From Tridacna crocea (taxonomy: Eukaryota; Mollusca; Bivalvia; Cardiida; Cardiidae), in the NCBI GenBank assembly GCA_943736015.1, contig OX031065.1, positions 34,424,427 to 34,488,426 on the forward strand: a stretch of DNA of 64,000 bases, read 5' to 3'. Below the pieces are notes generated by a model that saw only the letters and a program-made list of their open reading frames with translations, was not told the origin of the DNA and ran no database searches. Of the stretch, positions 1 to 64,000 are shown one piece after another. The position numbers and the translations under genes were made by a program. Position 1 is the first letter of the stretch, and each line of letters starts with the position of its first letter.

Positions 1-291
1 AGCCTAAACTTAGCAATATCTTACAAATGATGTCACAAAATCAATCTGGCCCAAAGGAAATAACTGTGTTCCAAGCAATCATTTTGAATAGTTTTAACAA
101 CCCTAACAGAAAAGGCTTTTGAAAACATATTCCCACAAAGTTTTCCATCTGACCACAGACAAATTATATCACATATACATGGAATTCAATTTTTCAGCTG
201 CAAATACTTTCAAATTTGATATGTCTAGAATTATGTTGTTTGGTAAAGAGTTAAAGTTGAGGTTAATCTCCCCATGCTGTAGATCATAATT
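1..291. repeat. Degenerate subfamily A MITE remnant and AT-rich sequence
   Basis: From about 90 to 255 there are eroded pieces of the MITE arms: aaggcttttgaaaacat, a ttcccacaa half and a gttgtttggtaaagagttaa end. Nothing else recognisable. Confidence 0.5.
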
Positions 292-557
292 ATGGTCTGC
301 AATACGCGAAAAGGGACATTCAGACATCTGCGTAAAGTGTTGTCTCGGATCAGCCTGCGCAGTCCGCGCAGGCTAATCCGAGACGGCACTTTACGTCTAT
401 ATTTGATTTTCTTCCTCAGTAGAGTTTCGCAAAACATAAACAATCATAAAAACAGAAAGTGCCGTCTCGGATCAGCCTGCGCGGACTGCACAGGCTGATC
501 CAAGACGACACTTTACGCAGATGTCCGAATGTCCCTTTTCGCGTGTTGCAAGCCGTA
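292..557. mobile_element. Family D fold-back MITE, copy 1 (reference)
   Basis: The two halves are near-perfect inverted copies: tctgcaatacgcgaaaaggg and gacatctgcgtaaagtg at the left mirror cactttacgcagatgtc and cccttttcgcgtgttgca at the right. Each half carries its own inner palindrome built on agcctgcgcagtccgcgcagg. It is about 265 bp with no coding capacity; the terminal symmetry indicates a non-autonomous DNA transposon. Confidence 0.8.
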
Positions 558-561
558 TGGT

Positions 562-815
562 ATAGAACACGCCAAAGAGGGACATTCAGACGTTTGTGTA
601 AAATGTCATCTTGGATCAGCCATCCAAGTCCACTCAGGCTAATCCGGGACAGTATTTTACAACTACATTAGATATTGTTCTTCATTAAACAAGCGCAAAG
701 CAGAAAATTACATAATAACAGAAAGTGTTGTTTTGGATTAGCTTGCACAGATAGATCCAAAACGACACTTTACGCATATGTTTAAAAGCCCCTTTTCACA
801 TGTTGCAGGCCATAT
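562..815. mobile_element. Family D fold-back MITE, copy 2, diverged
   Basis: It follows copy 1 almost directly. Left end acacgccaaagagggacatt and right end cccttttcacatgttgca match family D, but both inner palindromes are heavily mutated. Confidence 0.7.
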
Positions 816-849
816 AATGTGTAGCTGAGTCTGGTAGTTCTATTCTATA

Positions 850-1053
850 ATAGAGCTCCAGATAGAGGGAGTGATTTTTCAAAATTTCTATTTCAAAATA
901 GAAAATATCAATCATTCTCCACTGAACCCTATGTTGTGGGTACTCATTCGAATTGTCTCACTGAGATGATTTGAATGAGTACACACAACATAGGGTTTGG
1001 AAAAGAAATAAAGGATTTAGAATACCATCACTCCCTCTTATCTGGAGCTCTTC
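850..1053. mobile_element. Family E fold-back element, copy 1
   Basis: Inverted ends agagctccagatagaggg/agtgat and atcact/ccctcttatctggagctct enclose a second palindrome centred near 965, where gtactcattcgaattgtctc is mirrored by gatttgaatgagtac. A second copy is at 39317-39512. Confidence 0.75.
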
Positions 1054-1074
1054 AGTATAAGTAATGTACAAGAC

Positions 1075-1122
1075 TTGCAACCAGGGGACACAGGTTCGAA
1101 TCCACAGCTCTGCCAATTTCTC
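1075..1122 (+). other. tRNA-like 3' half with perfect B box (SINE-type remnant)
   Basis: The segment gacttgcaaccaggggacac then aggttcgaatcc resembles the anticodon-to-TpsiC half of a tRNA, and ggttcgaatcc is a consensus Pol III B box. There is no matching acceptor 5' strand or A box, so it is not a functional tRNA. Confidence 0.35.
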
Positions 1123-1152
1123 GTTCCACTGATCATTGTTTCACCAATAGGT

Positions 1153-1694
1153 CATCTTCGTGAGCCAAGGTTACGATCACTATGTTGATCTTACCTTTGC
1201 GGATTGAGCCCAATTTCGATATTCCCGCGACACGCCACCATTGGATGCTGCTTATTATCTCGCTTTACATCATGTTTCTTATAGCCAATGAAATGTTTTA
1301 CAAACCCTTAACGAATACAATAATTTAACATGAAGCATTAACCGTAAACATACTCCGACATTCCATGGTCAGGTGCTGGGATATAGCCTAAAACATTTGA
1401 TAATTAAATGGTCACATTGAAACTTTATGTAAATATTGATTGTCTATGTTTTCTTCTGTAATAAATCATTACAGATCCTGCACACATCCACAGAGGTATT
1501 CATGTTTACCTTCTATTTTTATCACGACCCTGTTCTATTCTTATCAAAGATGAAATGCTACAAGCGATTTGATTTGATGTTGTTAAAGTTAGCTGCAACC
1601 AATGAAAATGTGTATAGGGTGATTGTCGAAATCACGCTAAACCCGCCAAGGGTAGAGTAGCATAGTGGATCGTAACCCTTGGCTTGCGAAGATG
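1153..1694. mobile_element. Family G TIR element, copy 1 (~540 bp)
   Basis: Ends are inverted: catcttcgtgagccaaggtt acgatcactatg at the left against catagtggatcgtaaccc ttggcttgcgaagatg at the right, about 33 bp with a few mismatches. The interior shows no conserved reading frame. Other copies: 28911-29436 and a truncated one at 25369-25529. Confidence 0.75.
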
Positions 1695-1887
1695 CCATTA
1701 GGTATGTGGGAAAGTATTTTGCCAAATACTGGTAAGTGGACAATTCCAGGAATGCATAGATTGGTGCACTGGCTGCCCAGATATTTTTTTAAATAATGTT
1801 GAAAACAGTGTTAAACAGCATTCAAACCAACAATTTAAGGCCTAAATGTAGCCCTGCTGTGACAACAAAACTGCACGAAAGTCTTAC

Positions 1888-4800
1888 CTTTGACATGGTC
1901 ACTAATGAACTTCACTGCAGAGGAGTCCCATTTTATAACCGACCTTAATACAAAATAGAAAAAATATGCTCCATAAATTTCTTAATTTCTAATAAAACAT
2001 TACTTTACATTCTTATGGTATACCTTCCTTACTATGCAGACAAAACTGAATGAAGAAAAAATTACTGGAAATAATAAATTATAATAAATAATAGGATTTA
2101 CAAAGAAATAAATGATGCAGTGTTTCCTGAGTTCAAGTCAACTATGTTGTTATGATTTGAAAAATGTAACCCATTTTTTTAATTTAAACAAATGGGAAAT
2201 TTTATCCTTTGAGGGATCTGTATTAGAACAACACAAAGTAATGTCTACCTTTCATACACCATCAAATCATCTGGAGATATCTGCAGTGACAGAGGTTTGA
2301 TACCATCCAGGGCAAGCTGTTTTATCTGATGAGGCAATTTAGCAAATCTTGGTGGAATCTGGCGCAAACTGCAAAATCATACTAATAATTGACCCTACAT
2401 ATAACACACTGGCACTTTTTATACCCATCTTTCTCATATTTCACTCCTGTATGAAACTACAAACAGAATTAAACTTTCAATGCCAAATATACACTAGTAA
2501 TACAAGACTAGTAAAAGCAATTATAAGGTTGCCCTTGTCCAGAATGACTCAAAATGGACAGTGTAGATCAAAGATTACACTGCATGTTTTGTACAATCTG
2601 GTATTTTTCTAATTGGTCACAAAGACAACAAATCATGTCATCAAAAGTAAAGCATGATATACCTGTTAATCCTTTATCAAGCGACAAAACTTTAGACTGG
2701 TCCAAATTCAAGACATTTGCAGACAACAAATTATTGATGGCCCAAATGGCAGAATTTGTCCTTGATAAAGTAGAAAACATTGTTGGAAGAGGAGAAGGTA
2801 ACCATCAGTTTCTCCTTTTTCACAATGTTTTAAAAAGGTTTCTTTCCATGGGTCATTAAAACCTACAATCCTTACTTTCATAATCTAATGGAAGAAGGCT
2901 TCTGAAAGCATAGTAGGAAAAGCTAGTAACCAGCACTTTACTGTTTCTCACAATGTTTTCTTCTTTATAAAGGATGAATTTTGTGATTTCAGACGAGTAA
3001 GATCATTTTGATATCTGACAGAAAGTTAACGGAAACATCAAGGATCCTATTTTTTCTTTCAGTACTTTTTTTTAGTTCAGGGCCCATATTCACCAACCAT
3101 TCTTAAGAACATTCTTTGTCTTATTCTCCAAGGTTTTCTAAATCTGTAAGTAACACAACTTCTGATTGGCTAAACCATTTGGTTTAGCCAATCAGAAGTT
3201 GTATTACTTACATATGTAGAAAATTCTGGAGAATAAGACAAAGAACATTCTTAAGAACGGTTACTGAATACAGGCCCTGTTCTAATTTTTCAGTTTTTGT
3301 TTTTGATATATTTTTCAAACAAACATCCAAACCTTGAATTGAACTGGAAAGTAATTTAGAAGAAAGATACCCGGTAATATACCTTCAATACATCAAGTTA
3401 CTTGTTAGAGTAGAAATTTTAAGCTGTTTAAGCCTACATACCATGGCACTGGGATTTGCTGTCTTATTCCTTCATCTATCAAGAAGCAACTATAACACAA
3501 AGGAAATATGTATGCGTTTAACAATTCTCTTTCATGTAATAACCTATTATATACAAGGTTGGTTTTTCTTTGCTACCTTTTTCAACACTATAACTTAACT
3601 CTACAACAGTTGAAATTATTTTAGACTTATCCAAAGTGATGAATTGGAAGCAAACAAGTGAGCCGTGCTCTGTCAAAAGAGGGCTTAACTTTTTACTAAA
3701 TGACAAAATTTTAGACTTGTCCAAATTGAAAGCATTCGTAGACGTCAAAATAGAAGTGATTGAAAATCTGAAATTTGTATTGCAGAGAGTAGAGAACATT
3801 GTTGGAAAAGGAGAAAATGCTGATTGCCAGTATTTTCTCCTTTTCCCACAATGTTTCCTAAAGGCTTCTTTCTCAGGGTCGTTAAAAGTCCACATTGTGT
3901 GACAAAGGGTTAATGCATCTGTGAAACTATTGACCCAGTTTAGCCTGCGCGGCTGACCCCTTTTTGCTGGCAGTCAATTTCCTGTATATCCATGAACCAG
4001 TCTACCTCAGGATTTAGCCAGCTATTAACCCTTTACTCCATAGATGCTCATTTCTACCCATTGCTTTTAGGAGCCTTTGGAAAACATAGTGGCAGAAGGT
4101 GAAATTTCTCGTCACAAGCAATTTCACTTTTTGTCACAATGTTTTCTATGCTATCAAAAGGTATTATATACACATAAGAAATGGTTTCATCCTTGCTGTT
4201 ATTTAGGGTCAATTACAGATACCATAGAAATGCCCTATGGGGTAAAGCGTTAAAAAAAAAGGTGATTATTATGGGCCCATAAATATGTGATAGTTTGCTT
4301 GGTACCAAGGATCAAGGAGATGCATTAAGCCCCCTTTTTCACAGAGCATGGCCAAAGTTTATCTGCCTCATGGATGGTTAATATGGCCCCTGATTACTAA
4401 TGACATATTAAATAAAAGAATGCACGAATGACATTCTATGGCACAAAACACCATGGGTTATTTAGCGTCCATGTCAGTATGAAATGGAATTGTTTGAAAG
4501 ATTTTTTCAAAATGATAAACTGCTTTTTAACTGTTTACTAAACGACAAAATTTTAGACTGGTCCAAATTGAAAGCATTTGCAGATGTCAAAATAAATGTG
4601 ATTGAAAAATTAAAATTTGGTTTGGAAAGGGTAGAAAACATTGTGGGGAAAGGAGGAAATGCTGGTTATCAGCATTTACTCCTTTTCCCACAGTGTTTTC
4701 AAAAGGCTTCTTTCTCTGAGTCGTTAAAAGTCGGGATTGTGCGGTAAAGAGTTAAAAGATATTCACATGAAGAGAATGGCTTATTTACATGTATTTCGTA

Positions 4801-7800
4801 ATCCTGATACATATACTAAGCTGCTTGGTAGTCTGTGCCTATATGAAAGTTTGAAATGAAGATTAACATTGCGATTAGTAGCTATAAGGAGGTAAAAACA
4901 TGTTCATAATACATGCTCAAAACTAAAACAGAATGGTGCCTCCAATGGCATCAAAACACTCCCATGAAAAAGGTTTAGTCTCCAGTGGGGTAAAGTGCTT
5001 CCAGGACTTATTATAGAGCAATACAATCATTAACTTCTAGCCAAACTTCTACAATCATACAAATAATTGACCTTGTATAATACACTGGCACTGTAAAAAA
5101 AAAAAAAATTACACTTATCCATATTGAAAGCATTTGCAGACGTCGAAATAAACTTGACTAAAAAATTGAAACTTGACTTCGGAAGCGCAGAAAACACTGT
5201 GAGATAAGAAGAAAATGCTGTTTACCACAACGTTTTCAGAAGCCTTCTTTCCAAGAGTTGTTAAAACCAGGGGTTCTCAAGGGTTAAGTAAGAAAACCAA
5301 GGTCCCTGAAAATGTGTGTATTTAACCTTTCACTCATTACCCCGAGAAAGAAAGGTTTTGAAAGAACTGTGGGAAAAGGAGGAAATGCTGGTAACCAGCA
5401 TTTTCTCCTTTTCCCACAACGTTTTCTACCCTTCAAAAACACATTTCAAATTTTCAATCACTTTTATTTCATTTTGTTGTCTGCAAATGCTTTCAATTTG
5501 GATAAGACTAAAATTTAAAGGTGACTAAAAAATTGAAATTTGTTCTCCTTTTCCCAGTGTTTTCAAAAGGCTTCTTTCTCAGGGGCGTCAAAAGTAGGGA
5601 TCATGTGGTATTGGGTTAAGAGTTAAAAAACTAATAATATCAATAATTCTTACCTGGCATACAAGCCATTTTTCATGCTCAACTTTCCGTCAACTCGGAC
5701 TCTGTGCCAAACAGTTCCAACCTTACCAACACACACTTGACCCTATCAATATAAATAACAATTCCACTCCGGCAAAAGGAAACTTGTTTAACTCTTTACC
5801 ATACAAACCCTGAGAAAGAAGCCTACAGAAAACATTGTGGGAAAAGGAGAAAATGCTGGTAACCAGCATTTCTCCTTTTCCCACAATACGTTTTACCCGT
5901 TTCGAGTCAGAGATTGTCATATTAACAAGATTTAATTTGTTGTCTACAGATGCTTTGAATTTGGACGAGTCCAAAAACATGTTGTTTGGTAACAAATTAA
6001 CCCTTTACCATATAGCAAAATTTTAGACCTATCCAAATCGAAAACATTTGCAGACAAAAATTTATAGTGGCTCAAATGACACAGTTTTTCTTTATTAAGG
6101 TAGAAAACTTTCTGGGAAGCAATGGCTGTAATATACAAGGCTGTGGTAAGACGATATCTATAATGTACATGATGATGAAAACGACATTGAAAACTTTCAT
6201 ATGGCCTGTAACACGCGAAAAAGTGCATTCGGACATTTGCGTAAAGTGTCGTCTCTGTCGTCCGTGCAGGCTAATCCAACTCGATACTTTCTGTTTTTAT
6301 GTAATTTTCTGTTTGGCCCAAGTCTACTGTAGCGCAAAATCTAATGTGGTCGTAAAGTGCCTTCTCGGATCAGCCTGCGCGGAAAGCGCAGTCTGATCCG
6401 AGAAGGTACTTTACGCAAATGTCCGAATGTCTCTTTTCGCGTATTGCAAGTCATATTGATGAAAGAAACTTTGTGAAGACTGGTTACCAGCATTGTCTCC
6501 TTTTCCCTCAATGTTTTCAAAAGGCTTCTTTCTCAGGGTCTTTAAAAGTCGTCATCGTGCGGTAAAGGGTTAATGCATAGCTCTCTATAATACCGGTACA
6601 CACTCAACCAAACAAGATGCAACGCGATTATGGTCCTATAAAATCCATTTTTTCCGACAGCTAATTGAATCATAGGGTGGAAGAGTCTTAAGGCATGCAA
6701 GGAAAGTTACAAATATGGTAGCTAAAAGTTTTGACTGACATTAGCCTGTGCTAAATGAGCTCTGTGCAGACTGACAAAGGTTAATAATATCCTTTGCATA
6801 CACATGAGACACCTTTTTCATAGAGTATGGCCCATACACAAATTTCTTCATACATGTCAGTCACACATCCTCATAGTCACTTGATACTTTATAATGATTA
6901 ACCCTCTAACCCTTTACCCCATGAAGCATTTCTATGGTATCTCTAATTGACCCTAAATAACAACAAGGATGAAGCCGTTTCTTATGTGTATATGACACCT
7001 TTTGATAGCATAGAAAACATTTTGACAAAAGGCGAAATTGCTCGTGACAAGCAATTTCACCTTTTGCCACAATGTTTTCCAAAGGCTCCTTCAAGCAATG
7101 CATAGAAATAAGTACCTATGGAGTAAAGGGTTAATAACTGACAAAATTTTTGGTCTGTTAAAAAAATTTTGTTGTGTTGTAAAGTGTTAACCGTGAAAGA
7201 CTTACCTCATGTGGATGATAAGGGATAACACTCATTATCTGGTCATTGTCAAAGTGAACATTCATTTCTTCATGCATGATGAGAAATTCCTTGGCCTCCA
7301 CGCCATCTCTATCTACCAGTTTGGCTTTCAGATCCCCGTGAATACCAACCTGTCAACAAAATTAGCAAATCTCAACCCATTGGGCGTTATGAAAAATTTT
7401 AGTTGATTTCTTGCATAGATTCAAATCAGACAATTCTTGTAATCTTGAATTAGCATTATCTCCTATTTAGCCAGAAATTCATGAAAAAACTGGTTGTTTT
7501 AAAAACTGCAGCATGTTCCTCTCTTTTTTTTTCTATATGAAACTGGCCATTTAAATGTATTTCACCTCTTTATAACAAAGTATTAGACTTCTAAACTATT
7601 TGCAGATAATCACTGATATGTGGCACACACTTGTGGGACTATTTCAAACTGTGGGAATCAAAACTGTGAAAATAAATCCAACCCCTTCACCGCTTAACCC
7701 TTTACCACACAGCAAAACTTCAGACCTATCCAAATTGAAAGCATTTGCAGATGGCAATTTCATAGTGGCTCAAATGACACAATCTTTGGTAGGGTAGAAA

Positions 7801-8409
7801 ACTTTGTGTGAAAAGGAGAAAATGCTGGCTACCAGCATTTTCTCCTTTTCACACAATGTTTTCAAGAGGCGTCTTTCTCAAGGTCCTTAAAAGTCGGGAT
7901 TGTGTAGTAAAGGGTTAATCATGGAAGATGGAATTGCATATTCAACAACTTACCTGGGGTCCGATGAATCACCGAAATACCACCGAAACACCTCATTTTT
8001 TTTCTACTGAGTTTAGATAACTGATAACAATATGAAACATTTGTCTTTTTTTGTGATATTTGAGTGAACTATTGTAGATTGATAGTAAGTTTAAAACATT
8101 ATGACAGAAAAAAAAATTTAACGACCCTGGGAAAGAATCCTTTTGAAAATATTGTGTGAAAAGGAGAAAATGCTGGTAACCAGCATTTTCTCCTTTTTCC
8201 GCAATATTTTCTACCCTATCAGAGAGAAATTACACCATTTGTGCCACACTGAAATTGTCGTCTGCAAATGTTTTCAATTTTGTCAAGGCTAAAATTTTGT
8301 GTCAAATATCAACAAAATACAATTAATTCAGACTTTTATCAGTAATCTGAAAAAATTTGGGTATTTTGGTGTTTACCTGCACATTCTCAAGAAGGATCTT
8401 TCGTGTCAT
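1888..8409 (-). CDS. Tudor-domain protein, TDRD6/TDRD15-like, N-terminal exons (partial)
   Basis: Six minus-strand coding exons join in phase: 8377-8409 (starts MTRKILLENVQ), 7206-7349, 5654-5742, 3442-3489, 2249-2368 and 1888-1943, giving about 163 residues before the left edge. Each has AG acceptor and GT donor. The ATG has an in-frame TGA 12 bases upstream and A at -3. The second exon (GIHGDLKAKLVDRDG) is followed by GQVCVGKVGTVWHRVRV, CFLIDEG, an IPPRFAKLPHQIKQLALDGI stretch and IKWDSSAVKFI. That order is the extended-Tudor layout: entry strand, short acidic turn, LP-x-Q-x-x-x-x-L-x-G segment, then W-x-x-x-A-x-x-F. It most resembles the first Tudor unit of TDRD6-type proteins, which bind dimethyl-arginine marks on Piwi partners in germ granules. 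The family call is from memory; another multi-Tudor protein is possible. Introns hold many TTAA MITEs. The acidic turn reads IDEG rather than the common DYG. Confidence 0.7.
2666..2995 (+). mobile_element. Two eroded subfamily A MITE remnants
   Basis: The first begins ttaatcctttatcaagcgac and keeps the aagacatttgcagacaac arm and a mutated hairpin. The second (from about 2886) keeps aaccagcactttactgtttc and the right arm only. Confidence 0.6.
3078..3279. mobile_element. Family F fold-back element, copy 1
   Basis: A nearly perfect ~200 bp palindrome. Left arm cagggcccatattcaccaac ... cttattctcc is mirrored by ggagaataagac ... gaatacaggccctg, with the centre at aaaccatttggttt. A second copy lies at 58660-58860. 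Confidence 0.85.
3685..3913 (+). mobile_element. TTAA MITE subfamily A
   Basis: TTAA to TTAA, with the tccaaattgaaagcattcg arm first and the ggcttctttctcagggtcgt arm last. The central hairpin has several mismatches (gctgattgccagt). Confidence 0.8.
4025..4253 (+). mobile_element. TTAA MITE subfamily B
   Basis: Left end ttaaccctttactccatag and right end ctatggggtaaagcgttaa. The hairpin is gaaatttctcgtcacaagca then atttcac, with some mismatches. Confidence 0.85.
4527..4755 (+). mobile_element. TTAA MITE subfamily A
   Basis: Full length with both TTAA. The hairpin is ggggaaaggaggaaatgctgg with mirror agcatttactccttttccc. Confidence 0.85.
5105..5287 (+). mobile_element. TTAA MITE subfamily A, 5'-truncated
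   Basis: It begins at a poly(A) run instead of TTAA and keeps the gcatttgcagacgtcgaaat arm. The hairpin is partly deleted. It ends gggttaa. Confidence 0.65.
5322..5619 (-). mobile_element. Compound subfamily A MITE (two fused partial copies)
   Basis: A minus-orientation copy runs from ttaacctttcactcattacc to about 5517, where it fuses to the right half of a plus-orientation copy ending in attgggttaa. The join lacks the terminal bases of both. Confidence 0.7.
5788..6000 (-). mobile_element. TTAA MITE subfamily A
   Basis: Bounded by TTAA at both ends, hairpin gctggtaaccagc. Its right TTAA (5997-6000) is also the left TTAA of the next element. Confidence 0.85.
5997..6573 (+). mobile_element. 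TTAA MITE subfamily A interrupted by a family D element
   Basis: The left half runs from the shared TTAA to about 6200 (arm atccaaatcgaaaacatttg). The right half, from about 6455, holds ggttaccagcattgtctcct and ends gcggtaaagggttaa. Between them lies a complete family D insertion. Confidence 0.75.
6201..6454. mobile_element. Family D fold-back MITE, copy 3, nested
   Basis: Ends ggcctgtaacacgcgaaaaa and ctcttttcgcgtattgcaag. The right inner palindrome is intact (cttctcggatcagcctgcgc); the left one has lost several bases. Confidence 0.8.
6898..7134 (-). mobile_element. TTAA MITE subfamily B
   Basis: Minus orientation: catttctatggtatctctaa comes first and the cctatggagtaaagggttaa end last. Hairpin gcgaaattgctcgtgacaag then caatttcacc. 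Confidence 0.85.
7694..7918 (+). mobile_element. TTAA MITE subfamily A
   Basis: Intact ends and a clean hairpin (aaaaggagaaaatgctggct / accagcattttctccttttc). It lies in the intron after the Tudor gene start exon. Confidence 0.85.
8118..8300 (-). mobile_element. TTAA MITE subfamily A, right end lost
   Basis: It starts ttaacgaccctgggaaagaa, so the terminal ~25 bases with the ccctttacca motif are missing, and it fades after ctaaaattttg. The hairpin is intact. Confidence 0.7.
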
Positions 8410-8564
8410 CTTGTTTCTTCACCATCCACCTGCAATAATTGTTTTCCATGATAAAAGAGTATGACACATGACACTTTTATGCAGTAGTGATGGTTTTTAA
8501 TGATATATTTTCCAGGGTAAAATTACAGTGGAAACAGATGTTCGGCCTCAGCCTAGGAATATCT

Positions 8565-8725
8565 TCAACTCTTTGCCAAACAATAAAATTTCAGACTAGA
8601 TCATATTGAAAGCATGTGCAGACAACAAACTAAATGTCACTGAAAACACTTTTGGAGAGGTAGAAAACATTGTGGGAAAAGGAAACAATGCTCAAACTTG
8701 GGATAGTATGGTCACAGGTAAAGCC
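8565..8725 (+). mobile_element. TTAA MITE subfamily A, hairpin half deleted
   Basis: The left half is present (aactctttgccaaacaataa ... aacattgtgggaaaaggaaa), then the sequence jumps to ggatagtatggtcacaggta, losing most of the right arm. Confidence 0.6.
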
Positions 8726-8879
8726 TGATCATAAAGACATATTGTTGACTATATGGAACTTCAAATAATTCATAAGCCTACAAGAACAGGATTTTTCTGC
8801 TAACTTTTGTTAATTTTACTCTCTATTGTATGTGATGGAAACATCGGAAATAAAAAAAAAAAAAAAACACTGAAAGACT

Positions 8880-9240
8880 TGCAAATTTTTATCAGTGCTA
8901 CAAACTATAGATCTTTATACTGATTATACATGGCTCAATGACATGTAATACACAGTGATCAGGTTCATTGATGGGTTTTGTTCGACAACAATTTTGGCTA
9001 CTAAAGATTTTTGGCTGCCGCCAACCTAGACATGGTGACATCAATGCGCATGTCTCTACAGGGTTCGGCAGAAATCGCAGTGTCTCTGACATGCTACAGG
9101 GCGGTTCATTTGGGAATTCCACTGTTGACAAAGACACTAGTACAAAAAAGGTCTTTAGGGTTAGCGAACCAGGCTGACTGCACAAAATTTAAATTCCATT
9201 GAATGCGCATGTCTGTTTAACTGAAGTCACCAGTTAAGTT
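8880..9240. other. Unassigned unique stretch open on both strands
   Basis: No repeat family seen elsewhere in the window matches it. It is less AT-rich than its surroundings and open for 60-95 codons in several frames. It lies about 450 bases upstream of the Tudor gene start exon, so a 5' untranslated exon is possible. No gene recognised. Confidence 0.3.
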
Positions 9241-9423
9241 GTTTACAAATTACACTGATTTTATTTACTTTGGGAAAAAAGGTACATTTCCACTGATTTA
9301 ATTTGTATTGTGTGTGATGTTAAAAATTAATCATTTATCTAACGACACATGCCCATGTTAGCTGCAATTGGAAATTTTGTCGCAGAAAAGATGCGGGAAA
9401 AATCATTTTAATTCCAGGTATGT

Positions 9424-9613
9424 TTAACCCTTTCCCAAACAATTCCTGGTTTTGACAGGTCTGGAATAGTAGCCCTTTGGAAACATTGTGGTTTCCACAA
9501 TGTTTTCTACCTTATCTTTTCAGAAATCATCTTTTCAGCAAGAGTTGAATTGTCGTCTGCAAATGCTTTCAATTTGGTCAAGTCCAAAATTTTGTTGTTT
9601 GGGAAAGGGTTAA
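9424..9613 (-). mobile_element. TTAA MITE, subfamily A/C mosaic
   Basis: The left terminus ttaaccctttcccaaacaat is C-like, while the inner arm gtctgcaaatgctttcaatt is A-like. The hairpin is reduced to cattgtgg/tttccacaatg. Confidence 0.7.
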
Positions 9614-9744
9614 GGAGGCCTGCTGTGAAGGTTTGCGGAGACCAAATAGCAAAAACAGCATCGGAGCAAGCCTTCAGACTGAAGGTATGCCAGGCTACAT
9701 CTAGTCATTTGGTTACAAGTCACTACTGACTGTATCCGGTAACG

Positions 9745-10606
9745 GGTCCTACTAAAACACGCCGTACCAGAAAAATACGCCGTACCATACGCCGTACGGA
9801 AAAAAACACGCCGTACCAAAATGTGCAACTTATTGCTTGCTTTTTTTTGTTTCGTTATGTTGAAAACCATATTATCTATCTTACCTAGCAATATTAATAC
9901 CCAATTTTTCGTATTTGTCAAGTTATTTGCCAATTTCAGTCATTCTTTCACGGGACCAACAGGTGCCCGTTACGCCGTACCAATTAACTTAGCGCCGTAC
10001 GAATATTGAGGCACAAACAACCAAATTAATAAGAATGTTTGATACAATTGAACTGGCCACCGTTGTATACCGTGTATTACACGTAGTGTATCAAGGGAGG
10101 TAACCAGTCTATGATACAATATGCAATTATCTACTTATTTACCAGTTTATGTTGATGTATTTTTATTTCTTACAGAGTTTGCAGGTACATGTCAAGCATC
10201 AAGCGGATATTTACAGAAGGGAAATTACTCTGTTGTACTATTGAAGTTTATACAGAGTTACGCTTCATGACTTTAACTCTTTCCCAAACGACAAATTTAA
10301 GACCCTTCCAAACTCGTTTGCAGACGACAATTTCTGTAGATTCTGTAGATGGGTAGATAATATTGTGGGAAATGGAGAAATTGCTCGTCACGAGCAATTT
10401 CTCCTTTTTCACAGTGTTTTCAATAGACTTGTACTGCAGACATGTAAAAACAAGGGCTTGTTTGGGAAAGGGTTAATGAAGCCGTGTGGAAAAACGTGAA
10501 ATTGCTTATGGCCATTTCTCTTCTTTTCCGATACTGAAAAATATGTTATTGAAAACATTTGGAGAAAAGAAGAAAATATGGTAACCCTCCTGTAACAAAT
10601 TGCATT
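9745..10606 (+). repeat. Left arm of large inverted repeat
   Basis: Pairs with 12475-13285 in opposite orientation at near identity over about 0.8 kb, from ggtcctactaaaacacgccg to cctcctgtaacaaattgcat. It includes a subfamily C MITE. It carries about 72 bp missing from the other arm, flanked by tgatacaat on each side. Six acgccgtac-like motifs lie in its first 260 bases. Confidence 0.9.
10273..10476 (+). mobile_element. TTAA MITE subfamily C inside left inverted-repeat arm
   Basis: Ends ttaactctttcccaaacgac and gtttgggaaagggttaa. Hairpin agaaattgctcgtcacgagc then aatttct. The same insertion is in the other arm, so it predates the duplication. Confidence 0.85.
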
Positions 10607-10609
10607 GTT

Positions 10610-12474
10610 GTTTTACCCTTTACCAAACGACTAAAATTTAGCATTGTCCAAATTGAAAGCATTTGCATGACAATTTCAGTGCAGCTCAAATGGAGACAGT
10701 TTTCCTTGAAAGACTAGAAAACAATGGGGAATGCAAAAATCGGGATTATGTGGTAAAGGGTAATGGTTGTAGAACTCTTAGCCATAAAAATGTTTCCAGA
10801 CTCAACGACTTGACGTGGTTCTACCAGGAGTCCTTTTTATTTATTTATTTATTTTACTTTTTTTATTTTAAACTAAATTTTATGAACATTAAAACTTTTG
10901 TTTTTTCATTTATTAATCTATTTTTACATTTCTTGTGTTTTACTATCTATTTGTTATCTGTTTATTTTTTGCCTGGCATCAAAGCTCATTACCACCCTAT
11001 ATTAAAAGGGCACCAAACAAGGACTCGCGGCGTATGAGCTTATAATGACCACGATTATTAATTTAAACTTATTTATGAATTTGTAATTTTAAAACTCAGT
11101 CATTAATCAATTTTTACATTTCTGGTGTTTTACTATCTATTTATTGTCTGTTTATTTTTTGCCTGGCAATAAAGCTCATTACCACCCTATATTAATAGGG
11201 CACCAAACAAGGACTCACGGCATATGAGCTTATAATGACCATGGTTTTTAATTGAAACTATTTTATGAATTTGTAATATTAAAACTCAGTTATATTTTTT
11301 CATTCATTAACTCATTACCAAACAATATTTTAGGCTTGTCCAAATCGAAAGCATTTGCAGGCAACAAAATAAAAGTGACTGAACATTTGAAATTTGTTTT
11401 GTGAAGGATAGAAGACATTGTCACCAGCATTTTCTCCTTTTCCCACAATGTTTTCTAAAGGCTTCTTTTTCAGGGGAGTCAAAAGTAGGGATTGTGTGGT
11501 AATGGGTTAATCTATTCTTACAGTTCTGGTGTTTTACTATTTATTTTCTGTTTATTTTTTGCCTGGCATCAAAGCTCATTACCACCCTATATTAATAGGG
11601 CACCAAACAAGGACTCGCGGCGTATGAGCTTATAATGACCATGAAACCTTTTGTTTTAGTTTATTTTACTGTTATTAATTCTATACCTATTTCATGAATT
11701 TGTAACATATTTTTTTCATTCATTAATCCATTTTTACATGACTAGTTTTGGTATTTTACTATCTATTTATTATGTACCAAATTGAAAGCACTTACATTCG
11801 ACAAAATTAATGTAACCCAAAAATTGGTAGAAGACATTGTGGGACAAGGGGAACATGATGGTTTCCAGCATTTTCTCCTTTTTCCCACAATGTTTTCAAT
11901 AGGACTCGCGGCGTATGAGCTTATAGTGACCATTAAACTTTTCTTACCGGTAGTTTATTTTTTTCCATACATGGCATGTTATTAACCCTTTTCCGAAGGA
12001 CTTATTTCCATACATGGCATGTTATTAACGCTTTTCCAAAGGACAATTTCTTTTTCTTCTGTGCCCACCGTGTTTTCAAACGACAAGTAAAACAATTTTT
12101 GATTTGCTAGAGCGTGGTTACACCAAGAGAAAGCGGAGCAGTCCTCATATTTGCGCTCTAAGAAATGTTTTACTCATTATTCAACTGTATGTTTTTTGTT
12201 TTGAATACTCGTTGTGTTAGCAGATCTAACTCGCTTATAATGACCATTAAACTTTTTTTAGTTTATTTTTTTTTTTTTTCCGTACATGACATGTTATTAA
12301 CCCTTTTCCAAAGGACATTTTCTTCTGTTCCCACCGTGTTTTCAAAAGACAAGTAAAACATTGTTTGATTTGCTAGAGTGTGGTTACACCAAGAGGAAGC
12401 GGAGCAGTCCCCATATTTGCGCTCTAAGAAATGCTTTACTCATTATTCAACTTATGTTTTTTGTTTTGAATACT
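10610..12474. repeat. Inverted-repeat spacer with dispersed 130-bp and 190-bp modules
   Basis: One module (tttgcctggcatcaaagctc ... ggactcgcggcgtatgagct) occurs near 10840-11055, 11110-11245 and 11520-11645, with a fragment at 11900-11935. Another (ttattaacccttttccaaag ... gcggagcagtccccatattt) occurs at about 11980-12200 and 12290-12470. Eroded A MITEs occur at 10610-10765 and 11775-11905. No coding sequence seen. Confidence 0.75.
11307..11510 (+). mobile_element. TTAA MITE subfamily A
   Basis: Bounded by ttaactcattaccaaacaat and gtggtaatgggttaa. The left half of the hairpin is deleted (gacattgtcaccagcatttt). Confidence 0.8.
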
Positions 12475-13285
12475 CAATGCAATTTGTTACAGGAGGGCTA
12501 CCATAATTTTCTTCCTTTCTCCAAATGTTTTCAATAACATTATTTTTCAGTATCGGAAAAGAAGAGAAATGGCCATAAGCAATTTCACGTTTTTCCACAC
12601 GGCTTCATTAACCCTTTCCCAAACAAGCCCTTGTTTTTACATGTCTGCTGTACAAGTCTAGTGAAAATACTGTGAAAAAGTAGGAATTGCTCGTGACCAG
12701 CAATTTCTCCTTTTCCCACAATATTATCTACCCATCTACAGAACTTTCTGCCATTTTTATCAAATTTGAAATTGTCGTCTGCAAACGAGTTTGGAAGGGT
12801 CTTAAATTTGTCGTTTGGGAAAGAGTTAAAGTCATGAAGCGTAACTCTGTATAAACTTCAATAGTACAACAGAGTAATTTCCCTTCTGTAAATATCTGCT
12901 TGATGCTTGACATGTACCTGCAAACTCTGTAAGAAATAAAAATACATCAACATAAACTGGTAAATAAGTAGATAATTGCATATTGTATCAAACATTCTTA
13001 TTAATTTGGTTGTTTGTGCCTCAATATTCGTACGGCGCTAAGTTAATTGGTACGGCGTAACGGGCACCTGTTGGTCCCGTGAAAGAATGACTGAAATTGG
13101 CAAATAACTTAACAAATACGAAAAATTGGGTATTAATATTGCTAGGTAAGATAGATAATATGGTTTTCAACATAACGAAACAAAAAAAAGCAAGCAATAA
13201 GTTGCACATTTTGGTACGGCGTGTTTTTTTCCGTACGGCGTATGGTACGGCGTATTTTTCTGGTACGGCGTGTTTTAGTAGGACC
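12475..13285 (-). repeat. Right arm of large inverted repeat
   Basis: Reverse complement of 9745-10606, including the C MITE and the tacggcgt motif cluster (13022-13280). It lacks the 72 bp segment and keeps one tgatacaat in its place. Confidence 0.9.
12608..12829 (-). mobile_element. TTAA MITE subfamily C inside right inverted-repeat arm
   Basis: Same insertion as 10273-10476 in mirror orientation. Hairpin gaattgctcgtgaccagcaa then tttctcc shows a few changes from the other arm. Confidence 0.85.
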
Positions 13286-13856
13286 GTCCGGTAACGGGTC
13301 TGGTACGAATTTATCCACCATAAACCCGATGCAACCCGAAACCAATAGACACTATAGTCTATATTAAAAAGGTTTTTCATATATTTGGAATGTTACATAT
13401 TTTGCAATAAAGCGAACCTATACTGGCTTTTAGCTTTCTCTTTTGAATCTTCGACTTCATAGAGTAACAGCGCCAAAGTTTCTGAAACCGAAACCGGCGA
13501 TCGTTATAAAGACATGATGTAAGAAATACATCAATACAAATCCAAAAAGGCCTAATTGGTGTCGGGTCAAAACGGCCCACTTTCACGGCCCAAAATACGC
13601 AATGGATTTTTTCCACAAAATGGAAATCACTTCTGACTTAATTTGATACCTGCTATAATTTGTATCAAAATATTCACATATATACTAAAATTATCTCCAT
13701 AATTTTTCAAAGAATACTGCATGATTTAGGTCTATATACTTTTTCATAACAATTTCATAACAAATTCAGTGTTCTTTTTGGGTAATCAAAAATTGTGGTC
13801 GAAATGGATTTTTTTTTTTTTTCAAGAAATGGAAAATAAATTAATTTGATAGGACT
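13286..13856. other. AT-rich non-coding stretch
   Basis: Nothing recognisable was seen beyond poly(A)/poly(T) runs. It does not match the sequence outside the left arm of the inverted repeat. Confidence 0.4.
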
Positions 13857-14129
13857 TTAACTCATTACCAACCGACAAAATTCGGTTTTACGCTTGTCCA
13901 AAACAGGGATCATACATGTTATATAGAATCCCTGTCCAAATCGAAAGCATTTTGCAGACGACAAATTAAAAGTGACTGAAAATTTGAAATTCGTGTTGTG
14001 AAGGATAGAAAACATTGTGGGAAAAGGAGAAAATGCTGGTTACCAGCATTTTCTCCTTTTCCCACAATGTTTTATAAAGGTTTCTTTCTCAGGGCCGTCA
14101 AAAGTACGGAATGTGTGGTAATGGGTTAA
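13857..14129 (+). mobile_element. TTAA MITE subfamily A with ~45 bp extra in left arm
   Basis: The gtccaaa arm motif occurs twice, separated by acagggatcatacatgttat atagaatccct, so the copy is 273 bp rather than ~229. The central hairpin is a perfect 27 bp stem ending gctggttaccagc. Confidence 0.9.
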
Positions 14130-14388
14130 TAGTATAATTCTGTACTATTTCAAGATATTGGTACGGCTCATCAAATTTAAGCTGGTCAATGGATTCCTTG
14201 GGCTGACCCAGAAGATATATTTCCCTCTTCATTCATTTGTCCAGGTGATTATGGATTACATTCTGTCGTTAAGACCAAGTGAACATTTAAGTTAGCATGA
14301 AGGATGCTTACTTAAATGAGTTTGACATCCCTGACATATTCAGCTCAAGGAATGAATATCCTATCAAACTGTGATTATACCTGTTCTT

Positions 14389-14394
<6 letters not shown>

Positions 14395-14426
<32 letters not shown>
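14395..14426. repeat. (CAAT)n microsatellite
   Basis: About eight perfect repeats of caat. Confidence 0.95.
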
Positions 14427-14750
14427 AGACACATGGAAAAGGTTTAATCACATTTGTCCAATGTTTCAATTTTTAGACCAAAATATAAATGTGGGACAAA
14501 TGGGAACTGCTATAGGGAAGGGTACAGACAATTCTTATCTGAGGCAATTTTACAACTATGTATCGACATCAATAGTTATAGGCAAATTTATACCAAAGAA
14601 TCCAGTTTTTAATTCTTTTCCTTTATTACATAAACGTCATGAATTTTGTTTAATTTCTATAGCTATTAAAAAAATACCATAGTCATTCCTCTATGAGCGT
14701 TACAAATAAATTCTATATTTGCAAAAGCATTGGCTGTACCTGTAATTCAA

Positions 14751-14975
14751 TTAAACTTTTTACCAAACTACAAAATAATAGAGTGGTCCAAATTGAAAGC
14801 ATTTGCAGACGACAAAATAAATGCGACTGAAAAATTGAAATTTGGGAAGGACAGAAAACATTGTGGGAAAAGGAGAAAATGCTGGTTACCAGCATTTTCT
14901 CCTTTTCCCACAATGTTTTCAACTGCTTTCTACATCAGGGTTGACAAAATTTGTTACTGTGTGGTAAAGGGTTAA
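14751..14975 (+). mobile_element. TTAA MITE subfamily A
   Basis: Intact ends. Perfect hairpin ttgtgggaaaaggagaaaat / attttctccttttcccacaa. Confidence 0.9.
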
Positions 14976-15044
14976 GTGAATGCAACTACCATTGGCTACA
15001 ATGATAAAAAAAACATGGGGATCTTTGCATGAACTTGTTACCTT

Positions 15045-15255
15045 TTAACCCTTTCCCAAACAAGCCCTTGTTTTTATGTGTCTGCAGTCCAAGTCTTTTG
15101 AAAACACTGTGGGAAAAAGAGAAATTGCTCCTTTTCCCACAGTGTTTTCTACCCATTTCAAGAACTTTCTGTCATTTTTATCAAATTCGAAATTGTCGTC
15201 TGCAAACTGTTTCAGTTTCGAAGAGTCTAAAACTTATTGTTTTGGAAAAGGTTAA
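15045..15255 (-). mobile_element. TTAA MITE subfamily C, hairpin tip deleted
   Basis: Ends ttaaccctttcccaaacaag and gttttggaaaaggttaa. The tip is missing: gaaattgctccttttcccac jumps from one stem strand to the other. Confidence 0.85.
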
Positions 15256-15622
15256 GTGAAGGCGAATGCTTTAGTATTTATTCTGTGGTTTCTAATGGAT
15301 GGGAAGAATGTTTATATGCATAAGAAGAGATATTTCTTTAATTTGCTCTAATTAAGTTCTAAACTGTTCAAAACTCTTGCCTACCAAATTACTCTGATAC
15401 AGACTATATTTGCACTTATACACTTACATCTTCCCCAACCCATACAGGTAAGTACCTTATTGTTTCTTCAAAATGTGGGACAAATAGGAAGACACCATAG
15501 GGAAACAGAGGGGCAAGCCAACCTACCAAATGTTTGTTTGATAAGTGGATCTTTCATGATTGCTTTTATCTGGTAGATTTATAGATATGTCAGACAGTAT
15601 AAAAACATTTGAATTACATGTC

Positions 15623-15789
15623 TTAACTCATTACCAAGCAACAAAATTATGTTTAGTTTGTCCAAATCGAAAGCATTTGCAGACGACAAAATAAAAGTAA
15701 CTGAAAATTTGAACTTTGTTTTGTGAAGGGTTTCTAAAGGCTTCTTTCTCAGGGGCGTCAAAAGTAGGGATTGTGTGGTAATGGGTTAA
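15623..15789 (+). mobile_element. TTAA MITE subfamily A lacking the central hairpin
   Basis: Both TTAA ends and both arms are intact, but ttgttttgtgaagggt is followed directly by ttctaaaggcttctttctca. The loss removes precisely the palindromic core. Confidence 0.9.
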
Positions 15790-18022
15790 TCCTAGATAAT
15801 TTCTCAGGTATTTCAGTAAATTACCTGTATTGTGATGGACTGGTAGCAAATATCTTGTTATTTTCATGAATTGATAACCAATCTGTAACAAATTTTTCGG
15901 CTTTGGACAAGAACTTTGCTAGATTTTTTGGCAACTTTTTAGACATGGGCGAGATTTTTTCAATTCTGTGAGCTAGTTCGACTTTTCATTAACTTCGGAT
16001 GAGTTGTCTTCATAATGAGAAAGTCAGATTTTAATCAATCTAGATCTATAGCAAAATTGCAAATTTATAGAGATAGTAGGCTATAGATCTAGGGAAAGAA
16101 ATAAATGTTTTAATAGCACATACATTGACTAGAATAAATAGCACATACTTTGACTAGAATATAGAAAACAAGAGAAATGAAAGCTTCTATATCACTGCAT
16201 ATCAGCCTCGGGTCTGGAAACAGTAATCGTCTTATTCCATTGCGATTTTATGGTCAAAGGGAAACAACTCGTACAATCTGTTTTCCATTAGTTATGAAGA
16301 GTACTCTCCCTTTTTGTTATTCCCCCCCCCTTTCGGAATAGTCTTTTTGTCAACTATTAAAAACAGTCGTGAACACAGAAACTTAAGAACCGGTGCAAGG
16401 TAAATTCATAACCACATGGTCTATCGAAAAGCTGGGACCCTCTGTTAACCCTTATCCTGCTAAATAAGTAAAATGAAACTTTCAAGCTGATTTTGAAAAC
16501 CTAATCTTTGCTATTTCAATGGAGGTTTTCTTTTGGAAAAATCTTCTGATTGTCCAGACCGTGTAAATTCAAGATCAGACTGCACGTTCATCAGTAAACC
16601 CGAGTTTAGCTTGTGCCGATTCTTAAAGTTATGCTTTGTTTGCAGGTATTTTTCAGACAAAGGTAGGATGCTGTTGCGTTATTATTGATCAGTTTATTGT
16701 CTAAGAGATTAAGTGTTCCAACTGATAGAGAGTGACCTCTCTTCTTATAACCCCCCCCCCCTCCACTTAAAAAAAAAGGTAGGGTTCTAAACTGGAATCA
16801 ACACCAATAATATATCAGGGAAAAAAACATAGCTTTATGCTTTATTATTATCTTGTAGGATTCGTGCATGCTTTCACTTTCTGTCCCCTGTTATTTATGG
16901 TAAATGATTGGAATTTGACAAGTCAGCCCATATAAACGATAGATCTATATGTTAATATCCTCGAAAACCTAATTGAACGAAAACATGTCATTGGTTTACA
17001 GGTTTATATTGTAACATAATAAACCTGATTTATCGTATACATTCATCAGTTGATAAATATCATCGCAAAAAAAATATTTAAATTCTGCATTAGCTCTTAC
17101 CGATAACCGAATTGCCTATTCCAAGTTTAAATTTTGGCGGTCGCCTTGTTTACAAATGTGACAAAATACAAGGGAGACTACCGCCCGTTTACAAAATGGT
17201 AACCACGTCTGCAATTGTTTTTTTTTTCTTTTGTCTTCCGTCGTGATATTTCTAGAAGTAGCTCAGCATCTGTAACTCAGTCTTAAACTTTATCGGAAGT
17301 AACGACATCTCTACGACCATTTTTTTCTTTTTCCGGTACAGACCGTACTGCAATGATGTTTATTCGGCATTGGTTTTATGCTGTCCACACATATAAGGGA
17401 CGTAACTCTGCCATGAAGAAAGTGATGTCGGAATATACGAGTTTTCTCCCTTTGACCATAAAAATTACATCTGATTTAGCCAGTTTGCGGTTCGTGTCAC
17501 ACAGAATTTCCGATTGATGTAAATCAGTAGAAATAAAGTAAAAATGTTCATGACACAGGAAATTCTAAAAGTCGCACAAATTATTTTTTATAAATGAAGA
17601 GTGAACAGGATGTATCCCATCATAGGTTGCCTTAGGTTTAAGAGGATTGTAATTGTTTATTTCCAATGCAGTTTTCCTGGCAAAATGGAAGTGCAAAATG
17701 GACCAACTTGATAAAGGTTTGAAAATGAATAAAACAAGAATAATGAGCAGATGTATTACATTCTCTACAAATTGTTAAAGAATTATATATCTGTCGTATT
17801 CGTGTTCACACCTGTTACTGAATTAGCTGTATGCTACGAAACCGTGAAATGAACTTAGTAATGCTAATTATTTGATGTAATGGAACTCTTGTCCTGGCTT
17901 GAAATTGATGATTAGCCATCCTATTTACCTGTAGAGTAGGTTTAAAATATAACAGAGGTAATAGGTTACTAGAATGATGCAAAAAAAAAATTCTAATAAT
18001 TTTCAAGAAGAGCCTATAACCT
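15790..18022. other. Largest repeat-poor stretch; no gene recognised
   Basis: It holds poly(C) runs at about 16323-16331 and 16751-16761 and a relatively GC-richer patch around 17100-17420 (gcggtcgccttgtttacaaa) that could be a promoter region. No exon with homology or a convincing frame was seen. Confidence 0.35.
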
Positions 18023-18250
18023 TTAACCCTTTAGTACACAATCCCGGCTTTTAACACCCCATGTGGAAGAAGCCTTATGAAAACACTGTGGGAAAAGGAG
18101 AAAATGCTGGTAACCAACATTTTCTCCTTTCCCACAATGTTTTCTTCCCTTCCTAAAACAAATGTAAATTCTGTAGTCACATACATTTTGTCGTCTGCAA
18201 ATGCTTTCAATTTGGACCAGTCTAAAATTTTGCCATTTGGTAAAGAGTTT
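18023..18250 (-). mobile_element. TTAA MITE subfamily A, right TTAA lost
   Basis: Left end ttaaccctttagtacacaat. Right end decays to gtaaagagtttac. A further eroded fragment follows to about 18400. Confidence 0.8.
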
Positions 18251-18475
18251 ACACAATCCTGAGTTTTCACGACTTTTGTGGACATTATGGGAAAAGGAGA
18301 AAGCGCTGGTAAGCATTTTTTTGTCTCACTTTTTAATTCTTGTCCGCAAATGCTTTCAATTTTGACAAGTCCAAAGTTTTGCTAGCTTAGTAAAGAGTCA
18401 ATGTAATAAGTGTTGAACATGTTACAGAGATACGGATTTGGAATCAAAGTGGCAACTTTCGGTTAATCGGATTAA

Positions 18476-18876
18476 ATGGAGACAGTCAACATTGTATAAT
18501 CTTCACACTTAGTATTATAAATTGGCCTGGACAGTTACAACATCGATTTACTCTGGTTCTTTAACTTATTACCAAACAACAAGGTTTTAAGTTTGTCCAA
18601 ATCGAAAGCATTTGCAGACAACAAAATAAAAGTGACCGAAAATTTGAAATCTGTTTTGTGAAGGGTAGAAAACATTGTTGGAAAAGGAGAAAATGCTGGT
18701 TACCAGCATTTTCTCCTTTTCCCACAATGTTTTCTAAAGGCTTCTTTTTCAGGGGCGTCAGAAGTAGGGATTGTGTGGTAATGGGTTAATTGGAGACAGT
18801 CAACATTCTATAATCTTCACACTTTTATAAATTGACCTGGACAGTTACAATATCGATTTACATTGGTTCCTTTAAG
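18476..18876 (+). repeat. ~90 bp direct duplication with a MITE at the junction
   Basis: ggagacagtcaacattgtat ... tggttctttaa (18476-18564) recurs as ggagacagtcaacattctat ... tggttcctttaa (18789-18876), with a subfamily A element between. Confidence 0.85.
18561..18789 (+). mobile_element. TTAA MITE subfamily A (reference, 229 bp)
   Basis: Order of parts: TTAA; cttattaccaaacaacaagg; gtccaaatcgaaagcatttg cagacaacaaaataaaagtg; hairpin tggaaaaggagaaaatgctg gttaccagc and mirror; taaaggcttctttttcaggg; gtagggattgtgtggtaatgg; TTAA. There is no coding capacity. TTAA targets with short CCY-type ends suggest mobilisation by a piggyBac-like transposase encoded elsewhere. Confidence 0.95.
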
Positions 18877-18904
18877 AACCTTTAGATAGACAAGGACGGC
18901 TCCA

Positions 18905-19365
18905 AATAATTATTGCACAGGTAATTTTCTCTTTATCCCACAATGTTTTCCACCTTTCCACAAAATAATTTCAATACTTTAGTAACATTCATGATTCTGA
19001 TTGTGAGAAGGGCTGTTGAAGACAGTATGGGAAAAGAGAAGTCTAACATTTTGCCGTTGGGTAAAGATTTTCACCTGCATGTGTTCATTGATTTGCTAGT
19101 ATTTTCTTCATGTACTATGTCATCAGTATGCGAGTATAGGACCGCAAAGAAAAAGGCTTTTGAATGAGGAAGAAGAAGAAAATTCTGGTTACCAAAACTT
19201 AAGTATGTTTCCTTTTCAAAATGTCTTCTACCTTTCCTCGAACAATTTCATTACTAGAGTAACAACAACTTTGTTGTTTGCAACAGCTTTCAATTTGGAA
19301 AAGTCTTACCTTTTGTTGCTCAGTAAGAGTTACAGTATTATCTGCATAAATTTTTTATTATAAGC
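18905..19365. repeat. Old MITE-derived fragments
   Basis: Isolated arm pieces (cccacaatgttttccacctt, ggcttttgaatgaggaagaa, gctttcaatttggaaaagtc) without TTAA ends or a stem. Confidence 0.5.
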
Positions 19366-19522
19366 ATTAAAATTTATTCCTACTAGCGCTACTAATGCCA
19401 TTTTGCAAAAGCTGTATTATAATTGAATGAATAAAATGTGTGTAAAAAGGAAAAAAATGAGCCATAGTTGAGAGCGCCTCCACATGGTGTGGCATGGATT
19501 GCAGTTTCAAATTATGGAAAAA

Positions 19523-19752
19523 TTAACCTTTTCCCAAACAAGCCCTTGTGTTTTTACGTGTTTGCCAAACAAGTCTTTTGAAAACACTGTGGGAATAGGA
19601 GAAATTGCTCATAAAGAGCAATTTCTCTTTTTCCCCCAGTGTTTTCTACCCCTGTAGAGAGCTTTCCGCCATTTTTGTCAAATTTGAAAATGTCGTCTGC
19701 AAACTCTTTAAGTTTGGAAGAGTCTAAAATTTATCATTTGGGAAAGGGTTAA
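19523..19752 (-). mobile_element. TTAA MITE subfamily C (reference)
   Basis: ttaaccttttcccaaacaag ... tgtttgccaaacaagtcttt ... hairpin agaaattgctcataaagagc then aatttct ... gtctgcaaactctttaagtt ... tttgggaaagggttaa. Arms differ from A, but the outline is the same. Confidence 0.9.
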
Positions 19753-19999
19753 CTAGTAACAAATATATATTCTATTATTTGAACATGGAAACTGAAAGTC
19801 CCTGATACAGAACATCATGTTTTATGCTATGTATCCTTTGTAGCCTAATTTGAGCAGGGCTGACATATCATTAAACTCAATAATTTCTATTTTGTCATAC
19901 TTTTTCCATTTTCCAGCCAACTTTCCATTGAATAAAAGACCATTTTGACAATGAAATATGAGCATTGAGTGGAAAATGCCATATGTCATGTATTATTCT

Positions 20000-20228
20000 T
20001 TAACCCATTACCACACAATCCCTACTTTTGACGCCCCTGAGAAAGAAGCCTTTTGAAAACACTGTAGGAAAAGGAGAAAATGCTGGTAACCAGCATTTTC
20101 TCCTTTTCCCACAGTGTTTTCTACCCTTGCCAGAACAAATTTCAATTTTTCAGTCAGCTTCATATTGTCATCTGCAAATGCTTTCAATTTGAACTAGTCT
20201 AAAATTTTGTCGTGTGGTAAAGAGTTAA
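20000..20228 (-). mobile_element. TTAA MITE subfamily A
   Basis: Full length, both TTAA, hairpin gctggtaaccagc. Confidence 0.9.
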
Positions 20229-20962
20229 AAAGACATTGAAATGATATTTTTAAAAGATTATTTTGACCTTAAGAAAGTATGAAATGCAAGGCCTGATGAT
20301 CTCCATTTCTTCAAGGATCCATACTGTATGTATATGATTATGATCCTTTTCGTCAGCCAGTTTCCATTTTGCCTATTGTGTATAAAAAATTTCCATCAAT
20401 AACAAACAAGAAAATGACCAAATACCAAAAGTTTGTGTTACATTCATTTGAAATTTATTCAAAATATAGTATCTACCCATTCATTTCATTTTTAAGTTCA
20501 GTTTGTTTTCAATTTCATCAAACGCTTCCATTTTTCCCGCCATTTTCATTACCAAAATTTCCAACTAAAGCGTAAAAAGAACATTGAAAGGCTAAATCAT
20601 GAGGAAAAAATGCATAAAGCATGCAACATTCATTAAAGATATATTGAAATGATATCATCAGATGATTAATGTGATCCCATATCAAGTTGGTATCAATGTC
20701 AGGGATGATTTCCATTTTGTGAAAATGATTTCCATTTTGTCCATTTCGTTAAATAGAAAATTCCATTGCCTGTTTTAGGCCTACCCATCTAAATCATTGT
20801 ACTAGTGGTCAAAATGATAAGGTCTACATTTTCCTTCAATTTCATAATTATTACAAAACCCTTCAAAACCCTTCTTTTTGGTTCCTGAAAATCTGTGTTA
20901 CCAGATCTAGGCAGTGTGGTGGATTGGATATAAACAGGAAGATTTTCAAAGTTTCCTCAGTA
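20229..20962. other. AT-rich non-coding stretch
   Basis: Short direct repeats of gatttccattttg near 20707-20740 only. No gene or known repeat family. Confidence 0.4.
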
Positions 20963-21181
20963 TTAAATCATTACCAAATGACAATATTTTAGGCTTGCAC
21001 AAATTGAAAGCATTTGCAGATGACAAAATAAAAGTGACTAAAACTTTGAAATTTGTGCTGTGAAGGGTAGAAAAGATTGTGGGAAAAGGAGAAACCAGCA
21101 TTTTCTCCTTTTCCCATAATGTTTTCTACAGGCTTCTTTCTCAGGGTCGTCAAATGTAGAGATTGCATGGTAATGGGTTAA
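20963..21181 (+). mobile_element. TTAA MITE subfamily A, hairpin tip deleted
   Basis: The stem reads gggaaaaggagaaaccagca ttttctcctttt, so one strand of the tip is gone. Confidence 0.85.
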
Positions 21182-21440
21182 GCTCCTTTAAAACACGAGA
21201 CCACTGCGTTGTGGCTAATTTTGATCCCAGGGCTACATTTTGAACAAATTCAGAAGTGATACAAATTTTGTAGCTCTAGATTTTATAGTTATAAGTAAGA
21301 CTGTTTTTAGAGCTTTCAGTTTATAGGCATATGTTTATGACCCATGGGGTGGGGCCAAGTTTGACACCAGAAGCATTAACTTGAAGAGTTTTGGAAGAGA
21401 CCTGTTATATGATAACACTTACAAAAAATTACAGCTATAT

Positions 21441-21668
21441 TTAAACCTTTACTCCATTGATACTCATTTCTACACATTGCTTGTAGGAGCCTTTGGAAAA
21501 CATTGTGGCAAAATGTGAAATTGCTGGTGACGAGCAATTTCACCTTTTGTCACAAAGTTTTTTATGCTATCAAAAGGTGTCATATACACATAAGAAATGG
21601 CTTCATCCTTGCCGTTATTTAGGGTCAATTAGAGATACCATAGAAATGCCTTATGGGGTAAAGGGTTA
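21441..21668 (+). mobile_element. TTAA MITE subfamily B (reference)
   Basis: ttaaacctttactccattga ... gtaggagcctttggaaaaca ... hairpin gtgaaattgctggtgacgag then caatttcac ... tcaaaaggtgtcatatacac ... accatagaaatgccttatgg ggtaaagggttaa. Confidence 0.9.
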
Positions 21669-21862
21669 AAGGTCAGGAAAAAGAAGGTGCAAAATTTGAC
21701 CTCGGGATAAATTTCTTTGAAAAACATTATGGCAAAGAGAGAAAGTGCTGTTAAACAGATTTATCTCCTTTTCCAAAAGTGTTTTCTACACTTTCTATGA
21801 CAAATCTCATCATATAAGCCATATTTCACTTTTTGTCTGCGAAGGCTTTGGATTTTGACAAG

Positions 21863-22095
21863 TTAACTCTTTACCACATGATCCCGGCTTTTAACAAACC
21901 TGAATTTAAAAGAAAGCCTTTTAAAAACATTGAGGGAAAAGGAGAAAATGCTGGTAACCAACATTTTTTCCTTTTCCCACAATGTTTTCTACTCTGCTGG
22001 AAGCAAATTTCAATTTTTGAGTTATCTTTATTTTGTCGTCTGCAATTGCTTTCAATTTGGACCAGTCTAAAACTTTGTCATTTGGTAAAAAGTTA
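21863..22095 (-). mobile_element. TTAA MITE subfamily A, with an older fragment upstream
   Basis: Both TTAA present; hairpin gctggtaaccaac. An eroded A copy occupies about 21700-21862, directly abutting. Confidence 0.85.
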
Positions 22096-22484
22096 ACAGT
22101 TTTGTCATTTGGCCATGAGTCTATATAAAAAACAAAAGGACGTGAATTCTACAAAAATATTTTAATAGCTAAAATTATACAACAGATAACATGAATAAAT
22201 ACAGTTGGGAGCCATGCTCCGGCAAAAGGTAGTTTAATGTATCTCCGTGATCCATAGTACATGTACCAAACAAGTTATCATATAATTATGGATCCATAAA
22301 AACCATTCAACTAAATAATTCATGAGGTAAACTGATCCTGTGACATGCAGAAATATTTACGAAATGTGCAAAGTTTTGGCCAAGGTCAGTTTGGGCTGAC
22401 TGCAAAGCCTGACCTGGGTCAAAACTTTTTGCAAATGCATACAGCCTCTTTTTCACTGAGCAATGTTCATATACAACATCATAC

Positions 22485-22581
22485 ATAGTCTGCATACATA
22501 CATACATACATGGTACCGTACCATACCATACCATACCATACCATAACATAACATACATACATACTTATTAACTCTTTACCA

Positions 22582-22611
<30 letters not shown>
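22485..22611. repeat. CATA/CCATA microsatellite cluster
   Basis: Runs of cata, ccata and acata units, interrupted by a short MITE end (ttaactctttacc). Confidence 0.95.
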
Positions 22612-22612
<1 letters not shown>

Positions 22613-22843
22613 TAACTCCTTACCAAACAACAAAATTTTACACTAGTCCAAATTGAAAACATTTGCGGGTGACAAAATAAATGTGGTTGAAAATTGAAAA
22701 AAAGAAACTTGTTGCTAGACGTGTAGAACACATTGTGGGACAGGGGGGGAAATGCTGATCACCAGTATTTTTTCCAACCATCTATGATTTCAAATAGCTT
22801 CCTCCATAGGTTTAAAAGTCAGGACTGTGTGGTTAAGCGTTAA
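22612..22843 (+). mobile_element. TTAA MITE subfamily A
   Basis: The left TTAA follows the CATA run. The hairpin is degenerate (aatgctgatcaccagtattt). The right TTAA is shared with the next element. Confidence 0.8.
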
Positions 22844-23061
22844 CCCTTTACCACACAATGCCGACTTTTGACGACACTGGAAAGGAAGCCTTCAGAAAAC
22901 AATGTGAGAAAAGGAGAGAAGCCAGCATTTTCTCCTTTTCTCACAATATTTTCTATCCTTTCAAAGAGAAATTGCACCATTTTGTGCTACATTAAAAGTG
23001 TCATCTGCAAATGCGTTCAATTTCGACAAGGCTATAGTTTTGTCGTCTGGTAAAAGGCTAA
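22840..23061 (-). mobile_element. TTAA MITE subfamily A
   Basis: Starts ttaaccctttaccacacaat. The right terminus has mutated to tggtaaaaggctaag. The hairpin tip is deleted. Confidence 0.8.
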
Positions 23062-23196
23062 GCCTTTCCCATTCTGGAATCTTGTCTGTACCAAGAAACC
23101 ACTCTCTAATTTGCTTAGAAAAGTCTGTTCTACTCTTGTTATAAGTTTGTTTCATTACCACAGAACCTGTACATGACAAACTCGTGCCTAAATATA
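23062..23196 (-). other. Possible exon or exon remnant, minus strand
   Basis: On the minus strand, after a catgtacag acceptor, the frame reads SVVMKQTYNKSRTDF then SKQIREWFLGTDKIPEWERL and continues straight into a subfamily A MITE, which would supply the stop. The stretch is one of the few non-repeat pieces here and looks protein-like, but no donor or partner exon was seen. It sits downstream of the TMEM42 stop. No family recognised. Confidence 0.2.
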
Positions 23197-23209
23197 GCAG
23201 TAGCAATAT

Positions 23210-23438
23210 ATAACCCTTTACCCCATAAGGCATTTCTATGGTATCTCTAATTGACCCTAATTAACAACAAGGATGAAGTTGTTTCTTATGTGTATATGAC
23301 ACCTTTTAATAGCATAGAAAACATTGTGACAAAAGATGAAATTGCTCGTCACGAGCAATTTCACCTTTTGCCACAATGTTTTCCAAAGGCTCCTACAAGC
23401 AATGCATAGAAATGAGTATCTATGGAGTAAAGGGTTAA
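23210..23438 (-). mobile_element. TTAA MITE subfamily B
   Basis: Hairpin gaaattgctcgtcacgagca atttcac is perfect. Left end mutated to tataacccttta. The right TTAA is shared with the following A element. Confidence 0.9.
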
Positions 23439-23663
23439 CTCTTTATCAAACAGCAATATTTTAGGCTTGTCCAAATCGAAAGCATTTGCAGACGACAAAA
23501 TAAAAGTGACTGAAAATTTGAAATTTGTTTTATGAAGAGTAGAAAATATTGTGGGAAAAGGAGAAAATGCTGGTAGCCAGCATTTTCTCCTTTTCGGACA
23601 ATGTTTTCTAAAGGCTTCTTTCTCAGGACTGTCAAAAGTAGGAATTGTGTGGTAATGGGTTAA
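23435..23663 (+). mobile_element. TTAA MITE subfamily A
   Basis: Full 229 bp. Hairpin gctggtagccagc, with one stem change (cttttcggacaatg). Confidence 0.9.
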
Positions 23664-23699
23664 AGATGCTGGTGTTTTAACAAGGTATTTTGATATAGC

Positions 23700-23910
23700 T
23701 ATGAAAAACTATTGAACACTCTGCAAAATGATATTTCAAAGACATTGAGCAAAAAAGGAGAAAATGCTGGTAACCAGCATTTTCTCCATTTCCCACAAAA
23801 TGTTTTGTACCCTTGAAAAAGAGCAATTTTAGAAGCATTTGTTTTGTTGTATGCTAATGCTCTAAATTTGTACAAATCTAAAATGTTGTCATTTTGTGAC
23901 AAGTACCATA
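23700..23910 (-). mobile_element. Eroded subfamily A MITE
   Basis: The hairpin core is recognisable (gagaaaatgctggtaaccag) and the arms are diverged; no TTAA ends. Confidence 0.6.
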
Positions 23911-24180
23911 AATGACACAAGCAGCATAAAAAAAAATTAACTTGCTAGCCCATTCATGTGACCTTGCTTTCTGTTTCTATCCAATAGTATATCAATATAA
24001 GTTACATGCTCAGCCTGCTAGACTCAGATCAGTTTGATTTCTGTTTGTATTCTTTTCCATAAATCATTTACACACAGTCACTGTGTATAAGATCAGGCTG
24101 AGGTTGATAGTTTCCCTCAGCTGAACAATGACCAGCTCCAAGGATAATGGGACTTTCAAATACAGATACGAAAGACAACT

Positions 24181-27100
24181 TCAGGTGACTTTCTCTTTCT
24201 TATCAGCATCTTTGTTTCCTGTAAATAAAGAAAAAAAAAAAATCTGTTTGCTTTAAGTCTTTATCAAACGACAAGATTTCAGATTGGTCCAAATGGAATG
24301 TGTTTCCAGATGGCAAAATACAATGTACATGTATCTTGTTGTCTGCAAATGCTTTCAATTTGAGCTAAAATTTTGTTGTTTTGTAAAGAGTAAAATAACC
24401 CTGAGGTTCAAAGCTTTAACCCTTTACCAAACAATCCCTGGTAACCAGCATTTTCACCTTTTCCAAGAATGTTTTCTACCCTGCAGGAAACAATTTTCAA
24501 TTTTTGGGTTACGTTTATTTTGTCATCTGCAAGTGCTTTCACTAAAATTTTGTTATTTGGTAAAGGGTTAGGAAAAATTTTGGAAAAAAGGAGAAAATCC
24601 TAGTAGCCAGCAATTTGTCATTTACAACAATGTTCTCTTCTTTTCCAATGAGAAATCCCTTAACTTGGGCGATGTTGCACTTGTTGTCTGCAAAGATGCT
24701 TCCATTTAGAAGAGATATAATTTTACCCTCTGATAAAAACCAAACCCTTTATCCCAATTCCATTTGGCTTGCAACACACGGAAAGGGGCATTCGGACATC
24801 TGTGTAAAGTGTCGTCTCGGATGAGCCTGTGCAGTCCACGCAGGCTCATCCGGGACATCACTTCATGACTACATTAAATTTTGTGCTACAGTAGATTTGC
24901 GCAAAAACAGAAAATAACATAAAAATGGAAGCCTGTGCAGTCCGCACAGGCTAATCAGAGAAGGCACTTGACGAAAATGTCCGAATGCCCCTTTTTGTGT
25001 GCTACAGGCCATTTCATTAAACTTTTACCAGAAATTAAAAACATTTGCTGACCCGAAATTCAACATGTCTCGTGCAATGCAATTTGTCTGCAGAAAGGTA
25101 GAGCAGTTCATGAAAACAAGGAGAAAATGTTGATATCAAAAGTTATCTTCCAAAAGGAAGATAAAACAATGGATTACTTGCTAAAAGTTTATTCTTCAAC
25201 TCTCACCTGAATGAATAAGCAGTAATCCTGCCAATATCAAACATGACCCAGCCCACCACATTACAGACAAAGTCTCTTGAAAAACAACAAATCCAAACAC
25301 AGCCTGAAACAAAAACATGCAAGAAAGGAATAAATATTGGTGGGTTGGATGGTTAGTTGGTTAGTGTGCATCTTCGTGAGCCCAGGTTACGATCACTATG
25401 TGGATCTTACCTTGGCAGATCTAGCCCGATTTAAAGATTCCCGCGATATGCCCCCATTTGGATGCTGCTTATTATCTCCCTTTACATTACATTTCTTATA
25501 GCCAATGAAATATCGTTTTAAATAATACATGTACTTTCAACTTTGTCCGGTCCAAAATTTTGTTGTTCGGTAAATGGTTAAATGCTGGTCACAACATTTT
25601 CTCCATTTCTCACAATGTTTTCAAAGCTTTCTTCATCAGAGGGATTAAAACATCAGATTGTTCTCTAAACAGTTTACCCTTCACCAAACAACAAAATTTT
25701 AGACCAGTCCAAATTGGAAGCATTTGAAGACGACAAAATGAACATGACTAAAAAATTTAAACATCTTTTAAGAAGGGAAAAAAATTGGGGGAAAAGGAGA
25801 AAATGCTGATTACCAGCATTTTCTCCTTTTCCCACAATGTTTTCAAAAGGCTTCTTTGACAGGGATGTTCGGGATTGTGTGGTAGAGGGTTCTGGTTTCC
25901 AGTAAAAGTCAATTAACCCATTACCAAACAATCCCTGGTTTATATGACCCTGATGAAGAAGCCTTTTGAAAACATTGTGGGAAAAGGAGAAAATGCTGGT
26001 GACCAGCATTTTCTCCTTTTCCCACAATGTTTTCTATCCTGCTGGAAACAAATTTCAATTTTTCAATTATGTTTATTTTGTAGTCTGCAAGTGCTTTCAA
26101 TTTGGACAAGTCTAAAATTTTGTTGTTTGGTAACGGGTTAAAAACCCAAACAACATACTGTAACAAAAAAGTTGGCCCCTGTATTTGTAATGGTAGCTTC
26201 AACAGTTGATGAGGTGTACTGTAATGATTTGGTGTAGAAAGTCCACATCAGGGCATTAAACAGGAAGATCAACACAAAGCACAGCACCCGAAGACCAATG
26301 CTGACCTGTCAAAATCATAGTACAAATATTATGATTAAATCTACATATACAAGGAAGGATTTGCATTTTTTCTCTTTTTTTCCACAAAGGCTAGTGATGA
26401 ATAACTGTCCACAAACCCCTTTCTCATCGGGTATTGATCTGAACTGTCTTTCTGAGGCATTTCTGACGAATACTTCACAACACTGGTTTAAGTTTTAAGG
26501 ACCCTACAGAAAGAGGCATTTGAAAAGATTGTGGAAAAAGGAGAAAATGCTGGTAGCCAGCATTTTCTCCATTTCCCACAATTTTTTCTACTCTTTTAAA
26601 GGTTATGCCATAATTTGAGCCGCTTTATTTTGTTGTTTGCAAATCCTTCAAGAGCAAACTAGTCTGAAATTCGTTGCCTGGTTAAGAGTTAAAATCAGAG
26701 TTTGTTTTAGAAGTTAAACTTCAACCTGATATTATAGGATCTGATATGAGTTGGCTTTTGAGATAAAATTTCCTTGAACAAGTGTAGGGAAATGTTATTA
26801 GGCGAGCCTTTGGAGAGCTTAGTAACATTTTTTGTTGACCAGTTTAACCCATTACCACACAATCCCTACTTTTGACGCCACTGAAAAAGAAGCCTTTTGA
26901 AAACACTGTAGGAAAAGGAGAAAATGCTGGTAACCAGCATTTTCTCCTTTTCCAACAGTGTTTTCTACCCTTCCCAGAACAAATTTCAATTTTTCAGTCA
27001 CCTTTATTTTGTCGTCTGCAAATGCTTTCAATTTGAACCAGTCTAAAATTTTGTTGTGTGGTAAAGAGTTAATAAAATTCCACCTCAAACACTAACAAAT

Positions 27101-27632
27101 GTCAGATTCTTTTTATCACATAATGATATGTCACAAAATATAGATCAGATCAAAATCATTTACAGATATATTAGAGGTAATATCCCTACAACCTATTCAC
27201 TTCTATGAAATAAGTACAAAATGATGTCACGCACAAGTATGATATCAAACATGTATAATAACAAAATTTGTACTGGGTATAATTATTATGCTAAAAACTA
27301 GTGAGGTTATGTAATAAATAGAGGATAATCAATCAACTGGTTATTTTTGATATGAAAAATATCTCACATGGATGCGTTGTTAGGTGTTGAAAAAACGAGT
27401 GCACAGCACAAGTTTTTTTTTTAACGCCTTACGACACATCCGAGTGAGATATTATACTTACTGAATCACAAAAGCTATCAGCTACTGACACTAGGACATT
27501 AACACTATAAATTGTTTGTTTACAAATTCTGTTCACAGCCTCTTCAGTCATGGCAAGTTTGGCACATACTGATGCCAATGCTGCCATTGTGCCAGCCAGC
27601 ACAGCCAGCATAATACCCAGGCCTTGCTGCAT
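24181..27632 (-). CDS. TMEM42: Transmembrane protein 42-like (EamA/DMT-type), complete
   Basis: Four minus-strand exons join in phase: 27462-27632 (starts MQQGLGIML), 26159-26305, 25207-25303 and 24181-24218 ending in TGA. The product is about 150 residues, close to the usual TMEM42 length. Four hydrophobic segments fit half of an EamA/drug-metabolite-transporter fold: residues ~8-28 (LAVLAGTMAALASVCAKLAM), ~60-80, ~93-116 (with TVEATITNTGANFF) and ~118-137 (WWAGSCLILAGLLLIH). The tail is short and charged (NKDADKKEKVT). The LAGxxAALASVCAKLA start and the LILxGLLLIH end are what I recognise as TMEM42. Its biochemical role is unknown. Introns hold MITEs of subfamily A and a truncated family G element, and a small fold-back begins two bases past the exon-1 donor hexamer. 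EMC8 lies 2.3 kb away on the opposite strand. No obvious poly(A) signal was seen just after the stop. Confidence 0.85.
24240..24760 (-). mobile_element. Cluster of partial subfamily A MITEs
   Basis: At 24416-24570 both termini are present, but aatccctggtaaccagcatt shows that the left arm up to the hairpin tip is deleted. Flanking pieces at about 24255-24395 and 24570-24745 are older fragments. Confidence 0.65.
24764..25012. mobile_element. Family D fold-back MITE, copy 4
   Basis: Ends ggcttgcaacacacggaaag and gcccctttttgtgtgctaca. Inner palindromes gatgagcctgtgcagtccac and agcctgtgcagtccgcacag. Confidence 0.75.
25369..25529 (+). mobile_element. Family G TIR element, truncated copy
   Basis: Only the left ~160 bp are present: catcttcgtgagcccaggtt through ggatgctgcttattatctcc to ttatagccaatgaaat. 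Confidence 0.75.
25671..25890 (+). mobile_element. TTAA MITE subfamily A, degenerate ends
   Basis: Ends are tttacccttcaccaaacaac and gtggtagagggtt, so both TTAA are lost. The hairpin is perfect. Confidence 0.8.
25913..26141 (-). mobile_element. TTAA MITE subfamily A
   Basis: Full length. Stem tttgaaaacattgtgggaaa... with tip gctggtgaccagc. It ends 18 bases from TMEM42 exon 2. Confidence 0.9.
26495..26692 (-). mobile_element. TTAA MITE subfamily A, left end degraded
   Basis: Begins near tttaaggaccctacagaaag. Hairpin gctggtagccagc. Ends ggttaagagttaa. Confidence 0.75.
26844..27072 (-). mobile_element. TTAA MITE subfamily A
   Basis: Full length in TMEM42 intron 1, close in sequence to the copies at 20000 and 60244. 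Confidence 0.9.
27354..27454. repeat. Small fold-back element beside the TMEM42 exon-1 donor
   Basis: aatatctcacatggatgcgt is mirrored by acacatccgagtgagatatt. The centre aacgagtgcacagcacaagtt resembles the centre of the fold-back at 46250-46340. The TMEM42 donor gtaagt is at 27456-27461, one base beyond. Confidence 0.7.
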
Positions 27633-27704
27633 GCTTCAATTCATGTGGGATGTACCGGTACATGCATCTGCAAAATATTCAGAAAGAAAACGTTCCTGTT
27701 GTTA

Positions 27705-27915
27705 TTAACTCAGTAACAAACAACAAATTGAAAGCACTTTCAGACAACAAAATAAAAGTGACTGAAAATTTGAAATTGGTTTTGTGATAGGTAGAAAACA
27801 TTGTGGGAAAAGGAGAAAATGCTCGTTACGAGCATTTTCTCCTTTTCCCACAACATTTTCTAAAGGCTTCTTTCTCAGGATTGTCACAAGCAGGGATTGT
27901 GTGGTAATGGGTTAA
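27705..27915 (+). mobile_element. TTAA MITE subfamily A with B/C-type hairpin tip
   Basis: A-type arms, but the tip is gctcgttacgagc instead of gctggttaccagc, with both strands changed. The left arm has an 18 bp deletion. Confidence 0.9.
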
Positions 27916-27944
27916 TCTGATAATTATGTCATGTCCCTAAAGCT

Positions 27945-28770
27945 TAGATATCGGAGGTCCTTGTTGGTCCCTGTTACTCAGATATGTCAGTTTCCTATAG
28001 TTTGATATGTTATGTTCCTGTAGCTTAGATATCGCAGGTCCTGTTGGTCCCTGTAGCTTACATATGGCAGATTCTTTTAGCTTAGATATGTCATTTTCAT
28101 ATAGCTTAGAAATATTAGCTCTGTACAAGTTAAATATGTCACATCACCATATATTGCTTGAATATATCAGGTACCTGTGGACTAGTAAAGTCAGGTTTCT
28201 ATCTATAGCTTAGACATGTCAGGTACATGTAGCAAAGCTATATCAGTACCAAATAACTCAGACAAGTTAGGTCCAAGTAGCACAGACATGTCAAATCCCT
28301 ATAGCTTACATGTCAGGTCATGTTGCTAGGACATGTCAGTTCACTGCAGTTGAGATGTGTCAGGTTCTTGTGGCTTACACATGTCATGTCCCCATAGCTG
28401 ATTATGTATCAGGTCTGCTTTGTTTAAAACTATTATGTTTCCTGTAACTGAAGCATGTCTGGTCCGTTATCTTCGACAGGTCCCTGTAGCTCAAAAAAGA
28501 TATGTCAGACTCATAAAGCTTATAGACATATCGGATCCTGCTAGATATGTCTAAGCAACTGATACCTGATATGTCTAAAACTATTATGTTTCCTGTAACT
28601 GAAGCATATCTGGTCCTTTATCTTCGACAGGTCCCTGTAGCTCAGAAAAGATATATCAGACTCATAAAGCTTATAGACATATCGGATCCTGCTAGATATG
28701 TCTAAGCAACTGATACCTGATATGTCTAATATAGATTAGACATATCAGGTCTCCGTTGCTTAGACATATT
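27945..28770. repeat. Degenerate minisatellite, ~30 bp units, with a 151 bp duplication
   Basis: Variants of tagcttagatatgtcaggtc recur throughout. Within it aaaactattatgtttcctgt ... at 28426-28576 is repeated at 28577-28725. It lies between the divergent TMEM42 and EMC8 genes. Confidence 0.85.
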
Positions 28771-28910
28771 ATGCCCAAAAATAAATGGAACTTTCTACCG
28801 TGACCATCTTGTTATTTAAATACCAAACTTGTACCTTTTAACTGTAACTGTCCAGTTTCATATTCTGACAGATAAATAAATATGTTCTAGATCTAGTATT
28901 TATCAGTGCT

Positions 28911-29436
28911 CATCTTGGATCATACCTTGGTGGATTGAGCCCGATTTCCAGATTCCCACGACACAAGCCCTACTGGATGCTGCTTATTATCTCCCTTTAT
29001 ATCATATTTCTTATAGCCAATGAAATGTTGTTTTACAAACCTCTTACGAATAGAATAATTCAACATGAAGCAATAATCACAAACGTACTTCGACATTCCA
29101 TGGTCAAGTGCTGGGATATAGCCTATGACATATGATAATTGATTGGTTACATTGAAACTTTATGTATAAATATTGTACGTCTATGTTTTCTTCGGTAATA
29201 AATCATTACAGATCCTACACACATCCACGGAGGTATTCATGTTTAACTTCTATTTTAATCCAAAAGGTCGCGACCTTGTTCTATTTTTATCGAAAATGCT
29301 ACAAGCGATTTGATTTGTTGCAGTTAGAGCTAGCTGCAACCAATGAAAAATGCGTATCGTGTGATTGTTGAAATCAAGCTCAATCTGCCAAGGGTAGAGT
29401 AGCGTAGTGGGTCGTAACCCATGGCTTGCGAAGATG
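28911..29436. mobile_element. Family G TIR element, copy 2
   Basis: Matches 1153-1694 along its length, ending ccatggcttgcgaagatg. An internal deletion removes most of the left TIR. Confidence 0.75.
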
Positions 29437-29932
29437 ATCAGTGCTTTACAAGAAATTATGATTTACAGCAAGGAAGTGTAGATAGGTCCCTTTAAGACTG
29501 AAATCTTGAAATCATGGAAAGGAAGACACTATATTTGCAATTACAGTGGTTTATATAAGCCGTAATAAGTTCATTATCCACCCAAATCAGCTGATGATAG
29601 TTCTAAATCATGCTAATAGAATAAGATTAATAATTTATACCTGTAAAGTTGTTGGGAATTAGATCTAGTTTATTTTGGATATTTTTCTATTGAAATTTTT
29701 GTTCAAACGATTCTTTAATCGAACAATTCCTATAGTTACACGAAATTAAATGGTTTTATTTGTGTTCTTCATTTTCCTTTACTTTTTCATTCTACTTTAT
29801 AAGCTAAATATACAGAATATGTAAACTCTGTGATTTACTTGTTTATAAACGAAATCCGTTCAGTGCAATATTTATTCCACTACAAGTAGGCTTACTATCC
29901 GGCATCTAAACAAAACGACCATAATCACAAAG
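29437..29932. other. Upstream region of EMC8, no repeat recognised
   Basis: AT-rich, non-repetitive sequence likely to hold the EMC8 promoter and 5' UTR. No TATA box stands out. Confidence 0.35.
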
Positions 29933-32900
29933 ATGGCTGAAATTGCAGTCAGCATGCAGGCCTACGCCAAGCTGCTTCTTCATACTGCCAAATATCCTCA
30001 TTGTGCTGTAAATGGAGTGCTATTGGCGGAAGATAACAAAACAAACAAAGAAAAGAAACAAATCAGATTTGTTGACTGTATACCATTATTCCATTTATCT
30101 CTCAGCTTGGCACCAATGCTTGAGGCTGCACTTTTACAGGTACAGGAATTCGGATTGCACTTTTTCGGGTGTACCATTTTGTAAAACAAACTGGTGTCTG
30201 ATAAACACCTTGTTTATACATTACTGCCTGATAAAAAGTTACCGTAGAAAGTTAAAGAATAATTTTTGAAAAGTATGGTCAATTCACATGAAATGAACTT
30301 GAAAATGGTTACAAAAATAGTAAACATTGCTAGAGGAGAACATGCTATTTTCCTGTTTAAAGTTGCCTGCAAAATGTCATCAATGGAGATTCTGCCAAGT
30401 AGACTATCTTATTTTGGTTGTTGTTTTGTGTTCATCATGATAGACTGTTATTTTCATGTTAATAACATATGACTAGGCCTGAAAACTTATTCATCAATGA
30501 CACGCATATATACTGTGTCCACCTTTCACCGTTCACTTAAGCATAAATCGGTCAAGGAATCAAAATTTTCGTTTAATGATCAAATATGAAATCTGAATGA
30601 AACTTGTAACTAAAAGAAGTCACTGCAACTTGCATCAAAAGTTTTGATCTGAGGGTGTTTTCAAACCTACCTCGGCAATCTGGGTAGTATGGCCACTTTC
30701 TCATTTTCCCATTCATTTGATTGAATGTCAAGACCGGTCGCTAAAGACTGATGTATAGTCTACACTCCAGTTCAGACGGACTAGCTTATTCATAGTAAAG
30801 GGTAAATAAAACCCATTTAGGCGTATTTAATGTTATAAAACATCGAAAATTTGCATTTTATTGTACCTAATGAAATATTTTCTCTCAAACTGTGAAAATC
30901 ACACTCTTTTGTTGCATCTATGCGTCTTATTCGATAGAAAAATACTATCGATGCAGGGTAGGATGTTATGCATAATATCTGACAGAGTAGAATAGAACCC
31001 AGGTGGGAAAAAACGTCACGAGCGGTTATTCCTTCCGCTTTAGTACATGAATGGAGAAGAGAGAATGTATGGAGAAATGAAAAAAAGCCATACTGGTGCA
31101 ATCAAATTTCACCAGTGCAAGGGAAACTGCTCTTGCGGATTGCACAAAACAGTAATAATTTTCTTTATGGTTAAATATCTATGCAATTACATTCAAATGC
31201 TTTGTTAAAAATAATTTTTGCCACTTAAACATCTATATTTATCTGTCAAAACATCTTTAGAAGTGAGAGTGCAAAGTCGCCGTCTAAAAAAAAGAGTCAA
31301 TTTCGACAACTCTGGCTTTGCAAAAATTAGAAGCCCCAGAGAGGGTGAAATGAGATAAAGAATTCACAGCATCATTTCAGCAATATTAATTGTTTCCCTT
31401 GGATATTAACTCTTACATTTACTGCCTACAAGAAAACCTGAAGGACATAAAACAAAACACAGCAGTCAGAAAACAAAATTGACAAATTTTGTGATTTTTC
31501 ATGTAATTTTTTTCTGGTGTGACACTAAAATATTACAATCTAATTCAGGATGACAGTTTTGGGGATAAAGAGGCTGTAAATCTAAAAAAAAAAGATCACC
31601 TATTGTAGCACATAAAAAAAAGCTAGTTTCTTGTCTTTGTAGTGACTTTTGTATCTGATTCAGTCTATTTTCTTAGGAAAAAAATTAATAAGGACCCCTC
31701 TGTCATTCATACGGATTTATTTCCCTTTAGGTGCCCCCGTATGAAACTTTGGTTATCAAAGTTCAAAAGATAACCAGTCAAACTGAAAAAAGACGACACA
31801 AAAAAGTTGTAAGCTAAAAGTGTCTTTTAAATCCTGCCTATAAAGAATTATACTCCTAAAAAGTGATAATAAAATGGCGGGGAAAAGCATGTGAGGTCGC
31901 TTCTGAACTTTTTTCCTATTGATTGGTATTTTTCTGTCATTAGATTCATATGACAGTTCAAAACACGTTTGCTGCTAAGATATCAATCATTTCTGTGAAT
32001 GGATGATTTCACAGATACAAAAATATTGGCCAAGAACATAGTTGGCGAAATTCGATTACTAGCGAAATTCGCTTACAGTCCTATATGCTTCACTTCTTTG
32101 CAAAGTTAAAGTTCAACTTGTTGACAAGTCAGAATTCTTTGAACAATGAATTTCAAGATTTATGTTATAAGAATAAAAAGAAGAAAAAAGACTTTGTATA
32201 CTGATTTTGATATTGATATATCCGGTAGATTATAATTTGAAACTACTTCACATTTCAGGTTGATTCATATTGCAGAAGCAAAGGGTTAGTCATTGGTGGT
32301 TACTATCAAGCAAATGAGCACTTAGACGATGATGGGTGAGCTTTTTTCAATTGCACTCAGACCAACTTGTAAATATATCATTTTCAAAACCACAAACCTT
32401 CAGCAATTGAGTTCTATCTTTTGATTGTACAGAATTAATGTCCAGCATGTTTTCTATTTTGTTCTTTTTTTTGTGTGGTTCACAATGTATAGGCTCCTAG
32501 AGTAAATTTCTCGGCATATTAACACATTTCCAAACAGTAGGGCTTTGTTGAGGAACTTTTGGGAAAAGGCTCCTTGCCAAATGTGAGAAAAAAAATCATT
32601 GATGAAATGACCAAATCGGGGGAAAAAATATTGACTAAAGATAGAGCTAATAACACAATTAACCTTGTAATAAACATTTTATAGCAATACTGAGTCAATG
32701 TTTCTTCTTTTTTCAGTCTTGCTATTTACTATGAATGCCCTACTTATTTGTTTTTTACACTATTTTAGTGCTCTTACAGAGCTGAAAAATAGTGATAAAA
32801 GCAGCTGGGTAAGGGACCTTTTGGCCCTTATAACAGGAGGGTCGAAGGTATACTTGGGCAGGTCCATGCTTTTTTTTTCAGACATTTTATAGAATAGTGG

Positions 32901-35900
32901 AGTCTCAGGGGATGATGAAAAAAAAGAACTCTACTGTTTCAGTTTGATTTTACCCTGGTTGCTTCAGTGGGAGAAAGATGTTCAAACAATTCAACAATTA
33001 GCATTATCATGTAGACCAACATGAAATTTGTATACTGGAATTTTATTTCCATTATGTTATTTACTTAATCTTCTTATGAAGCAACTCATTTAAATGGTTG
33101 CACTGTGGATCAAAACCAACAACAAACTTTCATTTCAGTGTTGTTGGAAGGTACCAACCTGGTCTTTGTACCCATATTTACTACAATTTTGAAAACTGTT
33201 TCATTTTCTTCGACAGTTTTCCATTTAATATTTGATTAAAACCTAAGTTTAAATAAACATCTTTTTGTAAACTTTTAGCGCAAAGCATAGACGATATTGC
33301 TTGTAGATTTTAACTTGCTTCACCGCATGTACTTGTGGGCAAATTGGGAACCAGGGAAAACTTCTGATATGACAATGACTTGCCTGCTTAGGGAAAACAA
33401 GCAGACCTGAATTATCATTAGAACTATCATCAGAACAACCGTTCTAAATTAAAGTCATTCTGAATTTTATTTTGGGCATTGGACTTTTTACTTTGAACAC
33501 TGAACAAGTCCGACCCCCCATTTTGACAGGTCTGTCATTGTGATCACTGAATAGAAATTTAGTTCTTGCATTATTTTCCATATGGTGTTTATGTAAGTTA
33601 CCCATTTAAAGCTATCATCAAGGCAAATCTGGCAAAATTAATAGACAGTCTGAAGGGTCTTTGATAAGTCAAGGTTAATTCGACATTTTTGTTTTCATGG
33701 GTTTTTGTGGGTTTTTTTTTCCTCATTTGTTTTTGATATATATGGTAAAAAAAAAATATCCATATCTTTTTCTGGCAAGATTGTTGGATGACAATGCAGT
33801 TGATAACACTGTGGTTAAAGTTGTTAAAATGAACTAATAAACATTCTTTTTTTCAGGTTAAATAATGTTGCAAGACACATAGGCAAGAAAATCAACGAAT
33901 TCTACTCAGATGCTTGTGTTTTTATGGTAAGTTTATTTTTCATCATTCTGAAGTCCATATTTTTGTAGATTTCTTTTCCTAAACATGTTGCCCAGACATT
34001 TCTGTATGTCAGCAGGCTTTGAAAGAGTCTGGGAGGAGTTACTTTTGTAATTTTGTTGTTTGGTAAAGAGCTAAGCTCTTTACTATACAAAATTATAGAT
34101 TACTTATACATGTATTTCAAATTATAAGTATTTGCAGTTGATAAAGGATTTATAATGTGCCACAGATTATCAGAATCATATCTGAAAGGTTTGACGACAC
34201 TGTTGGAAAAAGAAGACAGTGCTCTTTACCAGCATTTCTCCCATCTCACATTGTTGTTTAACCCATTACCACACAATCCCTACTTTTCACACTCCTGGAA
34301 AAGAAGCCTTTTGAAAACATTGTGGGGAAAGGTTACCAGCATTTTCTCCTTTTTCCACAATGTTTTCTGCCCTTCACAAAACAAGTTTTAAAATTTCAGT
34401 CACTTTTATTTTGTCGTCTGCAAATGCTTTCAATTTGGACAAGCCAAAAATTTTGTAATTTGATAATGAGTTAAAGAATAATTTTTCAGGTCCTACAACT
34501 TAGGGCGGATAATACATGCCATGGCTAAAAGAGTAAAGCTTGATACCTGCATTTTCTTCTTTCCCTGCAGTGTCCTCAGAAGGCTTCTTTATTACTGTCA
34601 TCACAATCTAGAGTAGTGTGTTAACCCTTTGCCAAACAATTCCAAGTTTTAATATGTCAGAAAGAGAGCTTTTGAAAACATGGAGAAGGAAAAAAATGCT
34701 GTTACCCTTCACCACACAACAAAATTTTGGATCAGACCAAAATGAAAGCATGTGAGGTCAACAGTTGAAACGTAGCTCAAATATGATTTCTGTCTTTAAT
34801 AGGATAGAAAACATTGTGGGAAAAGGAGAAAACGCTGGTTAACAACATTTTCTCCTTTTCCCACAAAGTTTTCAAAAGCCTTCCTTCCAAGAGCAGTGAA
34901 AAGCAGGAATTGTTTGGTAAAGGGTTAATCGGCATTTTCTTCTCTTTTTTTTTCCAACAATGTTTTCTTCCTATTCTCAGACAGTTCTAAGCATTTGAGT
35001 CACTTGATTTATCACATGGAACAATATTGAGTTTGGAGAAATTTAAAATGTTATCATTTAACTCTTTCCCACACAATCCTGACTTTTAACGACCCTGAGA
35101 AAGAAGCCTGTTGAAAACATGGTGGGAAAAGGAGAAAATGCTGGTTACCAGCATTTTCTCCTTTTCCCACAATGTTTTCTACCCGTACCAAACGAAATTT
35201 CAGTTTATGATTCAAATTTATTTAGTCACGTGCAAATGCTTTCAATTGGAGTAGTCCAAAATTTCGTTGTTTGGTAAAGAGTTAAGTAGGGTTTAATGTT
35301 ATTTACTTATGCTTCATCATATTACATTTTTCAGGTACATAACAGAAAAGTTTCAGACTTAACCTCCCCTTGTTACACACTTCATACACATAGAGAGACA
35401 GGATGGAAGAGACTAGATGAGAAGTAGGTACCTTTCTATCCCTGTTTGTTCCTTTGTAAGCCTTTTACCTCACAATCTTGTGTTTTAACCTGTTACCACA
35501 TGACAAGATTTTAGACCTGTCCAAATTCAAAGCATTTGCTGAACAGAGTTTCAATTTGGCTGATATGAATTATTATTATTATTTTTTATTTGAAAGGGAA
35601 GATAACATTGTGGGAAAAGGAGAAAATGCTGGTAACCAGCATTTTCTCCTTTTCCCACAATGTTGTCAAAAGCCTTCACCTTCAGTGGTGTTAAAAGTCA
35701 TCATTTTGTGGTAAAGGGTTAACTACCCTGACGAAGAAGGCTTTCGGAAACATTGTGAGAAAAGGAAGGCTTTCAGAAACATTGTGAGAAAAGTAGAAAA
35801 TGCTAGCCACCCAGAGTGCACCCTTTCCCACAATGTTTTCAAACGACCTCTTTTTCAGGGTCACTAAATTTTTAAATTGTTTGCAATAGGGTTAACACTT

Positions 35901-36806
35901 TACCAGAGGACAAAATTTTTGCTCTGTCTAAATTGAAAGCATTTGCAGATGACAATTTCAATGTGGCTCAAATGGTGCAATTGTTTATTGATAGGGTAGA
36001 AAACATTGGGGAAAAAGGAGAAAATGCTGGTTACCAGCATTTTCTCCTTTTGCCACAATGTTTTCAAAAGACTTTCCAAGGGTCAACATTATATGGGAAT
36101 TGATTAACCCTTTACTCTATAGATAATTATTTCTATGCATTGCTTGTAGGAGCCTTTGGCAAACATTGTGTCAAAAGGTGAAATTGCTCGTGAAAGCAAT
36201 TTCACCTTTTTCCACAATGTTTCTACACTATCAAAAGGTGTCATATACACAAAAAATATGGTTTCTACACTATCAAAAGGTGTCATATACACATAAGAAA
36301 CGGCTTCATCCTTGCTGTTATTTAGGGTCAGTTAGATATACCATAGAAATGCCTTATGGGGTAAAAGGTTAATACTCTTTATTCTTTTGATCTTTTTGTA
36401 TTTTCTTTTCTTTTTGATAAGATTAATTCACATACTCAAACCAATCTCTGAGCGAGTTGTTGTTTGTTACTCTCACTATACATCTCTGCAATGGGCTAAA
36501 TGACAAGAATCTTGTCAAATAGAGGAAAAGATGTTTTGTTACTGTTTAACTGTTTCATGTTATTTAGGATCAGTTAGAGATACCATAGAAATGCCCTATG
36601 GGGTAAAAAATTAAAACACATGATTTTCTTCTTTTTTTTTTTTCCATTTTAGAGATACAGTTGACGAAGAGTCTTTACTAGCAGCAGCTACCTTAGTACA
36701 GAATCAACAATATAGACAGCTTATAGACTTTGACAACCATTTTGATGACGTGAAAAACGACTGGAGAAATCTAGGTTTAAATGAACTTATTAGTAAATGC
36801 ACCTAA
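29933..36806 (+). CDS. EMC8: ER membrane protein complex subunit 8/9, complete
   Basis: Five plus-strand exons join in phase: 29933-30139, 32259-32335, 33857-33926, 35335-35423 and 36653-36806 (ends in TAA), about 198 residues. The N-terminus (MAEIAVSMQAYAKLLLHTAK, then CAVNGVLL and FVDCIPLFH) and C-terminus (LIDFDNHFDDVKNDWRN) are hallmarks of EMC8/EMC9 (UPF0172). These are cytosolic MPN-fold subunits of the ER membrane complex, which inserts tail-anchored and multipass proteins. The MPN domain lacks a full JAMM zinc site, as expected for this family. Vertebrates have EMC8 and EMC9 paralogues; invertebrates usually have one gene. Exon 1 ends CAG and intron 1 begins gtacag. The exon-4 donor is gtaggt, which is weak. 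Introns 3 and 4 are packed with MITEs; one ends about 50 bases before exon 4. Confidence 0.93.
30140..32258. other. EMC8 intron 1, unusually free of MITEs
   Basis: About 2.1 kb with no TTAA element, in contrast with introns 3 and 4. Open frames here lack homology or splice context. Confidence 0.6.
32336..34257. other. EMC8 intron 2 and early intron 3: mostly unique sequence
   Basis: Apart from exon 3 this is AT-rich, with an isolated MITE terminus near 34045-34085 (gttgtttggtaaagag then ctctttactatac) and no other recognisable element. Confidence 0.5.
34258..34474 (-). mobile_element. TTAA MITE subfamily A
   Basis: Both TTAA. The left stem strand is lost (ggggaaaggttaccagcatt). Confidence 0.85.
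34621..34928 (+). mobile_element. Subfamily A MITE preceded by a truncated copy
   Basis: A left fragment starts ttaaccctttgccaaacaat. It breaks at about 34700 into a second copy that runs to gtaaagggttaa. Confidence 0.75.
35058..35285 (-). mobile_element. TTAA MITE subfamily A close to EMC8 exon 4
   Basis: Full length with a perfect stem. Its right TTAA is 49 bases upstream of the exon-4 acceptor. Confidence 0.9.
35485..35722 (+). mobile_element. TTAA MITE subfamily A
   Basis: Full length, with an attattattattattttt expansion in the left arm. The hairpin tip reads ggtaacc although the arms are in plus order. Confidence 0.9.
35892..36107 (+). mobile_element. TTAA MITE subfamily A
   Basis: Perfect stem. 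Right TTAA shared with the next B element. Confidence 0.9.
36104..36372 (+). mobile_element. TTAA MITE subfamily B with internal duplication
   Basis: The stretch ctacactatcaaaaggtgtc atatacaca occurs twice in tandem (about 36222-36292), making this copy longer than other B elements. Confidence 0.9.
36565..36615 (+). mobile_element. Solitary right end of a subfamily B MITE
   Basis: Only aggatcagttagagatacca tagaaatgccctatggggta remains, about 38 bases upstream of EMC8 exon 5. Confidence 0.8.
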
Positions 36807-36986
36807 TACATGTACTTGTATCTGAACTTTATTGTTTAATGTGTTCCCTGTGGCTGTAAGATTGTATGAGCCCATTACTGTACAGGCTATATTTAGATCA
36901 GTCCAAAACTAGTACAACTAATGCAAAGAGGTAATGATTTAACCCTTCACCATTTGATCTGGAGTTTTAATGGCCCTAAAGATGGT

Positions 36987-37211
36987 TTAACTCTTTACTC
37001 CATAGATCATTTTATGCGTTGCTTGTAGGAGACTTTAGAAAACATTGTGTCAAAAGGTGAAATTGCACGTGATGAGCAATTTCACCTTTTGCCACAGTGT
37101 TTTCTATGCTATCAAAAGGTGTCATATACACATAAGAAATGGCTTCATCCTTGCTGTTATTTAGGGTCATTTAGAGATACCATAGAAATACCTCATGGGG
37201 TAAAGGGTTAA
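36987..37211 (+). mobile_element. TTAA MITE subfamily B downstream of EMC8
   Basis: Hairpin aaattgcacgtgatgagcaa ttt. Ends intact. Confidence 0.9.
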
Positions 37212-37260
37212 CTGTTTATCACACAGTCCCTATTTTTAGCTGCCTAGAATAAGAAGGCTT

Positions 37261-37490
37261 TTAACTCTTAACCAAACGACAAAATCTTAGACTGGTCCAA
37301 ATTGAAAGCATTTGCAGACGACAAAATAGATGTGAATAAAATATCAAATTTTGTTTTGGGAAAGGTTAGAAAACATTGTGGGAAAAGGACAAAATGCTGT
37401 CAACCAGTATTTTCTCCTTTTCCCGCAATGTTTTCAAAAGCTATCTTTCTCAGGGTCGTTAGAAGTCAGGATGGTGTGGTAAAGAGTTAA
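37261..37490 (+). mobile_element. TTAA MITE subfamily A
   Basis: Full length. Right TTAA shared with the element at 37487. Confidence 0.9.
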
Positions 37491-37715
37491 CTCTTTACCA
37501 TGTCCTCATGGCAAAATTTTAGACTTTTCCAAATTCAAAGAATTTGCAGACAACAATTCATAGGCGGCTCTAATGATGAAATTTGTCTTTGATAGGGAAG
37601 AAAACATTGTGGGAAAAGAGAAAATGCTGGTTACCAGCACTCTTTTCCCACAATGTTTTCATAAGCTCTCTTCTTCAGGGTTGTTAAAGGTGGGGATTGT
37701 GTCGTAAAGAGTTAA
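37487..37715 (+). mobile_element. TTAA MITE subfamily A
   Basis: Same orientation as its left neighbour. Left end mutated (ttaactctttaccatgtcct); stem partly deleted (accagcactcttttcccaca). Eroded copies continue to about 38040. Confidence 0.85.
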
Positions 37716-38043
37716 AAACATGGAGGGAAATTCAGAAAAGGCTGGTTACCAGCATTTTATCCTTTTCCCATAATGTTTTCTACCCTTTCATAGATAGAAA
37801 ATGTCATTTGAGCTATATTTAATTTGTTGATTGCAAATATATTACAATTTGGTACAGTCCTAGACCATGTCTGGTTGTAAAGAGGCAAGAGAAAATTGTT
37901 AGCAAAGGGGGGAATGGTGGTTACCAGCATTTTCTCCTTTTTCCTCTTTGTTTTACACCATATCAAAGACAGAAGTCACTATTCTAGCTACACTTTTTTT
38001 CTTGTATGCAAATACTGAATTCGGTTGAGTCAAACTTAATCAT

Positions 38044-38306
38044 TTGTGACCCATCACGCAAAAAGGGACCCTGGGGGAATTCAGTACATCATTTAGATGA
38101 AAACGGATCAATGATGGTTCAGATCAGTTTAAGTTGATAATTAAAAAATGATTGTATAACAAGGTGCAATGACCACTTTTCATACAGAAAATGTCATTTA
38201 AGCAAAATGGCTCAATGCTGGTCAGCCTGCACAATTCGCACAGTCTGACAAGGGCTGACACTTTTCGCAGTTCCTAGAAGGTCCCTTTTTGCGTGATGGG
38301 TCACTT
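38044..38306. mobile_element. Family D-related fold-back element (variant termini)
   Basis: Inverted ends gtgacccatcacgcaaaaag gga and aggtccctttttgcgtgatgg gtcac. The interior ggtcagcctgcacaattcgc acagtctg is a decayed D-type palindrome. Confidence 0.75.
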
Positions 38307-38319
38307 TTGATTTTGTAAA

Positions 38320-38560
38320 GAGTTAGCCCTTTATCAAACTGTCCTAAGTTTTAGCAACCCAGAGGAGTTGGCTTTTGAAAACACAGGAAATAAAGAAAAT
38401 GCTGGTAACTAGTATTTCCTCTTTTTTTCACAATATTTTCTACCCTATCACAGACAAAAATCATCATTTGAACCACATCTGAGCTGCAGCTTGCAATCAT
38501 GCTTTGAATATGGCCCAGTCCAAGATTATGTTGTTTTCTAAAGAGGTAAGAAAAACATTG
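38320..38560 (-). mobile_element. Eroded subfamily A MITE
   Basis: Keeps aaagaaaatgctggtaacta and the ttctaccctatcacagac arm; no intact ends. Confidence 0.55.
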
Positions 38561-39067
38561 TGTGGAAAACATTGTGGAAGGTGGAATAAGTATGTGATTC
38601 AAGCCCCTGCTCCTTTTTTCTCAGTGCCCTCAAAAGCATTTCCCTGTAGAAGTAAATATACAAAATTCATAAATCTGTACAGAAGAGGGTTCTGAAGATA
38701 TTCAAGAATCTTTATTCTTTTGATCTTTTTGTAATTTTTTTCTTCTTAATAAGATTAATTCTTATACTCAACTACTATACCAATAGGGTTTTTGATATCC
38801 CTCCCACAGACAGGTTTTTGAAACTGTGTGGGAAAAGGATAATTTTTTTTTTGCAAGCATTTTTCCAAATATTTCAATACATGTATATTTCAAAGTCAAG
38901 GTATTACCATCAATTGGATAGTTGTGACATTACACACTGATTTTTAATTGAATCAAAGCAGTACTAGTGCTATTATGCCTATTGAAATCTAGAGTGGTTT
39001 GTTGAATTGTTTTTGACATTGTGTTCTGTAACCACTACCTCCTGTCTTTGATATCGTTGTTATTCCT

Positions 39068-39296
39068 TTAACTCTTTACCACACAATCCCGACTTTTAAC
39101 AATCCTGAGAAAGAAAGCCTTAGAAAACACTTGGGGAAAAGGAGAAAATGCTGGTAACCAGCATTTTCCCCTTTTCCCACAATGTTTTCTACCCTGTCCA
39201 AATCAAATTTCAATTTTTGATTCATGTTTATTTTGTCGTGTTCAAATGGTTTCAATTTGGACTGGTCCAATTTTTTTCCATTTGGTAAAGAGTTAA
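39068..39296 (-). mobile_element. TTAA MITE subfamily A
   Basis: Full length, tip gctggtaaccagc. Confidence 0.9.
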
Positions 39297-39316
39297 GTAA
39301 ATAATTGTGATTATAC

Positions 39317-39512
39317 AGAACTCCAGATAAGAGGGAGTGAGGGCATTCTAAATCAATTATATCTATTCCAAGGCCTTATCTGTAGGTATTCATTAGAATT
39401 GTCTTAATGAGACAATTCTAATGAGTATCCATAACCAAGGGTTAAATGGAAAATAGTGGTTTTTGATTTTGCAATCAGTCTAATTCCCTCTGAGTTGAGT
39501 TCTGTTTTTATG
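39317..39512. mobile_element. Family E fold-back element, copy 2
   Basis: agaactccagataagaggga at the left against ttccctctgagttgagttct at the right. Inner palindrome gtattcattagaattgtctt is mirrored by gacaattctaatgagtat. Confidence 0.75.
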
Positions 39513-39742
39513 AATTTTTAGTCTTGTGTAAAGGTTTCTGAATTGGCGAAAAAGCTGTTTGCCTGCAAGTTTTCCACAGCCCTTGATATTTTCAACACTT
39601 TTAAACCTCTTACCACAAAAACCCTTAACCACAAAAGCTTTAACAGACCTGAAGAAGGGTTTTGAAAATATTGTGGGATAATGGTTTACAGTGTTTTATT
39701 CATTTTCCACAATGTTTTTTACCCTATCAAAGACAGAAAAAA

Positions 39743-39971
39743 TTAACCCATTACCACACAATCCCTACTTTTGACGACCCTGAGAAAGAAGCCTATAGAA
39801 AACATTGTGGGAAAAGGAGAAAATGCTGGTAACCAGCATTTTCTCCTTTTCCCTCAATGTTTGCTACCCTATCAAAGAAAATTTGCACCAACTGAGCTAC
39901 ACTAATATTGTCGTCTGCAAATGCTCTCAATTTGGACAAGCCCTAAATTTTGTCATTTGGTAATGAGTTAA
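39743..39971 (-). mobile_element. TTAA MITE subfamily A
   Basis: Full length. An eroded copy at about 39600-39742 abuts it. Confidence 0.9.
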
Positions 39972-40298
39972 AAGACAAATCCCATCAGAAGTTACATTTA
40001 ATTTATTTTCTTTAAAATTTTATATTGCTGTATCTCAGCCATTGCTATAGCCATGACACAGGAGAAATAATGCTGTGTCTATGTATATAGCCGTTCATGC
40101 TGTTTATTTCCATTGGTTTTTTTTGTTATCATTATTATTTATCACATAACTGCCCTATATGTACTATAACATGGCCATTATACACTTTTTTCATCTTGCA
40201 CAAGCTTTAGATAGGCATTTATTGATGCCACAGTTCAAAATGCTATTTTTTTCCCTTGCAATTCAACTTCCAAAATACTATATGCAGATAATGATAAA

Positions 40299-42507
40299 CA
40301 AGAGGACCACGATGGTCCTATATCGCTCACCTGAGTACCAAGCAGCAAAGGTCTACAATAAAGATAAATACCAAATATCAAGGTTCAAGACTAAATGATA
40401 ATGAAACAAGAGCAGCGATTTGTCACAATTTGACTTGAGACTTTGAAGTTCCATTCCAGACAAGCAAGAAATACTGTAAGAATGAAGATCAATGAAGAAT
40501 TACATAAAGTTCGCGCTAGGTAGAGTTATTGTTCTTGCGCACTGTACTCTGTAATACTGCAACAAACATGCATACCAAGTTTGAAGTCGTTCTGACTTGA
40601 GATGACAAAGTTATATTCCAGACAGGCACTAAATGCTGTAAAAATGACATTAAAAGGGAAATAACTCGACAGCACGAATTAGAGTTACAATTCTTGTGCA
40701 CTGCACTTCCAAATATTGCACCAAATAATCATACCCAATGTCAAGTCATTCCTACTTAAGATGACAAAGTTTTGCTCCGGACAAGCAAGAAATGCTATGA
40801 AAATGAAGTTCAAAGGGGAAATAACTCAAAATTCAAGCTAGGAAGAGTTATGGTTCTTGTGTACTGCACTCCATAAATATACAACGATCATGCATATCAA
40901 ATTTGAAGATGTTCAGGCTATAGATGACAAAGTTATATTCCAGACGAGCAGAAAATGCTGTAAAAATGCCAATCAAAGGGAAATAACTTACAGACAGTAT
41001 AAGGTAGAGTTATGGATCTTTCACATTGCACTCCGCATTATTGCAACAAACACAAATGTCAAGTTTCAAGTCAATCAGACTGGAGATGACAAAGTTATGC
41101 TCTGGATTAAGAACTATTATATAGAACTTTCTAATTCAAGGGCAAATAACTCCAGTTGTTTGCGTCCAATTACACCCATAATTAACCTCATCCAAGATCT
41201 TATGGTTATATATATTTTGGCCAAGTTTACAGCTGATTGGTTAAAAATTGTAGATGCTAGAGAGTAAACAAAGTGCAGTATAGCAATTTTTCTAATTCAG
41301 GGGCAAATAACTCCACTCGTTCTGTTCTGATTAGACCCATGATCAAACTCATCCGAGATCTTATGGTCATATATATTTTGATCAAGTTTGGTGCTGATTG
41401 GCAGATATCTGTAGATGCTAGAGTGTAAACAAAGTGAAATACAGTAATTTTTCTAATTCAAGGGCAAATAACTCCAGATGTTCTGATCCGATTAGACCCA
41501 AAATCGAACTCATCCGAGATCTTATAATCATATATACTTTGACCAAGTTTGGTGCTGATTGGTTGATATTTGTAGATGCTAGAGTGTAAACAAAGTGAAA
41601 TACAGCAATTTTTCTAATTCAAGGGCAAATAACTCCAGATCTTCTGGTCCAATTAGACCCAAAATCAAACTCATCCGAGATCTTATGGTCATATATACCT
41701 TGACTAAGTTTGGTGCTGATTGGTTGATATTTGTAGATGCTAGAGTGTAAACAAAGTGAAACACAGCAATTTTTTCTAATTCAAGGGCAAATAACTCCAG
41801 ATCTTCTGGTCCGATCAGACCCAAAATCGAACTCATCCGAGATCTTATGGTCATATATACTTTGACCAAGTTTGGTGCTGATTGGTTGATATTTGTAGAT
41901 ACTAGAGTGTAAACAAAGTGAAATACAGCAATTTTTCTAATTCAAGGGCAAATAACTCCAGATGTTCTGGTCTGATTAGACCCAAAATCAAACTCATCCG
42001 AGATCTTATGGTCATATATACTTTGACCAAGTTTGGTGCTGATTGGTTGATATTTGTAGATGCTATAGTATAAACAAAGTGAAATACAGCAATTTTTCTA
42101 ATTCAAGGGCAAATAACTCCAGATGTTCAGGTCGGATTAGACCTAAAATCGAACTCATCCCAGATCTTATGGTCATATATACTTTGACCAAGTTTGGTCC
42201 TGATTGGTTGATATTTGTAGATGCTGGAGTGTAAACAAAGTGAAATACAGCAATTTTTCTAATTCAAGGGCAAATAACTCCAGATGTTCAGGTCCGATAA
42301 GACCCAAAATCGAACTCATCCAAGATCTTATGGTCATATATACTTTGACCAAGTTTGGTCCTGATTGGTTGATATTTGTAGATGCTAGAATGTAAACAAG
42401 AAAATGTGAACGGACGGACGGACGACGGACGGACGGACGACGGACGCCGACGGACAGTGAGTGATCACAATAGCTCACTCTGAGCACTTCGTGCTCAGGT
42501 GAGCTAA
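40299..42507 (+). mobile_element. Helentron/HINE-like element with tandem core
   Basis: The left end carries hairpin ggaccacgatggtcc followed by gctcacctgag. The right end carries hairpin gagcacttcgtgctc, then the inverted match ctcaggtgagc and a CTAA terminus. The core has about four ~162 bp units (40450-41100) and about eight ~161 bp units (41140-42395, marked by caaataactcc). A ggacggacgg microsatellite (42413-42460) precedes the 3' end. Sub-terminal inverted repeats, a 3' hairpin, CTRR end and GTCY-type microsatellite are documented for Helentron-associated elements. There is no Rep/helicase gene, so it is non-autonomous. Confidence 0.75.
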
Positions 42508-42544
42508 AAAGTCAGGACCTGTGTTGTTGTCAGATTTAGAGTCA

Positions 42545-42860
42545 AGTAATGATCACCAGCATTTTTTTCCTTTCCCTACAATAAAGGTTTCTTCCTCGGG
42601 GTCATTAAAAGTCGTCATTGTGTGGAGGATAAATATAACAGTGTAACATTTTGACCAATAATATTGCAATTTCAAAATGGCTAGAATGGTGCAATTTTGC
42701 TTTGATAGGGAAGAAAACATTGTGAGAAAAGGAGAAAATGCTGGTTACCAGCATTTTCTCCTTTTCCCACAATGTTTTCTAAAGGTTTCATCCTCGAGGT
42801 TGTTAAAAGTCGTCATTGTGTGGAGGATAAATATTAGAGCGTAACATTTTTACCAATGAT
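42545..42860 (+). repeat. Duplicated MITE right-end block
   Basis: ttaaaagtcgtcattgtgtg gaggataaatat plus the following ~40 bases occur at about 42605-42665 and again at 42800-42862, each after a subfamily A hairpin portion. Confidence 0.65.
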
Positions 42861-43776
42861 ATCGCAAATCAGGGCATGCCAAGTCTGTGCATGACATAGG
42901 TCATCATACCATTCTTGGGACTGTATTTCTTAGTATGTAGATACAGAATCTTTTTTCTGTCGTGTGTGTTTATTTCATCTGATTCAATGCATGTACTGTA
43001 TTTGATCCTGGAAAATTTACTGCCATAATGAAGTGAGACATTGTTTATATTACATTCACCATTCAATATCAGTCTGTATGATGCCAGTGAAAATAGTTGC
43101 CTAAAAAACTCTAAAGTCTTGACGAAACAGCAGAATTTTGGACCAGACCAAATTGTAATTATTTGCAGACAACAAAACAAATGTGACTTGAAAATGGAAA
43201 TTTGTTTTGAGAAGGGTAGAAATTTTTGTGGGAAAAGGAGAAAGTGGGAAAGGGAGAAAATGCTGGTCACCAGCATTATCTCCTTTTTTTACAAATTTTT
43301 CTTACCTATCAAAATGGTTTCTCCTTTTCCCACAATATTTTTAGAAGGCTTCTCTCTCAGGATTGTTTAAAGTCAGAATTGTGTGGAGAAGAGTTAAATG
43401 CTTGTATGGTTCTGTTGCTCATCAGCATCAACAGATTAGTCAAATTGTACGAGTTTGCTTTATCACAACTAACCACCTAACTACAGAGATAATTTCCATT
43501 TTTAATAAATTTTTCATCTACAGAATTGACATTTTGAAAATCGAATTTGTCTGCGTCTGCTCTGACACCAGTGGCTATTGTTAAGATCATTGCTTGATTT
43601 TTTCTTTGGGCATTTTTTTTCCTTTCTTTTTTTTTGTCTTATGAATTAATTATTCATAAGAGATATTGATTATTCAGATTACACATGTATCCAAGTTAAC
43701 TATTTGCTTTGTGATTTCCAGGGTCTACATTTTTCGTATGTACTCAGTCTATGAACACTGCTTGTTCGCTATGACT
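42861..43776. other. Mixed unique sequence and eroded MITE (43120-43400)
   Basis: A degraded A copy with a duplicated gggaaaaggagaaagtggga block lies in the middle. The rest shows no gene or repeat family. Confidence 0.45.
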
Positions 43777-44013
43777 TTAACTCATTACCAAATGACAAAA
43801 TTTTAGACAGGTCCAAATCGAAGGCATTTGCAGATGACAAAATGAAAGCAACAAAATAACTGAAAAATTGAAATTTGTTTTGTGAAAGGTAGAAAACACT
43901 GTGGGAAAAGGAGAAAATGCTGGTCACCAGCATTTTCTCCTTTTCCCACAGTGTTTTCTAAAGGCTTCTTTCTCGGGGGCATCAAAAGTAGGGATTGTGT
44001 GGTAATGGGTTAA
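43777..44013 (+). mobile_element. TTAA MITE subfamily A
   Basis: Full length. The stem carries matching cactgtgg/ccacagtg changes on both strands. Confidence 0.9.
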
Positions 44014-44161
44014 GTCATCCTATCACCAAATAAACGCCCAAGGTTATGGGAAAAGACTTAAATGTTCAAATTTTCAGGCTTTTCAAGATTTGTCTGATCT
44101 TAATCTGTGCTTTCCTCAAAGCATCTAAAAGTACATTTTGGCTCTGAAATGTTAGTACTGT

Positions 44162-44350
44162 TTAACTCTTTACCACACAATCCCGAATTTTAATGACCCT
44201 GAGAAAGAAAGCCTTTGAAAACATTGTGGGACAAGGAGAAAATGCTGGTAACCCACAATGTTTTCAGTTTTTGATTCACATTTATTTTGTGGTATGCAAA
44301 TACTTTCAGTTTGAACAAGTAAAAAATTTTGTCATTTGGTAAAGAGTTAA
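44162..44350 (-). mobile_element. TTAA MITE subfamily A with deleted stem strand
   Basis: ggagaaaatgctggtaaccc acaatgttttc: the second strand of the hairpin is missing. Ends intact. Confidence 0.85.
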
Positions 44351-44876
44351 ATAATTGCATTCAATGTTACAAAAAGAAATGTTGATGAGATGTTGGCATT
44401 TGACAGTTTTGTGTTCGTCTACTCATTGTGGTCACTATTGTAAAAGATAAGATTTTTTTGTGATGAAAATTCATATTTGTATTTGTAAATGTGAGTGATC
44501 CTTGCTACCTCCTGAAACAATTTTGTTACAGTTGACCTTGAAAACTTCTTCACTAAATATGAAAAATCTGCATGAACTTGAAAATGTTGTGGTTAAAATA
44601 GAAATTACTCAGCAAGAGTGATTTCTCTTTTTGTCACAATGTGTAGTGTGCTGGCAGAAAAAAAAGTTGTTTGTAGTTGTTTTTAGAGAATATTACCTTT
44701 TATCAAACAATCCAGTGTTTTCACAAACACAACAAAGAAAGCTTTGAGAAACATTTAGTGAAAAAAAAAAAAAAGGCTGGTCACCAGTATTTTATCAATT
44801 TCTTGCATTGTTTCTATTGTTTGAAAGAAAACCTTCTGATTCAAGTTTCATTGAACATGTGGTTTGCAAATTCTTT

Positions 44877-44966
44877 AAACTATTACCACACAATCCCTAC
44901 TTTTGACGACCCTGAGAAAGAAGCCTTTAGAAAACATTGTCGGAAAAGGAGAAAAAACGCTGGTAA
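44877..44966 (-). mobile_element. Half subfamily A MITE cut at the hairpin
   Basis: Starts taaactattaccacacaatc and stops at gctggtaatttc, 30 bases before the 45 kb minisatellite begins. Confidence 0.75.
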
Positions 44967-44992
44967 TTTCTTTGCCATTTTGTTAGTTCCAA

Positions 44993-45425
44993 AGGGTCCT
45001 GTGTGGTACCAGTACATGTAATTTCCCAGGTGTTCTGTGTGGTACTACTTTCACAGGTCCTGTGTGATACTGGTAATTTCAGGGGATCCTGTGTGGTACT
45101 ACTTTCACAAGGGTCCTTTGTGGTACCAGTAATTTCATAGGGGTCCAGTGTGGTACTCCTTTCACAGGGGTCCTGTGTGGTACTGGTAGTTTCACAGAGG
45201 TCATGTGTGGTACTGGTAGTTACACAGGGGTCATGTGTGGTACTGGTAGTTTCACAGGGGTCATGTGTGGTACTGGTAATTTCACAGGGGTCATGTGTGG
45301 TACTGGTAGTTTCAAAGGGGTCCCGTGCGGTACTGGTAGTTTCACAGGGGTCTTGTGTGGTACATGTACTAATTCTGTAAGGGTTATGTCTGGTACTGGT
45401 AATTTTACAGGGGTGACATGTAACT
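44993..45425 (+). repeat. Minisatellite, ~30 bp unit, about 14 copies
   Basis: Units such as gtcatgtgtggtactggtag tttcacaggg. Three consecutive frames are open through part of it, giving repetitive peptides that I do not regard as genes. Confidence 0.95.
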
Positions 45426-46468
45426 CAGTGAACATGAATGATATGATATGAAAAAAAAAAATCTTGAAAGATGTTCAAGGATTTTTTGTTATTTTTTTTT
45501 CTTTCTCTTTATCTGTAATATTTATAAATGATTTGATTCTCAAACATATTTCATATTCACAATAAACAGAGAAATGTTGAGTTTGTTGGATAGTTGTTTT
45601 TTTCCCACAAGAGTTTCATAGATCTTATTACATGTATGATGTGTCAAACTTAGCTAGAGAGATGTTGGACGGAAAGTTAAATCTTTCCCTATGTTTGCAT
45701 GTATTTTCTCAGGTTTGTCCAACATTTAACGTGACAAAGGGTTAGGTTAGGTATTGTAGGTAATCATTGATATGATTGGAAGGTGGGGGGGAGTGGGGGG
45801 GATACAAGTAATGAAGGCCTGTATTTATGTTTACAGTTCTTGCTTGCATTTTGTGATTCAAATACATGTACATGCCATTTCTTTGCTTTTACCAAACATT
45901 TCAGTGAATAACATGGCTCGAATTGAACACTAACTCCATACCAGATAACAAAACTTCAGACAGGTTCAAATTGAAAGCATTTCCAGGCAACATAATAATG
46001 GAATGACTGAATATGTGTCTCAAGGAGTAGAAAACTTTGTATGAAAAGAAGAAAATGCTGATAATCTAGAATGCACAGAATTTTGTACACAATACTTTCA
46101 TCTCAATCCATAGATATTTATTTTGTTAAAAGTTTTATTTTCTCCTTTTCCTACAATATTTTCAAAGCCTTCTCATTCAGGGTGGTTTAAACCCGAATTG
46201 TGTGGGAAAGGGTAACTATATAGCTTATTTCATCAGCTTGTGCTTAATATGGGGAAATATTTGCCGAAAAAGGGAAAGGTATGCGAAAATAACGAGTGCC
46301 GTAAGGTACAAGTTATTTTTGCGAACCTTTCCCTTTTGAGGTTCACATTACACATTTATGGAGATTGATCCTGATGTACATTATCGACAAAAGCTAAATC
46401 AGTTGCCATAGGTAGTAAAAAGACTACACTTAGTAGAACTTTGATTACAGAGACAGTAGTATAAACAT
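45426..46468. other. Non-coding region downstream of the D-aspartate oxidase gene
   Basis: It holds an eroded A MITE (about 45930-46215) and a fold-back at 46250-46340 (gggaaaggtatgcgaaaata mirrored by ttatttttgcgaacctttccc). Nothing else seen. Confidence 0.5.
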
Positions 46469-46474
46469 TTTATT
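46469..46474 (-). promoter_or_regulatory. Poly(A) signal AATAAA for the D-aspartate oxidase gene
   Basis: On the minus strand AATAAA lies about 40 bases past the TGA stop at 46514-46516. It is the closest canonical hexamer and would give a very short 3' UTR. Confidence 0.5.
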
Positions 46475-46513
46475 TTAATGACGAGATTTACAAAAGTAAT
46501 AAATGAACTAAGT

Positions 46514-49500
46514 TCAAAGTTTGGATTTGTTTTCCTGAAGCAACTGTAAGACTAAATCTGTGGCATCTAGAGATGATCCCCAGGATAAAGTTATGCCATT
46601 AGCTCCATGGCCATAGTTATGAACAACCTGCGAGAGATAAAATTCATGTGCAAATGAACCATGTTCTGTGAAAGGAGGTTTAACCCATTACCACACAATC
46701 CCTACTCTTGACCAACTTAAGAAAGAAGCCTTTAGAAAACATTGCGGAAAAAGGAGACAATGCTGGTAACCATCATTTTCTGCTTTTCTCACGTTTTCTA
46801 CCCTTCACAAAATAAGTTTCAAATTTTTAGTCACTTTTATTCGGTCGTCTGCAAATGCTTTCAATTTGGACAAGCCAAAATTGTTGTTTGGTAATAAGTT
46901 AAAACAACAGTGTTGTAATGTTTGTCAATATGACTTCATTCTTTATCGCAAAACAAAGTTTTAGAATGATACAAACTGATAGTATTTAACATTCAAACAG
47001 ATAACATTGCAGATGTGGCACACACAACTGGATTTGTTAGTGAAAAGTAAGAAAACATTAAGAGAAAGGGAAAAAATGCTCTGGTTATCAGCATTTGCTC
47101 TTTTTCACATAATGTTTTCAAAAGCCCTCTTTCTGAGGGTAATTAGAAGTAGTGACCATGTTGTAAAGGAATAAAATATTGCATGCAAATGGTAAATTGC
47201 GTTTTGCAAGCATTTCACCTTTTCATACAATATCTATTCATGCAACACATCCCTGTTTTCAAATTCATCTGCAGCAAATTCATTTCTTTCTATTCATGGG
47301 TAGAAGAAGGAAAGCAAAAACATACTTTTAGGCTCCCTTTACTGTTTGAAATGATTTCTTTTTCAACTCTCACTGGATCTCGGTGTGGCCTCAAGTCAAC
47401 CCATTCTGATATAATAGGGGCACCCTGCAGCGATCGAAGTAAAACAGTAAACTTTCTAACTTGCACCTTCTTTAAAAAGTTGCCCAAATTTGTGGTACTT
47501 GCTGGAATTGATATGCCTTTAGAACAATGAGGCAGAAGTTCATAGATTAAAAGGTCTGTCAGCTTTAACCCTTTCCCAAACAACAAATTTTAGACTTATC
47601 CAAATTGACAGCATCTGCAGATGACAAAATCAGAATTGGTACGGATTAGGTTTAGATCTCTGATAGGGTAGAAAACATTGTGGGAAAAGGAGAAAATGCT
47701 GGTTACCAGCATTTTCTCCTTTTCTCACAATGTTTTCAAAAGGCTTCTCCTTCAGGGTCGTGAAAGCTAGGAATTGTTTGGTAAAGGGTTAAACTGCTCC
47801 ATACATGTAATTCAAGTAGAAATTTCCAGGTAATAATAGAAAACCAAATATGTTCTGTGATTTCAGAAGTTTTTCTTGCTAAAAAAAATCTAAGCTTACT
47901 GTACAGTGGGGAGCAAAGATCAGACTGAATGTTCTGTTCTCAATTCTTGATCTACACTATCCGCAAAAGCTTATCCAATTGTGCTTAGCAGCTTTAGAAT
48001 AAAGAATGCTACAAAACTTAGTCATATTTATTCATTTCTGTTTATGCATATACACAAAATGTGGCTTTTCTAGCTTTCAGTACTTTTATTAATTCTAATT
48101 TCTTGTACAAAGTTGCTTTCTTGAAACAATCATCCAGGTGATAAATTTCATAACTTCAATTTTTATTACTAAAGAATCATGTGTTTTAAGGGTCACCATT
48201 CCAAAGAAGCTTTCGAAAACATATTGTCTTACACACATTGTTTTTTTTTTTCTTTTAACTTGTTACCAGACGCTGAAATTTTAGCCCTGTCAAAACTGTA
48301 AAGCACTTGCAGACCACAATTTCAATGTGGCTCAAATGGTGCAATTGTTTATTGATAGGGTAGAAAACATTGTTGGAAAAGGAGAAAATGCTGGAAACCA
48401 GCATTTTCTCCTTTTCCCACAATGTTTTCAAAAGGCTTCTTTCTCAGGGTCATCAAAAGTCATCATGGTGTGGTAAAGAGTGAAGGACGATTCCCCAACC
48501 TTTGTGACACATATAATTTTCCATTCTGTAAAATTAATGCTTTCACTATCACGTACCAGTCTGAAGGTTGTCGTCTGGTAAAAAGCTAATTTACCAGTAC
48601 TAGCATTATAAAGGGGACAGTTCAACCAAGTAATTCAAGAAAACTGGCTCTGATAGTCAGGCAAGGAATACTTCACCTTAAGGTTAGGCCATAGATGATA
48701 ACATCTTTGTAAAATCCCATCTGTATCTTTCTGGTCCTTCTCTTTACTGAAGTTATTCTTCTGTCTGATACCACCCAGGGAAACCAGACCATTAACCCTA
48801 AAATATGCCAAGATATATAACCCGACATCCTTGCTTATAAAAAACAGATAGTCTAGTTAAAGAAAAAACAAGTTTCTGTCAACTTTAGATATTGTGTATA
48901 TGTGTTTTTTTACTCTTTAACAAAAAAACAAGTTTTTGTCAACTTTAGATATTGTGTGTATGTGTATTTTTTTCTCTTTAACAAAAAACAAGTTTCTGTC
49001 AACTTTAGATATTTTGTGTATGTGTTGTTTTTTTTTCTTTAACAAAAAATAAGTTTCTGTCAACTTTAGATATTGTGTGTATGTGTTTTTTTTTCTCTTT
49101 AACAAAAATCGAGTTTCTGTCAACTTTAGATATTGTGTGTATGTGTTTTTTTTTTTCTCTTTAACAAAAAACAAGTTTCTGTCAGCTTTAGATATTGTGT
49201 GTATGTGTTTTTTTTTTTCTCTTTGACAAAAAACATGTTTCTTTCAACTTTAGATATTGTGTGTATGTGTTTTTTTCTCTTTAACAAAAAACATGTTTCT
49301 GTCAACTTTAGATATTGTGTGTATGTGTGTTTTTTTCTCTTTAACAAAAAACAAGTTTCTGTCAACTTTAGATATTGTGTGTATGTGGGTTTTTTTTCTC
49401 TTTAACAAAAAACATGTTTCTTTCAGCTTTAGATATTGTGTGTATGTGTTTTTTTCTCTTTAACAAAAAACATGTCTCTGTCAACTTTAGATATTGTGTG

Positions 49501-52500
49501 TATGTGGTTTTTTTTTTTTTCTCTTTAACAAAAAACAAGTTTCTTTCAGCTTTAGATATTGTGTGTATGTTTTTTTTTTTTCTCTTAAACTCATTACCAA
49601 ATGATAATATTTTAGGTTTGTCCAAATCGAAAGCATTTACAGACAACAAAATAAAAGTGACTGAAAACTTGAAATTTGTTTTCTGAAGAGTAGAAAACAC
49701 TGTGAGAAAAGGAGAAAATGCTGGTAACTAGCATTTTCTCCTTTTCCCATAATGTTTTCTAAAGGCTTCTCTCTCAGGGTCGTCAAAAGTAGGGACTGTG
49801 TTGTAATGGGTTAATTCATTACTTTTTCAAGCATAGAGAGTCTATTTCAGAAAAAAAATGTCCAAAGTTTACATGTTCATAATACTTCCTGGATATCATC
49901 GGTACTAAACTTAGGCTCTACAATGTTTTGCCACAGAATATTCCTATGCAACCAGTTTCATTATCAGATCCATTGACCCTACAACTCTTGGATAATGTCC
50001 ATACTTGAAGACCTTCAAAACTAACAAGTAAACAAACAACATGCGGAGTTACCTTGGAACGAAATAAGCATTATCATCAGTATACACCCAATTCTTCACC
50101 CATGGTGCTTTCACCTGGAAATAAAATTTTACCTTACCACACGCTTCAATGCTACCCACTCATTGAAATCTCATACAGTTTGCTGTTTACTTTTTAAAAA
50201 AAAAAAATTTTTTTCAAGTAATTTCTTATGCTTTTCTTACCAATTAAGATGCTTTTGCTTTTGTTTTTAAACCCTTTCCCAAATAATCCCTGGTTTTTAC
50301 GACCCTGAGATAGAAGCCTTTTGAAAACATTGTGAGAAAAGGAGAAAATGCTGGTAACCAGCATTTTCTCCTTTTACCACAATATTTTCTACCCAGCTGG
50401 AAACAAATTTTAATTTTTGAGTTTCATATATTTTGTCGTATGCAAGTGTCGTCTTTCAATTTGGACCAGTCTGAAATTTTGTTGTTTGGTAAAGAGATAA
50501 CCAACAGCACCATCCTTATACATGTATTTGGAAATTGAGAAACAATTCACTGACAAGCTCATTATTTCTTCAGTATTGGAAATATTTTGGAAAAAAGCAT
50601 CCACTTCAGATTGCCATCCATTGGTCTATTCTAAATAAAACAAATTCCAAGTTTTATTTAGCACTTCAAGTGTTCAAACAGAAGTGTACTTTTGTGTCTT
50701 GTGTAAAATAACATAAATACAGGTCCAGCTGTACTGTAATGAATTACTGCTGCAGTGAATTAGATTCAAGTGCAATTTAAGGGATATTGCTTTCTTCCAA
50801 AAACTTTAAATGGAGAAACACACAGACTAATAATTTTGTAAATAATCATGATCTAGACCTGTAGAATGTCTGTTTATTCTTCATTTACACTGCTTTCAAA
50901 AGCTCCTTTTTTGCCTATGGATCTGAAAGCGTAGAGTGACAAAAATATACTTTCCTGGTCCACAGCAAGTTCTTCATAGACAATTTCAGGCTTCATCACC
51001 AAACAAAATACTGAATATTCTAGAGTCAAGATCATACTGCACTGAAAATATAGTGTGATATCCAGTGTGTCAGAGGATCAGAAAATTTTTACCAATAGGA
51101 TAACATTAGCTAGTACTTTATGCAAATGCATTAAAACCCTGTTTCTCAAAGAGCAATTCATAATATGTATTTACCTGTACTAAATGGCCCCTTACAGGAT
51201 ACACTGACTTGTCCCCAACCAGCTCTTTACTTCTGAATCCTGTACAGTTAACTACCACATCATACTGGCCAATCAACTGAAATGTGCAGCTAGCAATCAG
51301 ACTGAATTTTAGTCTTTACTTTCATCACTCTTAACCATAAAACAGAAAATTTAGACCTGTCTAAATTGGAAGCATTTGGAAATCACAAGCTGGATCTGGT
51401 TCAAATGGCTGGATTGTCTATATAGAGGGGTTGAAAATGTCAGAACATTTTCCACTTTACCAGCAACACTTTCAAAAGCGTTCTTCTTTGAGAGGTTATT
51501 GCACTCTGGGTTGTTTGCTAAAGGGTTAAAGATTTTAAAAAAAAACATTACATTAATTTCAGATAAAATTCATATAAACTATTCTATATGAAATAAAGGC
51601 TCAGTTTTGGCCAGAAGTAATAGTTTCCAGTGTCAAAAATGCATCCTTATGTAAATCACACCATTATACAAGATGAAAATTAAGTACTGTGAAGATGACA
51701 ATCTGTTATTGTCAGTGTTAGATGCTGGTAGAAAAATGAGTTTTAAAACTAGGCAAAACATAAAAAGATAGTACATGTATACAAGTAAATAGAGTCACTC
51801 ATCTCCTTTTTACCCAATTTTACATTTCAGTTTCATGTAAAGTTGCGAAAATACAATGAAAGAATGATACCTCCTCTAGACTAGAAACTGTTTTGTATTG
51901 CACAGTTCCCCCATGGTCCTTGAACCTGTAAAAAAGTAAAAAAACAATTCCTCAAAGAAATGTCTCTTGACCATTATGCCACTTCAGCATCAGTTCAAGT
52001 TTCATTACAGCAACAGCTCATTTATTATCATGGTTTCTCGGCTTCACTTCCACTATGTTTAAGGCTCTATGTGTACAGTCACTTAATCCATTACCAAACG
52101 ACAGTATTTTAGACTGGTCCAAATTAAAAGCATTTGCAGACAACAAAATAAAAGTGTCTGAAAATTTGAAATTTGTTATGAAGGTTAGAAAACATTGTGG
52201 GAAAAGGAGAAAATGCTGGTTACCAGCATTTTCTCCTTTTCCCACAGTGTTTTCTGAAGGCTTCTTTCTCAGGGGCATCGAAAGTAGGAATTGTGTTGTT
52301 ATGGGTTAAACACGGAATTTCGTTGAAATGATATCCCTGGCCAAAAAAGACTTCTTTTGATACAAACATGTTGGAGGTTTTGTGTGTTGCATGAACATGT
52401 GACCTTTTTGTTAATGGTCCATGATAAAATTACACATTAAGCCTCCTTTTTCCATGGCACAGCATTTCATTAAACAATAAATATATAAGCAGTCCATAAT

Positions 52501-55500
52501 GAGATTATACCTTATTTCCCCTTTTACCATAACATGGCATTTCATGTCATGAAAACAAATAATGAAAACATACATCAAGCCCCCTTTTTCCATGACATGT
52601 AATTATATTGTATATAAAAGAAAATTGTATAAACAGACTATCCTAATGAAGACATGCATGAAGTTTCATATATGCTTGTCAAGGACTTTAGAATATATCT
52701 TTCCAGGGAAACAGATGCCCTGGGCAAAATGACTGTTATTGGTCCATAATGAAATTTTACATTTAGTCCCCTTTTTTCATGACATAGTTAAGTATTTCAT
52801 AAAAAAAAAAAAAAAAAAAAATAGCTATTGTATGTGGCTTGTGATAAATAATATAAATATGAAGTTTTACAACATTTTGTCCAGTATTTAAAGATAATAT
52901 CCATAATGGAAAAATATACTCATTGCCTTTATTCCATGATACAACATTTAATCAAAAAAGCTGAATTTGGCGCGTAGCTTTATCTAATGGACCTTTCACA
53001 AGTTTCTTCATATTATAGGCATGTCCAGAGTCAAAATTGACGCCAACCCCGTGATCACAAGTCAGACATGGGCTTCCATATATTAGTCACTTCAATTTGA
53101 ACATTTACCAACGGAAATAGATCTAACTCTTGTTCTGAAGAAAGTGATTTGTTAAATTTATCTCCCTTGATTATCAAACTGCAGTGGTACATGACTGTTG
53201 CTAGGTATTTAAGTTTTTTGATAGAAAATATTCTGTTTTCACGAAGAGTGATTGCTGTTGATGCTAATAGTTATGCTCACATAAGTGGAACATTAAATTC
53301 AAAATAAGGGGTCTATCATTCTTTTTTCACCAAAAGAACTTTACCTTTCATGCAAATGAATAGACGTGCTTATATTGCCTGATGTCAACAGTGTTTATTG
53401 TTTTCTAAAGCCCTCTTTCTCAGGGTAATGGGCACTTCAATTTGTTGGGGAAAGGGTGAAAAAGCCGGTGGAGCGATAGACCTACAGGGCCATTATGGTC
53501 CTTTTGTTGTATCGATGTTTTCAAGAACAGTTTTAGCTGCATGAGTTGTTGTTCAACGAATTATTTTTCATACAAAATAGTTTTCATAGTGTGCTGGAGG
53601 TGTTGATGTTGCTTTTGGTAATGTAATGAGGTAACGGTGCTGCTTATAATTTTACTCAAGTAGAATTTGTCTTTTGAGACGACCATATTTATCCTCCGCC
53701 TAGGCGAAGAAATATAGTGTAAAGCATTGCCCGTCCTTCCGTTCGTGTGTCCGTCCGGGAGAATATCTCCAATACCATTGCACAGAATTTCGTGAAACTT
53801 TATGTGTACAGCAACCTATTCCACCGGGACACGTTTTTTTTTTTTCTCACTCGATCCAAAATGGCCGACTGGGAGCGATTTTAAGTTACGCAGTTGAGTA
53901 AATTTTTCATGTTTTCAGTATCATTTTGAAAACTATAGAGTTTTTACATCGAACTTGTCACATGTATCAACCACTATTTGAAAATTCAGTTCAACAACTT
54001 TCAACCAGATTGACCATGCAAAAACACCACAGTTATATACGCTTTTTTGATGCCGTGTCATGGAAAAGGGGGTTTGATATACTCGTACTTTCAACATGGG
54101 CCAGGATCTCTTTCACTACAGGACAAAATGTTTTGAAACCTCACCTTTATATCGTTTAGCACAAACCACATACAATAGTTAGTTGTTTCTATTTCTGCTA
54201 ATATAAGCTTGATTCAGCTTATGAGCTCGCCAGTTTTTGGAAATAGCGTCTAGATATTGTCGTAGCTTCGGGGTTATTTGTGCTTGCGTCGTCATTGTTC
54301 AAAAACTTCACATTTTATTGTGGCACTATATTTTCATTCGCTTTTAAAAAGTGCCTGTGGAGGTAGCCATTTTGTTTACTATATATACATACAGAACAGA
54401 AGGAATTACTTTAAAGGAGATTATGAAAACATCAAAAACCAGTTGAATCAAGTCAAATTGGACAATTTGCAACATGGAACTGTTGATGAATCATGGAACT
54501 TCCTTGCCGATAAATTATACTCAATAGATAAGTGACAGAATACATACCAGTGTGCAAAGAAGGCCCAAAATTCAATAACAATTTACCATATGTAAATACA
54601 GAGACAAAAAAAGCTGTCAAAAAGAAAAAACAAGCTTGGAAAAAGTATCTTTTATTGCAAAACTGACAACAATTAAGAAAAATTACAAAACGAGAGGGCT
54701 ATGATGGCCCTGTATCGCTCCACTGGCTAATTCGTAAAAACACTACAAGCCAAACATTACATTATTTGGCCAACTGGTTTCAAACTTGAGGATATACAAT
54801 TTTTTTCCATAAAAATCTACAAAAAAGTTGTGACCCCTGGGCAAATCCAATTTTGACCACAAAGCTATAATTACTTGAATCCTGGTGGAGGTCTACAAGA
54901 TAAAGCCCCATACCAAATAATACAGGTCTAGAATGTGTGGTTATAAACAAGAAGATTTTCAAAGTTTTCTCAATAAAAGGCCCTGTAAAACATAAAATCC
55001 ATGACAGGGCTAAATTTAGTGGTCCTAGTCTTTATTATGGTTAGTAACAAAATGACTTAGAAAGTTTTCACCACAAAAGCCCATGTAAAACTTGTGACCC
55101 CTGGTGTGGGGACAAACTTGACCCTAAGGCTATAATTTGGGCACTCCTGGTACAGGCCCACTAGATAAAGCTACATGCAAAATTTGGTAGCCCTGGGCCT
55201 TATGGCTAGGTACAAGTAGATTTTTAAAAAATTCCCAATATGAGCCCATGTAAAACTTGTGACCCCCAGGACAGGGCCAAATTTGACCCCAGGGCTACAA
55301 TTTGGGCACCTTTGGTAGACAACCACTTGATAAAGCTAGATGCAAAATTGAGTAGCCCTAGGCCTTATGGCTTGGTCAAAAATTTTTTTTAAAGTTTTCA
55401 CTATATAAGCCCTTATAAAACTTGTGACCCCCAGGGCCGGGCCAAATTTGACCTCTGGGCTATCATTTGGGCACTCTGGGTAGAGGTCTACTAGATAAAG

Positions 55501-58500
55501 CTACATGTCAAATTTGGTAGCCCTAGGCCCTATGGCTAGGTACCAGAAGGATTTTAAAGTTTTCCCTATATAAGCCCTTATAAAACTTGTGACCCCTGGG
55601 GTGAGGCCAATTTTGACCCCAGGGCTATTATTTGAAGGAACTTGGTAGAAGTCAACTAGATAAAGCTACATGCCAAATTTGGTAGCCCTAGGCCTTATGG
55701 TTTCAGAGAAGAAGATTTTTAAATATTTTCAATATTTTTCAGTTTTGTTGCCATGGCAACCAGAGTTTTTGAAGAAATAAAATTTTTTCAAGGAATTCTG
55801 AAGAGGACCATGGCAGGATCATTTCTGTGAAGTTTCATCAAAATTGGATGGGTAGTTTCAGAGAAAAAGATGTTTGCAATAAAAGTTAACGCACGCACGT
55901 ACGGACGCACGACGGACACCGGGCCATGACATAAGCTCGCTGGCCTTCGGCCAGTGGAGCTAAAAACAAGGAATATGGCAACATCAGCTATTAGAAAGTT
56001 TAAATATTATTACGAAAAAGATTTAGTGAGTAACATAAAAGATAACAGTAGGATTTTCTGGAAATACATCCGATCGAGAAGTAAAACAAATAATAATGTT
56101 GGAACACTCCAAGACATAAATGGAAAACAAACTAATGATGACCATGAGAGAGCAAATATTCTCAACAAATACTTCGGAAATGTTTTTAAGCCAGATGATG
56201 ACAAGGATCTACCGAAGCAATAAAAACTATGAATCCCAACAAAGCAGCTGGACCAGATGGCATACATCCAAAAATTGCTATTGAATGTAAAGACATTTTA
56301 GCCAAACCTATGGCAGATTTGTTTATCATTAAAAAGCTCTGCTGTACCTCGAGCTTGGAAACATTCCTTAGTGACTCCAATCTTTAAAGCAGGAAACAAA
56401 CACCTACCTGTGAATTATAGACCAATCAGCATAACTCCAATATGCTCAAACATAGTGCAAAAAATTATTAGAGAGAAAATTATTAATCACATGACATCAA
56501 ATAATCTATTTTCAAACAACCAATTTGGATTTATCCAAGGAAGATCATGCCAACTACAGCTTCTTGAATCATTAGAAGATTGGACAACTTCTCTTGACAA
56601 TGGGTCAGACATACATATCATCTTTTATGACTTTAAAAAAGTCTTTGACACATTATCACATAACAAACTGATACATAAACTGAGTTCTTATGGCACTGGT
56701 GGAAAAATCTTATCCTGGATCAAAGATCTCTTGACAAATAGAACGCAAGAAGTTGTCATCAATAACGAACATTCAGATACCATAATTGTCAGAAGTGGAG
56801 TACCTCAAGGAAGTGCATTAAGTCCGACTCTATTCCTCATTTTCATTAATGATCTACCAGAAACTGCAGACTCAGCTGTGAAGCTGTTTGCAGATGATAC
56901 TAAAACTTATACAGATATAAATACCCTTGAGGACTGTACGAAATTACAACGTACTACAAATAACTTTTATGACTAGTCACAAACTTGGGGCATGGATTTT
57001 AATATCAAGAAATGCAAAAGACTACATATAGGGAAACACCAATACAATGAAGATTATACCATGGAAAACAACAAGAGTGAAAGATGTCGAATCCAAAATG
57101 TAACAGAAGAAGAAGATTTAGGAGTAATTATAGACACCAATCTAAAATTTGATTCCCATATAACAGCCAATAAATAAAGCAAACCGGAACCTTGGAATAA
57201 TAAACAGATCATTTACATATTAGGACAAACCTATGTTTCTCAATCTATATAAAGCCCTAGTCAGACCTCATTTAGAATATGCCAGCCCAGTTTGGTCCCC
57301 CTTTCTTAGGAAACAACAAGTAGCAATAGAGAATGTACAACGTAGAGCAACCAGATTATTAAAGAATATTTTACATCTTTCATATATAGACAGACTTAGA
57401 GTACATCCTGGTCTTCCGTCACTTGAATACAGACGAAATAGAGCGGACATGTTACAAGTTTTCAAAATAGTGCACTATTATGACAAGATCTCAAATACAG
57501 AATTATTAAGGTTATCAAAATACGGCAGAACAAGAGGACACAATTTTAAGCTACAAAAGCAAACAGCCAAATCTGAAATTCGAAAAAATAGCTTCAGTAA
57601 CAGTCATTCATACCTGGAACAGTCTTCCATATGATGTTGTAAACGCAGACAGTGTAAATTCCTTCAAAAGTAAACTCAACAGACATTGGAAAACTCACCC
57701 AAATAAATTTGAACTGCAATGCTACACCTCCAAAACAGATAATAGTAGTATCCAGTCAAACAGATGGACCTCATGAAGTCAAAAGACTTACCATTGGTCC
57801 GGTCAGCGTAAGTTAAACGTAATTAAGTTATAGATTGGTTCGGTGTTTTTCATCCTCCGCAAAAGGCGAAGGGATATCGTTTTAGAGTTGTCCGTCCGTC
57901 CGTCCATCTATTGTTTACTACATGGAGTGGTTCAGTGGCTTTCTCTGTTCCCTGCCGAAGGCGAAGGTATATAATTTATCGTTGTCCGTCCTTCCGTCTG
58001 TCTTGCCCTCCGTCCATTTTGTCTTTGTGTCTGTCTGGGTCAATATCTCTAATACCATCGTACGGAGTTTTACGTGTGCACAATAACCTATTCCGCCGAT
58101 TTCATCTTTTTGCTTTTTTTTAATCGATACAAAATGGTCGTCTGCGGGCGAGTTTGAGTTACGCGGTTGCGTAAATTTTTGAAAACCCCTTTTTCGGCAG
58201 GATTTATCATTTCAGCAAAAAGGTCCAAGACGGCTTACTGTTATATTTCATTTATCAGACAAAATCTTCAAATGACATGTTTAACATTGCTTTCTTAACT
58301 GTATTCCAGTTCTAGTTTTACAGGAATGCAGCTTCTGTTTGGCTGAACCATGTATCAAAACAACCCAGTTTCTTATTTACAACGTTAAATAGTTTAGTCA
58401 GAAATTGTGTTGCCTTTTTGAGTCAGAATTAACCTCAGAATACTATTTAGAACATTTTGAAAATATTCAAGAGCCCTGCCTGCTGTGTATGCGGCAAATG

Positions 58501-60651
58501 AAGATGAAAAACTCCGGGAGAGCATTGTTTACAACATATAACAATTACCTTTTCATCAGCCAAGGCAAGTAATACGCCGGATCTGTTATTACTGTAGTTA
58601 CTTGGTACCCGTATCTGTTATAAATACAAAGAAAATAACCGACTTTCTGTCGTAAAATCCAGGGCCCGACTTCACCATCGATTCTTGAGAATATTCTTAA
58701 TCATATTCTCCAAGGTTTTCTAAATTTGTAAGTAACACACCTCTGATTGGCTAAACCAAATGGTTTAGCCAATCAGAAGTTGTGTTACTTACAAATGTAG
58801 AAAACTCTGGAGAATAAGACAAAGAACGTTCTTAAGAATGGTTGATAAATACAGGCCCTGGAAGCATTCAACTTCAAATTAAAATACCTAGATTGTAAAA
58901 CTGTGCACTTCTATAAACCGGCAGAAAAAATGAGCTAATGAAAATAAGCCAAAATGCTAAGTTCTTTGAAAAGAAGGAGCTTGGGGATAAGAGCTAATAT
59001 TGGCATTAAATAAAAGAATAAAATCTATAAAGAAAATCTATTTAAAAAATACTATGGCCTACTTAAGGGATTAATAAGAATTTAAAAAAAAATGTTTCAG
59101 TAAGTACGCAGTATATATGGGGATAATGTCTTGGCCAGTGATGTCAGAAACATTTAAAACATACTTAAGTAAAGTTTTATTTTGATTGGAAACACCTTAA
59201 TCCTTTTGTTTCAACTTTGAACAAAGCAAAATAAGCAGCTTTTACAGAGCTCGCAATCATTAAACACGATTCGGTTTCTTCACTTACTCGTACTGAACAC
59301 CTAGTTTCTGCAACTCATCTTTTGTGAGTTCCCGAAAGCTGAATACAAGGTCTTTATAGAGTGGATTCTGAAAAGAGTATGCATGAGTTACATACAACTC
59401 GGACTGGTGTAGCTCCCAACATACAAGCTACAAGTATGAAAGTTCTTCGTGAGCTTCAATCTATGTGTTTGACATAAACAATAAAACTTAGACATTACAT
59501 CGAAAAAACTAACAGAACTAGGTAGAGTGGCAGATATTATAAAGAGAAAACTAAGGCAAAAGGTATTTCGAAGTCTAAATGATTATTTAGGTATCGGTGA
59601 GGCTCGTTATCGATTTCAAAGATGAGTCAACTTGTCTAGGTGATCAGCTTTTAGTTCGCCTCTAATTTTGCTACCATGCAGGCGATGTAGGTAAGGTAAT
59701 ACGGTACAGATTACGCAGTCGTATGCCTGATCCATGCCGTCATATACTTTAACTCAATCCAAACGACAATATTGCAGGTTTGTTCCAAATTGAAAGCATA
59801 AGCAAACGACAAAATAAAAGTGACTGAAAATTTGAAATTTGTTTTGTGAAGGGTAGAAAACATAGTGGGAAAAGGAGAAAATGGTGGTTACCAGCATTTT
59901 CTCTTCCCACAATGTTTTCCAAAGGCTTCTTTCTCAGGGTCGTCAAAAGTAGGGATTGTGTGGTAATTGGTTAAAAAATATAGCAGGCCAACCTAATTGC
60001 CATACAAATTCTTTTCTATTCACATTTTTAGTTGTCGGCTCCTAACAATTGTTCAATTGAGAAAAAATTGTACACCCTATTTATACACATGTACATTGTT
60101 AAACTCAATAGCAAAAATATAATTACTACGGATGATCCCTTCGTCTTTACTCGTATCACATTAAGCCCTATAACAGATGTGGCCGGTATCAAATTTTCAG
60201 TATAAAAAACTCCCTTTGTTCGCAATAACCCGGTCCAATTTAGTTAACCCATTACCACACAATCCCTACTTTTGACGCCCCTGAGAAAGAAGCCTTTCGA
60301 AAACACTGTGGGAAAAGGAGAAAATGCTGGTAACCAGCATTTTCTCCTTTTCCCACAGGTGTTTTCTACCCTTCCCAGAACAAATTTCAATTTATCAGTC
60401 ACCTTTATTTTGTCGTCTGCAAATGCTTTCAATTTGGACCAGTCTAAAATTTTCTCGTGTGGTAATGAGTTAAGTAGTTTGACGAACTGGAACCGCCCTA
60501 TTAGTAAGTTTAGAGACAAAGCTACAAGTAACTTACAACGACTGGAGTATGGCTGAACACGTAGCCAGCAATGATCATATGACCGGACTCGCTGGCTTCT
60601 GCTGATCTGGCTAGACTGGAGAAATGATTGAAAGCAGCCAGGCTCCATCTT
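46514..60651 (-). CDS. DDO: D-aspartate oxidase-like flavoenzyme, 5'-partial, SKL terminus
   Basis: Eight minus-strand exons fit DAO/DDO order and phase: 60537-60651, 59288-59367, 51871-51925, 51175-51276, 50053-50114, 48677-48797, 47326-47424 and 46514-46627. Recognisable blocks are FNHFSSLARSAEA, NPLYKDLVFSFRELT, YDVVVNCTGF, YPVRGHLVQ, LGGIRQ, WVDLRPHRDPVRVE (substrate-carboxylate arginine region), HNYGHGANGITLSWG (FAD region) and C-terminal NKSKL, a PTS1 signal. DDO oxidises D-aspartate and related acidic D-amino acids in peroxisomes, giving oxaloacetate, ammonia and H2O2. The Arg in GG-x-RQ, where DAO has an aromatic residue, favours DDO over DAO; this comparison is from memory. Two parts were not found: the N-terminal GxGxxG exon, and roughly 20-25 residues expected between GVQYE and FKDHGG. 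The flanking phases would still join in frame without them. The 7.4 kb intron between 51925 and 59288 holds a broken LINE and two HINE types. Confidence 0.87.
46679..46902 (-). mobile_element. TTAA MITE subfamily A
   Basis: Ends intact; hairpin mutated. It lies 52 bases upstream of the last oxidase exon. A further eroded copy spans about 46930-47175. Confidence 0.8.
47565..47792 (+). mobile_element. TTAA MITE subfamily A
   Basis: C-like terminus (ttaaccctttcccaaacaac) with A-type arms and a perfect A-type hairpin. Confidence 0.9.
48255..48483 (+). mobile_element. TTAA MITE subfamily A, right TTAA mutated
   Basis: Ends gtaaagagtgaa. The stem is perfect with tip gctggaaaccagc. Confidence 0.85.
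48855..49585. repeat. Minisatellite, ~60 bp unit, about 12 copies, in an oxidase intron
   Basis: Units alternate gtttctgtcaactttagata, ttgtgtgtatgtg, a T-run of 7-13, and ctctttaacaaaaaaca. The T-run length varies between units. A TTAA MITE begins at its last ctcttaa. Confidence 0.95.
49585..49814 (+). mobile_element. TTAA MITE subfamily A at the minisatellite edge
   Basis: Its left TTAA lies inside the final minisatellite unit (ttctcttaaactcattacca), so the element inserted into the array. Confidence 0.9.
50267..50500 (-). mobile_element. TTAA MITE subfamily A
   Basis: Left ttaaaccctttcccaaataa. Right end mutated to gtaaagagataa. Perfect stem. Confidence 0.85.
51330..51529 (+). mobile_element. 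Degenerate subfamily A MITE
   Basis: Right end gctaaagggttaa. The hairpin is reduced to gaacattttccactttaccag. Confidence 0.6.
52083..52309 (+). mobile_element. TTAA MITE subfamily A
   Basis: Full length. Perfect stem with tip gctggttaccagc. Confidence 0.9.
52410..52960. repeat. Diverged ~85 bp tandem units
   Basis: ggtccatgataaaattacac attaagcctcctttttccat recurs with variation around 52415, 52495, 52555, 52740 and 52905. The longest A-run is at 52801-52820. The right part keeps little repeat identity. Confidence 0.55.
53690..53920 (+). mobile_element. HINE-like fragment, second type (upstream of LINE)
   Basis: tcctccgcctaggcgaagaa (hairpin) is followed by gtcc/gtcy-rich sequence, agaatatctccaataccatt and tccaaaatggccgactggga. 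A matching copy lies at 57852-58190. Confidence 0.6.
54390..54690 (+). mobile_element. Decayed non-LTR retrotransposon (LINE), left part
   Basis: The frame reads YFKGDYENIKNQLNQ ... VDESWNFLADKLYSIDK then a stop, followed by KKAVKKKKQAWKKYLLLQN with another stop. This is the linker normally between endonuclease and reverse transcriptase. No endonuclease domain precedes it, so the copy is 5'-truncated. It is continued at 55964. Confidence 0.75.
54691..55963 (+). mobile_element. HINE-like element inserted in the LINE
   Basis: Left end agggctatgatggccct (hairpin) then gctccactggc. Right end hairpin ctggccttcggccag, inverted match gccagtggagc and CTAA. The core is about six ~165 bp units (marked by gggctataatttgggcactc). 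An acgcacgtacggacgcacgacggac microsatellite-like stretch lies at 55890-55916. Same architecture as 40299-42507 but a different core sequence. Confidence 0.75.
55964..57830 (+). mobile_element. Decayed LINE, reverse-transcriptase part
   Basis: Recognisable RT blocks in order: NKAAGPDGIHPK, TPIFKAGNKHLPVNYRPISI, GFIQGRSC, YDFKKVFDTLSH, GVPQGSALSPTLFLIFINDL, LFADDT (catalytic F-ADD, 56887-56898), then YKALVRPHLEYASPVWSPF and NVQRRATRLLKN. This set is typical of Jockey/CR1-type LINEs. Frameshifts near 56223, 56331, 57175 and 57600 and an in-frame TAG at 56974 show it is inactive. It lies antisense to the oxidase gene in its longest intron. Confidence 0.85.
57852..58190 (+). mobile_element. HINE-like fragments, second type (downstream of LINE)
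   Basis: Two heads occur: tcctccgcaaaaggcgaagg with tccgtccgtccgtcc, and ctgccgaaggcgaaggtata with gtccgtccttccgtctgtc. The second continues into aatatctctaataccatcgt and tacaaaatggtcgtctgcgg, matching 53690-53920. Confidence 0.6.
58660..58860. mobile_element. Family F fold-back element, copy 2
   Basis: Near-complete palindrome matching 3078-3279, centred on aaaccaaatggttt, with termini cagggccc and caggccctg. Confidence 0.85.
58861..59287. other. AT-rich intronic sequence
   Basis: Nothing recognised; examined for the missing oxidase exon without success. Confidence 0.4.
59749..59974 (+). mobile_element. TTAA MITE subfamily A
   Basis: Left end ttaactcaatccaaacgaca. The right stem strand has lost the cctttt part (ttctcttcccacaatg). 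Confidence 0.85.
60244..60473 (-). mobile_element. TTAA MITE subfamily A near oxidase exon 60537-60651
   Basis: Full length. The right TTAA is 63 bases downstream (in the intron) of that exon's donor. Confidence 0.9.
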
Positions 60652-62155
60652 CTGTGAATAAAAAATCCAGATCATCATAGCTCATTCAGCAACATGAACA
60701 AAAGTCGTCTCATTTATAATTTTTAGGCAACCAGACCGCCTCTGAAGACGTAGTGGGTAAAACAACAAATAGTTACCCATTTTACTTTTTGCCATAATTT
60801 TTTCATAAGTATGCTTACATAAAAAAAAACCCTATTTTAAATGTTGGGCAACTACATCAGTTTTTTCGAAGGCGAGATTTTCATTCTCGCCTTCATATGT
60901 CAACGCTCGGCAGCTTGCTGAAAATGCCTCTGAACAGCATTATCAAAACGCCTTTCAAATAGTTCGATACTTCTCAAGTACATAAGAACAAAATAATGTC
61001 GAGACCATTGTAAATTTAATCAGAAGAGCAAGAAGAAACTTCAAGTTTCTAGCAGAAATGAAATCGAATTCGTAAAAAGCATCGTTTTTGACAAATGCAA
61101 AATACTTTGGATCAGCTCATTGATATAATCATGTTGCTACAGCAACAAATAAACCGTAGCTATACTATAAGCCAATCGAAAGCTACTAACATGACGTCAT
61201 TCGGACCTACTTCCACTTCACAACGCATAAACAACTAACCAGTGGGATCGTAGATGTAAATTTACTATCACAGAACTAACCAATCGGATAGCTTCTTTGA
61301 ATGACGTATCGCTGATAGACCCCTTTCCTCTGTTGGCAACCTTATTCTGTCTTTGTGAGAAGTAAAATTTCAATGAAATAAATTCCTTTGAATCATCAAG
61401 TGTTTCAACAAAATTTTCTCTTTCAAAGAAATATTTTTCTTTTATCAAAGTTGTGCTTGACTTTATGATTAATGACTAGGTTATTGTTAAGCATCGGCGT
61501 GGCCGAGTTTTGATTCCGGAGACCCGTGAAAAGAAAAAAGGTAAATCAGTTGAAATCACAATAGATGTGTCATTTCGAAGTAGTTCTGGTCAGTATGATG
61601 TACCGATGTATAGCCAGGCTGATCACTTCTTTCCTTATATATGAGTATGATCGGATTTTACTACGTCAAAAATGACAATAACATGATCTGTAACCGTTTT
61701 AACATACAAAGAATTTTAACTTCTTCTTTTGGTCGTCACGTTGCTTAACGCTCAGCAATTATTCATAAATATTTAACCCTTTACCACTCACTTGAAACGA
61801 CTCTAAAAATCAAGCTTTTAAAAATATAGAGAGGAGAGGGGAAATTACAATCGGAAACCGGCATTTTTTTTTTCATTTTACCACATTGTTCTGTCCTATC
61901 AAGAACAAATTTCGTCGCTAATTGGGGCCACCCTGAGTTTGTCATCTGTATGAATCAGTGCTTTCAATTTCAACTTAGTCTGAAATTTCTTTGTCAGGTA
62001 AAGAATAAACGCTTATCACAATGAATTGTTATCATAATCACTTACCTCCGTCATTATTAGAACTGAAAATCCCATTTATTTTCCTCGAAAGAATTTCTTT
62101 CAACTATGCACTTTTTCCAAAACTGAATAACACAATGATAACATTATCTTGACAG
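60652..62155. other. Upstream sequence of the oxidase gene; no N-terminal exon found
   Basis: It contains a short perfect hairpin ggcgagattttcattctcgcc at 60871-60891 and a degraded TTAA A MITE (61773-62009). A strong minus-strand donor, gacggag|gtaagt at about 62046, follows an ATG (ATGACGGAG) and could be a tiny first exon. No GxGxxG-coding frame was seen. Confidence 0.35.
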
Positions 62156-62360
62156 GGAGAATCCCACTGTCCTTGAGTGCATCGGACGTGTTCATGATTT
62201 TCTAAGAACACGGACCGAGGGCCTGTATCTGTGTAACTGTACACGATATATTTTTGTCGAACAAAGGAATAGGGTGTATCTCAATAATGACGAGTTGGCA
62301 ATCATTTTGCTTTCATGTTTGCCGAAAAGCTGCACGTATATTCCGGTTACGCAGGATTAA
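62156..62360 (+). CDS. Possible terminal coding exon of an unidentified plus-strand gene
   Basis: After a cttgacag acceptor, one frame is open for 67 codons to TAA at 62358. It starts G|GAG and contains ECIGRVHDFLRTRTEGLYLC and RNRVYLNNDELAIILLSCLP, with four cysteines. An open frame of this length is unusual in this AT-rich sequence, and the composition looks protein-like. I do not recognise the family. No upstream exon of the same gene was found and the polypyrimidine tract is weak, so this may be chance. Confidence 0.35.
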
Positions 62361-64000
62361 TGAAAGACTAGCGTTAATGTCAATGAACCCTTAAACCGTT
62401 TAAGACGCCTGTCTCTTTTGAAGACAAGGCAGACGATACTATAGTCTGCACAGAATATGCAATCTTATGTCGGATTAAGCTCTGTATTGTAATAACCCGA
62501 CCAAAACAGCCCAGAGTGAGTTTGCAATAATTAAGCATTTTTCCTGAGATGTAAAATGCCATTTTCATCAATCCAGCGCTCTAGTATAAGGGTTAACAGA
62601 GTCATAGATTACAAGAATCGTATAAACGAAGAACACCTTTCGACGTTCCTTATACAACCTAAGAAGTCAACCGTCAAATGATGTTGGTTCGTTATCCTTG
62701 ATAGGATGGTAAACATTGCGCGAAACGGAGAAAATGTTCGTTGCCAGTATTTTCTCATGTACCTGCATGCTTTTAAAATACCCTTCCCTTTCTAAAAAGC
62801 CCCATTCTTTAAGGTCATTAAAACTCAGCACATGTATTGTAATCTAAATGTTAAATCTCCATTTTGAACATTGAAAGTCGTTTGTTTTGAAAGTCTTTTT
62901 CAGTCTCGATAAAGTATATTTCAAATAAAATGGTAAACAATTTAAAAAAAAAAGCCTTTTAACTCAACAACACTGAAATTTTGACAACCTCAAGGGAAAA
63001 CAAGTTTAAAAATACTTTTGGAAAGGAAAAAACGCTAGTCCTCAGTATTTTCTCTTTTTACCACTATGTTTTGTACTTTTTCCCAGCCAAACGGCACATT
63101 TTCAGCTGCTCTTAACTTATTATCTGCTAATTGCTTTAATGTAGACGGCCCTAATTTTTTGTTATTTTCTGAAGGGTTTTGTAAAGGGTTACTAAGATGG
63201 AAAACATTGTGGGAAAGTCAAACAAAAGGTTGATTATCATTATTTGCTACTTTTCCTACAATGCTTTGAAAAGCCTCTTCTTCAACATTGTTGAAAGTCA
63301 GTATTGTGATCTAAAAGGCTGAATCTCAGTTTCTATACTCTAAAATGTACCTTTCTAAGAACTCTTTGCTCTCTCAATAAAATTATCCATGGAATAAAAT
63401 GGTAAAGACTTTCAAGAAATTAATCATCTCATTACAGAGTTACAGTTTTAGATCTATCAAAATTGATGGCATTTTCAAGCAAAAACTATTCTTTAATCCT
63501 TTACCATACCCTATCAAGCACAGTTTTAACCCTGAGAAAGAGGCCATTTAAAAACTTAATTTTGAAAAAAAGAAACTTTCTTGACTCTTTACATTAAGAA
63601 AAAAATTCAGACTTTCCAAAATTGAATGTATTTTCAGGTAGCAACTTTTTGATCTGGCACCATTGATGGAACCTGTATGAAATAGGATGGAAGACATTTT
63701 AGGAAAAGGAAAAAATGTCAATTAGCACCGACCCGTATTCTCCTTTTCAGACCCAAAGTTCTCAAGCCTTCTTCCTAGACCTTTTAAACTCATTATTGGG
63801 GTAATAGAGGGTTAGATCTAAGTTTCTATACAAGGTAAAAACATATACGGGTAACAGCAAATTAAACTCTTTGCTATCACATAAAACTTTTCCTTCAAAT
63901 GAAATGGAAAGGAGGTTCAGAAAATTCCATTCGTTTTAATTTTTTTTCAACATATTTTCACAAGCCTTCTTCAAGTTTGTTAAAACTCAGGATGGTAAAC
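62361..64000. repeat. Region of old MITE fragments to the right edge
   Basis: Eroded A-type pieces recur near 62690-62830, 62960-63190, 63190-63320, 63500-63580 and 63640-63800 (for example gaaaacattgtgggaaagtc). No intact TTAA-bounded copy and no convincing exon. Confidence 0.5.

Follow-up and report, generated by a model that had tools for sequence, protein, structure and literature searches.

In the parts of the literature available to us, piggyBac and piggyBat elements (PF13843) duplicate TTAA on insertion and have unequal ends with subterminal repeats (PMC11707139), and the end motifs in animals are CCCTT or CCCAT (PMC10813416). Kolobok elements also duplicate TTAA, but their ends are of the RR type (PMC9587614; PMC6004289). 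The Xenopus T2-MITEs of this second superfamily form many subfamilies at TTAA targets, with AGGRR ends and a transposase of another superfamily than piggyBac (PMC6004289, as far as consulted). By description only, in sources seen in part, mPok1 and mPok2 are short non-autonomous relatives of Pokey, a TTAA-targeting DNA transposon. Pokey is a piggyBac-type transposon. In foldback-type elements, long terminal inverted repeats make up the ends.

Here, we describe a group of MITEs in a 64,000-nucleotide stretch of the Tridacna crocea genome, referred to as the window. The group resembles piggyBac and piggyBat in its TTAA duplication, its CCCTT/CCCAT termini, its unequal ends with a subterminal repeat and the alignability of its partner transposase to solved structures. 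However, the MITEs are non-coding, about 229 bp long and carry an internal 67-bp palindrome and a single subterminal repeat, while the partner element P1 has four. The TTAA duplication, the ends and the left-end repeat that the MITEs have in common with P1 and its relative P2, the intact transposase frame and the genome-wide spread are established at the sequence level; it is very likely that the MITEs are non-autonomous piggyBac elements mobilised by a transposase of the P1/P2 lineage, with the palindrome as a separate module whose symmetry is maintained in the source copies. In the parts of the literature consulted, we did not find such a palindrome and copy number described.

TTAA-flanked MITEs in the window and in the genome

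The end motif TTAACCCTTTACCA has 108 matches in the window with at most two mismatches, compared to 1.03 expected, and none of 100 shuffles reaches this number. From 58 candidate end pairs, 46 end-to-end copies were chosen, a few of which are flanked by TAAA, CTAA or similar because the pairing tolerated one mismatch per TTAA. Profiles built from these 46 copies detect 113 segments covering 19,163 of the 64,000 bp (30%), while there are no matches in five dinucleotide shuffles (searched without --max) or in the --max control on shuffled genome samples. The dense TTAA-flanked group reported in the initial annotation is thus real, but its estimate of 55-65 copies or fragments was too low, and its limits (2666..62009) are exceeded by segments at 68-254 and 63582-63813. 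The copies are listed in Table 1.

The most frequent length is 229 bp, both in the window and outside it (27 of 57 sampled copies). Each element has ends of 14 bases; between them lie the left arm (15-55), an off-centre, near-perfect palindrome (56-122) and the right arm (123-215), which is the longer of the two. The terminal inverted match covers 14 bp in subfamily A, 17 bp in C and an imperfect 34 bp in B. The earlier description of short outer inverted ends with a separate inner palindrome, and of outer arms that are not mirror images and differ between A, B and C, agrees with this layout. With their inverted ends, high copy number, uniform short length and a lack of coding capacity that follows from that length, the copies are typical MITEs; they are not foldback elements, as the long palindrome is internal. 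The left end starts with CCC in 52 copies and CTC in 11, while right ends are more often CTC (34) than CCC (20). The 101-copy alignment excludes the window copies 24416 (shortened) and 34621 (composite).

Table 1. MITE copies in the window, with positions counted from its first nucleotide.
Positions	Strand	Description
3685..3913	-	group A, A2-like left arm
4025..4253	+	subfamily B
4527..4755	-	A2-like
6906..7134	-	B
7694..7918	-	group A
9424..9613	+	CCCTTTCCCA ends, non-mosaic, subfamily shared with L022_4127
10273..10476	-	C
11307..11510	-	A1, within 190-bp tandem repeat; empty units with single TTAA
12608..12829	+	C
13857..14129	-	A1, carries insertion
14752..14975	-	group A
15045..15255	+	C, deletion in core
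15623..15789	-	A1, without core
18023..18251	+	group A
18561..18789	-	A1
19523..19752	+	C
20000..20228	+	A1; empty paralog at 20607 with single TTAA
20963..21181	-	A1; ambiguous empty-site comparison
21441..21669	+	B
21863..22096	+	group A, nested inside another copy
22612..22843	-	group A; TTAA 22840-22843 common with neighbour
22840..23061	+	group A
23210..23438	-	B; TTAA 23435-23438 shared with neighbour
23435..23663	-	A1
24416..24571	+	shortened, nested near left edge of another copy's core
25913..26141	+	A, left end CCCAT
26844..27072	+	A1
34258..34474	+	A1, nested inside another copy
34621..34928	-	composite; segments 34621-34708 (+) and 34704-34928 (-) overlap
35058..35285	+	A2
35485..35722	-	inserted at TTAA in another copy's left arm
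36104..36372	+	B, internal duplication
36987..37211	+	B
37208..37884	+	single copy (37208-37262 and 37713-37884) split by two copies at one TTAA
37261..37490	-	nested in 37208..37884 copy
37487..37715	-	nested in 37208..37884 copy; TTAA 37487-37490 shared
39068..39296	+	A2, alignment reference
39743..39971	+	left part A1, inner right arm D-like; weak candidate for a mosaic
43777..44013	-	A1
44162..44350	+	group A, deletion in core
46680..46902	+	A1
47565..47792	-	unequal ends
48255..48484	-	group A, inner right arm D-like
49586..49814	-	A1
50268..50500	+	group A
52083..52309	-	A1
60244..60473	+	A1; core folds to -49.2 kcal/mol

Insertion into TTAA was examined by comparing the joined flanks of all 46 copies with paralogs in the genome. 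Junction-spanning matches exist for 14 copies, ten of which were displayed while the other four matched their own neighbourhood. Among the ten, three have clear single-TTAA paralogs, three align gapless without TTAA, one is ambiguous and three are uninformative. The clear cases are 11307-11510 (three of three empty repeat units), 20000-20228 (one empty paralog) and 35485-35722 (three of four displayed paralogs, the fourth having CTAA without a gap; 37 such paralogs were listed). The paralogs of 21863, 24416 and 34258 carry other letters than TTAA, and neither of the two paralogs of 20963 has TTAA, with a one-base gap in the alignment. In addition, five junctions between neighbouring copies share exactly one TTAA, and two copies sit within one TTAA of a third. 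Together, the three elements with empty paralogs, the shared junctions and the double nested insertion display a 4-bp TTAA target site duplication, and no element clearly shows the different duplication that the initial annotation had named as evidence against its reading.

The group is not confined to the window. In 20 spaced samples of 10 kb each, drawn from the same genome (1.05 Gb), it covers 16.2% (95% interval 12-20%), and the 195 segments found in these 200 kb extrapolate to about a million; 57 sampled copies pass a stricter full-length filter and 69 a looser one. Coverage ranges from 0 to 32% per sample, so the 30% of the window is near the top. Genome-wide, the end motif has 49,668 + 49,843 exact copies versus 9 + 7 for the reversed pattern. 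We estimate that this MITE group fills a sixth of the Tridacna crocea genome. A 20-base core pattern was also found in one viral and nine prokaryotic contigs; these matches comprise at most 28 core bases and no arms and are therefore treated as chance, and the right-arm pattern has no match in viral contigs.

The piggyBac elements P1 and P2

A Pfam scan of ten ORFs in the window found no transposase; above the cut-off were only a UPF0172 exon and a reverse transcriptase. No Rfam family reaches its gathering score in the window, and a tRNA scan found none. Elsewhere in the genome, P1 is an intact 7.2-kb piggyBac element with five near-identical transposase copies. Its transposase matches PF13843 at 2.7e-88 and the solved piggyBac and piggyBat transposases (PDB 6x67 and 9c0f) at 3.3e-36 and 1.8e-39. 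Residues D162, D240 and D350/D353, which we take to be the catalytic aspartates, align with the piggyBac motifs. The ends of P1 were derived from a comparison of two of its copies in the genome, independently of the MITEs. The left 39 bases are 82% identical to A1 without gaps, and the right end agrees at 14 of 14 positions, so P1 is the kind of full-length piggyBac-like element that the initial annotation proposed to search for. P2, with borders taken from the alignment to both P1 ends, is a 6.4-kb relative with 80% protein identity. Ends are thereby shared with a DDE_Tnp_1_7-encoding element for A1 (P1) and for the CTTT-ended copies and C (P2), and the assignment to piggyBac, originally an inference, is upheld.

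The genome contains at least 118 PF13843 matches; the surroundings of 17 were read, none of them with inner stops, as were the termini of four additional P1 copies. Other piggyBac families were rejected as partners by their ends (CCCTTTATATAC, CCCATTTATGCC, CCCTTTCAGYGC, CCCTAGTCATGC). On reading, five loci (L039, L040, L042, L048 and C8) gave no clear end pair, and for three (L043, C12 and C17) only one end was found. Among the P1 copies, C9 has a right flank without TTAA, and no left end was found for C10 within the stretch read. The two compared P1 copies are 99.9% identical upstream; the closest sampled MITE pairs are 96-97% identical.

The TTAA duplication would also fit Kolobok (PMC9587614, seen in part), but this superfamily has 5'-RR ends while the MITE ends are mostly CCC or CTC and match P1 and P2. 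It is thus highly improbable that Kolobok moves these MITEs, and the ends give no match to another superfamily of the kind that was earlier set out as a counter-argument. The difference between a CCC left and a CTC right end in P1 is only a tendency among the MITEs.

Of the 35 copies that have NNCTTT left ends and belong to neither B nor C, 33 are nearer P2 and two tie; all seven C copies are also nearer P2, while the 37 CCCAT copies are split between P1 (7), P2 (13) and ties (17). The A1 consensus is equally similar to both partners (28/35 each); P1 and P2 differ at 12 left-end positions, and A1 has the P1 letter at six of them and the P2 letter at the other six. From this equality and the split tally it follows that the pairing of MITEs and partners is not one-to-one. 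The A2 consensus matches P2 at 31/35, which is partly circular since A2 (n=9) was picked by the string GACTTTTAA, also present in P2. The nearest-partner tally of the NNCTTT copies is free of this circularity. By eye, repeats 2 and 3 of P2 and the A2 consensus read identically across ACAATCCCGACTTTTAACGACCC. C matches P2 moderately (25/35). For B, no partner was found among the loci read, its left arm matching P1 at 17/35 (P 0.005). A further element, with TTAACCCTTTACTC ends, would make the pairing complete.

As the MITE ends and left arms match P1 and P2, the arms seem to serve as an address for the transposase, and we infer that a P1- or P2-type transposase moved the MITEs. Encoded elsewhere in the genome, this transposase would recognise the short end and one subterminal arm repeat and move the element into TTAA, duplicating it.

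Symmetry of the palindrome

In the consensus sequences, 33/33 pairs of the palindrome match in A and C and 32/33 in B. The palindrome is 85-91% identical between the subfamilies, while the arms are 36-70% identical; between A and B the cores share 57/67 positions but the arms only 18/39 (left) and 36/89 (right). Changed pairs are mirrored between subfamilies (A-C 3/3, A-B 4/5, B-C 3/4; chance P <=0.0005), in a comparison that rests on three subfamilies, i.e., few independent events, and on a C core consensus from seven copies, four of them ungapped. Within A, using the 59 of 77 copies with ungapped cores, there are 149 one-sided and 7 two-sided mutations versus 5.5 expected, when excluding one polymorphic pair that is two-sided and complementary in 12 copies and one-sided in 11. 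Mirrored differences between subfamilies, despite mostly one-sided mutations in single copies, indicate that the active source lineages keep the palindrome symmetrical.

Plain descent from one palindrome-bearing ancestral MITE is a serious possibility, although we rate it at somewhat below even. Here, the arms would have tracked diverging transposases, and the hairpin would have been selected for mobility or as RNA through compensatory changes. The equal length (229) and core position of A and B, the A-C arms that can be aligned at 64-70%, the resemblance of the arms to P1 and P2 and the RNA folding of the palindrome far below shuffles (three copies, z -8.1 to -11.5) all agree with this. However, the nearly unrelated A-B arms would then require a large difference in rate to the cores, and a compensatory path should leave one-sided intermediates, of which there are few in the comparisons of subfamilies (0-1 each).

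Under the preferred explanation, mobilisation by a P1/P2-lineage transposase, the palindrome would be a separate module retained by A, B and C. The most likely mechanism is that a hairpin or cruciform forms during amplification, so that one arm could template the other, with selection on the hairpin as a close rival. A further-reaching version, which we consider rather doubtful, regards the palindrome as an amplification module independent of the transposase, the arms being re-addressed to the active piggyBac lineage and amplification restoring the symmetry by arm templating.

Mosaic copies and module exchange

The group had been described as modular, with mosaics suggesting that parts are exchanged. 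Modularity holds in the sense that the core is common while the arms vary by subfamily; exchange is not demonstrated by the copies compared. It is unlikely that recombination or gene conversion swapped the arms of MITE lineages or autonomous elements onto a common core, even though the core similarity far exceeds the arm similarity and A1 mixes P1 and P2 letters. An opportunity would exist, as P1 carries what appear to be MITE insertions; in P1, and in the part of P2 that was read, the palindrome is seen in no other form. However, the left- and right-arm clusters agree for 9/9 B and 7/7 C copies, and all segment distance matrices are positively correlated, L-R1 at 0.59 and core-R2, the weakest, at 0.18.

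Two mosaics had been proposed earlier. The copy at 9424-9613 is a normal representative of its subfamily, as the same genomic relative is closest in all three segments (0.87, 0.87, 0.96), and module exchange is rejected for it; the copy at 47565-47792, a possible mosaic, has no close genomic relative for its inner right arm (best 0.62). A new, weak candidate is 39743-39971, whose inner right arm agrees with group D at 36/46 and with A1 at 26/46 positions. Several apparent breaks in copies are instead due to nesting, with one copy inserted at a TTAA-like site inside another. Copies that start at model position 54-56 had the look of loose modules, but all three that were checked are likewise nested insertions near such a site.

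How MITEs come to outnumber their parent transposons is an old question. If one such group makes up 16% of a genome of 1 Gb, as estimated here, its copy number would be in the range known for human Alu repeats. In Tridacna crocea, a single genome contains likely parents with intact transposase frames together with an estimated hundreds of thousands of offspring, in which the address part resembles the parents and the hairpin part does not. This makes the role of the internal palindrome directly testable. If the palindrome is indeed an amplification module, it would help to explain the estimated million segments of one non-coding group.

Copies in the window and their insertion sites

When two mismatches are allowed, the end motif TTAACCCTTTACCA is found at 108 places in the window, where 1.03 would be expected. 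From 58 candidate pairs, 46 end-to-end copies were picked out, tolerating one mismatch per flanking TTAA, and the commonest length is 229 bp. Profile searches gave 113 MITE segments totalling 19,163 bp, i.e., 30% of the sequence, and no match in five shuffles of the window. Each element consists of a 14-base end, a left arm, a 67-bp palindrome (the core, element positions 56-122), a longer right arm and an end. The inner palindrome had been described as separate from the short outer ends, and it is indeed internal and off-centre. Subfamily B equals A in length and core position.

Exactly one TTAA is common to adjoining MITE copies at five junctions; individual insertion sites are listed in the table, together with other features. 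The initial annotation read the copy at 9424-9613 as a mosaic. This does not hold, as its closest relative in all three segments is L022_4127, a MITE copy elsewhere in the genome, and it is thus an ordinary member of a small subfamily. The copy at 47565-47792, also read as a mosaic there, may be one, and that at 39743-39971 is a weak mosaic candidate.

MITE insertion sites and other features of the window
Position	Feature	Observation
11307-11510	MITE within tandem repeat	single TTAA in 3/3 aligned empty units
20000-20228	MITE	empty paralog at 20607 with single TTAA
20963	MITE	ambiguous: neither paralog has TTAA, one-base gap in alignment
21863, 24416, 34258	MITEs	gapless site alignment; paralogs show related non-TTAA letters
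35485-35722	MITE inserted into left arm of another copy	TTAA in 3 and CTAA in 1 of 4 paralogs displayed from 37, all gapless
37208-37884	two MITE copies within single TTAA of a third	flanks of split copy, once joined, give gapless element across insertion site
3078-3279, 58660-58860	distinct 202-bp repeat	first copy palindromic along entire length, arm identity 86%
284-559, 6190-6462, 24759-25026	~270-bp repeat family	own hairpins
9745-10048, 12982-13285	inverted duplication, 304 bp	99.7% identity
27916-34073	stretch without MITE profile segments	contains the UPF0172 exon
29849-30181	UPF0172 gene exon (which we take to be EMC8/9)	5.5e-25, animal-type
41128-42399	satellite-like tandem array	161-bp unit, about 8 copies
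56302-57634	reverse transcriptase; with next frame, read as LINE parts	RVT_1 3.1e-27 over 56302-56973

piggyBac relatives of the ends and arms

At least 118 genomic matches to the piggyBac domain PF13843 were obtained, and in many of them the frame is open; partial transposase matches cluster at C8:56.71-56.76 Mb and C13:4.48-4.61 Mb. Four other piggyBac families were rejected as partners, their ends having TTAA and CCC without the ACCA part. In another stretch (L044), an open-frame element of a different piggyBac family, with CCCTTTATATAC ends, lies inside an apparent single MITE copy, whose parts are at 878-961 and 3735-3866.

A full-length piggyBac-like element sharing the MITE ends, as the suspected piggyBac origin led one to expect, was found. 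The right end of this element, P1, is identical to the MITE A1 at 14/14 bases, and its left end aligns without gaps over 39 bases at 82% identity. The family has five copies, with 100% (rounded) identity over 491 residues and slightly different scores. Borders were set by comparing the C5 and C9 copies (identity 99.9% in 2,647 bp on the upstream side and 99.6% in 254 bp on the downstream side), giving a length of 7,203 bp, a left end TTAACCCATTACCG... and a right end TTAACTCATTACCA.... TTAA is present on both sides of 3/5 copies (C3, C5, C15); the C10 copy has the right TTAA, its left end not being found within the stretch read, and the C9 copy has the left TTAA and AATC on the right. The P1 protein aligns to the structures of piggyBac and piggyBat, and its DDD positions are conserved. 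Apparent MITE copies are seen inside the C5 copy and the read parts of the C9 copy (L047, L063-L066).

The ends of P1 are unequal, CCC left and CTC right, and MITE ends are biased, as a tendency only (left CCC 52, CTC 11; right CTC 34, CCC 20). The left side of P1 carries four CTTTTGACGCCCCT-like repeats spaced 34-35 bp, of which the MITE retains one. Unequal ends, with transposase bound at short palindromes, are described for piggyBac in part of PMC11707139, and CCCTT and CCCAT are among the animal piggyBac end motifs in the portion seen of PMC10813416. Kolobok, in contrast to the mostly CCC/CTC MITE ends, is characterised by RR ends in excerpts of PMC9587614 and PMC6004289.

A second open-frame element, P2, spans 6,376 bp at C7:18507265-18513640, part of which was read. 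It has 80% protein identity to P1, and its ends TTAACTCTTTCCCA align to both P1 ends at 70-71% identity. Compared by eye, its left repeats 2 and 3 equal the A2 left arm over 23 bases. Over MITE left positions 5-39, P2 is the nearer partner for 33 of the 35 NNCTTT copies that belong to neither B nor C (tie 2/35), as it is for 7/7 subfamily C copies and 11 of 13 other copies (tie 2). The 37 CCCAT copies divide into 7 nearer P1, 13 nearer P2 and 17 ties, and the nine B copies into 6, 1 and 2. The A2 consensus, chosen by a string common to P2, matches P2 at 31/35 vs 26/35 for P1, while A1 matches each at 28/35. At the 12 positions separating the partners, A1 has six P2 letters and six P1 letters, three of the latter within the end and three within the second half of the repeat. 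The C consensus matches P2 at 25/35; that of B reaches 17/35 and 16/35 to P1 and P2, and has no partner among the elements compared. From these tallies and consensus matches, the arms of subfamily A, judged by sequence, appear to belong to the P1/P2 transposase lineage, and those of C less clearly so.

Symmetry of the core

Core identity between subfamilies is 57/67 (A-B), 61/67 (A-C) and 59/67 (B-C), and arm identity 18-25 of 39 on the left and 32-64 of about 90 on the right. Paired positions in the consensus cores number 33/33 (A), 32/33 (B) and 33/33 (C). Changed pairs are two-sided vs one-sided in 3 vs 0 (A-C), 4 vs 1 (A-B) and 3 vs 1 (B-C) cases, and all two-sided changes are complementary (chance P <5e-5 to 5e-4). 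Within A, one polymorphic pair, whose state separates two sub-subfamilies, is changed on both sides in 12 copies, always to a complementary state, and on one side in 11 copies, where 5.2 two-sided copies would be expected; the remaining pairs show 149 one-sided and 7 two-sided mutations vs 5.5 two-sided expected. We conclude that core symmetry is maintained in the copy-producing lineages and no longer kept up after insertion, because subfamily differences are mirrored whereas mutations within copies are mostly one-sided. The palindrome may owe its upkeep either to one arm serving as template for the other while copies are amplified or to selection acting on the hairpin.

Gaps of at least 3 bases occur in the core of 17/101 copies, in the left arm of 2 and in two right-arm segments of 9 and 6 (the latter counted without B copies); per base, the core rate is only slightly above that of the inner right arm. 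P1, like P2 in the parts read, contains core-like matches; these lie at a distance from the ends and resemble MITE copies that were inserted or have decayed.

Genome-wide abundance and probable mobilisation

The UPF0172 exon of the window marks the host as an animal, and repeat motifs suggest a bivalve mollusc. In its genome of 1,048,827,098 bp (31 contigs), the exact motif occurs 49,668 + 49,843 times, vs 9 + 7 for the reversed-pattern control. This corresponds to 6.1 per 64 kb, against 9 in the window. In twenty 10-kb stretches at hand-picked round coordinates on 15 contigs, MITE coverage is 16.2% (bootstrap 95% 12.0-20.4%); shuffled samples gave no profile matches. Segments are present in 19/20 stretches, with none in L036, and number 195, of which 69 are near full length. 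The 30% of the window, on which the profiles were themselves trained, is close to the upper end of the sampled range of 0-32%. The samples are not enriched in MITEs, because they hold 14 exact motifs vs 19 expected at the genome rate. Extrapolation would give ~1 million segments and ~360,000 near-full copies.

None of the open-licence papers listed by the literature searches was recognised as describing this group; in the parts available, a bivalve TE survey leaves its MITEs without finer classification (PMC10294476) and little PiggyBac is listed for the hard clam (PMC8905726). The best-supported reading is that these MITEs were moved in trans by a transposase of the P1/P2 lineage, which would act on them with the arms serving as its address and insertion targeted to TTAA.
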